Both the position numbers and the translations under genes were made by a program. Shown here piece after piece: positions 1-43,279 of a DNA stretch of 43,279 nt (position 1 is the stretch's first letter; the number at the start of each line of letters is the position of its first letter). Under the pieces are notes generated by a model, which was given only the letters and a program-made list of their open reading frames with translations, ran no database searches and had not been told where the DNA came from. Source of the stretch: a bacterium (GTDB lineage: Bacteria; Elusimicrobiota; Elusimicrobia; Elusimicrobiales; UBA9959); NCBI GenBank assembly GCA_021811315.1, contig JAJZPF010000022.1:1-43279 (forward strand), given 5' to 3'.

Positions 1-89
1 GTGCCCAATATGTTCGGAGCCCCCAGGCTCCGTATGTGCCCCGTTTTGCTGTTTGAGGCGTACGGTTTTTTAATTTTACGAAAGTAGCT

Positions 90-135
90 AGCAGCCAGGA
101 TTCTATGCCGCACGCTCTTTATGGCTGCTTTTTTG
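90..135 (+). terminator. Possible terminator entering from the left
   Basis: An 8-bp stem (AGCAGCCA at 90-97 against TGGCTGCT at 122-129) is followed by a run of T. The loop is long (24 nt), so this is weaker than the other terminators here. It would end a transcript that begins left of the window. Another small hairpin lies at 16-33 (GGAGCC/GGCTCC). No gene is visible in 1-195. Confidence 0.4.
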
Positions 136-195
136 TTAGGCAGATTGCATAAAAGTCGCAAAAATGACAAAATATAGAGGTTAGGGGGAAATAAA

Positions 196-402
196 ATGAC
201 AAACAAAGAAAAAGTTATAGCGGCTTTCCTGGTTTCCGTAGGAGTGTTTTCTTCTATGCAGGCAGTTCAGTATGTGCGCTCGCTTTCTCAAAAAGAGAAG
301 AACGTGCTTGCCGTTGTTGCTAACGGTCCCTCAAATAATATAGTTTTGTGTCAGGGAGTTGAAAGCGTAACTAACTCAGACACCAATATCAAAAATAGCT
401 AG
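196..402 (+). CDS. 68-aa secreted or membrane-anchored small protein, function unknown
   Basis: I do not recognise this protein. It starts MTNKEK, followed by a hydrophobic stretch (about residues 7-25) that could be a signal or anchor, then a polar C-terminal half rich in Asn, Ser and Val with a single Cys at about residue 52. A strong purine-rich ribosome site (AGGGGGA) precedes the ATG. It lies 102 bp upstream of a radical SAM gene in the same direction, so it could be that enzyme's peptide substrate, but the sequence gives no direct proof. The gap to the radical SAM gene holds no obvious terminator. Confidence 0.6.
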   Translation: MTNKEKVIAAFLVSVGVFSSMQAVQYVRSLSQKEKNVLAVVANGPSNNIVLCQGVESVTNSDTNIKNS

Positions 403-504
403 TTCTCCGAATAAGCGGTTTCTTGCTTTAATTGCGCAGGCGTTGTGATTTGTGGTGATTCCGGTGTGGCGTAAGATTGCGTCCGAGCTTATTCTGAGTA
501 CTAT

Positions 505-1365
505 ATGATATCTGAGTTAGGCATCGGGGTTGGCTACGCCTGCAATTTTAAATGTGTACATTGTGGAGTGTCGCATAAAAAAAAATTGCGGCTGTCGGAT
601 AGTGAGATAACCCGCCTTGTAAAAACCATTAACACCAATAAAGTGCCCGCCCTCTTGTTCGTTGGGGGCGAGCCGTCGCTTTATATCCAGGATATTAACA
701 GGATATTGTCGAAAGTTGAAAATCTTAATAAAACCCAGGTTAGGATTACTACGAACGGGCATTTCGCGAAAAGCAAGGTCGCGGCTAAATCCTTATTGTC
801 GGAATTTTTGCGGATAGATAAAGTGCATTTGTCTTATGATAAGTTTCATAAAAAGTTTTTGCCGAATAGGAATATTAAAAATTTGCATGAAGCATGCCGG
901 GACTCCAAAATAGATTTCGGGGTTCTGATGGCGATTCAGTCCCCTATGGACCTCGCGCTGCTTCCGCAATTGCGCGCGCTCGGTGATTTCCCTATAGGAA
1001 TACAGAAAGTTTTACCTACAGGGGCGGCTAAAAACAGTGGAGTATCGCTTGTGCCACCTATATTTGATAGGAGGGTGTTGTCACGTTCATGCCCTAACGC
1101 CGGTAAGATCATGTATCTATGTGGAGAAGGCTTTAGTCTCTGCTGCTCTTCGCTAGTGCTTAACGGGAACAATCCAGGCTTTGTTCACCCCACCCTGTCC
1201 AAACATTTAAATAGCCGGTTTTATAAGATGGTGTGCACTAAGTCATTCGGGGAAATTATGAAAATCGCCCATATTTCTGAAAGCGACCTGGCCCCGGCGC
1301 ACTCCGAATCGTGTAATTTGTGCGAACATATCTTTAATACAGCTGGAAGGCGGTTGTTAAAATGA
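505..1365 (+). CDS. Radical SAM protein with extra C-terminal cysteines
   Basis: Residues 13-20 read CNFKCVHC, the CxxxCxxC motif that binds the [4Fe-4S] cluster cleaving S-adenosylmethionine. GGEPS near residue 54 is the SAM-binding GGE motif. The C-terminal third has more cysteines (a Cys followed by LCGEG, then a CC pair, and near the end SCNLC), a spacing reminiscent of SPASM/twitch auxiliary-cluster domains found in peptide-modifying enzymes. At 286 aa it is compact. The stop overlaps the next start (ATGA). The ribosome site is weak. Reaction and substrate are unknown; the preceding small protein is a candidate substrate by position only. Confidence 0.8.
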   Translation: MISELGIGVGYACNFKCVHCGVSHKKKLRLSDSEITRLVKTINTNKVPALLFVGGEPSLYIQDINRILSKVENLNKTQVRITTNGHFAKSKVAAKSLLSEFLRIDKVHLSYDKFHKKFLPNRNIKNLHEACRDSKIDFGVLMAIQSPMDLALLPQLRALGDFPIGIQKVLPTGAAKNSGVSLVPPIFDRRVLSRSCPNAGKIMYLCGEGFSLCCSSLVLNGNNPGFVHPTLSKHLNSRFYKMVCTKSFGEIMKIAHISESDLAPAHSESCNLCEHIFNTAGRRLLK

Positions 1366-2060
1366 ATGAGCCGTTAAAGGTTCTTAAAACTTTTGAGAGA
1401 GAAATTGTTTATGACCTTCAGGATGCAGCTCTGGTAACGCCTGCCATGATTGCGTCCTTAAACTGGCCAGAAAATATCCGCTTACTGCGATTCTTCCTAT
1501 CCGGTCGCGTGTCTGATGAGTTTGGTGCAACACAGGTTTTGTCGGAACGACATTCTACTCTTGTAGTCTATTCTGCATCGAAAGAAAATTTTTGTTTAGA
1601 GAGGCAGGATTCCCCCGCGAATATGGAACGTGTCAAGTTGGATTCCTTGGAGACCTTAAGGCCTGTCTATCTGGAAACTAGCGATAAATATCATTATGAT
1701 TCGGGGAAGCCGCTTACAGCTAAAGGTCTGGAGGAGAGATCTATGGTTATTTCCACGCTTCTTCCAGGATCAAAGAATGTTTGTATCAATAAGGCGGGAA
1801 TAACAGCGGCATTGCTTGTAATAATAAAATGGAAGGACTGCTTTGGGACGCCTGTCGACTGGGTTCCTTGGGTTTGGATTGAAAAGTCTTTGTCATCGGA
1901 AGAACGGGGTTGGATTCATTCTGAATTTTCTGCGTGGCTGCGTGAGACCTGCAGTGACCGCGTTCAGTGCATCGTTGAGGCTGACAATATGAGGTCTCGT
2001 AAATTTTTCATAAAGATGGGGTTTCACCCGGAATGTTTTGTAATTTTAAAAGGAAAATAA
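1362..2060 (+). CDS. GNAT-like acetyltransferase (paralog of the 5251-5937 gene)
   Basis: A 232-aa protein whose C-terminal half resembles a GNAT fold: a W-V-W-I-E strand, a helix, then NMRSRKFFIKMGFHPE, like the usual 'N..a..fY.k.GF' ending. It aligns along its whole length with the opposite-strand protein at 5251-5937: shared PLK start, a YSA motif near residue 65-70, DW..W.W.E..LSS, and the FMRKHGFEP/FIKMGFHPE end. The N-terminal half is not a family I recognise. It begins inside the radical SAM stop codon and the following gene begins inside it, so the three are translationally coupled. The acyl acceptor is unknown. Confidence 0.65.
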   Translation: MNEPLKVLKTFEREIVYDLQDAALVTPAMIASLNWPENIRLLRFFLSGRVSDEFGATQVLSERHSTLVVYSASKENFCLERQDSPANMERVKLDSLETLRPVYLETSDKYHYDSGKPLTAKGLEERSMVISTLLPGSKNVCINKAGITAALLVIIKWKDCFGTPVDWVPWVWIEKSLSSEERGWIHSEFSAWLRETCSDRVQCIVEADNMRSRKFFIKMGFHPECFVILKGK

Positions 2061-3442
2061 TTCTTGTAGGCCCTGTTGCTTTATTTGTGATATTCCTGTT
2101 CTTTAGGGGTACGCATTCGGATGTTTGGGCGGTGTTAACCGGCGGTCTTTCCAAAGAGATTAGCGTAAGAAAAGCTGCGGTTAATTCCGTTTATTATGTT
2201 TTGAAGCAGACTCATGAGCCGCTTTTTAGAAAAGATGATGGGCAGAATTATACCTCAAGGCTTCTGAAAAGTTGGAATCGGAATTTAGGCTACTCCTCAT
2301 ATACTTTTTGTCCAGACACCTCACTGACCTTCAACGCAGGGAATGTATTCTCGTTGAAGTATTTTGCTGCGTATCTTAAAGGCGTAAGTGAAAAGTATGA
2401 CCCGGATTTTAGTATTTCTAGCAGTTCCCTATGCATAACAATAGGATTCGCGAAGAAAAGAGAAAACTATTTGGATTTTCTTTCGTTGTATGAAAACGCT
2501 CCCACGGTAGTGCGAAAGGACGGATTTGAAGACGGGTTGGGACCTTTTACAATAGACAGTATAAAGGATAAAAAATTTATCTTGTCGCGGAAGCAGCGAG
2601 TTCCTTGGGGCTACAATCGTATAGTTTACTATGAATATCAAGGGGAAAAAGACTCGCAACTGCAAAACCGCGATATTTCTGATTTTAACAGAATATCCTC
2701 TTTCGATATCCCTGAGTGGGCGAAGCAAAATTATCAAAAATTCGATAATATTCAATTAAACGCCGTTGATTTAATGATAAATCACCCAAACCCGAAGGTG
2801 AGGGATATAATTTATAATTGCATGGACGTAGAAGAGTTTAGGCACGCCTTCGTCCCGAAGAGAAAGGACTTTTATAATATACAAACAGTATTCCCACTAG
2901 GTATTCCCGGTGCTATTCCAGGTAAGCCGCTCCAGGCCTGCAAGCAGGCTGGGCGTAGGTTAAGTGGTGTTGGCCCGTTGGTTTTTGCTAATTGGCGGTA
3001 CGATAATGAGAAGGAGCTGACGGCATTCTTTGATACTTTTTATAAAAGGACGGGGCTGCGTATTATCTTGAAGAATTACTCTGCGGAAAAATTGATGCAG
3101 GTTATCTTTAACAAGCCGAAGCCTTATAATCTCATTGTTATCGTTTTTGACGCAGTTCGTCCTCAGGAAAGCATATTTCTCGAAGCATTTTTCAGAAAAG
3201 AAGGGTATCTGGATGTCCCCCTTTCTAACATCAAGCCGTTGTATCAAAAAATGTTGTACGAACATAATCCTGAGATTAGGATTAAACTTGCTTGTGAGAT
3301 TGCTGAGGTGTTGAAAAACAAACAAGTGGTTCTCCCGCTTTATCAGAATATGGGGGCTCTTTACTATCCGAAACAAATAAAAAATCTTGAGGTCGGGAAA
3401 GGCTTTCTTGAATACCCCGAGGTGGCGGATTTCAGATGGTGA
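2033..3442 (+). CDS. Extracytoplasmic solute-binding protein, SBP_bac_5 (peptide-binding) type
   Basis: A 469-aa protein with a basic N-terminus and hydrophobic segment (KRKIILVGPVALFVIFLFF), so exported or anchored. Features of the oligopeptide/nickel-binding family 5 are visible: an early 'LKQTHEPLF' block, SWNRNLGYSSYTF, 'DGLGPFTIDS' and the late helix 'EIAEVLKNKQVVLPLYQ'. No permease or ATPase is nearby, so it may feed a sensor rather than a transporter. Its start overlaps the GNAT gene by 28 bp and its stop overlaps the histidine kinase start (ATGGTGA), which suggests it supplies ligand information to that kinase. The start at 2033 was chosen because it gives a proper signal sequence. 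Confidence 0.65.
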   Translation: MFCNFKRKIILVGPVALFVIFLFFRGTHSDVWAVLTGGLSKEISVRKAAVNSVYYVLKQTHEPLFRKDDGQNYTSRLLKSWNRNLGYSSYTFCPDTSLTFNAGNVFSLKYFAAYLKGVSEKYDPDFSISSSSLCITIGFAKKRENYLDFLSLYENAPTVVRKDGFEDGLGPFTIDSIKDKKFILSRKQRVPWGYNRIVYYEYQGEKDSQLQNRDISDFNRISSFDIPEWAKQNYQKFDNIQLNAVDLMINHPNPKVRDIIYNCMDVEEFRHAFVPKRKDFYNIQTVFPLGIPGAIPGKPLQACKQAGRRLSGVGPLVFANWRYDNEKELTAFFDTFYKRTGLRIILKNYSAEKLMQVIFNKPKPYNLIVIVFDAVRPQESIFLEAFFRKEGYLDVPLSNIKPLYQKMLYEHNPEIRIKLACEIAEVLKNKQVVLPLYQNMGALYYPKQIKNLEVGKGFLEYPEVADFRW

Positions 3443-5118
3443 AAATATTAAACAGGGCGCTTTCTTATAACTGGAAATATTATGCTGCGGCGGTGGCGGT
3501 GTTCGTGGTTTTCTGGCAGATATTTTCAGTGTTCTCGGCTACCCGGGTCGCGGACGACAAGCTGCTGACCGCAATGCGGCAGAACGCGGCGTATTTTGAG
3601 AAGGCTTTCCTGGAAGGCGATGTTTTTGAGACGCAGCGCATAATGTGGCGCATCAAGAATGACAATATAAAGCGCATAACTTTTCATCCGGTTCAATTTG
3701 AAGGCTCCAAGTGGATATTTAAAGAGGCCATAGTCGGTAATCTTTATGATAGACCCCGGGCGCAGCTTAGCCGTAATGTGCCGTTCATTTCAAACGGTGC
3801 GGAGTTGGGCCGCTTGGAATACGTTATAGATATTGTGGATGTGAACTCGGCTGTTTTTGGGGAAAACTATGTCCTGTTTATAACCGTTGTGTTTTTCTTC
3901 ATGGGTCTGCTGGTGCTTTCCAATGTCGGCGCGATAAAAACTATTTTCAGTATAGAGCGCTGCGTGGACGAGACCAATGCCCTGGCTACCGCCGGCGAAC
4001 ATTCTAAAATTCAGGATTCTATTCAACGCAGCATCCAGTCCCTGCCGGAAAGCCTTCGCGCAACGCCTTTTGCTGTGCTTATCGGCCGGCTGGCGGATGT
4101 GCTACATAAAGCTTCCCGCCTTGAAAGCGAGCTGGCCGTTTCAAAGGCCACTTCCGACCTGGCAGCGCAGGTGGCGCATGATATCAGGTCGCCGCTGGCG
4201 GCTTTGGGCGCCGCGGCCAAGGGGCTGGAGATGCCTGAGGATCAGCGCAAGCTGGTTGAGGGTGCTGTCAGCCGCATGCAGGGGATAGCGGACGATCTAT
4301 TGCAACGCTACCGCGCGCCTTCGGCCGCGCATGCAGAGGCCAAACCGGCGGTTTGTGCTTTGAGCGGGCTTATAGAGCAAGTGCTCTCTGAAAAACGCCT
4401 TCAGCACAAAGATAAAACCGGCGTTAAGATAGAATTCAATGTCTCCCCCGGAGAGATCAAAGCCCTGGTCGAGCCGAAAGAACTTCAGCGGCTTTTGTCC
4501 AATCTGGTGAATAATTCCATGGAAGCTTTTGAGAAAGACGGCACGGTCGCCGTTTCCCTTTCGGCTTTGGACGGCAAGGCTTTGATAGAGGTAAAGGATA
4601 ACGGCAAAGGCATCCTGGCGGAAATCCTCGCGAAGCTGGGGCAAAAGGGCGAGACTCACGGCAAAGCCGGCGGGAATGGGCTTGGTCTTTACCATGCGCG
4701 CACTACTGTCGAAGGCTGGGGGGGTAGTTTTAAAATAGAATCCGAGCCCGGGAAAGGGACAGTGGTGCAGATAGCACTTCCACACATAGCAGTCCCTGTT
4801 AGCCGCATGGCTGTCCTCTTGGACGACGATATGCTTGTGCATATGAACTGGAGGCTGGCCGCGAAAGCCGCAGGGGTGGAACTGAAGGCTTATAAGACCA
4901 AAGAAGATTTTGCGGCGGGTATTGAAAGCCTGTCTAAAGATGCGCCTATCTATATAGATTCCGATTTGGGTAATGACGTTAAAGGCGAGGACATAGCCAA
5001 AGACCTGCGCGAAAAGGGCTTTACGGATCTAACCATGGCCACCGGCCATGGCGCGGATAAATTTTCCCACCTCCCTTGGCTCAAAGTAACCGGCAAAGAG
5101 CCGCCCTGGGACTGGTAG
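3436..5118 (+). CDS. Membrane-bound hybrid histidine kinase with C-terminal receiver domain
   Basis: 560 aa. Two membrane segments (about residues 13-33 and 143-167) enclose a roughly 110-residue extracytoplasmic sensor. The H-box VAHDIRSPLAAL places the phospho-accepting histidine at residue 248. The ATPase domain follows with N-box (NLVNNSMEAF), G1 (DNGKGI) and G2 (GGNGLGLYHA). The last 100 residues look like a receiver: an acidic DDD pocket, YIDSDLG with the likely phospho-Asp, a Thr in MATG and a Lys in VTGKEPPW. It is coupled to the solute-binding protein upstream. No cognate regulator sits in the operon; the sigma-54 activator at 16610-17959 is a possible partner, by proximity only. Confidence 0.85.
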   Translation: MVKILNRALSYNWKYYAAAVAVFVVFWQIFSVFSATRVADDKLLTAMRQNAAYFEKAFLEGDVFETQRIMWRIKNDNIKRITFHPVQFEGSKWIFKEAIVGNLYDRPRAQLSRNVPFISNGAELGRLEYVIDIVDVNSAVFGENYVLFITVVFFFMGLLVLSNVGAIKTIFSIERCVDETNALATAGEHSKIQDSIQRSIQSLPESLRATPFAVLIGRLADVLHKASRLESELAVSKATSDLAAQVAHDIRSPLAALGAAAKGLEMPEDQRKLVEGAVSRMQGIADDLLQRYRAPSAAHAEAKPAVCALSGLIEQVLSEKRLQHKDKTGVKIEFNVSPGEIKALVEPKELQRLLSNLVNNSMEAFEKDGTVAVSLSALDGKALIEVKDNGKGILAEILAKLGQKGETHGKAGGNGLGLYHARTTVEGWGGSFKIESEPGKGTVVQIALPHIAVPVSRMAVLLDDDMLVHMNWRLAAKAAGVELKAYKTKEDFAAGIESLSKDAPIYIDSDLGNDVKGEDIAKDLREKGFTDLTMATGHGADKFSHLPWLKVTGKEPPWDW

Positions 5119-5194
5119 TTGGCCTAAACCATAAGAAAGACAGGGCAGGGTCAGCTTTAAAAATATTCCCTTTGCATGCTTCTATCTGCAAAGC

Positions 5195-5226
5195 AAAACC
5201 GCCGGGATTTTCCGGCGGTTTTGGAT
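5195..5226. terminator. Bidirectional terminator between convergent genes
   Basis: A perfect 11-bp stem, AAAACCGCCGG (5195-5205) with CCGGCGGTTTT (5212-5222), has A-tract and T-tract flanks on both sides. It separates the histidine kinase (+) from the GNAT gene (-) and can serve both. Confidence 0.85.
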
Positions 5227-5250
5227 GATTTATTCCCGCCTGTCCCTTCC

Positions 5251-5937
5251 CTACACTATTTTAGCTACGGTAACATATTTAGGCTCGAACCCGTGCTTGC
5301 GCATGAACTTTTGAGCAGCGATGCCAAATGACCTGGTTTTGAGTTCCACCGGAAGTCTGGTTTTCTTCATCCAGTTAAACCAATACGCCAGCATGGCGTT
5401 GTTTTCTCTGGAAGACAGGAACGGCTCGCTCCACATCCAGAGCCCCCAGTCACACTTCTTCCCGAGATAATTATTGCGTTGAACCATGATATAGAGCGCT
5501 GCAAAGCGTCCGTTCTTGTACAGGCAAAGATGCCTGGAGTTCTCGAGCAGTTTTACGGCCAGTTTATGTTCTTTAATGTAAGCCGGAGTGAGTTTTTTTA
5601 CCTTTTTATAAACCTGTTTGGACTGTTTATCAAACAAAGCTCGCAGCGTTTTCCTGGATAAAACTCCCTCATTGAAGGCCTTGGGCAGATTTGGGCCATC
5701 TGACTTAATCTGGCCGGGCTTGGCTGAGTATATTATGGCCACATTGTATTTATGGGAGATGCTCTTAGCGAGCCGGTGTTCATCATTAATCTTATCTCCG
5801 AACTGGAATACAGTATGTGTCGCGCCATCAGGCCATTCCTTATGCAGGCGGGCCAGTAAACCGTTACTCAATTCTTTGAAATCTTTTAACTTATATTGCT
5901 CATAGGCGCCTATTCTCTTTAAAGGTTTAAGTTCCAT
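5251..5937 (-). CDS. GNAT-like acetyltransferase (paralog of 1362-2060)
   Basis: 228 aa, preceded by a strong AGGAGG site. The C-terminal half has the GNAT-like pattern: DWGLWMWSEPFLSS, a helix, then FGIAAQKFMRKHGFEPKYV. The N-terminal half contains NVAIIYSAK, matching STLVVYSAS in the paralog across the terminator. The two proteins are clearly homologous but diverged, and they flank the histidine kinase in opposite orientation. It follows the ATC-hydrolase-like gene by 34 bp and is probably co-transcribed with it. Substrate unknown; the GNAT call rests mainly on the last 70 residues. Confidence 0.65.
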   Translation of the reverse strand: MELKPLKRIGAYEQYKLKDFKELSNGLLARLHKEWPDGATHTVFQFGDKINDEHRLAKSISHKYNVAIIYSAKPGQIKSDGPNLPKAFNEGVLSRKTLRALFDKQSKQVYKKVKKLTPAYIKEHKLAVKLLENSRHLCLYKNGRFAALYIMVQRNNYLGKKCDWGLWMWSEPFLSSRENNAMLAYWFNWMKKTRLPVELKTRSFGIAAQKFMRKHGFEPKYVTVAKIV

Positions 5938-5971
5938 TTCGTTATCCTCCTGGATATACTGTGTTCTTCGT

Positions 5972-6796
5972 TTAGTTTAAGGTCTTCCAAAAGTTACGAG
6001 ACGGGTGCGCTATTTCTTTATGGACGCGCCGGTCGTGCCATACGTGTCCGCAATAAGGCATCCCAAGGACCAGGGATTTTTCCCGGGTCAGCTCAAAAGC
6101 GGGGTTACTTAATTTCGCCATGGCGAAATCCGGCTGGCAGATAACGGCGTGGACTATCTGTGGATCTTTTACTGCTTTAAGGAGCACCTCCGCCGGCCGG
6201 CAGCGGGTTATCTTCATTACAGCGCGACCGTCATCGGTTATTGCCTGTATAAAAGATGCGCCGTCTTTAAGTGCGCCATTTTTTACCGTCTTATGCAGGT
6301 TAAGTTTTTCCACAACTTTCTTAAGTTTGGGAAACTTGTAAAGCGAGTTGCGTTTAGCTGCATACTCGGCATAATATTTAAGAGCTTCCTTCCTGGACAG
6401 CACGGAGGAAAGAGCTTTGAGGATTAAGCACCTGAGAATATTACACTTATAATAGTCCTCGCACCGCATAATGATTTCCTTATCAAGCGGTGGAATCGCG
6501 CGAAGACCAATAAGTTCCGCTACTTTGGAGACAGAGGCCTCCCCAAGTCCCCTATCTTTCATGAGGTTAGGTAGCGCGGAAAGAATCTTGTTTATTTTCG
6601 CAAAGTCAGAAGCCGGGCGAGGCTTATGACTCAAGAGCGCCAGTAGTTCTTTTCTAAACTTTTCCGGCTGCGGAATAGGGTGCCCGGCCATGTACTTGAG
6701 CATGAAATCAAGGGACTGCGGGCTTAGAATTACTTCAGGCTTTATCCTTAAAGTGGCCGTCCGGTTATATTTCTCGCAACGGTTAATAATTTTCAT
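5972..6796 (-). CDS. Protein with a C-terminal ATC-hydrolase-like (L-2-amino-thiazoline-4-carboxylate hydrolase) domain
   Basis: 274 aa. The last 90 residues resemble the ATC hydrolase family: a basic/helical lead-in, 'VICQPDFAMAKLSNPAF', then 'LTREKSLVLGMPYCGHVW', which mirrors the family's C-x-x-D-F...R-x-x-x-L-x-x-G-x-x-x-C signature. The first 180 residues are helical and unrecognised. In other bacteria this fold is often a stand-alone protein of unclear substrate, so hydrolysis of a thiazoline is not shown here. An AAGGA ribosome site precedes the ATG. It is first in a two-gene operon with the GNAT. Composition is more A+T-rich than genes to the right. Confidence 0.5.
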   Translation of the reverse strand: MKIINRCEKYNRTATLRIKPEVILSPQSLDFMLKYMAGHPIPQPEKFRKELLALLSHKPRPASDFAKINKILSALPNLMKDRGLGEASVSKVAELIGLRAIPPLDKEIIMRCEDYYKCNILRCLILKALSSVLSRKEALKYYAEYAAKRNSLYKFPKLKKVVEKLNLHKTVKNGALKDGASFIQAITDDGRAVMKITRCRPAEVLLKAVKDPQIVHAVICQPDFAMAKLSNPAFELTREKSLVLGMPYCGHVWHDRRVHKEIAHPSRNFWKTLN

Positions 6797-7116
6797 GAAT
6801 GTGATCCTTTTACGTAAGCATCAATTGAGGATTATGAACATAAACATATAGCTGAGAATACGCTGCGCCCCATATCTTAACTTTAATATTCTAACAAAAA
6901 GCGCCAACCTGCTTTAGAATGAACGGCGAAGGACGGTAGCGCCAGGATGTCGATGTGTCCTTTGTTAAGTATCTCCCATTATTTTCAAATGAAAATAAAT
7001 ATTTTCATTTGAGCATCTTTCGGGGTAGCCTGAAATTTGGCCGAACCCGCGCGGCCAGGCGGAATGGGGGAGGACGGCAGTCCGATTGACAGCCGCCCCA
7101 GGCCCGGCCGGATAGT
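6797..7116. other. Gene-free stretch with a tandem pair of enhancer-like inverted repeats
   Basis: 320 bp without a credible gene. It holds the start region of the 5972-6796 gene and, at 6981-7016, two ATTTTCA-type inverted repeats (separate entry). No -24/-12 promoter is visible within 150 bp on either side of them. The part next to 7116 is GC-rich and featureless. An overlapping reverse-strand frame running into it is only a shadow of the cysteine-rich gene. Confidence 0.6.
6981..7016. promoter_or_regulatory. Tandem enhancer-like sites (UAS copy 1)
   Basis: A perfect site ATTTTCAAATGAAAAT (6981-6996, 7-bp arms, AA centre, arms extending to 9 bp) is followed by a degraded ATTTTCATTTGAGCAT (7001-7016). 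The centres are exactly 20 bp apart. The same sequence precedes three -24/-12 promoters in this window. This copy is downstream of the cysteine-rich gene and about 570 bp from the divergent sigma-54 promoter pair near 7560-7604, so it would have to act at a distance if it serves them. Confidence 0.55.
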
Positions 7117-7509
7117 TTAATTCTCCCCTGAGCCGCCGCAGGCATTGCAGGTGAAGTAGGCGTCGATAGACCCGCTGCCACCACAAAAACTGCACTCGTT
7201 GCTGCCGGCGCCGCCGCAGGAACCGCAGGTCTGGTTCCCGCTTCCGCCGCAGAGGTTGCAGGTCTGCGCCTCGCCGTGAACGGTCACGCTGCCTCCGCCG
7301 CCGCACTGGCCGCAGGTGTACTCGCCGCGGCCGCTGCAGTTTGAGCAGCGCTGCTGGCCGCCGCTACAGGCGCCGCATTGATGCGACAAGTGGGTTTGCC
7401 CGGTTCCACTGCAGGTTGTGCACTGGCTTCTGGAAAGCGCTTTACTCTGCGCCACCCCGCTGATATTTATGGCGAACACTATAGCGATAATCAATTTGAG
7501 CTTTTTCAT
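7117..7509 (-). CDS. Secreted cysteine-rich protein with eight DnaJ-type CxxCxGxG repeats
   Basis: 130 aa. A signal peptide (MKKLKLIIAIVFAINISGVAQSKA) is followed almost entirely by eight CxxC[SG]Gx[GQ] units, for example CTTCSGTG, CSNCSGRG, CGQCGGGG, CNLCGGSG and CNACGGSG. These match the zinc-binding central region of DnaJ, but there is no J domain and the protein is exported. It may bind zinc or take part in thiol chemistry outside the cytoplasm; neither is shown. AAGGAG precedes the ATG and a -24/-12 promoter lies about 50 bp upstream, so it belongs to the sigma-54 regulon of the lanthipeptide locus. Confidence 0.85.
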   Translation of the reverse strand: MKKLKLIIAIVFAINISGVAQSKALSRSQCTTCSGTGQTHLSHQCGACSGGQQRCSNCSGRGEYTCGQCGGGGSVTVHGEAQTCNLCGGSGNQTCGSCGGAGSNECSFCGGSGSIDAYFTCNACGGSGEN

Positions 7510-7557
7510 AATTCTCCTTAAGTTCTTTCAGCTGCAGAATGTGTTGTGAGCTCTGCG

Positions 7558-7575
7558 GAGCAATTGTTATGCCAA
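7558..7575 (-). promoter_or_regulatory. Sigma-54 (-24/-12) promoter for the cysteine-rich gene
   Basis: Read on the minus strand: TTTGGCATAACAATTGCTC, i.e. GG-N10-GC with GGCAT and TTGC cores nearly identical to the other promoters here. It faces 7509. It is back to back with the plus-strand promoter at 7589-7604, only about 17 bp apart. Confidence 0.8.
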
Positions 7576-7588
7576 AGCCGGTTAAACT

Positions 7589-7610
7589 ATGGCATTAAAA
7601 TTGCTCTGTA
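7589..7610 (+). promoter_or_regulatory. Sigma-54 (-24/-12) promoter for 7646 operon
   Basis: ATGGCATTAAAATTGCTCTG: GG at 7591-7592, N10, GC at 7603-7604. The downstream CTCTGTAG extension is also shared with the promoters at 9379 and 15760, so these promoters share more than the -24/-12 minimum. No ATTTTCA inverted repeat lies about 92 bp upstream; the expected position falls in the start of the opposite gene. Confidence 0.85.
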
Positions 7611-7645
7611 GTCGGTGACGGACTTGTAAAATTTAGGAGGATAAA

Positions 7646-8311
7646 ATGAAAAAGCTGATAATAGTAGTTACCTTACTGGGAATAGCGGCGGCGCAGGTTA
7701 AAGCGCAGGATGTCACTGGGCGGACCGGTCAGGCGGGCGCAACCGACGCAATACACGCCAGGGTTCTGGATGTCGAAGCTCTGTCCTGGGCCTGGCGCAT
7801 AAAGAGAACTAAAGACATGAGCTACCGGGACCTGGAAAAAAAGTCCGCCAACTGGGGGCGCGGCGAAGCTTTGCGCGGTCAGCTTCTAGCTAAGATAAAG
7901 GAAATTATTAATAATGACCAGGTGCGCCGCCTGAACACAAAGGAAGATTCCGCGCTCGATGCCGCTAATGCAGAAGTACGCGCGATCCTTTCAATCAGCC
8001 GCGCCCGCTTAGAAAAGTCCGCCGGTCAGCGCTCGGCGAGGCAGGCCGCGATAGACGGGGCCGCCCGCGAGATGCTGGAGGTCGAGGCGAAGTATTGGGC
8101 CTGGCGCATAGCCGTGGTCCGCAATATCACCTTCGATGAACTTAAGGGTCATTCCGAAGGGTGGATGCGCGGGGCGGAGGTCAGCGATGAACTGCTGGCG
8201 AAAATAAAAATAAAACTCCAGTCCGGCGAGAACCAGCGGCTGAGCGGGGACGAACAGGCAAAGTTCGACGCCGGGAATAAAAAGATAAAACAGCTTCTCT
8301 CCCGCGCGTAA
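7646..8311 (+). CDS. Secreted protein with two internal repeats, function unknown
   Basis: 221 aa with a signal peptide (MKKLIIVVTLLGIAAAQVKAQ). Two homologous helical units follow: about residues 34-115 ('DVEALSWAWRIKRTKDMSY...GEALRGQLLAKIKEII...LNTKED') and 130-221 ('MLEVEAKYWAWRIAVVRNITF...GAEVSDELLAKIKIKL...LSGDEQ'). Conserved features are [SY]WAWRI, a GW or NW pair, LLAKIK and a late acidic turn. I know no family name. AGGAGG precedes the start, and a sigma-54 promoter lies 42 bp upstream. It is probably co-transcribed with the FGE-fold gene 71 bp downstream. Confidence 0.75.
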   Translation: MKKLIIVVTLLGIAAAQVKAQDVTGRTGQAGATDAIHARVLDVEALSWAWRIKRTKDMSYRDLEKKSANWGRGEALRGQLLAKIKEIINNDQVRRLNTKEDSALDAANAEVRAILSISRARLEKSAGQRSARQAAIDGAAREMLEVEAKYWAWRIAVVRNITFDELKGHSEGWMRGAEVSDELLAKIKIKLQSGENQRLSGDEQAKFDAGNKKIKQLLSRA

Positions 8312-8382
8312 CCCAGGGCGCGCGGCAGCCGGGAGACGGCAGCTGCGCAGTTTTCACTAAATGGTATATTGTGAGGATTAAT

Positions 8383-9183
8383 ATGAAACTTCTCTATCTT
8401 ATGCTGCTGCTCGCTTCCCCGGCTCTGGCCGTGGAGGAGGAACACCCGTATTTCTCGCCGGAGGAGGTACAGGCCCTGGAGCCGGAGCGCTGCAAGGGCA
8501 TGGTGGAGATACCGGCCGGTTCTTTCACTTTCGGGGATTCTTATGCCGCCGCCGGCAGGCGTACGCCGCCGGCTTTCAAGCATTTGATAAAGCCTGTCAC
8601 CACAAAAACCATCGGCGCCTTCCTGATGGACAAATGCGAAGTGACCCAATTGCAGCAAGAAGCAGTCTGGCTGATGGGGCGCGGTAAACCCGGCGAGAAG
8701 CTGGACCTGAAGCGACCGAATGGAGATCACCCCATGTTCGGAGCCAGGAAAGAATTCGCGGAGCTGTTCTGCAAGTACCTTGGCAAGCGCCTGCCCACCG
8801 AAGAGGAATGGGAGAAGGCCGCACGCGGCGGAACCTCCACGGTCTATTACTGGGGCGACGACTACAGGGATGCCAATACGTACGAGCAAAGCCCCCGGCA
8901 ATACAATATGTCGGTCCCTACCGGGCCTGTCGCCGAGAAAGCCCCGAACCCGTACGGGCTTTACGACATGCTCGGTAACGTGCCTGAAATGACCTCCGGC
9001 GAGTGCTGGAAAGGCGGCTCGATGATGCTTTATAGTGAATATTATGCTTCTGTCGGGCGCTGCGCTAAGGCGCCGGAGAAGGGCTGGGCGCATAGCTATG
9101 GCTGGCGCTGCGTCCGGGATATAGTTAAGCCTGTAGAGGGCGACGGGAAGCAGAGCCAGGCGCAGGGAGAGGAAGCCCGGTAG
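8383..9183 (+). CDS. Exported FGE-sulfatase-fold (formylglycine-generating enzyme superfamily) protein
   Basis: 266 aa from the ATG at 8383, chosen over the GTG at 8371 because it is 6 nt after GAGG and gives a clean signal peptide (MKLLYLMLLLASPALA). Family landmarks appear in order: MVEIPAGSFTFGD, FLMDKCEVTQLQ, LGKRLPTEEEWEKAARGG, YWGDD, NPYGLYDMLGNVPEM and a late 'SYGWRCVRD'. The catalytic cysteine pair of true FGE is not evident in the usual arrangement, so a binding or structural role is as likely as an oxidase. It closes an operon started by the sigma-54 promoter at 7589 and is followed by a terminator. Confidence 0.85.
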   Translation: MKLLYLMLLLASPALAVEEEHPYFSPEEVQALEPERCKGMVEIPAGSFTFGDSYAAAGRRTPPAFKHLIKPVTTKTIGAFLMDKCEVTQLQQEAVWLMGRGKPGEKLDLKRPNGDHPMFGARKEFAELFCKYLGKRLPTEEEWEKAARGGTSTVYYWGDDYRDANTYEQSPRQYNMSVPTGPVAEKAPNPYGLYDMLGNVPEMTSGECWKGGSMMLYSEYYASVGRCAKAPEKGWAHSYGWRCVRDIVKPVEGDGKQSQAQGEEAR

Positions 9184-9230
9184 CCGAGGCAAAGAACCGC
9201 CCTGGGCGCAGCGGGCTAACTCGAAATAAC

Positions 9231-9260
9231 AAAAAGCGGGCAAGGGGCCCGCTTTTTCTT
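9231..9260 (+). terminator. Terminator after the FGE-fold gene
   Basis: An 11-bp stem, AAAAAGCGGGC (9231-9241) with GCCCGCTTTTT (9247-9257), has a 5-nt loop and runs into TTTTTCTTTT. The enhancer pair of the next unit begins at its last bases. Confidence 0.85.
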
Positions 9261-9293
9261 TTCATTTGATAAGAAATATTTTCAAATGAAAAT
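9258..9293. promoter_or_regulatory. Tandem enhancer-like sites (UAS copy 2) for the lanthipeptide operon
   Basis: A degraded CTTTTCATTTGATAAG (9258-9273) is followed by a perfect ATTTTCAAATGAAAAT (9278-9293); centres 9265.5 and 9285.5 are exactly 20 bp apart. The perfect site is centred 94 bp upstream of the -24 GG at 9379. This is the usual placement for an NtrC-type activator that nucleates as dimers on one DNA face. Confidence 0.7.
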
Positions 9294-9376
9294 GTTTTAG
9301 GGCGGCTTTCTCCCTCTAGACAATGAAATAAACCGGATAATACGTATAAAAGCGGCAGAAAAGGCTTTTTCCGGGG

Positions 9377-9397
9377 TTGGCATAAATATTGCTCTGT
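9377..9397 (+). promoter_or_regulatory. Sigma-54 (-24/-12) promoter of the lanthipeptide operon
   Basis: TTGGCATAAATATTGCTCTG: GG at 9379-9380, N10, GC at 9391-9392. Predicted start of transcription is near 9404, leaving a short leader of about 27 nt with GGAGAA before the first precursor. Confidence 0.9.
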
Positions 9398-9430
9398 ATT
9401 GGGCATACGCGGTAAACAGAGGAGAATAAA

Positions 9431-9541
9431 ATGAACAATATACTCGAACTTCAGAAAATAGAAGCGGCCAACGAAGCGGCGGCCAATAAAGATTGGAGCA
9501 CTTTAAGCATATCGGACTGCCAGAACGGCGGCGGGAACTAA
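9431..9541 (+). CDS. lanA1: Class III lanthipeptide precursor 1
   Basis: 36 aa. The leader starts MNNILELQKIE; ILELQ is the hallmark of class III (LanKC-processed) leaders and is recognised by the synthetase. The core is rich in modifiable residues: WSTLSISDCQNGGGN. Ser23-x2-Ser26-x3-Cys30 matches the SxxSxxxC pattern that class III enzymes turn into labionin (or lanthionine plus dehydroalanine). Only one Cys is present, so one ring is expected. The gene is too short for ordinary gene callers. It is preceded by GGAGAATAAA and is the first of four similar genes spaced 135-136 bp apart. The leader cleavage site is not evident. Confidence 0.9.
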   Translation: MNNILELQKIEAANEAAANKDWSTLSISDCQNGGGN

Positions 9542-9565
9542 GAGCTGAAAATAAGGAGAACTAAA

Positions 9566-9676
9566 ATGAACAACATACTTGAACTTCAGAAACTTGAAAA
9601 CCTTGAGAACGAGAATGCCCAGAAGTCGTTCAGCACCCTGAGCGTGATGGACTGCCAGAACGGCGGCGGGAACTAA
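9566..9676 (+). CDS. lanA2: Class III lanthipeptide precursor 2
   Basis: 36 aa, same plan as precursor 1: MNNILELQKLE leader, a different middle (acidic, Asn-rich, ending AQKSF) and the core STLSVMDCQNGGGN with Ser23, Ser26 and Cys30 conserved. Its coding sequence is identical base for base to precursor 3, so the pair arose by a recent duplication or is held identical by gene conversion. AAGGAGAAC precedes the start. Confidence 0.9.
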   Translation: MNNILELQKLENLENENAQKSFSTLSVMDCQNGGGN

Positions 9677-9701
9677 GAGCAGAAAATTAAGGAGAATTAA
9701 A

Positions 9702-9812
9702 ATGAACAACATACTTGAACTTCAGAAACTTGAAAACCTTGAGAACGAGAATGCCCAGAAGTCGTTCAGCACCCTGAGCGTGATGGACTGCCAGAACGGC
9801 GGCGGGAACTAA
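9702..9812 (+). CDS. lanA3: Class III lanthipeptide precursor 3 (identical to precursor 2)
   Basis: The 36-aa product and all 111 coding bases equal precursor 2. Its upstream spacer is nearly identical to that of precursor 4 (AAGGAGAA[TC]TAAA). Two identical copies would raise the dose of this peptide relative to the variants. Core SxxSxxxC and the QNGGGN tail are conserved. Confidence 0.9.
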   Translation: MNNILELQKLENLENENAQKSFSTLSVMDCQNGGGN

Positions 9813-9837
9813 GAGCAGAAAATTAAGGAGAACTAAA

Positions 9838-9948
9838 ATGAACAATATACTCGAACTTCAGAAAATAGAAGCGGCCTGCGAAGAGTCTGCTAATAAAGAA
9901 TGGAGCACCCTGAGCGTAGCGGGCTGCCAGAACGGCGGCGGAAATTAA
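9838..9948 (+). CDS. lanA4: Class III lanthipeptide precursor 4
   Basis: 36 aa, closest to precursor 1 in leader and codon choice (MNNILELQKIE, then AACEESANKEW), with core STLSVAGCQNGGGN. An extra Cys at residue 14 lies in the leader or far N-terminal core and is unique to this copy; if retained after processing it could give a second thioether or a disulfide. GGAGAAC precedes the start. The next gene follows at 9976 without a terminator. Confidence 0.9.
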   Translation: MNNILELQKIEAACEESANKEWSTLSVAGCQNGGGN

Positions 9949-9975
9949 AAACACGGCTAAGTTAAGGAAATGATC

Positions 9976-10653
9976 ATGAAATGTATATTAAATAGCGGAA
10001 AGCGGAGCGTCATTAAGGCGGTGTTCCTCCTGATCGGCGCTTTAGCGGTGCCCGGCGCCGCTGTCCCACAGCAGGCAACGTTTGATAAAATGAATGTCGG
10101 GGCGGAAGTTAGGAACATAGAAATAGAGACCGCCGGCGAGGTGACCGTCCTCCTTGAAAAGTCGGCGGGCAGTCTCGGCGTGGAAGACCTTAAGTACGAG
10201 CAGGCGGACTTTTATCCCGTTACCGCAACCGTCTCGGGGGATACTATAAAGCTGAAGATAGCCGGGAATAAAACCTGGCTCAGGTCCGGCTCCGGCAAGA
10301 TGCGCGCTTCTTTGCGGCTGCTCCTGCCAGAGGGGAAAAATATCCGGATAAGCGGCGGCTCGCTGAAGATATCCGGGCAGGTCAGCGCCCTGGCCCTCAA
10401 GCTCTCGGCCGGAGTTCTGACGGCAGAGAATATGCAGGCCGAGGTGGGCGGCGCGCTGCGTATAGACGGCGGGGTGGTCAGGCTGGACGCCACTGTAAAT
10501 AACGCGGCGTCCGTAAAAGTTTCCGGCGGCGCCGTTTCCGGCAAGCTTCGCGTGCCCGAGACCGCTAAACTTGATACGGGGCGCAGGAATTCGAAGTTGA
10601 AGGTATATTATATTGCCGGCCAGGGAACCTTACCCGGTAATAAGGGACGCTAA
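9976..10653 (+). CDS. Secreted DUF4097-like beta-repeat protein 1
   Basis: 225 aa from the ATG at 9976, preferred over 9970 because AAGGA then sits 7 nt away. A hydrophobic signal (about residues 13-30) ends near VPGAAVPQQ. The rest is a beta-rich repeat of short strands such as RISGGSLKISGQVSAL, ALKLSAGVLTAENM, ALRIDGGVVRL and SVKVSGGAVSGKLRV, as in DUF4097/head-domain-of-trimeric-adhesin-like proteins. It lies between precursors and synthetase in the same operon and has a homologous neighbour. The role is unknown; an envelope component that binds or protects against the peptide is one guess. Confidence 0.75.
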   Translation: MKCILNSGKRSVIKAVFLLIGALAVPGAAVPQQATFDKMNVGAEVRNIEIETAGEVTVLLEKSAGSLGVEDLKYEQADFYPVTATVSGDTIKLKIAGNKTWLRSGSGKMRASLRLLLPEGKNIRISGGSLKISGQVSALALKLSAGVLTAENMQAEVGGALRIDGGVVRLDATVNNAASVKVSGGAVSGKLRVPETAKLDTGRRNSKLKVYYIAGQGTLPGNKGR

Positions 10654-10654
10654 T

Positions 10655-11305
10655 ATGAAAAAAACATCTAAAAAAAAGCCGGCTTTTTTAATAATCTTCG
10701 CCCTTGTTTCAGTCCTAAACCTGAACTGCCGGGCCGCCTCGGCTGAGGAAGCCGCGGGAATGCAGAAGATCCAGGTCCCGGCTGATGTCACCGAGATCTC
10801 GGTGGAGCTGGAGAACGATACCGATGTGACGCTTGTGAAAACGCCGGATATCCTTAATATCGAGTCCCTTAAATATGAGGGAGCGCAGGGAAATCCCGTT
10901 ACGGTGGAGAGGAAGGGAAATAAAATAACCCTGAGCGTCAAAGGCGGCAGGAAATGGTGGAAATTTAAAGTAGGGACTCTTGTGGCCAGCTTCCGCCTGC
11001 TGGTTCCCGAGGGCCGGTCCGTAAAAATATCGGGAGGCAAACTAAAGCTGTCCGGAGAGCTGGCGGGGACCGATCTCCGGGTGAACGCGGGAAACCTGAC
11101 CATGGCCGGGCTTTCCTTGTCCGCCTCAAACGAGATAAAAGTCGCCGCGGGCCATACCGAAATGGATATGACGGTCCTTAAGGCTAAAAAATTCAGTCTT
11201 AGCGCCGGGCATGTATCCGGCAAGGTCAGGATGCCTGAATCTGTGGAATACAAGAATTCTTCGGGCAGCAACGATCTTAAAGTAATGCTGCTTGAAGGGA
11301 AATAA
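10655..11305 (+). CDS. Secreted DUF4097-like beta-repeat protein 2
   Basis: 216 aa from the ATG at 10655, just after the stop of its paralog; a longer frame from 10613 lacks a ribosome site and would mask the signal peptide. The basic MKKTSKKK start and hydrophobic FLIIFALVSVLNL are followed by the same repeat plan as the preceding protein: SVKISGGKLKLSGELAG, DLRVNAGNLTMAGL, EIKVAAGHTEMDM, KFSLSAGHVSGKVRMPESV. The duplication and shared gene order point to a joint role, for example as a pair of envelope proteins, but nothing shows what they bind. Confidence 0.75.
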   Translation: MKKTSKKKPAFLIIFALVSVLNLNCRAASAEEAAGMQKIQVPADVTEISVELENDTDVTLVKTPDILNIESLKYEGAQGNPVTVERKGNKITLSVKGGRKWWKFKVGTLVASFRLLVPEGRSVKISGGKLKLSGELAGTDLRVNAGNLTMAGLSLSASNEIKVAAGHTEMDMTVLKAKKFSLSAGHVSGKVRMPESVEYKNSSGSNDLKVMLLEGK

Positions 11306-11329
11306 CTGCCGCGCCGCCTTAAGCAAAAT

Positions 11330-11354
11330 GACACGCTGCCGCCGGCGGCGTGTC
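11330..11354 (+). other. Strong intercistronic hairpin without a T-tract
   Basis: An 11-bp stem (one T-G wobble) with a 3-nt loop runs from GACACGC (11330-11336) to GCGTGTC (11348-11354), in the 69-bp gap before lanKC. No U-run follows, so it is not a standard terminator. It could stabilise the upstream mRNA or slow polymerase and keep peptide mRNA in excess over enzyme mRNA. Confidence 0.55.
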
Positions 11355-11374
11355 GCCGCGTCCGGGGATAAAAA

Positions 11375-14035
11375 ATGCGAAATGACTTCCGCGAGTTCCA
11401 GTACTACCTGATCTCCGACAGGCGGTATTATGAGCCGATGGATTATTACCAGTACAGGCAGGCGGATTTCCTCGCCGCCGCGGACGGGGTCCGGAAGGCC
11501 GGCTGGAACATGTCGCGCAAAGGCGTCTGGCTCGGCTGCTCGCCTGGCGGGAAAACTCTCCCCGTGCAGGGCTGGAAGATACATTTATCCGCGCGGCCCC
11601 AGGATGCGGCAGAGGTCCTGGCCCGCACCTCAGCCCTGCTTATCGCGCGGGGCGCCGCTTTCAAATTCCTGCTGGATAAACACATCCTGACTTTGGCGAA
11701 CTCCAAATCCTGGCCGCGCGGCGCCGCGGGCAAATTCATGACCGTGTACCCCGCGGATGAGGCGGAATTTAAGGCCCTTTTGGAGGAGTTAAGCGCCGCC
11801 ACTTCGGAGTTTTCCGGGCCGTATATCCTGTCCGACAGGCGCTACGGAGAAAGCAAGGTAGTGTTTTATCGCTACGGCGGGATAAGGTTGAACGCAAGGC
11901 TCGAGGTCGGAGGCGATAAGACGCCGGTCCTGGTTTCACCTTCCGGAGAAAAGCTGCCAGATATCCGCACCCCTTATTTCAGCCTCCCCCCGTGGATAGA
12001 AGATCCTTTCCCGGAGAAAAAAGAGCCGGGCGGCGGGCTGAATAAAGGGCGCTATACCGTGCAGCGCTCTTTGGGCTTTTCAAATTCCGGAGGCGTATAT
12101 CTTGGCCTGGATAGTTCTACCGGGCGGAAAATAGTGATAAAAGAAGCCAGGCCGTGGGTAAACGAAACTTCTCCCGGCCAGGATATGATCAAGCTCCTTG
12201 AGAAAGAAAGCCGGCTGCTGGAGAAGCTTAAAAAACACCGTATCTCGCCGGAGCCGGTGGATTTCTTCCGCGAATGGGAGCATTCTTTCCTGGTGCAGGA
12301 ATATCTCGACGGGTATATCCCGCTCTCCACCTGGGCCATGCGCAATACTGTCGTTCTCAGGACCAGGTTCTCAAATGACGACGCGAAAAAGTTTTTCGCT
12401 TCCTATGCAGGGATCTTCAGCCGCCTCGCTTCCCTCCTTGAGAAAGTTCACGGGGAAGGCGTGATCTTCGGCGATTTCTCCGCTAATAATGTCATGGTGC
12501 ACCCGGATTCCCTGGATGTAAAGATCATAGACCTGGAAGCAGCCAGGGACAGCGAAGAGCCCGGCCCCCCGGTATTTATTACCCCCGGCTTTACCGACAA
12601 GGGCAGGGCTTCGGGTAAACACCTCGCTTTCGAGGACGATTATTACGCGTTCGGGGCTAATATGCTCTACGCCCTGGTACGGGTCGGGCATTTTTCAGAA
12701 TTGAAACCGGAAATAGGCTCTTTGTGGCTGGATTACCTGATCTCGGAGGCCGGGTTCCCTGCCGGCCTTAAGAAGGCCGTAGATTCTCTTATGCTGCCGG
12801 ACCCGGCTAAGCGGAAAAAGCCGGCGGAGGTCGCGGAAGAATTCCTGAAGTCGGTATCCTCGATGCCTTCCGGTTCCGAGGCTGTCCCCACCCGCGCGGC
12901 GAACTTCGAGCCCGGCAGGTATAAGGACCTATTAACCCAATTGTCGGTTCATTTGTCCTGCGCGGCGGACTATAAACGCAGCGACAGGTTATGGCCTGCT
13001 TCACCGGACGTATTCAGCACGAATCCGCTGAGCGTTTCTCATGGAGCGTCCGGGATCTTAAAAGCCGTTCATGCCTGCGCCCCGGAGAAAATAACCTCTG
13101 AAATGACCGATTGGGTCCTGCGTAAGGAAATAACCCCCGGCGATTATCCTCCCGGGCTTTATTCAGGTATAAGCGGCGTGGCGTGGGTACTGCTGGACCT
13201 CGGGCTGAAGCGTGAGGCCGGTAAAATATTCGAGGCCGCGGCCTCGCACCCGCTGCTTCACGCCTCTCCGGATATGTTCAACGGCCTTGCCGGCTGGGGG
13301 ATGACTAACCTGCGCTTCTGGCTCGATTCCCGCGAGAATAAATACCTTGAGCGGGCTACGGCCGCCGGCAGGAAATTACTGGCCTCGTCCCATAAGGACG
13401 GGGAGGACATCTATTGGAAGCCGCTTTCCGGAGAGAAACGGCCGGTGGGTTTCGCTTTCGGCGCGTCCGGGATCTCTGTTTTCCTGGCTTACTTAAGCCT
13501 GGCGTCGGGAGATGCGGAGTTCGAAAAAGCGGCTAACAGTGCGCTGGCCTCAGATCTTTCGAAGGCCTATCCAACGCCGGAAGGCGGATTAAGCTGGCCC
13601 AGGGATACCTCAGCGGGAAGCCCGCTGCTCCCGTACCTGGAAGCCGGCAGTTCCGGGGTAGGCATGGCTTGTCTGCGCCTCTGGAAGATGTCCGGCGGGC
13701 GGCGGTACTCCGGGATGCTGGAGAAGATATATATAGATTGCGACAGGATCTATTCCGCCTTCCCGGGCAGGAATAACGGTATGGCCGGGATGGGAGAGTT
13801 CCTGCTGGACGCTTACAAGTTCACCAAAGACCCCAAATACAAGCATGCGGCCGGGAAACTCGCGTCGGGCATAGAGAAATTTGCGGTCTCGACCGGAAAT
13901 GGGACAGCTTTTCCCGGGGACGGCCTTTTCAGGCTGAGCTGCGATTACTCCACCGGCTCCGCGGGGGTAATGTCATTCCTGAACAGGCTGGAGACGGGAG
14001 CTGGCGCCGATTTCATGCTGGACGAATTGCTTTAA
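11375..14035 (+). CDS. lanKC: Class III lanthipeptide synthetase LanKC
   Basis: 886 aa, the three-domain size typical of the family. Residues 1-220: lyase region opening FREFQYYLISDRRYYEPMDYY and repeating YILSDRRYG. Residues 226-505: Ser/Thr-kinase-like domain with a G-loop (LGFSNSGGVYLG), Lys in IVIKEA, catalytic GDFSANN and IIDLEAA in place of DFG. Residues 520-886: LanC-like cyclase helices with repeated G-x-x-G (SHGASGI, GLYSGISGVAW, GFAFGASGIS, NNGMAGMGE). The zinc-binding Cys-Cys-His of LanC are absent: CHG is replaced by NNG near residue 800, as expected for class III rather than IV. The enzyme phosphorylates and eliminates Ser/Thr, then adds Cys. Likely substrates are the four upstream precursors. 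Confidence 0.93.
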   Translation: MRNDFREFQYYLISDRRYYEPMDYYQYRQADFLAAADGVRKAGWNMSRKGVWLGCSPGGKTLPVQGWKIHLSARPQDAAEVLARTSALLIARGAAFKFLLDKHILTLANSKSWPRGAAGKFMTVYPADEAEFKALLEELSAATSEFSGPYILSDRRYGESKVVFYRYGGIRLNARLEVGGDKTPVLVSPSGEKLPDIRTPYFSLPPWIEDPFPEKKEPGGGLNKGRYTVQRSLGFSNSGGVYLGLDSSTGRKIVIKEARPWVNETSPGQDMIKLLEKESRLLEKLKKHRISPEPVDFFREWEHSFLVQEYLDGYIPLSTWAMRNTVVLRTRFSNDDAKKFFASYAGIFSRLASLLEKVHGEGVIFGDFSANNVMVHPDSLDVKIIDLEAARDSEEPGPPVFITPGFTDKGRASGKHLAFEDDYYAFGANMLYALVRVGHFSELKPEIGSLWLDYLISEAGFPAGLKKAVDSLMLPDPAKRKKPAEVAEEFLKSVSSMPSGSEAVPTRAANFEPGRYKDLLTQLSVHLSCAADYKRSDRLWPASPDVFSTNPLSVSHGASGILKAVHACAPEKITSEMTDWVLRKEITPGDYPPGLYSGISGVAWVLLDLGLKREAGKIFEAAASHPLLHASPDMFNGLAGWGMTNLRFWLDSRENKYLERATAAGRKLLASSHKDGEDIYWKPLSGEKRPVGFAFGASGISVFLAYLSLASGDAEFEKAANSALASDLSKAYPTPEGGLSWPRDTSAGSPLLPYLEAGSSGVGMACLRLWKMSGGRRYSGMLEKIYIDCDRIYSAFPGRNNGMAGMGEFLLDAYKFTKDPKYKHAAGKLASGIEKFAVSTGNGTAFPGDGLFRLSCDYSTGSAGVMSFLNRLETGAGADFMLDELL

Positions 14036-14047
14036 GAGGTATTTTTG

Positions 14048-15595
14048 ATGCTGAAGAACATGCGGCTTATCATAAAGCCTTACGCGCCCGAGTTCTGGCT
14101 GGCTTTGGGAAGCTATATAGCCGTGAACGCGCTGATGACCCTTCTGAACCCGCTTTTGTTGAAATATATCTTCGATGAGGGCATAATTAAAAAGGATTTC
14201 AGGCTGTTCATCCTGTTCGCCGTGGGTTTTATGGTCCTGGCTACTTCAGCCCGCCTATTCTCTTTGTGGAACACGCTTAAAGTACAGGAGCTTAAGAATA
14301 AAATACTGAAAGGACTGGTGGGAAGTTTGCTGGGTAGCTATTATAAGCTCCCGTACATCCAGGTTGTCAGGAACAACACCGGGTATTACACCTCCAGGAT
14401 CTATGACGAACCGCTTGCGGCCTCCTCCGCTTCCGTGGACCTCTCTTTCTCCGTCTGTTCGGCCGGAGTATCTTTTATCGTCGCTTTCGGGTTGGTCCTC
14501 TTCCTGTCGGTGAAGGCGACCCTGGCCCTGGTGCTGACGGTGCCTTTCCTGATAATGTTTTCCAATAGATACAGGTCAGCCATTAAAAAACATTCCCGGG
14601 AAGAAAAAGAACAGGAGGGTAAACTGCGCGGGGACCTTGCCGGCGCCGCGCAGTCGTACCGGACGGTGAATATTTTTGGCCTTCAGTCCGCGGTATTGTC
14701 GAAAATAAACGAGCAGTTCGATAAATATGTAAGCAGCCTGAACGAACGCGTCAGTAACAGCGCAAAACACAATACTTTCGGAGAGATATTCATGTCTTAC
14801 GGCGAGATGATGGTTATCATCGTCTGCGGCTATGCGATCCTGAAAGGCGAGATGAGCTTCGGCGGTTTCATGGCTTTCATGAACGCGTTCTGGCTTGCCG
14901 TAGGTAATATGCGGACCCTGGTGCAGAAAATACCGGAGCTTTCCAAGAACTCCATCGCCCTGGAGCGGCTGGCCGAGTTCAGCGCGGCGGCCGCGGAAGA
15001 AAGCGCCGCATCAGGGGAAGGCGGCGGTATTACCCTTAAGAGCGTCGGTTTCAGCTATGGGGAGAACAAGGTTTTCTCAAATTTGAGCTTAAGCGTAGGG
15101 AGGGGGGAAAGGCTGCTGTTAAGCGGCAAGAACGGTTCTGGCAAATCCACCGTGGCGAATATCCTTTCCGGCTTTCTGGCCCCGCAAAGCGGGATGGCGG
15201 AAACGCTGGGGATAGCGCGGACCAGCGCCTGCATAACGCCGCACAATTTTATTCCAGGCTCCATTAAAGACAATCTCCGTTATGGAAGTTTGGACCAGGC
15301 GCAAAAAAAATATCTACACGCGCTGCTGGAGGACTTCGCTCTTTCGGAAAGCTTTGAGAAAAGCCCCGATGAGCTTTCCGCCGGCCAGAAGAAGAAGGTC
15401 GAAATAGTGATGGGGCTGATGAAAGACGCCGGGCTTTACGTGTTCGACGAGCCTCTCGCGAATGTGGACGTTGAAAGCAAGAATAAAATAATGGGCCATA
15501 TTTTCGAAAAAGCCAGGAACAGCGGCCTTATAGTAATAATGCACGGCGACGATGAGTTCCGAGGGCAATTCGGGCGCGTGGTGGAGTTGGCTTGA
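14048..15595 (+). CDS. lanT: ABC exporter (fused membrane and ATPase domains) of the lanthipeptide operon
   Basis: 515 aa from the ATG at 14048; a TTG three bases earlier is too close to the GAGG site. Six hydrophobic segments fall in residues 15-290, then the ATPase with Walker A (GKNGSGKST), signature LSAGQKKK, Walker B (LYVFDEP) and the switch His in IMHGD. There is no N-terminal C39 peptidase, so leader removal needs another protease. It is a little shorter than common ABC exporters. It starts 12 bp after lanKC and is the last gene before the terminator at 15652. Export of the mature or leader-bearing peptide is the natural role. Confidence 0.88.
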   Translation: MLKNMRLIIKPYAPEFWLALGSYIAVNALMTLLNPLLLKYIFDEGIIKKDFRLFILFAVGFMVLATSARLFSLWNTLKVQELKNKILKGLVGSLLGSYYKLPYIQVVRNNTGYYTSRIYDEPLAASSASVDLSFSVCSAGVSFIVAFGLVLFLSVKATLALVLTVPFLIMFSNRYRSAIKKHSREEKEQEGKLRGDLAGAAQSYRTVNIFGLQSAVLSKINEQFDKYVSSLNERVSNSAKHNTFGEIFMSYGEMMVIIVCGYAILKGEMSFGGFMAFMNAFWLAVGNMRTLVQKIPELSKNSIALERLAEFSAAAAEESAASGEGGGITLKSVGFSYGENKVFSNLSLSVGRGERLLLSGKNGSGKSTVANILSGFLAPQSGMAETLGIARTSACITPHNFIPGSIKDNLRYGSLDQAQKKYLHALLEDFALSESFEKSPDELSAGQKKKVEIVMGLMKDAGLYVFDEPLANVDVESKNKIMGHIFEKARNSGLIVIMHGDDEFRGQFGRVVELA

Positions 15596-15651
15596 CCTGA
15601 TAAAGCCGGAAAGCAGCCGAAGCGGGCATAAAAGTGCCGGTTTTGTATTAG

Positions 15652-15690
15652 CCGCAAATATTTTCAAATGAAAATGTTTGCGGTTTTTTA
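15652..15690 (+). terminator. Terminator whose stem contains an enhancer site (UAS copy 3)
   Basis: A 15-bp stem with one T-G wobble runs from CCGCAAAT (15652) to GTTTGCGG (15683), followed by TTTTTTATTTT. The inner part of the stem (15660-15675) is exactly the ATTTTCAAATGAAAAT enhancer-like site, centred 93 bp upstream of the -24 GG at 15760. One sequence therefore seems to end the biosynthetic operon as RNA and bind the activator as DNA. Confidence 0.8.
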
Positions 15691-15757
15691 TTTTATCCTT
15701 TCGCCCTGGATAGGGCGGTTATCAGATGAAAAACTGGTAAAACAGTGTTTTTTATAA

Positions 15758-15779
15758 ATGGCATATAAATTGCTCTGTA
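15758..15779 (+). promoter_or_regulatory. Sigma-54 (-24/-12) promoter for 15852
   Basis: AATGGCATATAAATTGCTCTG: GG at 15760-15761, N10, GC at 15772-15773, with the shared CTCTGTAG extension. The enhancer-like site lies 93 bp upstream inside the preceding terminator. Confidence 0.88.
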
Positions 15780-15851
15780 GTGGGTAAGCGGGCCGTTCAG
15801 ACAAAGCGGGGGTAGGGCGGCCCGCCCAATTTAAAGGAAGGATTCAAAGAA

Positions 15852-16424
15852 ATGAAGAATGAAATTAAAGCGGTATGCGGAATGACCCTGGTGATAGCGG
15901 CGGTTCTCTGCGCTGGCAGGGCCGGGGCTGAAATGGCGATAAGCATGGAGCCGGTAGGGTATGCCGCCAAGCCGGCGGTCTGGGGCCAGGCTTCTCGGCC
16001 TTCTTCTGCCGACAGGCTTTCAGAAGCCGCGGAGAGACTTGCCGAAGCCTCCAGCGCTGGCGACAATGCCAAAGCGGAAGCCCTCCTTGCCGGGATCTTT
16101 TCCGGGGCGGAGAGGAAAGAAGAGGCCGCTCCCGTATACGTAGAAAGCAAACCGGCCGCCGCTGCCCCCGCGGTTCCCGCGCCGGTCAAGCGCGTCTCCA
16201 TTGCAAAGGCGGCCGTCGCGGACCTGGAAGAGGCCGCCGGGGATTCCGTGACTGAGGATGAGAACACCGGTAAAGAGGAAGAAGCTGTCGCCAAGGCGGA
16301 CGAAGCGGAAGCCGGCGATTCCGGAGCGTCCGAGGAAGAAGCTAAACCCGCCCCGACTCTTTTCGACACGCTCTTCGGCGGCGGCCTCGGGATGCTCCTG
16401 GTGATCCTGCTGCTCTTGCTGTGA
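15852..16424 (+). CDS. 190-aa Ala/Glu-rich protein with hydrophobic termini, function unknown
   Basis: The N-terminus (MKNEIKAVCGMTLVIAAVLCAGRAGA) is a signal sequence. A long low-complexity middle rich in Ala, Glu and Pro follows, ending in GEGL-like glycines and a terminal hydrophobic run (GMLLVILLLLL). The last residues could be a membrane anchor or a sorting tail. I do not recognise a family. It has its own sigma-54 promoter and enhancer site, so it is part of the lanthipeptide regulon, transcribed as a single gene. GGAAGGA precedes the start. A role in immunity or as an envelope anchor is possible but unsupported. The 3' end is 6 bp from the convergent H-box gene. Confidence 0.65.
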   Translation: MKNEIKAVCGMTLVIAAVLCAGRAGAEMAISMEPVGYAAKPAVWGQASRPSSADRLSEAAERLAEASSAGDNAKAEALLAGIFSGAERKEEAAPVYVESKPAAAAPAVPAPVKRVSIAKAAVADLEEAAGDSVTEDENTGKEEEAVAKADEAEAGDSGASEEEAKPAPTLFDTLFGGGLGMLLVILLLLL

Positions 16425-16430
16425 AGGAGG

Positions 16431-16613
16431 TCAGGCCTTTTCTATCTGGGCAAGCAGTTTAACTATTTCGGCGGCGGCGGCGTTCATCAGGGCCAGCATC
16501 TCTTTCTTCTCGGCCGCCGAGCAGTCTTTGTAAAGTTCGGCCGCGCTTTTCAGGCTGGAGCATTTGGACCGCAAGTCGTGCAGAAGCTTGCTGCTGTCAG
16601 GCGTAGTGGTCAT
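16431..16613 (-). CDS. 60-aa helical H-box protein coupled to the response regulator
   Basis: A small all-helical protein. Residues 10-18 read LLHDLRSKC, close to the histidine kinase H-box (HDLRSPL), and the rest (SSLKSAAELY... LNAAAAEIVKLLAQIEKA) could form a DHp-like two-helix hairpin. No ATPase domain is present. Its ATG overlaps the stop of the sigma-54 activator gene (ATGA), so the two are made together. It may be a stand-alone phosphotransfer or phosphatase-like partner, or a decoy that binds the regulator; His12 would be the residue to test. The alternative is an unrelated small coiled protein. Confidence 0.6.
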   Translation of the reverse strand: MTTTPDSSKLLHDLRSKCSSLKSAAELYKDCSAAEKKEMLALMNAAAAEIVKLLAQIEKA

Positions 16614-17959
16614 TTCTTTTCTCCCTCGGGTTCTATCCCCAGCTTCTTCAGGGTCGAATATAAAAGCCTTGTCGAAATTTTAAGGTCGGCCATGGTCTTT
16701 GTCTTCTTGCCTTCGTTCTCCCGCAGGTTCCTCGTTATTATCTCGCCGGAAATTTTATCCAGCGCCGCTTCCAGGCCGTTCGCCAGGGCGTAAGCGTAAA
16801 GCCCGCCGTCATTGGCCGCGGCGGGCTGAGCGCTCTCGCGCCCTTTAAGATGCTTCGTGACGGTGTTTATATCCACCCGTCCTTCGGAGCCGCTCGAGAC
16901 CAGGTCCACGAACTTCTTGAGCTCGCGCACATTTCCGGACCAGGAGTAAGTCTCCATATAAGCCCTCGCCTCCGGGGTGAAAGACAGTCTCCGGCGGCCG
17001 CTCGTGAAGTGCTGTACCAGCGGGGCTATGTCGCAGGCCCGGCGCGAGAGCGGCTTGAGGTTTATAGTGTAGCCGTGCACGCGCTGGAAAAGGTCGAAGC
17101 GCATTTTGCCCTGGGCGATCAGAGTCTGCGGGTCTTCTAGCGTCGCGCTTATGATGCGGAACTCCGAATGCTCCGGCTTTTCAGAGCCGAGCGGGTAGAA
17201 AGAGCGCTCCTCTATGGCCTTCAGCAGCTTCATCTGCATTCCAAGGCTCATCGTTCCTATCTCGTCGAGGAAAAGCGTTCCTTTATGCGCTTCCAGGAGC
17301 CGGCCTTTGCGGGTTTCATGAGCCCCGGTGAAAGCGCCTTTTTTATGGCCGAACATTTCGGCCTCGAGCAGGTCCTCGGTATAAGCCGAGCAGTTTATCG
17401 AGACGAAAGCGCCTTCGCGGCCGGAGTGTTCATGCAGTATCTTGGCCAGCGAGGTTTTCCCGGTGCCCGAAGGCCCGAGTATAAGGATCGGCAGCTCGGT
17501 AGGCGCGTATTTCAGGGCCTCGGAAGCGGCGGCTTTGGTTTCCGGGTCGCAGGTGATGAAAGCCGAGGAGAAAATATCTTTTGCGCCGGCGGCTTTCCTG
17601 TTCTGTATGAATTTGCGCAGGATGTCGGCCACATTCGATTCTTCATTCCCTTTCGCGTAAAAATCATTTGCGCCGAGCGCGTAGGCCCGGTCGATAGTTT
17701 CGTCCGAGTCGGAGCTCGATACCACGACGCAGAAGACGCCTCTCGCCGCCGCGGCGGCTATAGCTTTAAGCCCGGAATAATCGTCGTCCGGCCCGAGCAT
17801 AAGGTCGAAGAAGCCGATATCGTATTTTGCGCTCTCGATCTTCTTCAGGGCTGTTTTAAGGTCCCCGGCCAGGTCGATATTATGCCCGGCCAGGTGCGCG
17901 GACATGACCTTCTGCGCAAGCTTGTCGTCTTCCAATACAAGTATATTGAGTTTTTCCAT
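16610..17959 (-). CDS. NtrC-type sigma-54-dependent response regulator
   Basis: 449 aa. Receiver domain: acidic pair D11-D12, phospho-acceptor D52 (FFDLML), Ser82, Lys103 (YAKG). AAA+ domain: Walker A GPSGTGKT (162-169), the sigma-54-contacting GAFTGA loop (208-213), Walker B GTLFLDEIG (227-235) and the WSGNVREL sensor region. A C-terminal Fis-like helix-turn-helix (TKTMADLKISTRLLYSTLKKLGI) binds DNA. It is the natural activator of the -24/-12 promoters here and the candidate binder of the ATTTTCA inverted repeat, one copy of which lies in its own 5' leader. The kinase partner is not adjacent; the hybrid kinase at 3436-5118 is one candidate. Confidence 0.95.
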   Translation of the reverse strand: MEKLNILVLEDDKLAQKVMSAHLAGHNIDLAGDLKTALKKIESAKYDIGFFDLMLGPDDDYSGLKAIAAAAARGVFCVVVSSSDSDETIDRAYALGANDFYAKGNEESNVADILRKFIQNRKAAGAKDIFSSAFITCDPETKAAASEALKYAPTELPILILGPSGTGKTSLAKILHEHSGREGAFVSINCSAYTEDLLEAEMFGHKKGAFTGAHETRKGRLLEAHKGTLFLDEIGTMSLGMQMKLLKAIEERSFYPLGSEKPEHSEFRIISATLEDPQTLIAQGKMRFDLFQRVHGYTINLKPLSRRACDIAPLVQHFTSGRRRLSFTPEARAYMETYSWSGNVRELKKFVDLVSSGSEGRVDINTVTKHLKGRESAQPAAANDGGLYAYALANGLEAALDKISGEIITRNLRENEGKKTKTMADLKISTRLLYSTLKKLGIEPEGEKK

Positions 17960-17962
17960 AAT

Positions 17963-17998
17963 GTTCTCACCCGAGAAGAAATATTTTCAAATGAAAAT
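17963..17998. promoter_or_regulatory. Tandem enhancer-like sites (UAS copy 4) between activator and sigma-54 genes
   Basis: A perfect ATTTTCAAATGAAAAT (17983-17998) has a second inverted repeat, TTCTC-ACCC-GAGAA (17964-17977), centred exactly 20 bp to its left. The perfect site is centred 91 bp upstream of the sigma-54 gene's -24 GG. It also lies in the leader of the divergent activator gene, downstream of its -10 box, where binding would block that transcript. Confidence 0.7.
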
Positions 17999-18016
17999 AT
18001 TTTGCCCCTCAATTTG

Positions 18017-18022
18017 ATTATA
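18017..18022 (-). promoter_or_regulatory. -10 box (TATAAT) of the activator gene
   Basis: On the minus strand TGTATAATC gives a perfect -10 hexamer about 60 bp before the ATG at 17959. No good -35 is visible. Start of transcription is expected near 18010, upstream of the enhancer-like pair. Confidence 0.5.
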
Positions 18023-18078
18023 CAGAAATTAACCGGCGCGCCGCCATATAGCGGGCTGCCGGGCGCGATCTCCTGAAT

Positions 18079-18099
18079 ATGGCATAAAAATTGTTCTGA
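18079..18099 (+). promoter_or_regulatory. Sigma-54-type promoter of the sigma-54 paralog itself
   Basis: TATGGCATAAAAATTGTTCTG: GG at 18081-18082, N10, then GT (18093-18094) instead of GC. The -12 element deviates from the other four promoters, so it may be weaker or favour a different sigma-54. Predicted start of transcription near 18105 excludes the in-frame ATG at 18101 as a start codon. Confidence 0.75.
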
Positions 18100-18139
18100 G
18101 ATGGAATTAATGGCTATAATATGCGACAGGAGATTATCT

Positions 18140-19195
18140 ATGAAACCTCACGGCTTTAAATTCACCGCTTCAACTGGGGCAAAAGCTTCAACAGCCCTCA
18201 TGGGCGCGCTTAAGATGGCGCATATGGCCGGGATGAGCGAGGAAGAGTTCGAAAAATACCTCAAAGAAATGGAGGGCGGCCGGGTTTTCCAGCTGCTTAA
18301 GGCCTCCGGGGTGATAAACCTGGCCGAGTTCCCCGCCGCACGCTACGCGGCGCGCCAGTACGCGGGTTACGGCCTCAAGCTTTCCGGCGGGGATCTCCCG
18401 GAGCTTGCCGACGGGGCCGGCGACCTGGTGGCGCTTATACAGGGAGTTGGGCAGGAAAAATTCGAAGCCTGTTTTCTTAAAGACGCCGTGATGAGCGATA
18501 TAGAGCGCGCCGAAGAATGCGATATTACCGTGAAAGACGCGGAGCGCCTGCGCGATTTCGTGAACAAGGCTTTCATACAGGCCGAGTTCGAGGGGGCGGT
18601 GGAAGCTCCGGCCGCGAAAGTGTTCAGCGCGGTGGCCGGCATCGAGGTCAAGGACGGCGAGCCGCTGCTGGGTTTCTTCCACCGCGAGATCTGGAAAGGC
18701 CGCTATAAAGTGGATTCCGACAAACTGGCGCAGCTCCTGCCGGGCCTCGAGCCCGCCGAGCGGAACCGCGTGGAAAAAATGCTCCGCAAAGTTGAATTCG
18801 CCGACAAGCGCAAGACCACGCTTTACCGCACGCTCGAGATCCTGATCAGCGTGCAGGCGGAGTACCTTACCACCGGCGAGCCAGGCCGGCGCCGCCCGCT
18901 TTCGCAGAAAACCCTGGCCAAGAATCTCGAGGTGGACGCAAGCGTTATCAACCGGCTCGTTTCAAACAAATCGATACAAATGCCCTGGGGCATGGAAGCG
19001 CCGATCAGCGTGCTTCTGCCGACTTCCAAAGCGGTGAACCTGGAGCGCCTTTACTCCATAGCCGCCGAGAAGCCGGAACTGAGCGATGAAAAGCTCCGCG
19101 TCGAATTGAAAACCCGCCACGGCGTGGAACTCTCCCGCCGCTCGGTGGCCCAATACCGCAAAGATCTGAGCCTCGCGGCTTCCGGGGCGCGCTAA
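18140..19195 (+). CDS. Short, divergent sigma-54 (RpoN-family) factor
   Basis: 351 aa from the ATG at 18140, which has AGGAG 8 nt upstream; RpoN proteins are usually about 450-500 aa. The N-terminus (KMAHMAGMSEEEFEKYLKEM) resembles a reduced Region I but lacks its Gln-rich character. The C-terminal third is clear: LEILISVQAEYLTTG, then the HTH region (QKTLAKNLEVDASVINRLVSN) followed by IQMPWG, and at 332-340 SRRSVAQYR, a variant of the RpoN box ARRTVAKYR. The loss is mostly in the Region II/core-binding part. Preceded by its own -24/-12 promoter and divergent from a GAFTGA activator, it looks like a dedicated sigma factor for this locus, autoregulated. Confidence 0.88.
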   Translation: MKPHGFKFTASTGAKASTALMGALKMAHMAGMSEEEFEKYLKEMEGGRVFQLLKASGVINLAEFPAARYAARQYAGYGLKLSGGDLPELADGAGDLVALIQGVGQEKFEACFLKDAVMSDIERAEECDITVKDAERLRDFVNKAFIQAEFEGAVEAPAAKVFSAVAGIEVKDGEPLLGFFHREIWKGRYKVDSDKLAQLLPGLEPAERNRVEKMLRKVEFADKRKTTLYRTLEILISVQAEYLTTGEPGRRRPLSQKTLAKNLEVDASVINRLVSNKSIQMPWGMEAPISVLLPTSKAVNLERLYSIAAEKPELSDEKLRVELKTRHGVELSRRSVAQYRKDLSLAASGAR

Positions 19196-19212
19196 AAAAA
19201 AGGCGAAAACAG

Positions 19213-19244
19213 AACCGCCGGGAAAGCCCGGCGGTTTTGTTTTA
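19213..19244. terminator. Terminator after the sigma-54 paralog
   Basis: A 10-bp perfect stem, AACCGCCGGG (19213-19222) with CCCGGCGGTT (19227-19236), has loop AAAG and tail TTGTTTTATT. It sits between convergent genes. Confidence 0.9.
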
Positions 19245-19295
19245 TTCAGGCGCGGTTCAGCGCCCTTCTTTTCTTCGCGATTTTATCTATCTCGT

Positions 19296-20588
19296 TTAAA
19301 GTCCGCCGGATTTAATATGGCTCAGGGGGCGGCCGTCGTAATCTTTCTCTATCGCGTCCATGACTTTTTCAAGCGCGGCCTGGTCGCGGCCGTAGATCTT
19401 AAGCAGCTGGCTTATAAGACCGCGCGAATAGTCGTTGCGGGGCAGCCAGACGCGTTTAAGGATCTCGTTAGCGTTCGCCTGGGCGTGCTGGGAAGAGAGA
19501 AGCTCGACCTCGATGCTCTGGTTCGCCTGGTCGCGCAGGCTTTCCAGCTGGTGATAGTAAGCGCGCAGCACCGGGTTCGGGCTTTTGGCCATCGCGCTCC
19601 AGTCGTCCACCAGGTTCTCAAGCAGGCGCTCGGTGAAATAACCCATTTCTTTGGCTAAAGCCCAGTTCGGAGCGGTTTTTTCCGCATAACCGGTGATGAA
19701 GATAGCCGCGTCAACTTTGGCGCGCTCGTCCGCGCTGGCCTGGCCGAAATCGTAATGCGCGCCGGAAGGCCGCCACGCTTTTTTGCCGTGGATGGTTTCG
19801 GGGCTGCTGAAAGAACTTCCTCCGTCGAAGATCCCCGGTTTCCATTCATTCGGTTCCGGCTCATAGGCTTTTTCAAGGAGGGTTATGCGGTAGAGATGCT
19901 GCTTGAGATAGCTTTTTTTGTGGAAGATAAGGCCGCCGCCCAGGTAATAGACGCCGTGGTCGCCGTCGTTCAGTACAAGTATGTCCCCGGGCTGGAGGTT
20001 CGCGGCGGGCACGCTTTTATAATACATCGAAAGAAGCTGGTCGGCTTCGGGGTTGCCCACGTGGCGTAGTTTGCCGGGTTCCATCATACCCGCGGCGGTG
20101 AAAGCCGCGTTGAAACAATTGGGGCCCGCGAAATTAGGTTCGCGGTTGAAGAGAGCCGCGGCGCCGGCCGGGAGGAAAGAGTTCAGGGAAACGATAGCGG
20201 CGCCGGGATTCCTGGCCGCAAGTTCGAGCTCGGCTTTGGATTGCGGCTGTATGACCGCGGCTTTCGCGGCGGAGGAAGCTGCGAAAGCGGGGCGCAGCTT
20301 TGCCGAGAGAGTTTCCAAATTGGTCCCGGGACTTAGGACGGCGAGCAGATTGTTCCCGCCGCCTATATGCGGGACCACAACGTCCACGCCGTTCACTTTA
20401 TAAGCGGCGAAGGCTGCGGCGGACTGTTCCGGAGAAGCTTTAAAATTTTCCTGGCGGGGCGCAGCGGGGAGGGGGATCTTTAAGTCGGCGGCTCCGGCTA
20501 TCTGGGCGGCGCTTATCCCCTGTAATTCAAAAGCCGCGAGGTTTGCGGATAGCGCGAAAGGCAGAAATATAAAAAGGGCTTTCCTCAT
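19296..20588 (-). CDS. Secreted cysteine-hydrolase-like protein (NlpC/P60-like core)
   Basis: 430 aa from the ATG at 20588, which follows GGAGG and begins the signal peptide MRKALFIFLPFALSANLAA; a frame extending to 20636 lacks these. Near the middle, GPNCFNAAFTAAGMM gives a possible nucleophile Cys, and NLQPGDILVLNDGDHGVYYLGG gives the 'PGD...H.giyvG' pattern with the catalytic His. The C-terminal 170 residues are helical and unrecognised. It is likely a peptidoglycan amidase or peptidase, or a papain-fold peptidase of unknown substrate. It lies just outside the lanthipeptide locus, convergent with the sigma-54 gene, and has no -24/-12 promoter, so a leader-peptidase role is only a remote idea. 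Confidence 0.65.
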   Translation of the reverse strand: MRKALFIFLPFALSANLAAFELQGISAAQIAGAADLKIPLPAAPRQENFKASPEQSAAAFAAYKVNGVDVVVPHIGGGNNLLAVLSPGTNLETLSAKLRPAFAASSAAKAAVIQPQSKAELELAARNPGAAIVSLNSFLPAGAAALFNREPNFAGPNCFNAAFTAAGMMEPGKLRHVGNPEADQLLSMYYKSVPAANLQPGDILVLNDGDHGVYYLGGGLIFHKKSYLKQHLYRITLLEKAYEPEPNEWKPGIFDGGSSFSSPETIHGKKAWRPSGAHYDFGQASADERAKVDAAIFITGYAEKTAPNWALAKEMGYFTERLLENLVDDWSAMAKSPNPVLRAYYHQLESLRDQANQSIEVELLSSQHAQANANEILKRVWLPRNDYSRGLISQLLKIYGRDQAALEKVMDAIEKDYDGRPLSHIKSGGL

Positions 20589-20601
20589 CGGAAAACCTCC
20601 G

Positions 20602-20638
20602 GTATGTCGGCTCATTAAGTATATTCTAGCCGACATAC
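20602..20638. promoter_or_regulatory. Perfect 11-bp inverted repeat upstream of the cysteine-hydrolase gene
   Basis: GTATGTCGGCT (20602-20612) and AGCCGACATAC (20628-20638) are exact complements with a 15-bp A+T-rich spacer. The spacer holds a minus-strand TATACT that could be the -10 box. This is the arrangement of a repressor operator around a promoter; as RNA it would be a hairpin next to the ribosome site. Confidence 0.55.
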
Positions 20639-20711
20639 CTGCATTCTGTAAGAGTCTTTAGACCGCCGCGAGGCAGGGTCTAATGGCCCAGATGAAAATA
20701 CGGCAATAAAA

Positions 20712-20740
20712 AAGGCGCCCTGCCGGCGCCTTCTTTATTC
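20712..20740 (-). terminator. Terminator after the M20 peptidase gene
   Basis: AAGGCGCC (20712-20719) pairs with GGCGCCTT (20725-20732), with A-rich flank AATAAAAAAGG serving as the U-tract on the minus strand. It ends the 21987-20752 transcript before the next minus gene. Confidence 0.75.
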
Positions 20741-20751
20741 CGGAGCTGCCG

Positions 20752-21987
20752 CTATTTCTTGCAGAGCAGAAGCGTGGTGACGGCGAAGACTTTCGCGTCG
20801 CCCATCATGTGGTCTATCACGCAGTACTCGTTGGGCATGTGGGCCGTTTCATTGAGCCTGGCGTAAACCACTACCGGGAGGTTCAGGCGCCTGAAGAAGG
20901 CCGCAACGGTTCCGCCGCCGATGCCGTAGGCTTTTGCTTTTACGCCCAGGACTTCCTTGATCGCTTTTTTGAGGGCGGTCACGATCTCGGCCTTCGGGTC
21001 GGTGGGGGGCGCGGCCTGCGCTTCCTGCTGGGGCTCGAAAGAGATCTTCACGCCGAACTTCGCCTCCACTTCGTCGGCCATCTTGCGCATCTCGGCCTTA
21101 ACATCGGCGAGCTGGTAGCAGGGCATCACGCGGCAGTCCATGTAGAACACGTCCTCGCCGGGCAGGGTGTTCACATTGGGGACATTGTTCTCCTTCTTGG
21201 TGGGCTCGAAGGTGCTTATGGGCGGCTCGTAGAGCTTGTCTTTCTTAGGGAACTTCTTGTAGAGCTTCTGGTACTTGGTGATCAGTTCGCTCGCGGCCTT
21301 GAAAGCGTTGATGCCGAGCTTCGGGCGGCTGGCGTGGCACTGCTTTCCGTGCGTGATCACTTTCATCCACATTATCGATTTTTCGGCCACTTCTATCAGC
21401 GAGCCGTCCTCGGTGCCGGAGTCGGGCACGAAGAACATATCGTCCTTACCGAAGATCTCGGGCTTGTTATCCGAGATATAGTCCGCGCCGAAACCGGAGC
21501 CGGTTTCTTCGTCGGCGCAGAAAAGAAGGGCGATATCGTATTCGGGCCTGTAATCAAGCTCCATCATCGCTTTCACTACCATGATGCTGGAGGCTATGGC
21601 CTGCTGGTTGTCCTCGACGCCGCGGCCGACGAGTTTGCGGCCCTGCACTTCCATCTTATACGGGTCTGATTTCCAGAGCTTGGCTTCGCCGGGGGGAACC
21701 ACGTCCAGGTGGGCCATGAACCAGATGGTCTTGGCCGAGCTTTTGCCTTTGTAGCGGGCGATGACATTGGGGCGTATGCCGTTCTTGGCCTCGGGCTGCG
21801 GGGCGTTTATCCATTCGATAGAGTCGAATTTAAGTTTCTTAAGCTCGCCTTCGAGCCATTTGGCCTTGTCGTATTCGCCGGTCCCGCCGCTGGAAGGGGC
21901 GAGGGCCGGTATGGCGGTGAGCCCGCGCTGCAGCTCGATAGCGTAATTTTCGTAAGATTCGATTTTTTTGAGTATCTGGTCTTTCAT
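20752..21987 (-). CDS. M20-family metallopeptidase/deacylase
   Basis: 411 aa from the ATG at 21987 (AAGGAGC 5 nt upstream); an extended frame to 22074 runs over the promoter and was rejected. Di-zinc ligands of the family are present in order: MAHLDVVPPG, GRGVEDNQQA, ADEETGSG, VPDSGTEDGS and ETAHMPNEY. The dimerisation-domain insert carries GKQCHASRPKLG. It resembles peptidases or deacylases of the DapE/ArgE/CPG2 group, and substrate cannot be assigned from sequence alone; the ability to cleave dipeptides or acyl-amino acids would fit the peptide and 2-oxoacid genes nearby. Divergent from the EamA transporter. Confidence 0.88.
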   Translation of the reverse strand: MKDQILKKIESYENYAIELQRGLTAIPALAPSSGGTGEYDKAKWLEGELKKLKFDSIEWINAPQPEAKNGIRPNVIARYKGKSSAKTIWFMAHLDVVPPGEAKLWKSDPYKMEVQGRKLVGRGVEDNQQAIASSIMVVKAMMELDYRPEYDIALLFCADEETGSGFGADYISDNKPEIFGKDDMFFVPDSGTEDGSLIEVAEKSIMWMKVITHGKQCHASRPKLGINAFKAASELITKYQKLYKKFPKKDKLYEPPISTFEPTKKENNVPNVNTLPGEDVFYMDCRVMPCYQLADVKAEMRKMADEVEAKFGVKISFEPQQEAQAAPPTDPKAEIVTALKKAIKEVLGVKAKAYGIGGGTVAAFFRRLNLPVVVYARLNETAHMPNEYCVIDHMMGDAKVFAVTTLLLCKK

Positions 21988-22061
21988 TCGGAGCTCCTTG
22001 GTCTGGAATACAAAAAGTATACCTAAATTCGGGCCTCCCGGTAACCGAAAGCCAAACAAGG

Positions 22062-22067
22062 TATAAT
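22062..22067 (+). promoter_or_regulatory. -10 box of a probably leaderless transcript
   Basis: A perfect TATAAT ends 7 nt before the ATG at 22075, so transcription should begin at or beside the start codon. No Shine-Dalgarno fits in the gap. Confidence 0.6.
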
Positions 22068-22074
22068 TTCCCAT

Positions 22075-22971
22075 ATGGAAAAGCCCCCCGGCCGCCCTAA
22101 ACTCTGGACCGATCTCGGCCTGTTTTACTGCGCCGCGATCTGGGGCTCAACTTTCATCGTGGTCAAAGACGCCCTCGCCGGGGTGCACCCGGTGGCAATG
22201 GTGGCTATCCGCTTCGGCATCGCGGCCCTTATCCTCCTGCCCTGGGCGGTACGCCGCCCTAAATTCACCGACCAGCTTAAAGAAGGCGCTATCCTCTCGG
22301 TTTTCCTGACGGCCCTTTACGTCACCCAGACTTACGGCCTTCTTTTTACCACGGCCGCAAATTCCGGTTTTATCACCGGGCTCTTCATCATCTTTATCCC
22401 GGTTTTCATGTTCCTGCTTCGCCGCCAGCGCCCGAAATGGCTGGAGGGGATCTCGGCCTGCCTGGCCGTCTACGGGCTCTGGCTCCTTACCGGCGGGGCG
22501 GGCGGCTTCAACAAGGGCGACGCTCTGACTTTGATAGCCGCGGTCACCTATGCCGCGCATGTGGCTTTCACCGACAAGTATATGAAGGCGAACGCCGATA
22601 TGCTTTTGCTCGCTTTCCACCAGTTCTGGTGCGTCTCCCTTACTTCTTTCCTGCTCGCGGCGGTAATGGGCTACCCGCTGGCCGTGGCCGGTCCTAAATT
22701 GTGGGGGATAATTACTTTCCTGGCGGTGTTCCCCACCCTCACCGCTTACTTCATCCAGATGGTGGCGCAGAAAGAGAGCGAGCCTTTCAAAGTGGGGCTT
22801 ATCTTTACGCTCGAGCCTGTCTTCGCCGCGCTCTTCGCCTGGACCCTCGGCGGAGAGGAATTCATCCTTATCAAAGCCGCCGGCGGTTTCCTTATAGTTT
22901 CCGGGATGATGCTCGGCGAGCTGGCCGTTTTTAAATCAAAGGACGCCCCGAAAGCTATCTTCGAAGGCTAG
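22075..22971 (+). CDS. EamA/DMT-family transporter
   Basis: 298 aa, about ten membrane segments in two EamA repeats. Typical first-helix motif: FYCAAIWGSTFIVVKDALAGVHP, then AIRFGIAALILLPW. Later landmarks are TNA-like 'TTAANSGFITGLFIIFIPVFMFLL' (the family 'a..asfi..l.Pv' region) and 'KVGLIFTLEPVFAALFAW' near the C-terminus with the GGEEF...GGFLIVSG ending. These exporters move metabolites or amino acids; the substrate is unknown. It has a -10 box right before its start and no ribosome site. Divergent from the M20 peptidase. Confidence 0.92.
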   Translation: MEKPPGRPKLWTDLGLFYCAAIWGSTFIVVKDALAGVHPVAMVAIRFGIAALILLPWAVRRPKFTDQLKEGAILSVFLTALYVTQTYGLLFTTAANSGFITGLFIIFIPVFMFLLRRQRPKWLEGISACLAVYGLWLLTGGAGGFNKGDALTLIAAVTYAAHVAFTDKYMKANADMLLLAFHQFWCVSLTSFLLAAVMGYPLAVAGPKLWGIITFLAVFPTLTAYFIQMVAQKESEPFKVGLIFTLEPVFAALFAWTLGGEEFILIKAAGGFLIVSGMMLGELAVFKSKDAPKAIFEG

Positions 22972-23006
22972 GTTGCCCGGCTTAAGGTTTTTCAAGTAGA
23001 ATAAAG

Positions 23007-23036
23007 TTGCCGGCTTATTATTTATAAATTTATATT
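23007..23036 (+). promoter_or_regulatory. Sigma-70-type promoter for the saccharopine dehydrogenase-family gene
   Basis: TTGCCG (23007-23012), 18-bp spacer, TATATT (23031-23036), in a very A+T-rich patch. An 18-bp spacer is also seen in the two clearest rRNA promoters. A GGAGG site follows before 23053. Confidence 0.45.
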
Positions 23037-23052
23037 TTCGACTGGAGGCATC

Positions 23053-24195
23053 ATGAACATAGGCGTATTCGGTTCCGGACTCGTGGGCTCGGCGATGGCG
23101 AAGGACCTGGCGGATGAAAAGGGCTGGAAAGTGACCGTCCTCGACGCCTCCGAGAGATCTTTGGACAAGCTGCGCTCCGACAAGCGCCTTACGCTGCTCA
23201 AGGCCGACCTTTCTAAAAGCTCCGAAGTGAAAAAAGCGGCGGAGAAATTCGACCTCGTCATCGGCGCCCTCCCCGGCTTCATGGGCTTCGAGACCGTCAA
23301 GGCCGTTATCGAGGCGAAGCGCAATATCGTCGACATCTCTTTCTTCCCCGAGGACCCTTTCAAGCTGGACGCGCTGGCGAAGAAAAATAATGTTACCGCC
23401 ATCGTGGACTGCGGCGTGGCCCCCGGCTGCAGCAATATGCTCAGCGCGCGCGGCGCGGCTATGATGGATAAACCGGACACGGCCCTCTGCTATGTCGGCG
23501 GCCTGCCGAAAGTCAGGACCTGGCCCTACGAGTACAAGATAGTCTTCTCCGCCGTGGACGTGATAGAGGAATATACCCGCCCCGCGCGCTATATAGAGAA
23601 TAATGTGGCCGTGACCCGGCCCGCTCTGTCCGATCCGGAATTCCTTAATTTCGAAGGCGTGGGCACGCTTGAAGCTTTCAACACCGACGGCCTGCGCACT
23701 CTGGCCGACACGCTCAAGCTGCCCAATATGAAAGAAAAGACCATGCGCTATCCCGGGCATATCGAGAAGATGCGCGTGCTGCGGGAAACCGGCTACTTCT
23801 CCAAGGAGCCGGTGCAGGTAGGCGACGTCATGGTCAGGCCGCTCGACCTCACCGCCAAGCTGATGTTCCCGATGTGGAAGCTCCAGCCCGGCGAGCACGA
23901 CGTGACCATCATGCGCGTCATCGTAGAGGGCCTGCATAAAGGCAAAAAGACCCGCATCACCTGGGACCTGAACGACCAGTACGACGCGAAGACCGGGACC
24001 ACCTCCATGGCGCGCACCACCGGCTACACGGCCACGGTAGCGGCCAGGATGTTCCTGTCCGGGGCTTTCACCCGCAAAGGCATCTGCCCGCCCGAATTCT
24101 TCGGGATGGAAGAGAAGGCCTTCAAGTTCATGATCGCCGGCATGAAAGCCCGGAACATCAACTACGTGGAGAAGATAGAAACTATAAGAAGATAG
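23053..24195 (+). CDS. Saccharopine dehydrogenase-family (NAD(P)-dependent amino acid) oxidoreductase
   Basis: 380 aa. An N-terminal Rossmann fold begins at residue 2 with IGVFGSGLVGSAMAKDLA, the G-x-G-x-x-G nucleotide-binding loop, and is followed by a DASERSLDKL strand-helix. Mid-protein ALPGFMGFETVKAVIEA and DISFFPEDPF are characteristic of the saccharopine reductase/L-lysine dehydrogenase family, as is CGVAPGCSNML. The catalytic domain contains the paired sheet FSAVDVIEEYTRPAR. Substrate is not determined; lysine dehydrogenase or carboxynorspermidine synthase-type roles are family options. It precedes the PLD gene by 7 bp. Confidence 0.85.
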   Translation: MNIGVFGSGLVGSAMAKDLADEKGWKVTVLDASERSLDKLRSDKRLTLLKADLSKSSEVKKAAEKFDLVIGALPGFMGFETVKAVIEAKRNIVDISFFPEDPFKLDALAKKNNVTAIVDCGVAPGCSNMLSARGAAMMDKPDTALCYVGGLPKVRTWPYEYKIVFSAVDVIEEYTRPARYIENNVAVTRPALSDPEFLNFEGVGTLEAFNTDGLRTLADTLKLPNMKEKTMRYPGHIEKMRVLRETGYFSKEPVQVGDVMVRPLDLTAKLMFPMWKLQPGEHDVTIMRVIVEGLHKGKKTRITWDLNDQYDAKTGTTSMARTTGYTATVAARMFLSGAFTRKGICPPEFFGMEEKAFKFMIAGMKARNINYVEKIETIRR

Positions 24196-24202
24196 AGACC
24201 AT

Positions 24203-25405
24203 ATGAAAAAAATTCTCCTTGCCCTTGTTTTAGCCGCCAACGCCCTTAGCCTCAGCGCCGCCGAGCTGCAGTTCGTCGAAAGCGCTCCCGACGAGACCGT
24301 TTACGGGTCGTCGCTGACCGCGCGGCCGCAGGCCGTCTGGCTCGAGATGATAGGCGCGGCGTCCAAAACGCTGGACATAGAGCAGTTCTACATAGCCGAC
24401 CAGGCCGGCGAAGTCCTAGAGCCGGTCCTTGCGGCCGTGAAAGACGCGGTTAAAAGAGGCGTCAAAGTGCGCGTCATTGTCGAGAAGGTGATGGTGAAAG
24501 AGAGCGAAAGATCCCTGCCTGCCCTGAAAGAGGCCGGCGTGGAGACGCGGGTGATAGAATTCAAGAAGGCCGGCGGCGGCGTCCAGCACGCCAAGTTCTT
24601 CATCGTCGACGGCAAAGAGGCTTATGTCGGCAGCCAGAACCTGGACTGGCGCTCGCTGAAGCACATCCACGAGCTGGGCCTGCGGATAAAGAGCGCTAAG
24701 GCCGCCTCCGACCTGGCCAGGCTCTTCGAGGCCGACTGGGCCCTGGCCGGCGGCGCCGAGGCGAAGAAGATGTTCGCCAAGAAAGGCAAAACAGGGATCT
24801 CCGCCTCCAAACCGGAAAAAGCGGCGGTCAACGGCGGGGAAGTTTCCTACAGCCTCGCTTACAGCCCGGTGAACTTCGTCCCCAAAGGGGCGGACACCGA
24901 AATAACGGAGCTGCTCAAAGCCGTGGGCGCCGCCAAAAAGACCATACGCGGCCAGGTGATGACCTACTCGCTTATGGAGCACGGCTCGAAGCGCTGGGCC
25001 GACCTCGACACGGCTTTCCGCAAGGCCGCCGCGAAAGGCGTCAAGGTGGAGCTGGTCTTCGCCGACTGGGCGATGGGCGGCAAGGCCGACCGGGATATAA
25101 AAGCGCTGGCGAAAACCGAGAATATAGAAGTTAAAATTTCCATCCTGCCGCAGCACAGCTCCGGGATGATCCCGTTCTCCCGCGTGGAGCATTTGAAATA
25201 CCTGGTGATCGACGGCGAGACCGGCTATGTCACCACTTCCAACTGGGGCCCCGGCTATTTCCTTACTTCCCGCGGCGTAGCGGTTTTCACCAAAGGCGCC
25301 GCGGCCGCCTCCGTGCTGGAAGACATCTTCGCCAGGACCTGGGCCGGCCCCTACGTCCAGCCCGTCGACCCGCTTAAAGAATACCGGCCGGTAAAACGGA
25401 ACTGA
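24203..25405 (+). CDS. Exported phospholipase D-superfamily protein
   Basis: 400 aa with a signal peptide (MKKILLALVLAANALSLSAAE). Two HKD motifs are intact: HAKFFIVDG with His129, Lys131 and Asp136, followed by GSQN; and HLKYLVIDG with His330, followed by TTSNW. Each half also has the family strand ('TLDIEQFYIADQ', 'TIRGQVMTYSL'). The pattern resembles the PLD3/4-like and bacterial secreted PLDc_2 group, which may act on phospholipids, nucleic acids or cardiolipin. It is probably co-transcribed with the preceding dehydrogenase and followed by iorA after 20 bp. Confidence 0.88.
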   Translation: MKKILLALVLAANALSLSAAELQFVESAPDETVYGSSLTARPQAVWLEMIGAASKTLDIEQFYIADQAGEVLEPVLAAVKDAVKRGVKVRVIVEKVMVKESERSLPALKEAGVETRVIEFKKAGGGVQHAKFFIVDGKEAYVGSQNLDWRSLKHIHELGLRIKSAKAASDLARLFEADWALAGGAEAKKMFAKKGKTGISASKPEKAAVNGGEVSYSLAYSPVNFVPKGADTEITELLKAVGAAKKTIRGQVMTYSLMEHGSKRWADLDTAFRKAAAKGVKVELVFADWAMGGKADRDIKALAKTENIEVKISILPQHSSGMIPFSRVEHLKYLVIDGETGYVTTSNWGPGYFLTSRGVAVFTKGAAAASVLEDIFARTWAGPYVQPVDPLKEYRPVKRN

Positions 25406-25425
25406 TCTAAATTAAGGAGCATTGA

Positions 25426-27354
25426 ATGCTTTCACTTGCGGGTCTGATGACCGAAAAAGGGGGATTCAGCGCGCTGGTGATGGGGAACCACGCTCTGGCG
25501 CGCGCGATGGCCGAGGCGGGGACCGCGGTGGCGACAAGCTATCCCGGCTCTCCGACCCCTGAAATAGCCGACGCCCTGCTGGCTCCCGCCGAAAAGGACC
25601 GGCCCTGCCATTTTGAATTCGCCGTGAATGAAAAAGTGGCGCTGGAAATAGCGGCCGGCGCCTCGCTAAACGGGCATTCCTCCGCTGTCTTCTTCAAATC
25701 CGTGGGCCTCAATGTCGCGGCCGACTCTCTTGTGCAGCTCGCCCTGATGGAGCTCCCGGGCGGGATGGTGGTGATACTCGGCGACGATCCCGGCGCGAAC
25801 TCCTCGCAGAACGAGCAGGACAACCGCTGGTTCGCCCGCATGGCTTATATCCCCGTGTTCGAACCAGCTTCCCCGGGCGAAGTTTACGTGATGTACAAAG
25901 AAGCGGCCGCGCTCGCCAGGGAGCGCCGCGCCCCCGTCTTCCTGCGGCTGACCACCCATGTCTGCCACGCCAGGCAAAAAGTCAGCTTTGGAACCTTGCC
26001 AGCCCGGACCGACTGGAAGCCGCGCTTCGATCCCGCGAACGGGCCTTATGTGCCTATAACCGCCACTGTTTTCCCTCTTAAAAAGAAAGCGCTTGAAAAA
26101 CTGGACGCCTGGGCCGCCTATGGCGAGAAAAGCGTCCTTAACGCCGTCTATAAAACTCCCGTCTCCGGAGTTAAGCGCCTGGGCGTCATCTCTTCAGGGC
26201 TGCCCGCTCTTTGCCTCCTCGAGGCGGTGCGCGCGGCCGGCGCCCCGGTGGACCTGCTTAAGCTGGGCCTGACCTACCCGCTGCCGGAAAAGCTGACGGG
26301 TGAATTCCTGCACGCCCACGACGAGGTTTACATCCTCGAAGAACTCGACCGGGTGATGGAGACGGAGATAAAAGCGCTCGCCTACGACCGCGGGATAGAT
26401 TGCGCGATCCATTCGCGCAAAGGCAATGCCGCGCTGATGGGGGAGATGACGACGGAGCGGGCCCGCGCCGCCGTCGCCGCCGCCTGGCCGGAGCTTTTTC
26501 CCGCGCCGGAAAAGCGCTCTTTCGCCCTGCCCGCCCCGCGCTCGCCGCAGATGTGCCCTGGCTGCGGCCACCGCTCCGCTTTCCACGCCGTAAAGAAAGC
26601 CCTGCCTCCGGGCGCCATAACCGTAGGCGATATAGGCTGCCATTCCATGGCTTTCCTTCCGCCCTATAAAATGGGGGAAGTCCTTTTCTCGATGGGGCAC
26701 TCGGTCTCCACGGCCTCCGGCCTGGCCCTGAATAATTCCAGCCGCAAAGTCGTGGCCTTCGTCGGGGACTCGACTTTCTTCCACGCCGGCATGCCCGGCC
26801 TGGTGAACGCCGCCTGGCGCGACAGCGATATTACGCTCGTGCTCCTGGATAACGGGACCACCGCTATGACCGGGCACCAGCCCCGCCCCGGCAACGGCGA
26901 GCTGGGCGAGCGCCTCGCTCTGTTCGAGATCCTGGAGAAGCTTGGCGTTAAATTCCTGCGCGAATGCGACGCCTACGACCAGCCCAAGCTTAGCGACCAT
27001 ATGAAAGCCGCGATGGAGCACAAGGGCTTCGCGGTAGTGATAGCCCGGCACCCGTGCATGCTCAAATTCATGAGGGAGAGGCGCCGTACCAGTCCCGGCA
27101 TAAAGACCCAGCATGTGAGCGTGGCCCAGGGGAGCTGCGCGCGGCACTATGTCTGCGCAGCCGAGTTCGCCTGCCCTTCTTTTATCAGGCACGAGGACGG
27201 CTCGGTGACGGTCAATACGGAGCTCTGCATAGGCGACGGTTCCTGCATGCAGACCTGTCCGTCGCAGGCCATCGGCAGAAAATCTGGAGCCGGGAGTCGG
27301 GAATCGGGGATCGAAAATCCGGGATCCGGGGAGAGGAAGAAAGATGGCTTTTAA
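25426..27354 (+). CDS. iorA: Indolepyruvate:ferredoxin oxidoreductase, alpha subunit, with altered iron-sulfur ligands
   Basis: 642 aa. It oxidises aryl 2-oxoacids from aromatic amino acid breakdown to acyl-CoA with ferredoxin reduction, in the cytoplasm with IorB. N-terminal pyrimidine-binding domain: TSYPGSPTPEIADALL. C-terminal TPP domain: GDIGCHSMAF...VAFVGDSTFFHAGMPGL...NGTTAMTGHQPRPG. The terminal ferredoxin region departs from consensus: first cluster C571-x2-H574-x2-C577-x5-C583P, second C601-x2-D604-x2-C607-x3-C611P, so the second Cys is His in one and Asp in the other. The final 20 residues are encoded by a low-complexity repeat. AAGGAGC precedes the ATG. It overlaps iorB. Confidence 0.93.
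   Translation: MLSLAGLMTEKGGFSALVMGNHALARAMAEAGTAVATSYPGSPTPEIADALLAPAEKDRPCHFEFAVNEKVALEIAAGASLNGHSSAVFFKSVGLNVAADSLVQLALMELPGGMVVILGDDPGANSSQNEQDNRWFARMAYIPVFEPASPGEVYVMYKEAAALARERRAPVFLRLTTHVCHARQKVSFGTLPARTDWKPRFDPANGPYVPITATVFPLKKKALEKLDAWAAYGEKSVLNAVYKTPVSGVKRLGVISSGLPALCLLEAVRAAGAPVDLLKLGLTYPLPEKLTGEFLHAHDEVYILEELDRVMETEIKALAYDRGIDCAIHSRKGNAALMGEMTTERARAAVAAAWPELFPAPEKRSFALPAPRSPQMCPGCGHRSAFHAVKKALPPGAITVGDIGCHSMAFLPPYKMGEVLFSMGHSVSTASGLALNNSSRKVVAFVGDSTFFHAGMPGLVNAAWRDSDITLVLLDNGTTAMTGHQPRPGNGELGERLALFEILEKLGVKFLRECDAYDQPKLSDHMKAAMEHKGFAVVIARHPCMLKFMRERRRTSPGIKTQHVSVAQGSCARHYVCAAEFACPSFIRHEDGSVTVNTELCIGDGSCMQTCPSQAIGRKSGAGSRESGIENPGSGERKKDGF
27289..27333. repeat. Degenerate GAGTCGG/ATCGGGG-type repeat inside the 3' end of iorA
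   Basis: Successive near-copies of a 7-8 bp unit (GGGAGTC, GGGAATC, GGGGATC, then CCGGGATC) fill the last codons of iorA, giving an SRESGIE-like tail after the last functional motif. The unit is the complement of the perfect heptamer array at 38244-38285. Confidence 0.65.
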
Positions 27355-27919
27355 TATTTATCTCTGCGGCGTAGGCGGGCAGGGGATAGGGTTGCTGGCC
27401 GCGGCGCTCGCGCAGGCGGCCGAAAGGTCCGGGCTTGAGGTGCATGCCTGCGATACCCATGGCCTGGCCCAGCGCGGCGGCGTAGTCTCCTCGCATATCC
27501 GCCTCGGCGCCGACGCCCTCACCCCGCTGGTCCCGGAAGGCGGCGCCGACCTGGTCCTGGCCCTCGAGCGCCTCGAGGCCCTGCGCGGCGCGGCCCAGTA
27601 CCTGAAGAAAGGCGGGAAAGTTATCTATTACGACACGGCCTACCAGCCGGTCAGCGTGCGGATGGGTCTCGCGCGGTACCCTTCGGCCGAAGAGGTCGCC
27701 AAAGAAATTTCCGCCATGGACGGCGGCGTTTCCGTGGTTTTTATCAAGGAGCTGCAGGACCCGCGGATGCAGAATTCCGCCCTGCTCGGCCGCCTGGCGG
27801 TTATGAACGCCGTCCCCGGCCTGGAAGCCGCGGTTATCGAGGAAGTTTTGAAAGAGATAGTCCCGGCGGCGGCGGTAGAGGAGAACCTCGGCGTCTTCCG
27901 CGCCGCGGGCCGCGTTTAA
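27344..27919 (+). CDS. iorB: Indolepyruvate:ferredoxin oxidoreductase, beta subunit
   Basis: 191 aa, the usual length of this subunit (gamma-domain of 2-oxoacid:ferredoxin oxidoreductases). The start FNIYLCGVGGQGIGLLAAAL is the typical Rossmann-like opening with G-x-G-G-Q-G. HGLAQRGGVVSSHIRLG is the second family signature. It partners IorA; the 11-bp overlap with iorA supports a joint complex. A GAGAGGAAGA ribosome site sits inside the repeat that ends iorA. The downstream gene is convergent after 3 bp. Confidence 0.95.
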   Translation: MAFNIYLCGVGGQGIGLLAAALAQAAERSGLEVHACDTHGLAQRGGVVSSHIRLGADALTPLVPEGGADLVLALERLEALRGAAQYLKKGGKVIYYDTAYQPVSVRMGLARYPSAEEVAKEISAMDGGVSVVFIKELQDPRMQNSALLGRLAVMNAVPGLEAAVIEEVLKEIVPAAAVEENLGVFRAAGRV

Positions 27920-27922
27920 AAA

Positions 27923-28660
27923 TTATTTACGCGGGGCCGGAGTTTTGGCGGGGGCGGGCCTGGATTTCTTCCTGACTTCCCAGTGCCTCGGCCGGCTGGA
28001 ATCGAGGTGCACGAAGGCGGCGTCCGGGTAATAGCCGACGCCGCCTTCGTTTATTTTAGCGGCGAAGTCGGCTATTTCGGCGGGGCTGCGGCCGGGGACC
28101 CTGATGTCGGCCGCCCAGCCCAGCATATGAGTGCTCCAGCGCGCGGCCCCCGGAACTTTTTTGTTGAATTTAGGGCTGCGGTAGCCGCTTAAAAGCGTAA
28201 GCCCGCCCTTCCCTAACCTGTCCTCTACGATATCGAGTATTTCCAGGAGCTTAATGGAGATCGCGGTTTCCTTGCCTGTCTGCCGGCAGCGCATGAGCCG
28301 CTGTATTTTATCCAGCTCGGCCTGGTTGTAAGTCCCGTCGCCGTTCCGGTAAGCCGAGACTATTCTTTCGCCGGTGTCGGGCCGGCTTATAGCCAGGCGC
28401 CCGTCGCCGCCCAGGTTGACCGGCGGGGGCGGGTGCGCCGCCGCCCCGCGCACGAAGATATAGGTTTGAACGTCCCCCTCTTCCAGCTCTATAACTTCCG
28501 CCTCCGTCACCATCGGCGGCTCGGGGGCCAGGTCGAGCAGGGAAGAAAAATTCTCTATGAATTCCGAGGCGCTTATTTCTTTGCCCGCGGCGGAGCAGCC
28601 GGCCGGCCAGGTAAAACAAAGGGCCAGGATAGCGGCTGCGAAAGCGGCGGGGCGGCTCAT
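27923..28660 (-). CDS. Exported M15-type (DUF882/YcbK-like) murein peptidase-like protein
   Basis: 245 aa with an N-terminal signal and a possible lipobox (WPAGC). The C-terminal domain has the LAS zinc-peptidase pattern: LSGYRSPKFNKK, then STHMLGWAADIRVPG (His and Asp ligands), and GGVGYYPDAAFVHLDSSRPRHW (His ligand). The family includes D,D- or L,D-carboxypeptidases of peptidoglycan. A mid-section (residues 40-110) is unrecognised, and the tail is Pro/Lys-rich. A TAGAAT -10 box ends 9 nt before the ATG, with no ribosome site, so the mRNA may be leaderless. iorB ends 3 bp past its stop. Confidence 0.85.
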   Translation of the reverse strand: MSRPAAFAAAILALCFTWPAGCSAAGKEISASEFIENFSSLLDLAPEPPMVTEAEVIELEEGDVQTYIFVRGAAAHPPPPVNLGGDGRLAISRPDTGERIVSAYRNGDGTYNQAELDKIQRLMRCRQTGKETAISIKLLEILDIVEDRLGKGGLTLLSGYRSPKFNKKVPGAARWSTHMLGWAADIRVPGRSPAEIADFAAKINEGGVGYYPDAAFVHLDSSRPRHWEVRKKSRPAPAKTPAPRK

Positions 28661-28669
28661 ATTCTGATC

Positions 28670-28675
28670 ATTCTA
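28670..28675 (-). promoter_or_regulatory. -10 box of a probably leaderless transcript
   Basis: TAGAAT on the minus strand, 9 nt before the ATG at 28660, no Shine-Dalgarno between. Confidence 0.45.
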
Positions 28676-28720
28676 CCAAAGCGCGAGGCGCGTAAGGCCT
28701 GGCGGACCGGGGCGCGGCGG

Positions 28721-29443
28721 TTAAGGTTTTACCAGCAGGCTCTTCACCTTTTCCACGTCTTTCAGGTAATCGGGGGATTTGAGAAGCTCGGCGTGAAAGT
28801 TGTCGCCGAAGACCTTGCCGGCGGCGATGTCCGTAGGGAAATGAACGCCGCCTATCACCCTGTCCAGGGCGATCTCGTCGGCTTTGGCGATGAACTCTGA
28901 CCGCCGCTCCGGCACGATATCGGAAAGCACGTCGGCGAAAACCCTTGAGAAAGAGGAATGGCCGCTCGGATAGGAGTAGCCCCAGCTTTTATTTATGCAG
29001 GGTTCGGCCTGGTCCGGATAGGCCTTGAAGGGCCTGGGCCGGCGGTAGCGCTCCTTCATATTAGCGACGGAATCCTCCAGGTCTGAGGACAGGTTGTTGA
29101 AGAAAGTTTTCGCTTCTGGCGGAAGCGGCGAAGGAAAAGGGTCTTTTTCGCCCCAGAAAAATACATAGCCTGCTTTGGCGGTTTTTTTCGCTTTTTTACA
29201 GTCGGCTTTTGTGCGCCTGGCCTGCCAGTCGAGGATGGCGGCCAGGTCCGCTTTCTGCGTCTCCGAATCCGGCGCGGGCGGGTTCGCGAAAGCGGCGGTC
29301 TTGAATTGTTCGGCGGACACATAGTAAGTGTGCGCGGATGCAAGATGGAGACGCTTAAGGACCGTGTTCGCGGCGGGGTCGGAACACCCGGTGAAAACCA
29401 GTGCCGCAAGGATCAGCGCGGATCGTTTGTTTTTGAAGTTCAT
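28721..29443 (-). CDS. PAP2-family class A acid phosphatase-like lipoprotein
   Basis: 240 aa. The N-terminal signal ends in a lipobox (LVFTGCSDP), so it is probably lipid-anchored. All three phosphatase motifs of the PAP2/class A nonspecific acid phosphatase fold are present: KERYRRPRP, YPSGHSSFS and DRVIGGVHFPTD, with catalytic His residues in the second and third. The active region is extracytoplasmic, where it would release phosphate from organic phosphates or lipid carriers. Family size is about 230-250 aa. No ribosome site is obvious. It is 65 bp from valS, same strand. Confidence 0.92.
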   Translation of the reverse strand: MNFKNKRSALILAALVFTGCSDPAANTVLKRLHLASAHTYYVSAEQFKTAAFANPPAPDSETQKADLAAILDWQARRTKADCKKAKKTAKAGYVFFWGEKDPFPSPLPPEAKTFFNNLSSDLEDSVANMKERYRRPRPFKAYPDQAEPCINKSWGYSYPSGHSSFSRVFADVLSDIVPERRSEFIAKADEIALDRVIGGVHFPTDIAAGKVFGDNFHAELLKSPDYLKDVEKVKSLLVKP

Positions 29444-29507
29444 GAAATAAGCCGGGAGGACCGTTCCGGGCGCCGGCGGGTTAACTGCGCGCCGGGGAAA
29501 CGCGCCC

Positions 29508-32138
29508 TTACGCGGCCCCGAGTTCCACGGTCACGGCCGGGTCTTTGTCGTCGGAGCCGGTCTCTTTTACGGAGACGCCGGCCTTGTCCACGCAGCCGGC
29601 CAGAAGCAGGTCTTCAAGCGCCAGCTTGAGCGCGGCGGCCTGTTTGGGGCCGCATTCCACGGTCAGCTTCGCCACCGGCCACTTTACGCTGCGCTTCTCG
29701 GCGGCCTTCCTTGTGCGGACGGCCTCCAGAACTTTGCGCGTGATCTCCAGCACCAGCTTGTCGCCGGGAGCCGAGGCCATTTCGGCGGCCGCGGGCCACT
29801 GGGCTTTATGGACGGAGGGCTGCTTGAGGCTTCCGGCGAAAGACCAGCCCCAGACTTCCTCGGTGATGAAAGGCAGGAAAGGCGCGAACAGGCGGAGGAA
29901 AACGCCGAGCGTCCACTCAAGCGCGGCGCAGGCCGAGCGCGCCGCCGCCGGGCTGCCGTTATAGGCGCGGTTCTTCACCAGCTCGAGGTAATTGTCGCAG
30001 AAATCCCAGAAAGCGGATTCCGTGTAAAGAAGCATGGCCGCGGACTCGTAGTTCGCGAAGTCCTCGCGGGAGGCTTCCACCAGCGCTTTCAGATGCTCCA
30101 CCCAGGCTTTGTCCAGCGGCTCGGTGATATCGGCCGCGCCCAGTTTCGCGCCGGCGGCGGCCGGGCTCTGGAGCTGCATCATCGTGAACTTCGAAGCGTT
30201 GAACAGCTTGGTGGCCAGGCGCATCCCGACCTTGAACACGCTCTCGTCGTAGACCGTGTCCTGGCCGAGCTTGGCCTTGCCGGCCCAGTAGCGCAGCGAA
30301 TCGGCGGAATAGGTGACAAGGAGGTCGTCGGGCGTGATGGTCTTGCCCTTGGATTTGCTCATTTTGCCTTTATCCGGGCTTACCACCCAGCCGCTGATCG
30401 CGGCATTGTGCCAGGGCACGGAATTCTCGTGCATCCAGGCCTTGGTGATCGTATAGAAAGCCCAGGTGCGGATGATCTCGTGCGCCTGCGGGCGCATATC
30501 GGCGGGGAAGAGGTTCGCGTGGCGCGCTTTGTCTTCGGCCCAGCGGCTGGAGATCATGGGCGTGAGCGAAGAGGTGGCCCAGGTGTCCATCACGTCGTGG
30601 TCGCCCATGAAGCCGCCGGGCTTGCCGCGCCGGTCCTCGGTGTAGCCGGGCGGAACTTCGGTCTGCGGGTCCACCGGCAGGCGCTCGGCGCCGGCCACGA
30701 TGGGATTGTCGTATTCGATATTCCCGTCGGCGTCTATAGGGTACCAGACCGGGAACGGGACGCCGAAATAGCGCTGGCGGCTGATGCACCAGTCCTGGTT
30801 CAGGCCTTCCACCCACTGCTCGTAGCGCTTGAACATGTAATCGGGGTGCCAGGCCACTTTTTTGCCCTGCTCCAGCAGCGCGGCCTTGTTTTCGAGGATC
30901 TTGATGTACCACTGCCGCGTCGGCACGAACTCGAGGGGCTGGTCGCCTTTCTCGTAGTATTTAACGGCCTGTTTGGTGGGCCTGGGCTCGCCGACGAGCG
31001 ACCCTTCGGCGCGGAGCAGCTCCACGGTCTTGGTGCGGGCCTGCTTGGCGTAGAGCCCGGCGAGCTGCGCGTAGGCGTTCTTGGCGGCCTCGAAGTCGGC
31101 GCTGTCCAGGAATTTCTCGACGTAGGCGAGCGGGTGCAGCTGGCCGGTGCGGCTGATCACCTGGCGCAGGGGCAGCTTGTGGTCGCGCCAGAACTGCACG
31201 TCGGCTATGTCTCCGAAGGTGCAGACCATCATGATGCCGGTGCCCTTCTCCGGATCGGCGTGGTGCGAAGGCATTATCGGCACGCGCACTTTGAAGAGCG
31301 GGGACAGCGCGGTCTTGCCGAACAGCGGCTTGTAGCGCTCGTCGTCCGGGTGGGCTACCACGGCGATGCAGGCCGAAAGCAGCTCCGGGCGGGTGGTGGC
31401 GATGGTGAACTCGCCGCCGCCTTCCACCTGGAACTTTATGTCGTGGAAGAAGCCGTTGGCCTCGCGGTCCTCGCATTCGGCCTGGGCGACGGCGGTGCGG
31501 AAGGTGGTGTCCCAAAGCGTGGGCGTCTCGGCGCTATAGACGTGGCCTTTCTTGAAAAGGTCCAGGAAAGAGAACTGCGAGGTCTTGCGGCAATGTTCGC
31601 CCACGGTGGAATAGGTCTGCCTCCAGTCTATGGAGAGGCCCAGGCGGCGCCAAAGCGCCTCGTAGCGCTTCTCGTCCTCGGCGGTCTGCAGCTCGCAGAG
31701 TTCCAGGAAGTTACGGCGGGAGATGTGTTCGTAATCCTTCAGGTCCTTCTTGGGGCCGGAGGACTTGAAGCCTTCTTTGTACGGCACGGAAGGCTCGCAC
31801 CTGACGCCGAAGAGGTTCTGCACGCGGCGCTCCGTCGGGAGGCCGTTGTCGTCCCAGCCCATCGGGTAAAATATGTTCTTATTCTGCATGCGCTGGAAGC
31901 GCACCATGATGTCGGTCTGCACGTAGCTGAAAACGTGGCCGACGTGAAGCTCGCCGGAAACGGTGGGGGGCGGCGTGTCCACCACGAAGGTTTCCTTCCG
32001 GGGCCGGGCGGGGTCGTAGTAATAAAGTTTTTCCTGTTCCCATTTTTCGCACCAGGCCGGTTCAACGGCGGCGGGCAGGTAATTGGCCGGGAAGGCGGAT
32101 TTCTCAGCGGGTTTTTCAAGGGAGGCGTCTTTTTCCAT
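29508..32138 (-). CDS. valS: Valine--tRNA ligase
   Basis: 876 aa, class I aminoacyl-tRNA synthetase. PPPTVSGELHVGHVFSY holds the HIGH motif (HVGH) and GKMSKSKGKTI the KMSKS loop. The editing (CP1) domain includes ATTRPELLSACIAV and WDTTF. The anticodon-binding helical domain follows, and the C-terminal coiled arm is short, ending in VTVELGAA. It charges tRNA-Val and hydrolyses mischarged Thr. The start at 32138 lies 6 nt after a TAAAAT -10 box with no ribosome site, consistent with a leaderless message. A very long antisense frame covers it but is a GC-bias artefact. Confidence 0.97.
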   Translation of the reverse strand: MEKDASLEKPAEKSAFPANYLPAAVEPAWCEKWEQEKLYYYDPARPRKETFVVDTPPPTVSGELHVGHVFSYVQTDIMVRFQRMQNKNIFYPMGWDDNGLPTERRVQNLFGVRCEPSVPYKEGFKSSGPKKDLKDYEHISRRNFLELCELQTAEDEKRYEALWRRLGLSIDWRQTYSTVGEHCRKTSQFSFLDLFKKGHVYSAETPTLWDTTFRTAVAQAECEDREANGFFHDIKFQVEGGGEFTIATTRPELLSACIAVVAHPDDERYKPLFGKTALSPLFKVRVPIMPSHHADPEKGTGIMMVCTFGDIADVQFWRDHKLPLRQVISRTGQLHPLAYVEKFLDSADFEAAKNAYAQLAGLYAKQARTKTVELLRAEGSLVGEPRPTKQAVKYYEKGDQPLEFVPTRQWYIKILENKAALLEQGKKVAWHPDYMFKRYEQWVEGLNQDWCISRQRYFGVPFPVWYPIDADGNIEYDNPIVAGAERLPVDPQTEVPPGYTEDRRGKPGGFMGDHDVMDTWATSSLTPMISSRWAEDKARHANLFPADMRPQAHEIIRTWAFYTITKAWMHENSVPWHNAAISGWVVSPDKGKMSKSKGKTITPDDLLVTYSADSLRYWAGKAKLGQDTVYDESVFKVGMRLATKLFNASKFTMMQLQSPAAAGAKLGAADITEPLDKAWVEHLKALVEASREDFANYESAAMLLYTESAFWDFCDNYLELVKNRAYNGSPAAARSACAALEWTLGVFLRLFAPFLPFITEEVWGWSFAGSLKQPSVHKAQWPAAAEMASAPGDKLVLEITRKVLEAVRTRKAAEKRSVKWPVAKLTVECGPKQAAALKLALEDLLLAGCVDKAGVSVKETGSDDKDPAVTVELGAA

Positions 32139-32144
32139 AGGGTG

Positions 32145-32150
32145 ATTTTA
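32145..32150 (-). promoter_or_regulatory. -10 box of a probably leaderless valS transcript
   Basis: GGTAAAAT on the minus strand, hexamer ending 6 nt before the valS ATG; no Shine-Dalgarno. Confidence 0.5.
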
Positions 32151-32217
32151 CCTTATTAGAGTCGGGGCTTGGAACGGGAGGCCGGCGCCGGTTTGAGCGG
32201 AAAATTGCGGGCGGGCT

Positions 32218-33807
32218 TCAGGGGCGCTGGGGAAGTTCGTAGAGAGTTATCTTCTTGTTAGTGTCGCTGAAATATTTAAGCGCCCACGGGGTGGGGAAAA
32301 AAATGACGGCGTTGCCGGCGGGGTCTGAGCCCAGCCGCACATTGTCGGCCAGGTGCACGGAGCCGCCGGCCAGTATTGCGGACCCTTCTTTATCAAGCCA
32401 GCGCACGAACTGCCAAGGCGCGGGTTCGAGCCTGGACTGCACGCCGTATTCGGCCTCGAGCCTGTACTGAGTCACTTCGAACTGGAGCGGCCCGACCGCG
32501 GCCAGGAGCGGGCTTGAGCTGGGCGCGTCCTTCACGCTGAACTGCTGCACGACGCCCTCCAAAATAAGCTGTTCCAGGCCAAGCTTGAAAGGCTTGGACT
32601 TGGACGGCACGGGGTTGTAAAGGAAAGTGAAACATTCAGGCGGGAAGCGCGGGATCTCGTCGAAAATTATCGCCGGGTTCTCGGTCAGCGTGTCGCCTAT
32701 CGCGAATTCCTGGTTCCCCACCAGCCCCACGATGTCGCCGGGGTAAGCCTCGTCCACGGTCTCGCGCTCCTGGCCGAAAAGCTTGTTCGAATTCGAAAGC
32801 CGGATCTTTTTGCCGGTGCCGGAATGGTGGACCGTCATGTCGCGGGTGAATTTGCCGGAGCAGACCCGCACGAAGGCCACCTTGTCGCGGTGGCGCGGGT
32901 TCATATTGCCCTGGATCTTGAAGATGAAGCCCGCGAAAGCCGGGAAGTCCGGGGCGATGGACCCCATAGTGGCGTCGCGCGGCCCGGGCGGGGCCGAATG
33001 CTCCACGAAGCCGTCCAGCATAAGCTGGATGCCGAAATTATTGACCGCGCTGCCGAAGAAGACCGGCGTGGTCTCCCCGGCCAGGACCTCTTCGCTCGAA
33101 TATTCCGTGCCGGCCAGGTCGAGCATGCCCACTTCCTCGATGAAATTCCTGTAGCTGACCGCCTCCATCGTATCCTTGATATGCCGGTCATTGATGTCGG
33201 CCACCTCGACGGGGGCCATGAAAGCGCCGCCGGGAGTGCGCTCGAACATGTGCGCCTGTTTTGTCAGCCGGTCGTAGACGCCCCTGAAATCCTTGCCGCT
33301 GCCCATCGGCCAGTTCACCGGGAAAGGCTTCAGGCCCAGCGTTTTTTCAAGCTCGTCGATCAGCTCGAGCGGCTCGCGCGAAGGGCGGTCCATCTTGTTC
33401 ATGAAAGTGAAAATAGGGATGTGGCGGCGGCGGCAGACCTCGAATAATTTCAGGGTCTGGGCCTCTATGCCTTTGCCGGCGTCTATCACCATGATAGCCG
33501 CGTCCACGGCGGTGAGCACGCGGTAGGTGTCCTCGGAGAAGTCGCGGTGGCCGGGGGTGTCGAGCAAATTTATGCGGAAGCCGTTGTAGTCGAACTGCAG
33601 CACGGTGGAGCTGATCGAAATGCCGCGCTTCTTTTCCAGCTCCATCCAGTCGGAGGCGGTGGCGCGCTGGTTCTTCCGGGCCGTGACGGTCCCGGCCAGG
33701 TGCAAAGCCCCGCCGTAAAGCAGGAGTTTCTCGGTAAGCGTGGTCTTGCCGGCGTCGGGGTGGGAAATTATGGCGAAGGTGCGCCGGCGGTTTATCTCGT
33801 TATGCAT
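32218..33807 (-). CDS. prfC: Peptide chain release factor 3 (RF3)
   Basis: 529 aa, a translational GTPase that recycles RF1/RF2 after termination. G1 is SHPDAGKTTLTEKLLLYGG, G2 region RGISISSTVLQF, G3 DTPGHRDFSEDTYR and G4 MNKMDRPSREP, followed by the RF3-specific DAPSSSPLLAAVGPLQFEV and LKYFSDTNKKI in the C-terminal domain. The ATG at 33807 gives the usual short lead before RRRTFAI. A TTG at 33819 is 5 nt from a TATAAT and could be the first base of the transcript, giving four more residues; no ribosome site supports either. Confidence 0.96.
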   Translation of the reverse strand: MHNEINRRRTFAIISHPDAGKTTLTEKLLLYGGALHLAGTVTARKNQRATASDWMELEKKRGISISSTVLQFDYNGFRINLLDTPGHRDFSEDTYRVLTAVDAAIMVIDAGKGIEAQTLKLFEVCRRRHIPIFTFMNKMDRPSREPLELIDELEKTLGLKPFPVNWPMGSGKDFRGVYDRLTKQAHMFERTPGGAFMAPVEVADINDRHIKDTMEAVSYRNFIEEVGMLDLAGTEYSSEEVLAGETTPVFFGSAVNNFGIQLMLDGFVEHSAPPGPRDATMGSIAPDFPAFAGFIFKIQGNMNPRHRDKVAFVRVCSGKFTRDMTVHHSGTGKKIRLSNSNKLFGQERETVDEAYPGDIVGLVGNQEFAIGDTLTENPAIIFDEIPRFPPECFTFLYNPVPSKSKPFKLGLEQLILEGVVQQFSVKDAPSSSPLLAAVGPLQFEVTQYRLEAEYGVQSRLEPAPWQFVRWLDKEGSAILAGGSVHLADNVRLGSDPAGNAVIFFPTPWALKYFSDTNKKITLYELPQRP

Positions 33808-33824
33808 TGTAGTAGCCAAGGTAT

Positions 33825-33830
33825 ATTATA
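33825..33830 (-). promoter_or_regulatory. -10 box of prfC
   Basis: A perfect TATAAT on the minus strand, 17 nt before the ATG and 5 nt before the alternative TTG. The leader would be 0-12 nt with no Shine-Dalgarno. Confidence 0.5.
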
Positions 33831-33865
33831 TGAATTTGCCGCGCCGGTCCGCCCGGGGGAAAAGG

Positions 33866-33893
33866 AAAAAGCCGCGCCAGGCACGGCTTTTTC
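33866..33893 (-). terminator. Terminator after the YaaH-family transporter gene
   Basis: AAAAAGCCG (33866-33874) pairs with CGGCTTTTT (33884-33892); it reads as a T-tailed hairpin on both strands. It separates the transporter gene from the prfC promoter. Confidence 0.8.
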
Positions 33894-33905
33894 GCACCGG
33901 CCGGC

Positions 33906-34514
33906 TTATCGGGCCGTGTGCGGCGCGGCTTTAAAGACCGGGCCGGGGAACCAGAAAAGCTTCCCGGCTACCGGGTTGAGAAGAAGAGCGAAAGCTATCC
34001 ACAGCGCCGTAAGGCCGAGCAGGATGGTCAGCGCCGCGACAGGCATGGCCAGGGCGGCGGTGCCCGTGATGCCGGCGATGATCTTGAGGACGTACATCAG
34101 GTCTATTACCAGCAGGAAAAAGAAAAGCAGCCCGCTGAAAAAACCGAAGCCGTAGGTCATGGCGGCGAAGATGAGCAGGAAGCAGATGTCGGCCGAGAGC
34201 ATGACCGCGTGGTCCGGCATCACGCCGCCGGCTATGGAGGTAAGGACCCACCAGTTCATGACCCAGTTGAAAGCGAAGGCCGTGAACAGCGTGCCGCCGT
34301 AAAGATTTTTATTCGCGAGGCTCATCGCCCCGGCCAGGAACTGGCAGCCGCCGCCGAACAGAAGGCAGAGCATGGCCGCGGTCTTGAAGGCCGCGGGCGT
34401 AAGGGCGAGCCCCAGCGCTATGGGCGCCAGGGCGGCGCAGCCGACAGCCAGGCCGATCAGGCCCAGAGGCGTCGGTTCCGCGAAAATCGTCGGTGCGTTC
34501 TGCGCTTCGCTCAT
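33906..34514 (-). CDS. GPR1/FUN34/YaaH (AceTr) family transporter
   Basis: 202 aa with six membrane segments. The N-terminus has FAEPTPLGLIGLA, matching the family's NPAPLGL signature before helix 1; FGGGCQFLAGAMSLANKNLYGGTLF and AFNWVMNWW are further typical blocks. Characterised relatives move acetate and succinate or act as ammonium exporters. Here acetate fits a fermentative lifestyle, by inference. AGGAGG precedes the ATG and a TATAAT lies about 35 bp upstream, so this gene has a conventional leader. Monocistronic, with its own terminator. Confidence 0.9.
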   Translation of the reverse strand: MSEAQNAPTIFAEPTPLGLIGLAVGCAALAPIALGLALTPAAFKTAAMLCLLFGGGCQFLAGAMSLANKNLYGGTLFTAFAFNWVMNWWVLTSIAGGVMPDHAVMLSADICFLLIFAAMTYGFGFFSGLLFFFLLVIDLMYVLKIIAGITGTAALAMPVAALTILLGLTALWIAFALLLNPVAGKLFWFPGPVFKAAPHTAR

Positions 34515-34608
34515 TGTATCCTCCGGGAAACCCCTGATAATGTAAAATTATATCACGGGGCGCGCCCGGAATGTTCGCGGCGGATTCACTTTTACGGAGA
34601 ACAATGAA

Positions 34609-35537
<929 letters not shown>

Positions 35538-35541
<4 letters not shown>

Positions 35542-36878
35542 GCCCGCTTACCGACCTTTTTCCCGAGATCTTCCGCTATCGCGCGCAGGAAGCCGGCAGG
35601 TTCAAGCTCCTGTCCAGCCTGGCCGCGGCCCTGGCCCTTTGCGCCGCCACCGGCTACTCGGTCGCCAAGACCACCGCCTCCTGGGGGAGCTACCTGTCCG
35701 CCATAACCTTCATCCAGTTCAACGTGCTCGTTTTTTACGGCGTGGTCTGCACCGCCAGGTGCGTCACGCAGGAAAGGGCCGAGCGCACCTGGGACTTCCA
35801 GCGCCTGACCCCGCTTTCTTCTTTCAAAATAGCGGCCGGGAAATTCCTGGGGGCCCCGGTCTTCCCCTGGTTCCTTTTCGCGTGCCTCCTGCCCGCCGCG
35901 CTGCTCTCCCTTGCCTTTTCCCCGGGCGCTTACGGCGACTTCCTGAGCCGGTACGCGCTGGGCCTGTCGGTGGCGCTGCTGTCGATGGCCGTCGGGCTGC
36001 TGGCTTCCGCCTACGACGAGACCGGCGGCAGCGGGATGGGGCATCTTTCCGGGCCGCTGATAGGCCTCGCCGGGGTCAGCACGCTCAATTCCTCTTTCAG
36101 GTACGCGGACTCGCTGAACCGCCTCTCGCCGCAGCTGATCTCTTTTTACGGCCTTCAGCTTGATACGGTCTCCAGCGTGCTTTTCCTCGCGGCGACCTTT
36201 TTGGTTTTCGGGGCCTGGGCTTTCCTCGGCGCCAGGTACCGCATAGGCCGCGACCTGCTCGAGCGCCGCCGCGCCTGGCGGCTGCCGGCTTTCCTGTTCT
36301 TCCTGGCCTGGTATATAACGGGCTTCGAGTACGCGGCCCCGCGGACCGACGCGCTGCCGCTTACGGCGCTGATCCTGCCGGGCCTGGCCGTCTATATCGC
36401 CTCCTTCCTCTCCTGCGAGCGGGGCGAATACTGGCGGCGCTGGCTGGCCGGGGACAGCCCGGCGCGCCGCCTGGACGACAGCCCGGCCTGGCTTAAGGGT
36501 TCCGTCCCCCTGCTGTGCGTAGCCGCCGTCCTCTACCTGGTTTACGGCGCCGGAGCGGCCGGAACCGTAGCGGCGCAGGGCCGCCTCTACCTCGTCCTGC
36601 CGCTTTTCCTGCTGCGGGACCTGATGTTCCTGCAGTGGTGCCGCTTCTCGGCGAGCCGCAGGCCTGAAATGATGGCGCTGGCCTGGATGGCGCTCGCCTA
36701 CGCGCTGCCGGTGATAATACTCGGCCCCACTAAAATGACGGGCTTCCTGCCGCTGTTCGTCCCTTACGCGAACAAAAGCCTCGGGTTCGCGGCGAACCTG
36801 GCCGGGCCGGCCGCCCAGGTCTTGATAATGGCTTACTTCCTGCGCGTAAAAATAAAAGCGGCCCTGGCCGAAAAATAA
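35538..36878 (+). CDS. ABC transporter permease (ABC-2-like)
   Basis: 446 aa with about ten to twelve hydrophobic segments. The N-terminal half has the ABC-2 layout: ASWGSYLSAITFIQFNVLVFYGVVCTARCVTQERAERTWDFQRLTPLSSFKIAAGKFLGA, where ERAERTWDF...LTP is the conserved amphipathic region after the second helix. A further set of six helices extends the C-terminus (residues 230-446). It partners the ATPase, starting inside its stop codon. No recognisable cargo domain; export of an antimicrobial, lipid or ion is equally possible. The end lies 78 bp from the convergent NlpC/P60 gene, in a gap without a T-tailed terminator. Confidence 0.85.
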
Positions 36879-36956
36879 AAGCCGGGCGCTCGGGGCCGGG
36901 CGCAGGAGCGCCGCGATATTTCCGGCGCGGTCAGCGGGGCGGTTCAAACGGCGGGT

Positions 36957-37418
36957 TTAAAAGCCGGCGTATTTGCGGAGGCTCACGAGCCGGGAGTAAT
37001 AGTAGGGGTTGGTGACCGAGTCGATATGCACGCCGTTCGTGAAAGAGGCGTGCACGAAGAAACCTTTGCCCACGTAGATCCCGACATGGTCCACTTTGGC
37101 CGTGCCCGGATTTTTCATGGCGAAGAAGATCATGTCCCCGGGCAGCACGCCGGAGGGGGGAAGGCGGAGGGCCTGTTTGAACTGGTCCCTGGCCACGCGC
37201 GGCAGGCCGAGGCCGGCCTTGCCGTAGACCAGCTTCACGAAAGCGGAGCAGTCCATGCCGGTCTGCGGGTGCATGCCGCCCCAGAGGTAGGGCGTATTAA
37301 GATAGGTCATGGTCTCTTTTACCACCTCGCCCCGGGCGTCGGCGATGGATTTGGCCCCGGCCGAGGAAAGCGGAAGAACGGCCAAAAGGCTGAAAAAGAG
37401 AATTTTTTTCAGGCGCAT
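36957..37418 (-). CDS. Secreted NlpC/P60 peptidoglycan endopeptidase
   Basis: 153 aa with a signal peptide (LKKILFFSLLAVLPLSSAGA). The catalytic triad is complete: GMDCSAFVKLVYGKAG (Cys), KVDHVGIYVGKG (His) and FFVHAS (second His). These enzymes cut the gamma-D-Glu-diaminopimelate bond in peptidoglycan stems. The domain starts at YLNTPYLWGG, as usual. It is minimal, with no SH3 or LysM targeting domain. A TATAAT ends 9 nt before the ATG and shares a 40-bp bidirectional gap with the gene at 37459. Confidence 0.95.
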   Translation of the reverse strand: MRLKKILFFSLLAVLPLSSAGAKSIADARGEVVKETMTYLNTPYLWGGMHPQTGMDCSAFVKLVYGKAGLGLPRVARDQFKQALRLPPSGVLPGDMIFFAMKNPGTAKVDHVGIYVGKGFFVHASFTNGVHIDSVTNPYYYSRLVSLRKYAGF

Positions 37419-37427
37419 GATTTATGT

Positions 37428-37433
37428 ATTATA
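37428..37433 (-). promoter_or_regulatory. -10 box of the NlpC/P60 gene
   Basis: A perfect TATAAT on the minus strand, 9 nt from the ATG at 37418, no Shine-Dalgarno. The same A+T-rich gap should also hold the plus-strand promoter of 37459. Confidence 0.5.
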
Positions 37434-37458
37434 TAACATAGTTTTTAAGAACTTATAG

Positions 37459-38175
37459 ATGAAAAAGGCGCTTCTCACCATTTGTTTCCTGCTCTCCTGC
37501 GCGGCCTCCGCGCGCGCGGAGTCCCTGCCTAACCTGCACAGCCAGGCGGCCTGGGGGGAAAAAGAAAAAAAAGAATTCCTGGGCTTCCTGAAGTCGAACC
37601 AGGCGGTTCCCGCCGGGCAGGTGAAGCAGATAGCGGCCGGCGACGACGCGCGCCGGTCTCCCTCGAAAGCGCGCTACGCCTCGCTCGCCCTCGTGTCGGA
37701 CATGATGATCCTGGACGCCGGCGGCGGCAGGACTAAAACGGAAACCACGACTTTCGGCCCCAAGCTGCTCGCCGGCGGGCATATCTTCTCCTGGGTGCGC
37801 TATTACTCCGGTATAAAATATAACCGCGTGGGCCAGGAGAAGCTCGACGGCACGAGGGCGCATCTTTCGCATATAGAGGTCCCGCTCGGCCTCGAGCTCG
37901 CGCTTATCCCCCTTGGCACGCCCCATACCAGGTATTTCCTCCTGCGCGGCGGCGTCTCGGAGCATTATTTTTACGGCTCCGCTAAAAAGTCGGATTTCAA
38001 GAACCCGCTGCTCGGCTGGCGCCCCGCCTGGAACCTCGGGCTGGGCTACGAATGGCAGTTCGACAATTCAAACTGGCGCTTCCACTCCCTCGCCGAGGGC
38101 TACCGCACCTTCTCCGCGAGCAGCACCCGCTTCTACGGCCTGGGCCTCACCGCCGGCTTCGTCTACACTTTTTAA
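37459..38175 (+). CDS. Exported protein, probable outer-membrane beta-barrel
   Basis: 238 aa. Signal peptide MKKALLTICFLLSCAASARA. From residue 75 to the end there are alternating amphipathic strands rich in Tyr, Trp and Phe (for example ASLALVSDMMIL, SWVRYYSGIKYNRV, TRYFLLRGGVSEHYFYG, AWNLGLGYEWQF, FYGLGLTAGFVYTF), and the protein ends in an aromatic residue, the usual barrel-assembly signal. An 8-strand barrel would fit. The first 60 residues after the signal are helical (KEKKEFLGFLKSNQAV). No specific family is recognised. It is followed by a strong terminator. Confidence 0.75.
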   Translation: MKKALLTICFLLSCAASARAESLPNLHSQAAWGEKEKKEFLGFLKSNQAVPAGQVKQIAAGDDARRSPSKARYASLALVSDMMILDAGGGRTKTETTTFGPKLLAGGHIFSWVRYYSGIKYNRVGQEKLDGTRAHLSHIEVPLGLELALIPLGTPHTRYFLLRGGVSEHYFYGSAKKSDFKNPLLGWRPAWNLGLGYEWQFDNSNWRFHSLAEGYRTFSASSTRFYGLGLTAGFVYTF

Positions 38176-38193
38176 TTCTTCCCGAATAAATAA

Positions 38194-38224
38194 AACACCC
38201 GGGTTCTTTTCCCCGGGTGTTCTT
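38194..38224. terminator. Terminator between convergent genes
   Basis: AACACCCGGG (38194-38203) pairs with CCCGGGTGTT (38212-38221), with A- and T-rich flanks. It serves the barrel-like gene and probably the POT gene. Confidence 0.85.
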
Positions 38225-38243
38225 ATTCGCGGTTTCTTCCCCG

Positions 38244-38285
38244 CTCCCGACTCCCGACTCCCGACTCCCGACTCCCGACTCCCGA
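38244..38285. repeat. Six perfect tandem copies of CTCCCGA
   Basis: A 42-bp array of the heptamer CTCCCGA, directly before the stop of the POT gene (3' UTR on the minus strand, where it reads TCGGGAG). A degenerate array of the same unit occurs in iorA. Confidence 0.95.
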
Positions 38286-38288
38286 TTC

Positions 38289-39740
38289 TTAATGTACCCC
38301 GTGCATCCACTTGCGAAGCTTGGGGGTCAGAAGCAGCAGCAGTATCGCCGCGCCTATGCCGGTGGCCGTGGGGATCATGTAGAAGTTCACGTGGTTGATG
38401 GTGTCGTAGTTCCCGGCGAGCCGCCCGCCGATGAGCCCGGCCGCCACGCTGGACAGGAAGTAGACGCCCATCATCAGCGAGCCGAACTGCAGCGGGGCAA
38501 GCTTGGTCACCAGCGACAGGCCCACCGGGGAGAGGCACAGCTCGCCCAGGGTGTGGAAGAAGTAAGCGCCGACCAGCCAGAGCACGCTGACCGGGCCGCT
38601 CTGCTGGTAGGCCGCGGCGGCCGCTATCATCACCACGAAGCCGATAGCCAGCAGGCCCAGCGCGATAGCGAACTTGACCGGGCTGGACGGCTCTCTCTTG
38701 GTCTCGGCGAGGTTCACCCACATGCCGGAGAAGAAGGGCGCGAGCACCACGATGAAGAACGGGTTCAGCGACTGGAACCAGCCGGTGGGGACCAGGAAGC
38801 TCCAGCCGAACAGGGACAGGTTCCTGTTCGTCTCCCTTTCGGCGAACAGCGTCAGCGAGCTGCCGGCCTGCTCGAAGGCCGTCCAGAAGAAGATCGCGAA
38901 GAAGACCATGATGAAGATCACGGCTATGCGCTGCTTCTCGATGTGGGTCAGCTCCGACTTCACGGGCTTGGAGGCGTAGGAGTAGACCATGCCTATCAGT
39001 ACGAATAAAGCGGCCGACCAGTAGAGCCAGCGCGGAACCCTGCTGAAGATCTCGAAACCGTTGAACTCCATCGCGGTGAGCACCAGGAAGGAGACCATCA
39101 GCGTGACCAGCGTCACGGGGACCCAGTAATTTGTCTGCGGGTCCGCCGGTTTCAGCATCTTGTCGCCCAGCAGCGCCTTCTGGCCCCAGAGGTACATCGC
39201 CAGGCCAAGGACCATGCCGACGCCGGCCGCGCCGAAGCCCCAGTGCCAGCCTACCTTCTCGCCGAGCGTGCTGCAGATCAGGGGGGAGAACATCGCGCCA
39301 AGATTGATGCCCATGTAGAAAATAGTGAAGCCGCCGTCGCGGCGGGGGTCGTTCTCTTCATAGAGCGAGCCCACGACGGTGGAGATATTCGGCTTGAAGA
39401 AGCCGTTGCCCATGATCAGCAGGATCATAGCGCCGAAGAAGAAAGGCATGGACGGCAGGGCCATTGCGAAATGGCCGAGCGCCATCAGGATGCCGCCCAC
39501 CAAAATGGCTTTGCGCTGCCCCAGGTAGCGGTCGGCTATGTAGCCGCCCAGCAGCGGGGTCAGGTAGACCAGGCCGGTATACCAGCCGTAGACATGGCTG
39601 GCTTTCTCGGTGGAGAACATCAGCGATTTCACCATGTAAAGAACGAGGAGCGCCCTCATTCCGTAGTAGGAGAAGCGCTCCCACATTTCTACGAAGAAGA
39701 GGAGGAAGAGGCCTTTAGGCTGGTTATGGTGAATGCTCAT
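38289..39740 (-). CDS. POT/PTR2-family proton-coupled di/tripeptide transporter
   Basis: 483 aa, major facilitator fold with about 14 hydrophobic helices. Family motif FFVEMWERFSYYGMRALLVLYM (E-x-x-E-R-F-S-Y-Y-G) sits in helix 1, followed by GWYTGLVYLTPLLGGYIADRYLGQRKAIL and the PTR2 signature GINLGAMFSPLI. Imports di- and tripeptides with protons. It fits the M20 peptidase and IorAB as a peptide-fermenting route. CGGAGCG precedes the start. The gap upstream (39741-39885) has TATAAT-like sequences in both directions. Confidence 0.95.
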   Translation of the reverse strand: MSIHHNQPKGLFLLFFVEMWERFSYYGMRALLVLYMVKSLMFSTEKASHVYGWYTGLVYLTPLLGGYIADRYLGQRKAILVGGILMALGHFAMALPSMPFFFGAMILLIMGNGFFKPNISTVVGSLYEENDPRRDGGFTIFYMGINLGAMFSPLICSTLGEKVGWHWGFGAAGVGMVLGLAMYLWGQKALLGDKMLKPADPQTNYWVPVTLVTLMVSFLVLTAMEFNGFEIFSRVPRWLYWSAALFVLIGMVYSYASKPVKSELTHIEKQRIAVIFIMVFFAIFFWTAFEQAGSSLTLFAERETNRNLSLFGWSFLVPTGWFQSLNPFFIVVLAPFFSGMWVNLAETKREPSSPVKFAIALGLLAIGFVVMIAAAAAYQQSGPVSVLWLVGAYFFHTLGELCLSPVGLSLVTKLAPLQFGSLMMGVYFLSSVAAGLIGGRLAGNYDTINHVNFYMIPTATGIGAAILLLLLTPKLRKWMHGVH

Positions 39741-39885
39741 TTGCGCTCCGTTTTCCCGAAAGATTGTTTTTATTATATATTAAATAATGCCGCGGCAAAA
39801 AAGCCGGGCAATACTTTCTTAATTTTTACGCAACACCGTTTATACACAAGTATCGGATAATATAAGCGGAGGAAAAGACGCCGCT

Positions 39886-40782
39886 ATGGATTATTTAAAA
39901 TATGTAATGATCGTGGGCCTGGCCTCGCTCACGGTGGCGGCCATCACCTGCGTGGCCCTGTGGCTGATGGGGCCGTACATCCTGGCCAGGGCCCGCCCCG
40001 AGCCGCCCGAGCCCGGCGAAGATAAGCCCGCGCCGGCCCCGGCCGCCGCCTCCGCGCCGCGGGGCGTGACTTTCGATTTTACCGCCGCCCAGGCCCCGGC
40101 GCTGGCGGGGCTGCTGAAAAAAGAGGCTCCCGGCGATATTGCCATAGTCGTTTCCCGCCTGCCCGCCGAAGCCGGCCGCGCCCTCCTGGCCGCGCTTTCG
40201 CCCGAAGCGCGCGTGAAAGTCATCCAAAGCCTGGCTTTGCCGCGGACCGTGGACATGGAGCTGATGCGCGGGATGAAAGCGGAGCTGGAGAACAGGCTCT
40301 ACGGGGTGGTCGGCGGCCCGGCCGAAGCCGCGCCGTTCATAAAGAACCTGTCCTATAAAGAAAAAAAGTCGCTGCTTGAAAATATTTACGCGGAGAGCCC
40401 GGCCCGCGGGGCCGAGCTGCGCGCCAAATTCATACTGGACGAAGACCTGGCCGGCATGCCGGACAAGGACCTGCAGGCGCTTGCGGCCGCGGTTCCCGCG
40501 GAAACTATGGGCGCCTATCTGCCCGGGCTGCCGGAGAAGGTCGCGGCCAGGCTGAAGGGGCAGTACTCCGGCAAGGAAGCGCTCGCCCTGCAGAGGGTCG
40601 CTCTTGCGGCGGCCCAGGGCGCCGCGGAAAAAGAAGCGGCGCTGGCCGGCTTTGTGGACCTGGTGGAAAAAATGGCGGCTAAGGGGGCCATAGAGAGGCC
40701 CAAGCCTCAGCAGAAGGCGAAGCCCGCCTCCGCCGCTCCGGCTCCCGCCGCCGCGGCCAAGCCTAAGAGGCAATGGGGTTAA
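39886..40782 (+). CDS. Membrane-anchored FliG-like protein
   Basis: 298 aa. One N-terminal membrane segment (YVMIVGLASLTVAAITCVALWLMG), a Pro/Ala linker, then from about residue 65 a helical domain: 'APALAGLLKKEAPGDIAIVVSRLPAEAGRALLAALSPEARVKVIQSLA', matching the FliG/MgtE-N helical repeat (ARM-like, 'P..iA.iL..L....aa.lL..L'). A second unit follows around residue 140-200. The tail is Lys/Pro/Ala-rich. No other flagellar gene is nearby, so a role in motility is not supported; a scaffolding role at the membrane with the next coiled-coil protein is more likely. GGAGG precedes the ATG. Confidence 0.65.
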   Translation: MDYLKYVMIVGLASLTVAAITCVALWLMGPYILARARPEPPEPGEDKPAPAPAAASAPRGVTFDFTAAQAPALAGLLKKEAPGDIAIVVSRLPAEAGRALLAALSPEARVKVIQSLALPRTVDMELMRGMKAELENRLYGVVGGPAEAAPFIKNLSYKEKKSLLENIYAESPARGAELRAKFILDEDLAGMPDKDLQALAAAVPAETMGAYLPGLPEKVAARLKGQYSGKEALALQRVALAAAQGAAEKEAALAGFVDLVEKMAAKGAIERPKPQQKAKPASAAPAPAAAAKPKRQWG

Positions 40783-40783
40783 T

Positions 40784-41962
40784 ATGTCAACACAAGAAAA
40801 CAGCGAATCTATCTTCTCAAATCTGAAAAAGAGCGCGGCGCCGGGTCCTGCCCCCGCGCCCAAAGAAGCTTTACCTCCTCCGCCCCCGCAGCAGCCGGCG
40901 CAGGAGGCCTCTCCGCAGCAGCAGGAGGCGCAGCAGCCGCCTCCCCGCCCTGCAAATTTCCCGCCGCCGCCGCTGCCTCCTCCTCCCGCTCCGGACGCGC
41001 GGATCCCCGCGCTGGAAACCGCCCTGCGCGCGCTCCAGGAGGAGATCCAGATCCTGAAGAACAGGCCGGAGCCGGAGGCCCCGCCCCCGCCCACCGGGGC
41101 GGTGGAGGAATTCGGCCCCAGGCTGGTCCGCGCGGAGGGCCTGGTGGAGGAGCTGCGCAGGCAGGTAGCGGCCTGCGACGAGGGTTCTAAAGCGCGGGCC
41201 GCGAACGCGGCGCCGATAACCGAGATCAAGAACCTGGACTTGCGCCTGGGCGACCTGGCCGTGTCTTACGACGGGCTCAAGCGCACTTTCGCGCGGGAAG
41301 GGGAGCTCGCGGCTCGCCTGGAGCAGGCCGAGAGCGCGGTGGCGGAATTCAAGGTGCTTCTGCCGGGGCAGCAGGCTCAGCTGAAGTCCAGGCTCGCGGA
41401 GCTGGCCCCGAAGGAGGAGCTGGACGCGCTGCGGGTGAACGTATCCGGGGCGCTTGGCTCGCTGGAGGAAGTGAAGAAAAAGTTCGCGCAGTACTCCGAG
41501 GAGTTCTCGGGGGTGGAGCGCGAGTGCCGCAAAGCGCTGGGCGAGATGCAGGGCTATGCCCGGAGCGCCGGCGAGAAGCCGCTGGCGGAAAAATTCGACG
41601 AATATCTTAAGGAATCCGTGTCGAGGCTGAGCGTGAAACTGGCGGAGGTGGAGACGGCTCTTCACGCCGGGCTGGCGGAGATGTCGGGCAAGCTGCTGGC
41701 GGGCGAGATCCTTTATAAAAAAATGTTCCGGGAGGCGGAGGACCGTCTTGCGAAAAGCGTGGAGCCGAAGCTGGAGAGTATCGACGGGCAGCTGAAGTGG
41801 CTGCGGGAGAATATGATACGGCTGTCGGACGAATACACGGTGGTGACGGAGCGGAAGATCCGCGCGCTGGAGGGGAAATACTCGGCTTTCGAGGCTATAG
41901 CGAGGCGTATGGACGCGATTGACGCAGCCCTTAAAATGGGGGGCAGGGTAGGTCTTCCATAA
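40784..41962 (+). CDS. Coiled-coil protein with Pro/Gln-rich N-terminus
   Basis: 392 aa. Residues 15-70 are almost entirely Pro, Gln, Ala and Glu (PPPPPQQPAQEA-like). From residue 80 to the end it is predicted long helix and coiled coil: leucine/alanine heptads such as ALETALRALQEEIQILKN, LVEELRRQV, LAARLEQAESAVAEF and LESIDGQLKWLREN. No transmembrane segment or signal. The start lies 1 bp after the FliG-like gene's stop, so they are co-translated. A cytoplasmic partner of that anchored protein is a reasonable guess. No enzymatic motif seen. Confidence 0.75.
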   Translation: MSTQENSESIFSNLKKSAAPGPAPAPKEALPPPPPQQPAQEASPQQQEAQQPPPRPANFPPPPLPPPPAPDARIPALETALRALQEEIQILKNRPEPEAPPPPTGAVEEFGPRLVRAEGLVEELRRQVAACDEGSKARAANAAPITEIKNLDLRLGDLAVSYDGLKRTFAREGELAARLEQAESAVAEFKVLLPGQQAQLKSRLAELAPKEELDALRVNVSGALGSLEEVKKKFAQYSEEFSGVERECRKALGEMQGYARSAGEKPLAEKFDEYLKESVSRLSVKLAEVETALHAGLAEMSGKLLAGEILYKKMFREAEDRLAKSVEPKLESIDGQLKWLRENMIRLSDEYTVVTERKIRALEGKYSAFEAIARRMDAIDAALKMGGRVGLP

Positions 41963-42007
41963 TTATATATTTATAAGATACTTATAAGATAATTATATAT
42001 ACCTAAA

Positions 42008-42040
42008 AAAGGCCGGCCCCAAAGCCGGCCTTTGCCTTTT
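42008..42040 (+). terminator. Terminator after the coiled-coil gene
   Basis: AAAGGCCGGC (42008-42017) pairs with GCCGGCCTTT (42024-42033), followed by GCCTTTT. It isolates the rRNA region from upstream transcription. Confidence 0.85.
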
Positions 42041-42087
42041 ATTAAGGAGAGCTGCAATTTGATCGCACGCCATCTCTCGTGGGCATA

Positions 42088-42208
42088 CCTGGCCGGCCGG
42101 AACGCAAAACCGGCGTCGCGCACACCGTGCGCGCGCCTGCCGCTCTCAGGCTCGGCGCTTACGCAAGCCTCGCCTTCCGAGGGGCTTTTGCTAACCCGGC
42201 CGGCCAGG
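42088..42208. other. Long imperfect inverted repeat upstream of the rRNA promoters
   Basis: CCTGGCCGGCCGG (42088-42100) is the exact complement of CCGGCCGGCCAGG (42196-42208). Inside them GCAAAA and TTTTGC continue the stem, and the 95-nt interior holds further hairpins (GCGCAC-ACC-GTGCGC). No convincing gene is in 42034-42240. It could be a small structured RNA, a mobile palindrome or an rRNA-operon boundary structure. I cannot name a known RNA family. Confidence 0.4.
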
Positions 42209-42242
42209 TTTCCCGCGAGTTTTTCGTTGCAGCTAAAAAATG

Positions 42243-42273
42243 TTAGCGCAAATTTCCGCGGATATGCTATACT
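42243..42273 (+). promoter_or_regulatory. rRNA promoter P0 (weak -35)
   Basis: TATACT (42268-42273) within GCTATACTATTCT, the same -10 neighbourhood as P1; the -35 (TTAGCG at 42243) is poor. Confidence 0.4.
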
Positions 42274-42297
42274 ATTCTCCGTCGTGAAACAGCCGGA

Positions 42298-42360
42298 AAA
42301 AAGATATTTTAAAATATTTAAAAATAATAGTTGACAAGGTTTTTAAATCCGTGCTATACT
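42298..42360 (+). promoter_or_regulatory. rRNA promoter P1 with UP-like element
   Basis: TTGACA (42331-42336), 18-bp spacer, TATACT (42355-42360). The 30 bases upstream are nearly pure A/T (AAAAAGATATTTTAAAATAT), as in UP elements of rRNA promoters. Confidence 0.85.
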
Positions 42361-42500
42361 ATTCTTGTTGTCGGAAACAAGCAGCGCCCGAAAGGGAAAT
42401 GAAACCAGCAACCTTGAGTTCTTTTTAAAAGCAAAAACATCAGTGAGTCAGAACCGAAACTTTTGAAACGCGACGTTTCAAAAACCGTTTTCTCCGACGA

Positions 42501-42541
42501 GAAAAATAATAGTTGACAAGGTTCGCGGTTTTGTGATAAGA
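42501..42541 (+). promoter_or_regulatory. rRNA promoter P2
   Basis: TTGACA (42512-42517), 18-bp spacer, TAAGAT (42536-42541). A 22-bp block around the -35 (AAATAATAGTTGACAAGG core) is identical in P1, so one promoter is a duplicate of the other. A 10-bp hairpin (TTTTGAAACG/CGTTTCAAAA, 42461-42483) lies between them. Confidence 0.75.
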
Positions 42542-42625
42542 TTTACTTACGGTTAAGTACACAAGCCTTAACTGTAACAAATTACCTGTACCAGTGGAGT
42601 GGATTCCACAAAGCTGGATAAGGTT

Positions 42626-42635
42626 TGCTCTCTAA
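42626..42635 (+). promoter_or_regulatory. boxA antitermination element in the rRNA leader
   Basis: TGCTCTCTAA differs at one position from the boxA consensus TGCTCTTTAA. It lies about 260 nt upstream of the mature 16S 5' end, in the leader transcribed from all three promoters. The rest of 42541-42886 is A+T-rich leader with inverted repeats and no gene. Confidence 0.7.
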
Positions 42636-42886
42636 AAAATTATGTATGAATGGGCACCCTGAACGTGCGAAACGGGGGATCTCGAAAGAGGCCGGGCGTC
42701 AAAACCCGTCTGAACTTTTGAAGGAACCTGCGTAACATGTTGATGGTGTAATAAACACAAAGCAATTACCTAATGGTGTGATAACTAAGTTGGTTATAAC
42801 AAAGTAATTAAGAGCTAATTAGAACGTCTCCGTAAATGCTAATTGTTAATAGTCGGCAGCAATGCTAACTATTAGCTTTTATGGAT

Positions 42887-43279
<393 letters not shown>

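Follow-up and report, generated by a model that had tools for sequence, protein, structure and literature searches.

The class III lanthipeptide operon described here is, judged from sequence, an accessory of a lineage-wide regulon, and the response regulator (RR) and compact sigma-54 factor (RpoN-A) encoded beside it probably belong to a lineage-specific sigma-54 switch with autofeedback that drives both secreted proteins and exchangeable RiPP cassettes. The window, by which we mean the whole 43,279-nucleotide stretch analysed (contig JAJZPF010000022.1, positions 1 to 43,279, assembly GCA_021811315.1), comes from a member of the Elusimicrobiota (UBA9959); the sequences support the regulatory module, its promoters and upstream palindromes (UAS), their distribution, a hybrid promoter and the swapping of cassettes (Table 1).

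Table 1. Features of the locus (positions in the window; a point marks features given without strand).
Feature	Position	Strand	Basis or remark
UAS ATTTTCAAATGAAAAT, distal to divergent pair 7556/7590	6981..6996	.	motif search
Cys/Gly-repeat protein, signal peptide, 130 aa, behind promoter 7556(-)	7117..7509	-	
-24/-12 promoter TGGCATAACAATTGCTCCG	7556..7574	-	motif search
-24/-12 promoter TGGCATTAAAATTGCTCTG	7590..7608	+	motif search
sec221, secreted, 221 aa, no domain above cut-off	7646..8311	+	
FGE-sulfatase (SUMF1-like) domain protein, signal peptide	8371..9183	+	PF03781 5.9e-34
Lanthipeptide operon UAS	9278..9293	.	motif search
Lanthipeptide operon -24/-12 promoter TGGCATAAATATTGCTCTG	9378..9396	+	motif search
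Precursor 1, MNNILELQ leader, core STLSISDC (S-x2-S-x3-C)	9431..9541	+	
Precursor 2, core STLSVMDC	9566..9676	+	
Precursor 3, peptide identical to precursor 2, tandem duplicate	9702..9812	+	
Precursor 4, core STLSVAGC	9838..9948	+	
DUF4097-like secreted protein a	9970..10653	+	Pfam: none; LiaG: weak, E 0.005
DUF4097-like secreted protein b	10655..11305	+	PF13349 1.1e-4, just below cut-off
Class III lanthionine synthetase LanKC; lyase, kinase, cyclase domains	11375..14035	+	
ABC exporter, fused membrane and ATPase domains	14048..15595	+	
Intrinsic terminator-like hairpin; UAS 15660-15675 inside stem	15650..15685	+	
-24/-12 promoter TGGCATATAAATTGCTCTG	15759..15777	+	motif search
sec190, secreted/anchored protein	15852..16424	+	
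DHp60, 60 aa, invariant His12, two-helix hairpin	16431..16613	-	4-bp overlap with RR gene end
Sigma-54-activating RR: receiver, AAA+ with GAFTGA	16610..17959	-	
UAS between RR and rpoN genes, between RR-facing TATAAT and RR start	17983..17998	.	
RR-facing TATAAT (-10 like)	18017..18022	-	
rpoN -24/-12 promoter TGGCATAAAAATTGTTCTG	18080..18098	+	motif search
Sigma-70-like TATAAT, 18 nt after TTGTTC of rpoN -12 box (hybrid promoter)	18115..18120	+	
Compact sigma-54 factor RpoN-A, 351 aa	18140..19195	+	

The operon extends from the promoter at 9378 to the end of the exporter gene at 15595. That this is a class III lanthipeptide locus, as a preliminary description of the same DNA had it, is borne out by a LanKC above the NF038151 cut-off (738.3 bits; cut-off 575), four predicted labionin-type precursors and an exporter. 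All four precursors in the window combine a Ser-x2-Ser-x3-Cys core with a hydrophobic box in the leader; we take this core and the ILELQ leader motif to be marks of class III precursors, and by the same reading the relatives L079, L082 and L188 have S-x2-S-x2-C cores. LanKC carries the Pfam domains RamC_N, Pkinase and LANC_like, and its score against the class IV model (579.8 bits) lies below that model's cut-off of 650. The CHG motif (cyclase zinc ligands) was not found in its sequence; class III cyclases are known to lack this motif. No C39 peptidase is among the exporter's Pfam matches. The DUF4097-like family recurs in relatives' cassettes, above cut-off in L066 and weakly in L077, L082 and L094, and is absent from L079.

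Class III clusters with LanKC are those of the labyrinthopeptin/SapB type. The operon resembles them in its LanKC, cores, ILELQ leader and ABC exporter, but differs in its UAS and sigma-54-type promoter, its four short precursors, the DUF4097-like genes within the operon and its host phylum, the Elusimicrobiota. The open literature gave no report that joins Elusimicrobia and lanthipeptides (subscription papers may differ), and none among the matches listed there joins a class III lanthipeptide to a sigma factor or RpoN.

The motif TGGCATNNNNNTTGYTCYG occurs exactly five times in the window (7556-, 7590+, 9378+, 15759+, 18080+), against a mean of 0.02 in dinucleotide shuffles of the window with up to one mismatch. 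The near-identical promoters first described, with a spacing of five or six, are therefore real in number and likeness, but the spacing is 5 in all five and the promoter at 7556(-) ends in TCCG instead of TCTG. The enhancer sites reported with them were also recovered: ATTTTCAAATGAAAAT has four exact copies (6981, 9278, 15660 and 17983), and strand-matches with at most two mismatches number 10 in the window where 0.03 would be expected, one of them, at 2043, being unrelated in position. For three exact copies a promoter follows 97-100 bp downstream. Some 560-610 bp separate the fourth, at 6981, from the divergent promoters 7556/7590, so that two of the five window promoters have no near UAS; a degenerate second copy lies at 7001-7016, and in the relative L065 the UAS is equally distal.

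It is improbable, in our view, that the palindrome is bound by some other regulator while the RR acts elsewhere. The link between RR and UAS is indeed purely one of position, yet the stretch separating the RR and rpoN genes contains a recognisable UAS in the window and in 11 aligned relatives, the helical phasing of UAS to promoter fits an activator, and one genome (G116) holds the RR and one strict UAS+promoter pair with no rpoN detected (no Sigma54_DBD match). As for the RR itself, the GAFTGA regulator of the preliminary description is confirmed by Sigma54_activat (PF00158, 2.9e-55) and a GAFTGA loop at residue 208.

The short RpoN paralog is likewise there: RpoN-A has a Sigma54_DBD (PF04552, 1.1e-16) above cut-off and starts at 18140, where a ribosome site is present, not at the ORF start 18101. 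It scores 63.6 bits against the general rpoN model TIGR02395 (cut-off 277), and no Pfam match to activator-interacting or core-binding domains was obtained; the predicted fold of residues 15-351 aligns with sigma-54 chains. The dedicated circuit first proposed presupposed that this is not the genome's only, general sigma-54, and there is indeed a second rpoN (RpoN-B, C25:5107-6156(-), also short at 349 aa), so that the proposal stands on this point. The RpoN-B gene adjoins a PAS/HisKA/HATPase kinase and a sigma-54-activating RR.

RpoN-B might then be the factor that reads the -24/-12 promoters, with RpoN-A a modulator or a decaying paralog. The N-terminal half of RpoN-A has diverged, and two genomes (G132 and G138, 84% and 81% complete) retain the promoters and have a single Sigma54_DBD gene each, with neither RR nor rpoN-A found. 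We nonetheless consider this unlikely: the promoter set tracks RpoN-A within the family (21/31 vs. 3/28), RpoN-A is conserved (32 invariant columns across 40 sequences) and keeps its RpoN box (SRRSVAQYRK aligned with ARRTVAKYRE), and a copy of the promoter precedes its own gene. That copy is of a distinct kind. When promoters were sorted into 29 of rpoN-A and 62 others, a sigma-54 -12 box overlapping a sigma-70-like promoter was seen in 22/29 of the former and 1/62 of the latter, and ATTATA[CG] in 28/29 rpoN-A upstream regions and 1/62 others; the rpoN promoter of L096 has neither sigma-70-like element.

DHp60 is predicted to form two helices (residues 5-28 and 33-59, pLDDT 89). The preliminary description covered neither its ORF nor the sigma-70-like elements near rpoN, nor the promoters beyond the window. 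His12 is present in 30/30 aligned sequences (29 matches and the window); among the 11/40 matches not aligned are two second copies, one truncated and with Arg in place of the His (L243:5044-5172), the other diverged (L246:3226-3429), and the fragments L282, L286 and L288, in which the chosen start lies past the His. DHp60 has no Pfam match and matches ChpT weakly (17.8 bits, E 0.0017; family cut-off 225 bits); Foldseek gave a best E of 0.4, with DHp domains among mixed, generic helical hairpins, and hhalign against a kinase of the same genome gave E 0.14 (probability 0.4%). Spo0B is a histidine phosphotransferase of the ChpT/Spo0B type. DHp60 resembles this type in the ChpT match and the invariant His in helix 1, but it has 60 residues, lacks the ATPase-like domain and scores far below the cut-off; we therefore describe it as DHp-like, likely to work as a DHp/histidine phosphotransferase with His12 as putative phospho-acceptor, without assigning it to that family.

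A scan of 340 genomes of the phylum found the UAS+promoter pair at 54 places in 24 genomes, and the reversed pattern, used as a control, at none. In the genome of the window itself such units stand on four other contigs. One site there, C45:325(-), was considered as a sigma-54-driven small RNA and rejected: an Rfam 2dG-II riboswitch match (86 bits) precedes a terminator-like hairpin, so a riboswitch leader is more likely, with its gene past the contig end. The strict pair is missing in 10/31 family genomes with RpoN-A and absent from four other families with RpoN-A (28 genomes), and the UAS is thus no general feature of the module; in a looser family search, the matches in two of the 30 genomes (G114 and G115) resembled, by eye, one common coding stretch.

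This distribution bears on whether the lanthipeptide cluster owns the sigma-54 factor and RR, both having evolved to serve it, a reading that the close clustering of these genes in the window, in L079 and in L082 would favour. Among 69 fetched rpoN-A loci the RR was seen in 47 (not in 22) and DHp60 in 41 (not in 28), but LanKC in at least 2, or 3/70 with the window, a lower bound because 24/69 of the fetched loci are shorter than 10 kb. With the units on other contigs, and a radical-SAM peptide cassette in the slot of the lanthipeptide operon in the closest relative, we rejected the private circuit as very improbable. The first description, with the sigma-54 as a possession of the lanthipeptide locus, thus inverts the relation, since RpoN-A is kept without LanKC and the regulon extends beyond the cluster; of the dedicated circuit, the sigma-54, likely activator, sites, promoters and second rpoN stand, but not its being private to the lanthipeptide.

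Radical-SAM peptide cassettes lie behind the same promoter type in relatives, and peptide cassettes of any kind behind 18/60 UAS-bearing non-rpoN promoters of the fetched loci. The census (89 promoters, UAS with at most two mismatches) drew on loci picked for rpoN-A or a pattern match, so these shares are not genome-wide rates; orthologous promoters, moreover, cannot be treated as independent. The radical-SAM cassettes resemble known radical-SAM/SPASM systems (Clo7bot, geopeptide, CefB) in pairing a short peptide with a maturase and often a transporter, but the nine maturases tested fell below the named-family cut-offs (best 25 models per protein), three passing the general SPASM model, and, unlike the NCBIfam-model systems, they share a promoter type with a lanthipeptide operon.

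The targets are mostly predicted to be exported: 34/38 first proteins of at least 60 aa behind UAS-bearing non-rpoN promoters, against 135/451 background ORFs, both by a home-made signal-peptide heuristic rather than SignalP. Pfam gave no match above cut-off, and one sub-threshold match, for ten secreted proteins of the regulon; relatives of sec190 were found (tblastn) in 6/69 fetched loci. This recalls the theme of a survey on envelope building blocks, in which sigma-54 governs the bacterial exterior and "bacteriocin" and "lantibiotic" have no occurrence (Francke et al., 2011, PMC3162934).

We infer that RpoN-A and the RR act together at these sites. The RR and DHp60 would be made from one housekeeping-type promoter, and another would supply basal RpoN-A. 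Some kinase would phosphorylate the RR, with DHp60 a likely partner in transfer or removal of the phosphate; phosphorylated RR would bind UAS palindromes that precede the -24/-12 promoters by about 60-125 bp, and would open the RpoN-A polymerase there. Since rpoN-A itself would be among the targets, positive feedback would follow, and the UAS in the RR leader may damp RR synthesis. The remaining targets would be the secreted proteins and exchangeable RiPP cassettes, here the class III lanthipeptide operon and in relatives radical-SAM cassettes. Weighing against this reading are the low general-model score of RpoN-A and its missing domain matches, the two window promoters with only a distant UAS, the RpoN-A genomes without the strict pair, the genomes G132, G138 and G116, and the fetched loci where the RR or DHp60 was not seen. 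More tentatively, the whole may be a closed chassis, in which a dedicated RpoN-A, its own activator and a kinase-less DHp60 make a bistable, self-amplifying switch that RiPP cassettes join behind a UAS and TGGCAT-N5-TTGCTCTG.

In Myxococcus xanthus, sigma-54 and Nla28 control polyketide/non-ribosomal peptide genes, which likewise places a sigma-54 promoter and a response-regulator-type activator over natural-product genes; most of those promoters are intragenic, and the paper does not mention a sigma-54 paralog ("paralog" has no occurrence; Ma et al., 2021, PMC7910581). In the present system the sigma-54 paralog looks dedicated, the promoters stand in the gaps before genes, the UAS is palindromic, and the predicted targets are RiPPs and secreted proteins.

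Through the UAS and extended -24/-12 promoter, peptide natural products that differ in chemistry can be sought by sequence in an uncultured phylum with no need of known maturases. The system is a case of a sigma factor paralog seemingly dedicated to an exported arsenal, and at the rpoN promoter one box may serve as both sigma-54 -12 and sigma-70 -35, a compact design. Whether a protein with a DHp part alone can stand in for a full kinase is a testable question; if the proposed role is true, DHp60 would rank with the smallest phosphotransfer proteins of two-component systems, and the regulon would be open to lanthionine or radical-SAM cassettes alike, whose peptides may serve these bacteria as weapons or signals.

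Every part that the preliminary description had named in this locus is present in the window, which is contig C7 of a genome of 2.67 Mb (63% complete, 48 contigs). The lanthipeptide operon runs from its -24/-12 promoter through four precursors, two DUF4097-like genes, the class III lanthionine synthetase (LanKC) and an ABC exporter; LanKC scores 738.3 bits on the class III model (cut-off 575) and, at 579.8, falls below the class IV cut-off of 650. The reported sigma-54-type promoters and enhancer-like palindromes (putative UAS) are far in excess of chance, with 5 promoters observed vs. 0.02 expected and 10 UAS strand-matches vs. 0.03. The operon ends in an intrinsic terminator-like hairpin that has one palindrome as its stem, and this single sequence may have two roles, as terminator and as enhancer for the next gene. 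A 16S rRNA gene at the window edge is cut off by the contig end.

Positions of features in the window and in locus L029 (contig C45 of the same genome)
Feature	Location	Position	Strand
Lanthipeptide operon, promoter	window	9378	
Lanthipeptide operon, end	window	15595	
Terminator-like hairpin	window	15650-15685	
UAS forming the hairpin stem	window	15660	
DHp60, 60-aa DHp-like protein	window	16431..16613	-
RR, GAFTGA response regulator	window	16610..17959	-
RpoN-A, compact sigma-54 factor (351 aa)	window	18140..19195	+
16S rRNA gene, partial	window	42887-43279	
2dG-II riboswitch	L029	158-228	-
Sigma-54-like promoter with UAS	L029	325	-

The core of the locus recurs among relatives (the whole analysis is sequence inference from MAGs). 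The 59 RpoN-A-bearing loci with named genomes comprise 50 from Elusimicrobia/Elusimicrobiota/Elusimicrobiales, 6 labeled only "bacterium," 1 Aminicenantes and 2 distant Clostridium, a distribution that assigns the window to Elusimicrobiota. A tblastn comparison of the window's proteins with 69 fetched RpoN-A loci of relatives detected RR in at least 47, DHp60 in at least 41 and LanKC in at least 2 (L079 and L082; 3/70 counting the window), all lower bounds because 24 of the 69 loci are shorter than 10 kb. The DHp60 and RR genes overlap by 4 bp in the window, and His12 of DHp60 is kept in all 30 aligned sequences. DHp60 matches ChpT weakly (E 0.0017), and hhalign aligned His12 to the histidine of the kinase on C25, beside the genome's other sigma-54 factor (RpoN-B), without significance (E 0.14, probability 0.4%). 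DHp60 resembles a histidine kinase reduced to its helical hairpin, with no ATPase part, and its role is inferred. One relative, G149, carries an extra RpoN-A/RR pair on a 3.4-kb contig (L069) whose coverage is much lower (1.5 vs. 9.3); a related strain may be its source, as a contaminant.

Between RR and rpoN-A, the mean column identity of 12 aligned sequences (the window and 11 relatives) is 35%; all 12 nevertheless retain the -24/-12 promoter, a TATAAT that faces RR and a recognizable UAS. ATTATA[CG] lies upstream of rpoN-A in 28/29 cases vs. 1/62 other promoters (60 non-rpoN promoters plus the two in the window that lack a nearby UAS). At 22/29 rpoN-A promoters vs. 1/62 others, TTGYTC is followed 16-19 nt later by TATAAT (exact in 21, otherwise with one mismatch). 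Basal transcription of rpoN-A therefore likely begins at a sigma-70 start that overlaps the sigma-54 one. UAS centers at 57 non-rpoN promoters are in helical phase with the promoter (R 0.53 at 11 bp, 0.48 at 10.5 bp, p 2e-4 vs. jitter). Taken together, the kept gap elements, hybrid promoter and phasing fit a looping activator and a sigma factor with positive feedback and a basal supply. Four loci (L085, L089, L094, L095) have a Gly/Phe-rich small ORF of 31-33 aa between promoter and rpoN-A, possibly a leader peptide or signal.

The UAS-promoter pairing extends beyond the window. In the same genome, pairs on C14 and C3 precede small secreted proteins, and one on C26 precedes an ABC-transporter operon. 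Of the two on C45, one precedes an ORF with no obvious function and the other a probable riboswitch leader, in which a terminator-like hairpin comes after a 2dG-II riboswitch (RF03165, 86 bits); the gene under its control lies past the contig end. Across the phylum, the strict pattern occurs at 54 places in 24/340 genomes, and a looser one in 30/59 family genomes, with zero matches in the control for each (reversed, for the strict pattern). Within the family, strict pairs were found in 21/31 genomes with RpoN-A vs. 3/28 without; of these exceptions, G132 and G138 are incomplete assemblies in which RR was also not found, and G116 has RR. The promoters are likely read by RpoN-A rather than RpoN-B. 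Outside the family, 0/28 RpoN-A genomes had a strict pair; therefore, either the binding site is different there or the link breaks down.

A census of fetched loci (UAS 50-150 bp upstream, at most two mismatches), biased because loci were chosen for RpoN-A or a pattern match, yielded 89 promoters, 29 preceding rpoN-A and 60 not. By our own classification, peptide cassettes lie behind 18 of the 60: LanKC-type in the window, L079, L082 and L188; radical-SAM-type in L065, L066 (two), L077, L094, L201, L210, L213, L215 (two), L218 and L222, with L077 and L213 assigned from motif and similarity alone; and, in L202, two tandem UAS-promoter units, each leading into a hairpin-like repeat and an identical peptide of 24 aa, MKEFEIIEEANAPELGWGIGGGVF, with the 1,150 fetched bases showing no maturase. 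Radical_SAM passed the Pfam cut-off in 9/9 cassette proteins tested; within the 25 top-ranking NCBIfam models for each protein, all nine stayed below the cut-offs of the named families, and the general SPASM domain model, passed by three, was the sole one passed. Several cassettes include a DUF4097-like gene: it exceeds the Pfam cut-off in L066 and gives a weak match in L077, L082, L094 and the window, and none was found in the L079 cassette.

By a heuristic test, 34/38 first ORFs (at least 60 aa, not rpoN) are signal-peptide-like vs. 135/451 background ORFs, and many share a V-x-F-D-G-like motif after the signal peptide before diverging. Mature N-termini resembling VDFDGR occur in L032, L076, L083, L193, L194, L197, L198, L205, L206, L207, L209 and L212; this start appears as if it were a common export or targeting tag heading variable proteins. 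No Pfam domain exceeded its cut-off in ten regulon secreted proteins tested.

Sigma-54 control of natural-product genes is already known: it is described for Myxococcus (PMC7910581), most of 180 PKS/NRPS clusters were reported to have putative sigma-54 promoters (PMC3665592), and sigma-54 domains make up 2% of response regulators in a gene-cluster survey (PMC10663231). Among the open-literature matches listed, which do not exclude others, none concerned lanthipeptides in Elusimicrobiota or a sigma-54 paralog dedicated to RiPPs.

LanKC itself is rare, with RamC_N at E < 1e-50 in 4/340 genomes; RamC_N passes the Pfam cut-off in 15, but the matches in the other 11 are weak (E 1e-7 to 1e-17), and most of them fall within very long ORFs. 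In nine genomes (G173, G174, G175, G296, G305, G309, G311, G313, G317; L138-L146, L152-L157), RamC_N-like stretches that exceed the Pfam cut-off lie in frames of ~1,100 to 13,760 aa, a size unlike LanKC. All four genomes with strong LanKC have RpoN-A and a UAS promoter ahead of the precursors; in G159 (L188), LanKC is on a 5.7-kb contig with rpoN not in view. The RpoN-A of G149 (STB_10) is 95% identical to the window's, and its neighbors match as well: a Cys/Gly protein, the secreted proteins sec221 and sec190, the FGE-sulfatase-domain protein (FGE), DHp60, RR and rpoN. Between FGE and sec190, however, LanKC is replaced in G149 by a radical-SAM/SPASM protein, which is accompanied by two Cys-containing peptides, a weak DUF4097-like match and an ABC ATPase with permease. 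The slot between FGE and sec190 is kept between these two genomes, and its content is exchanged.
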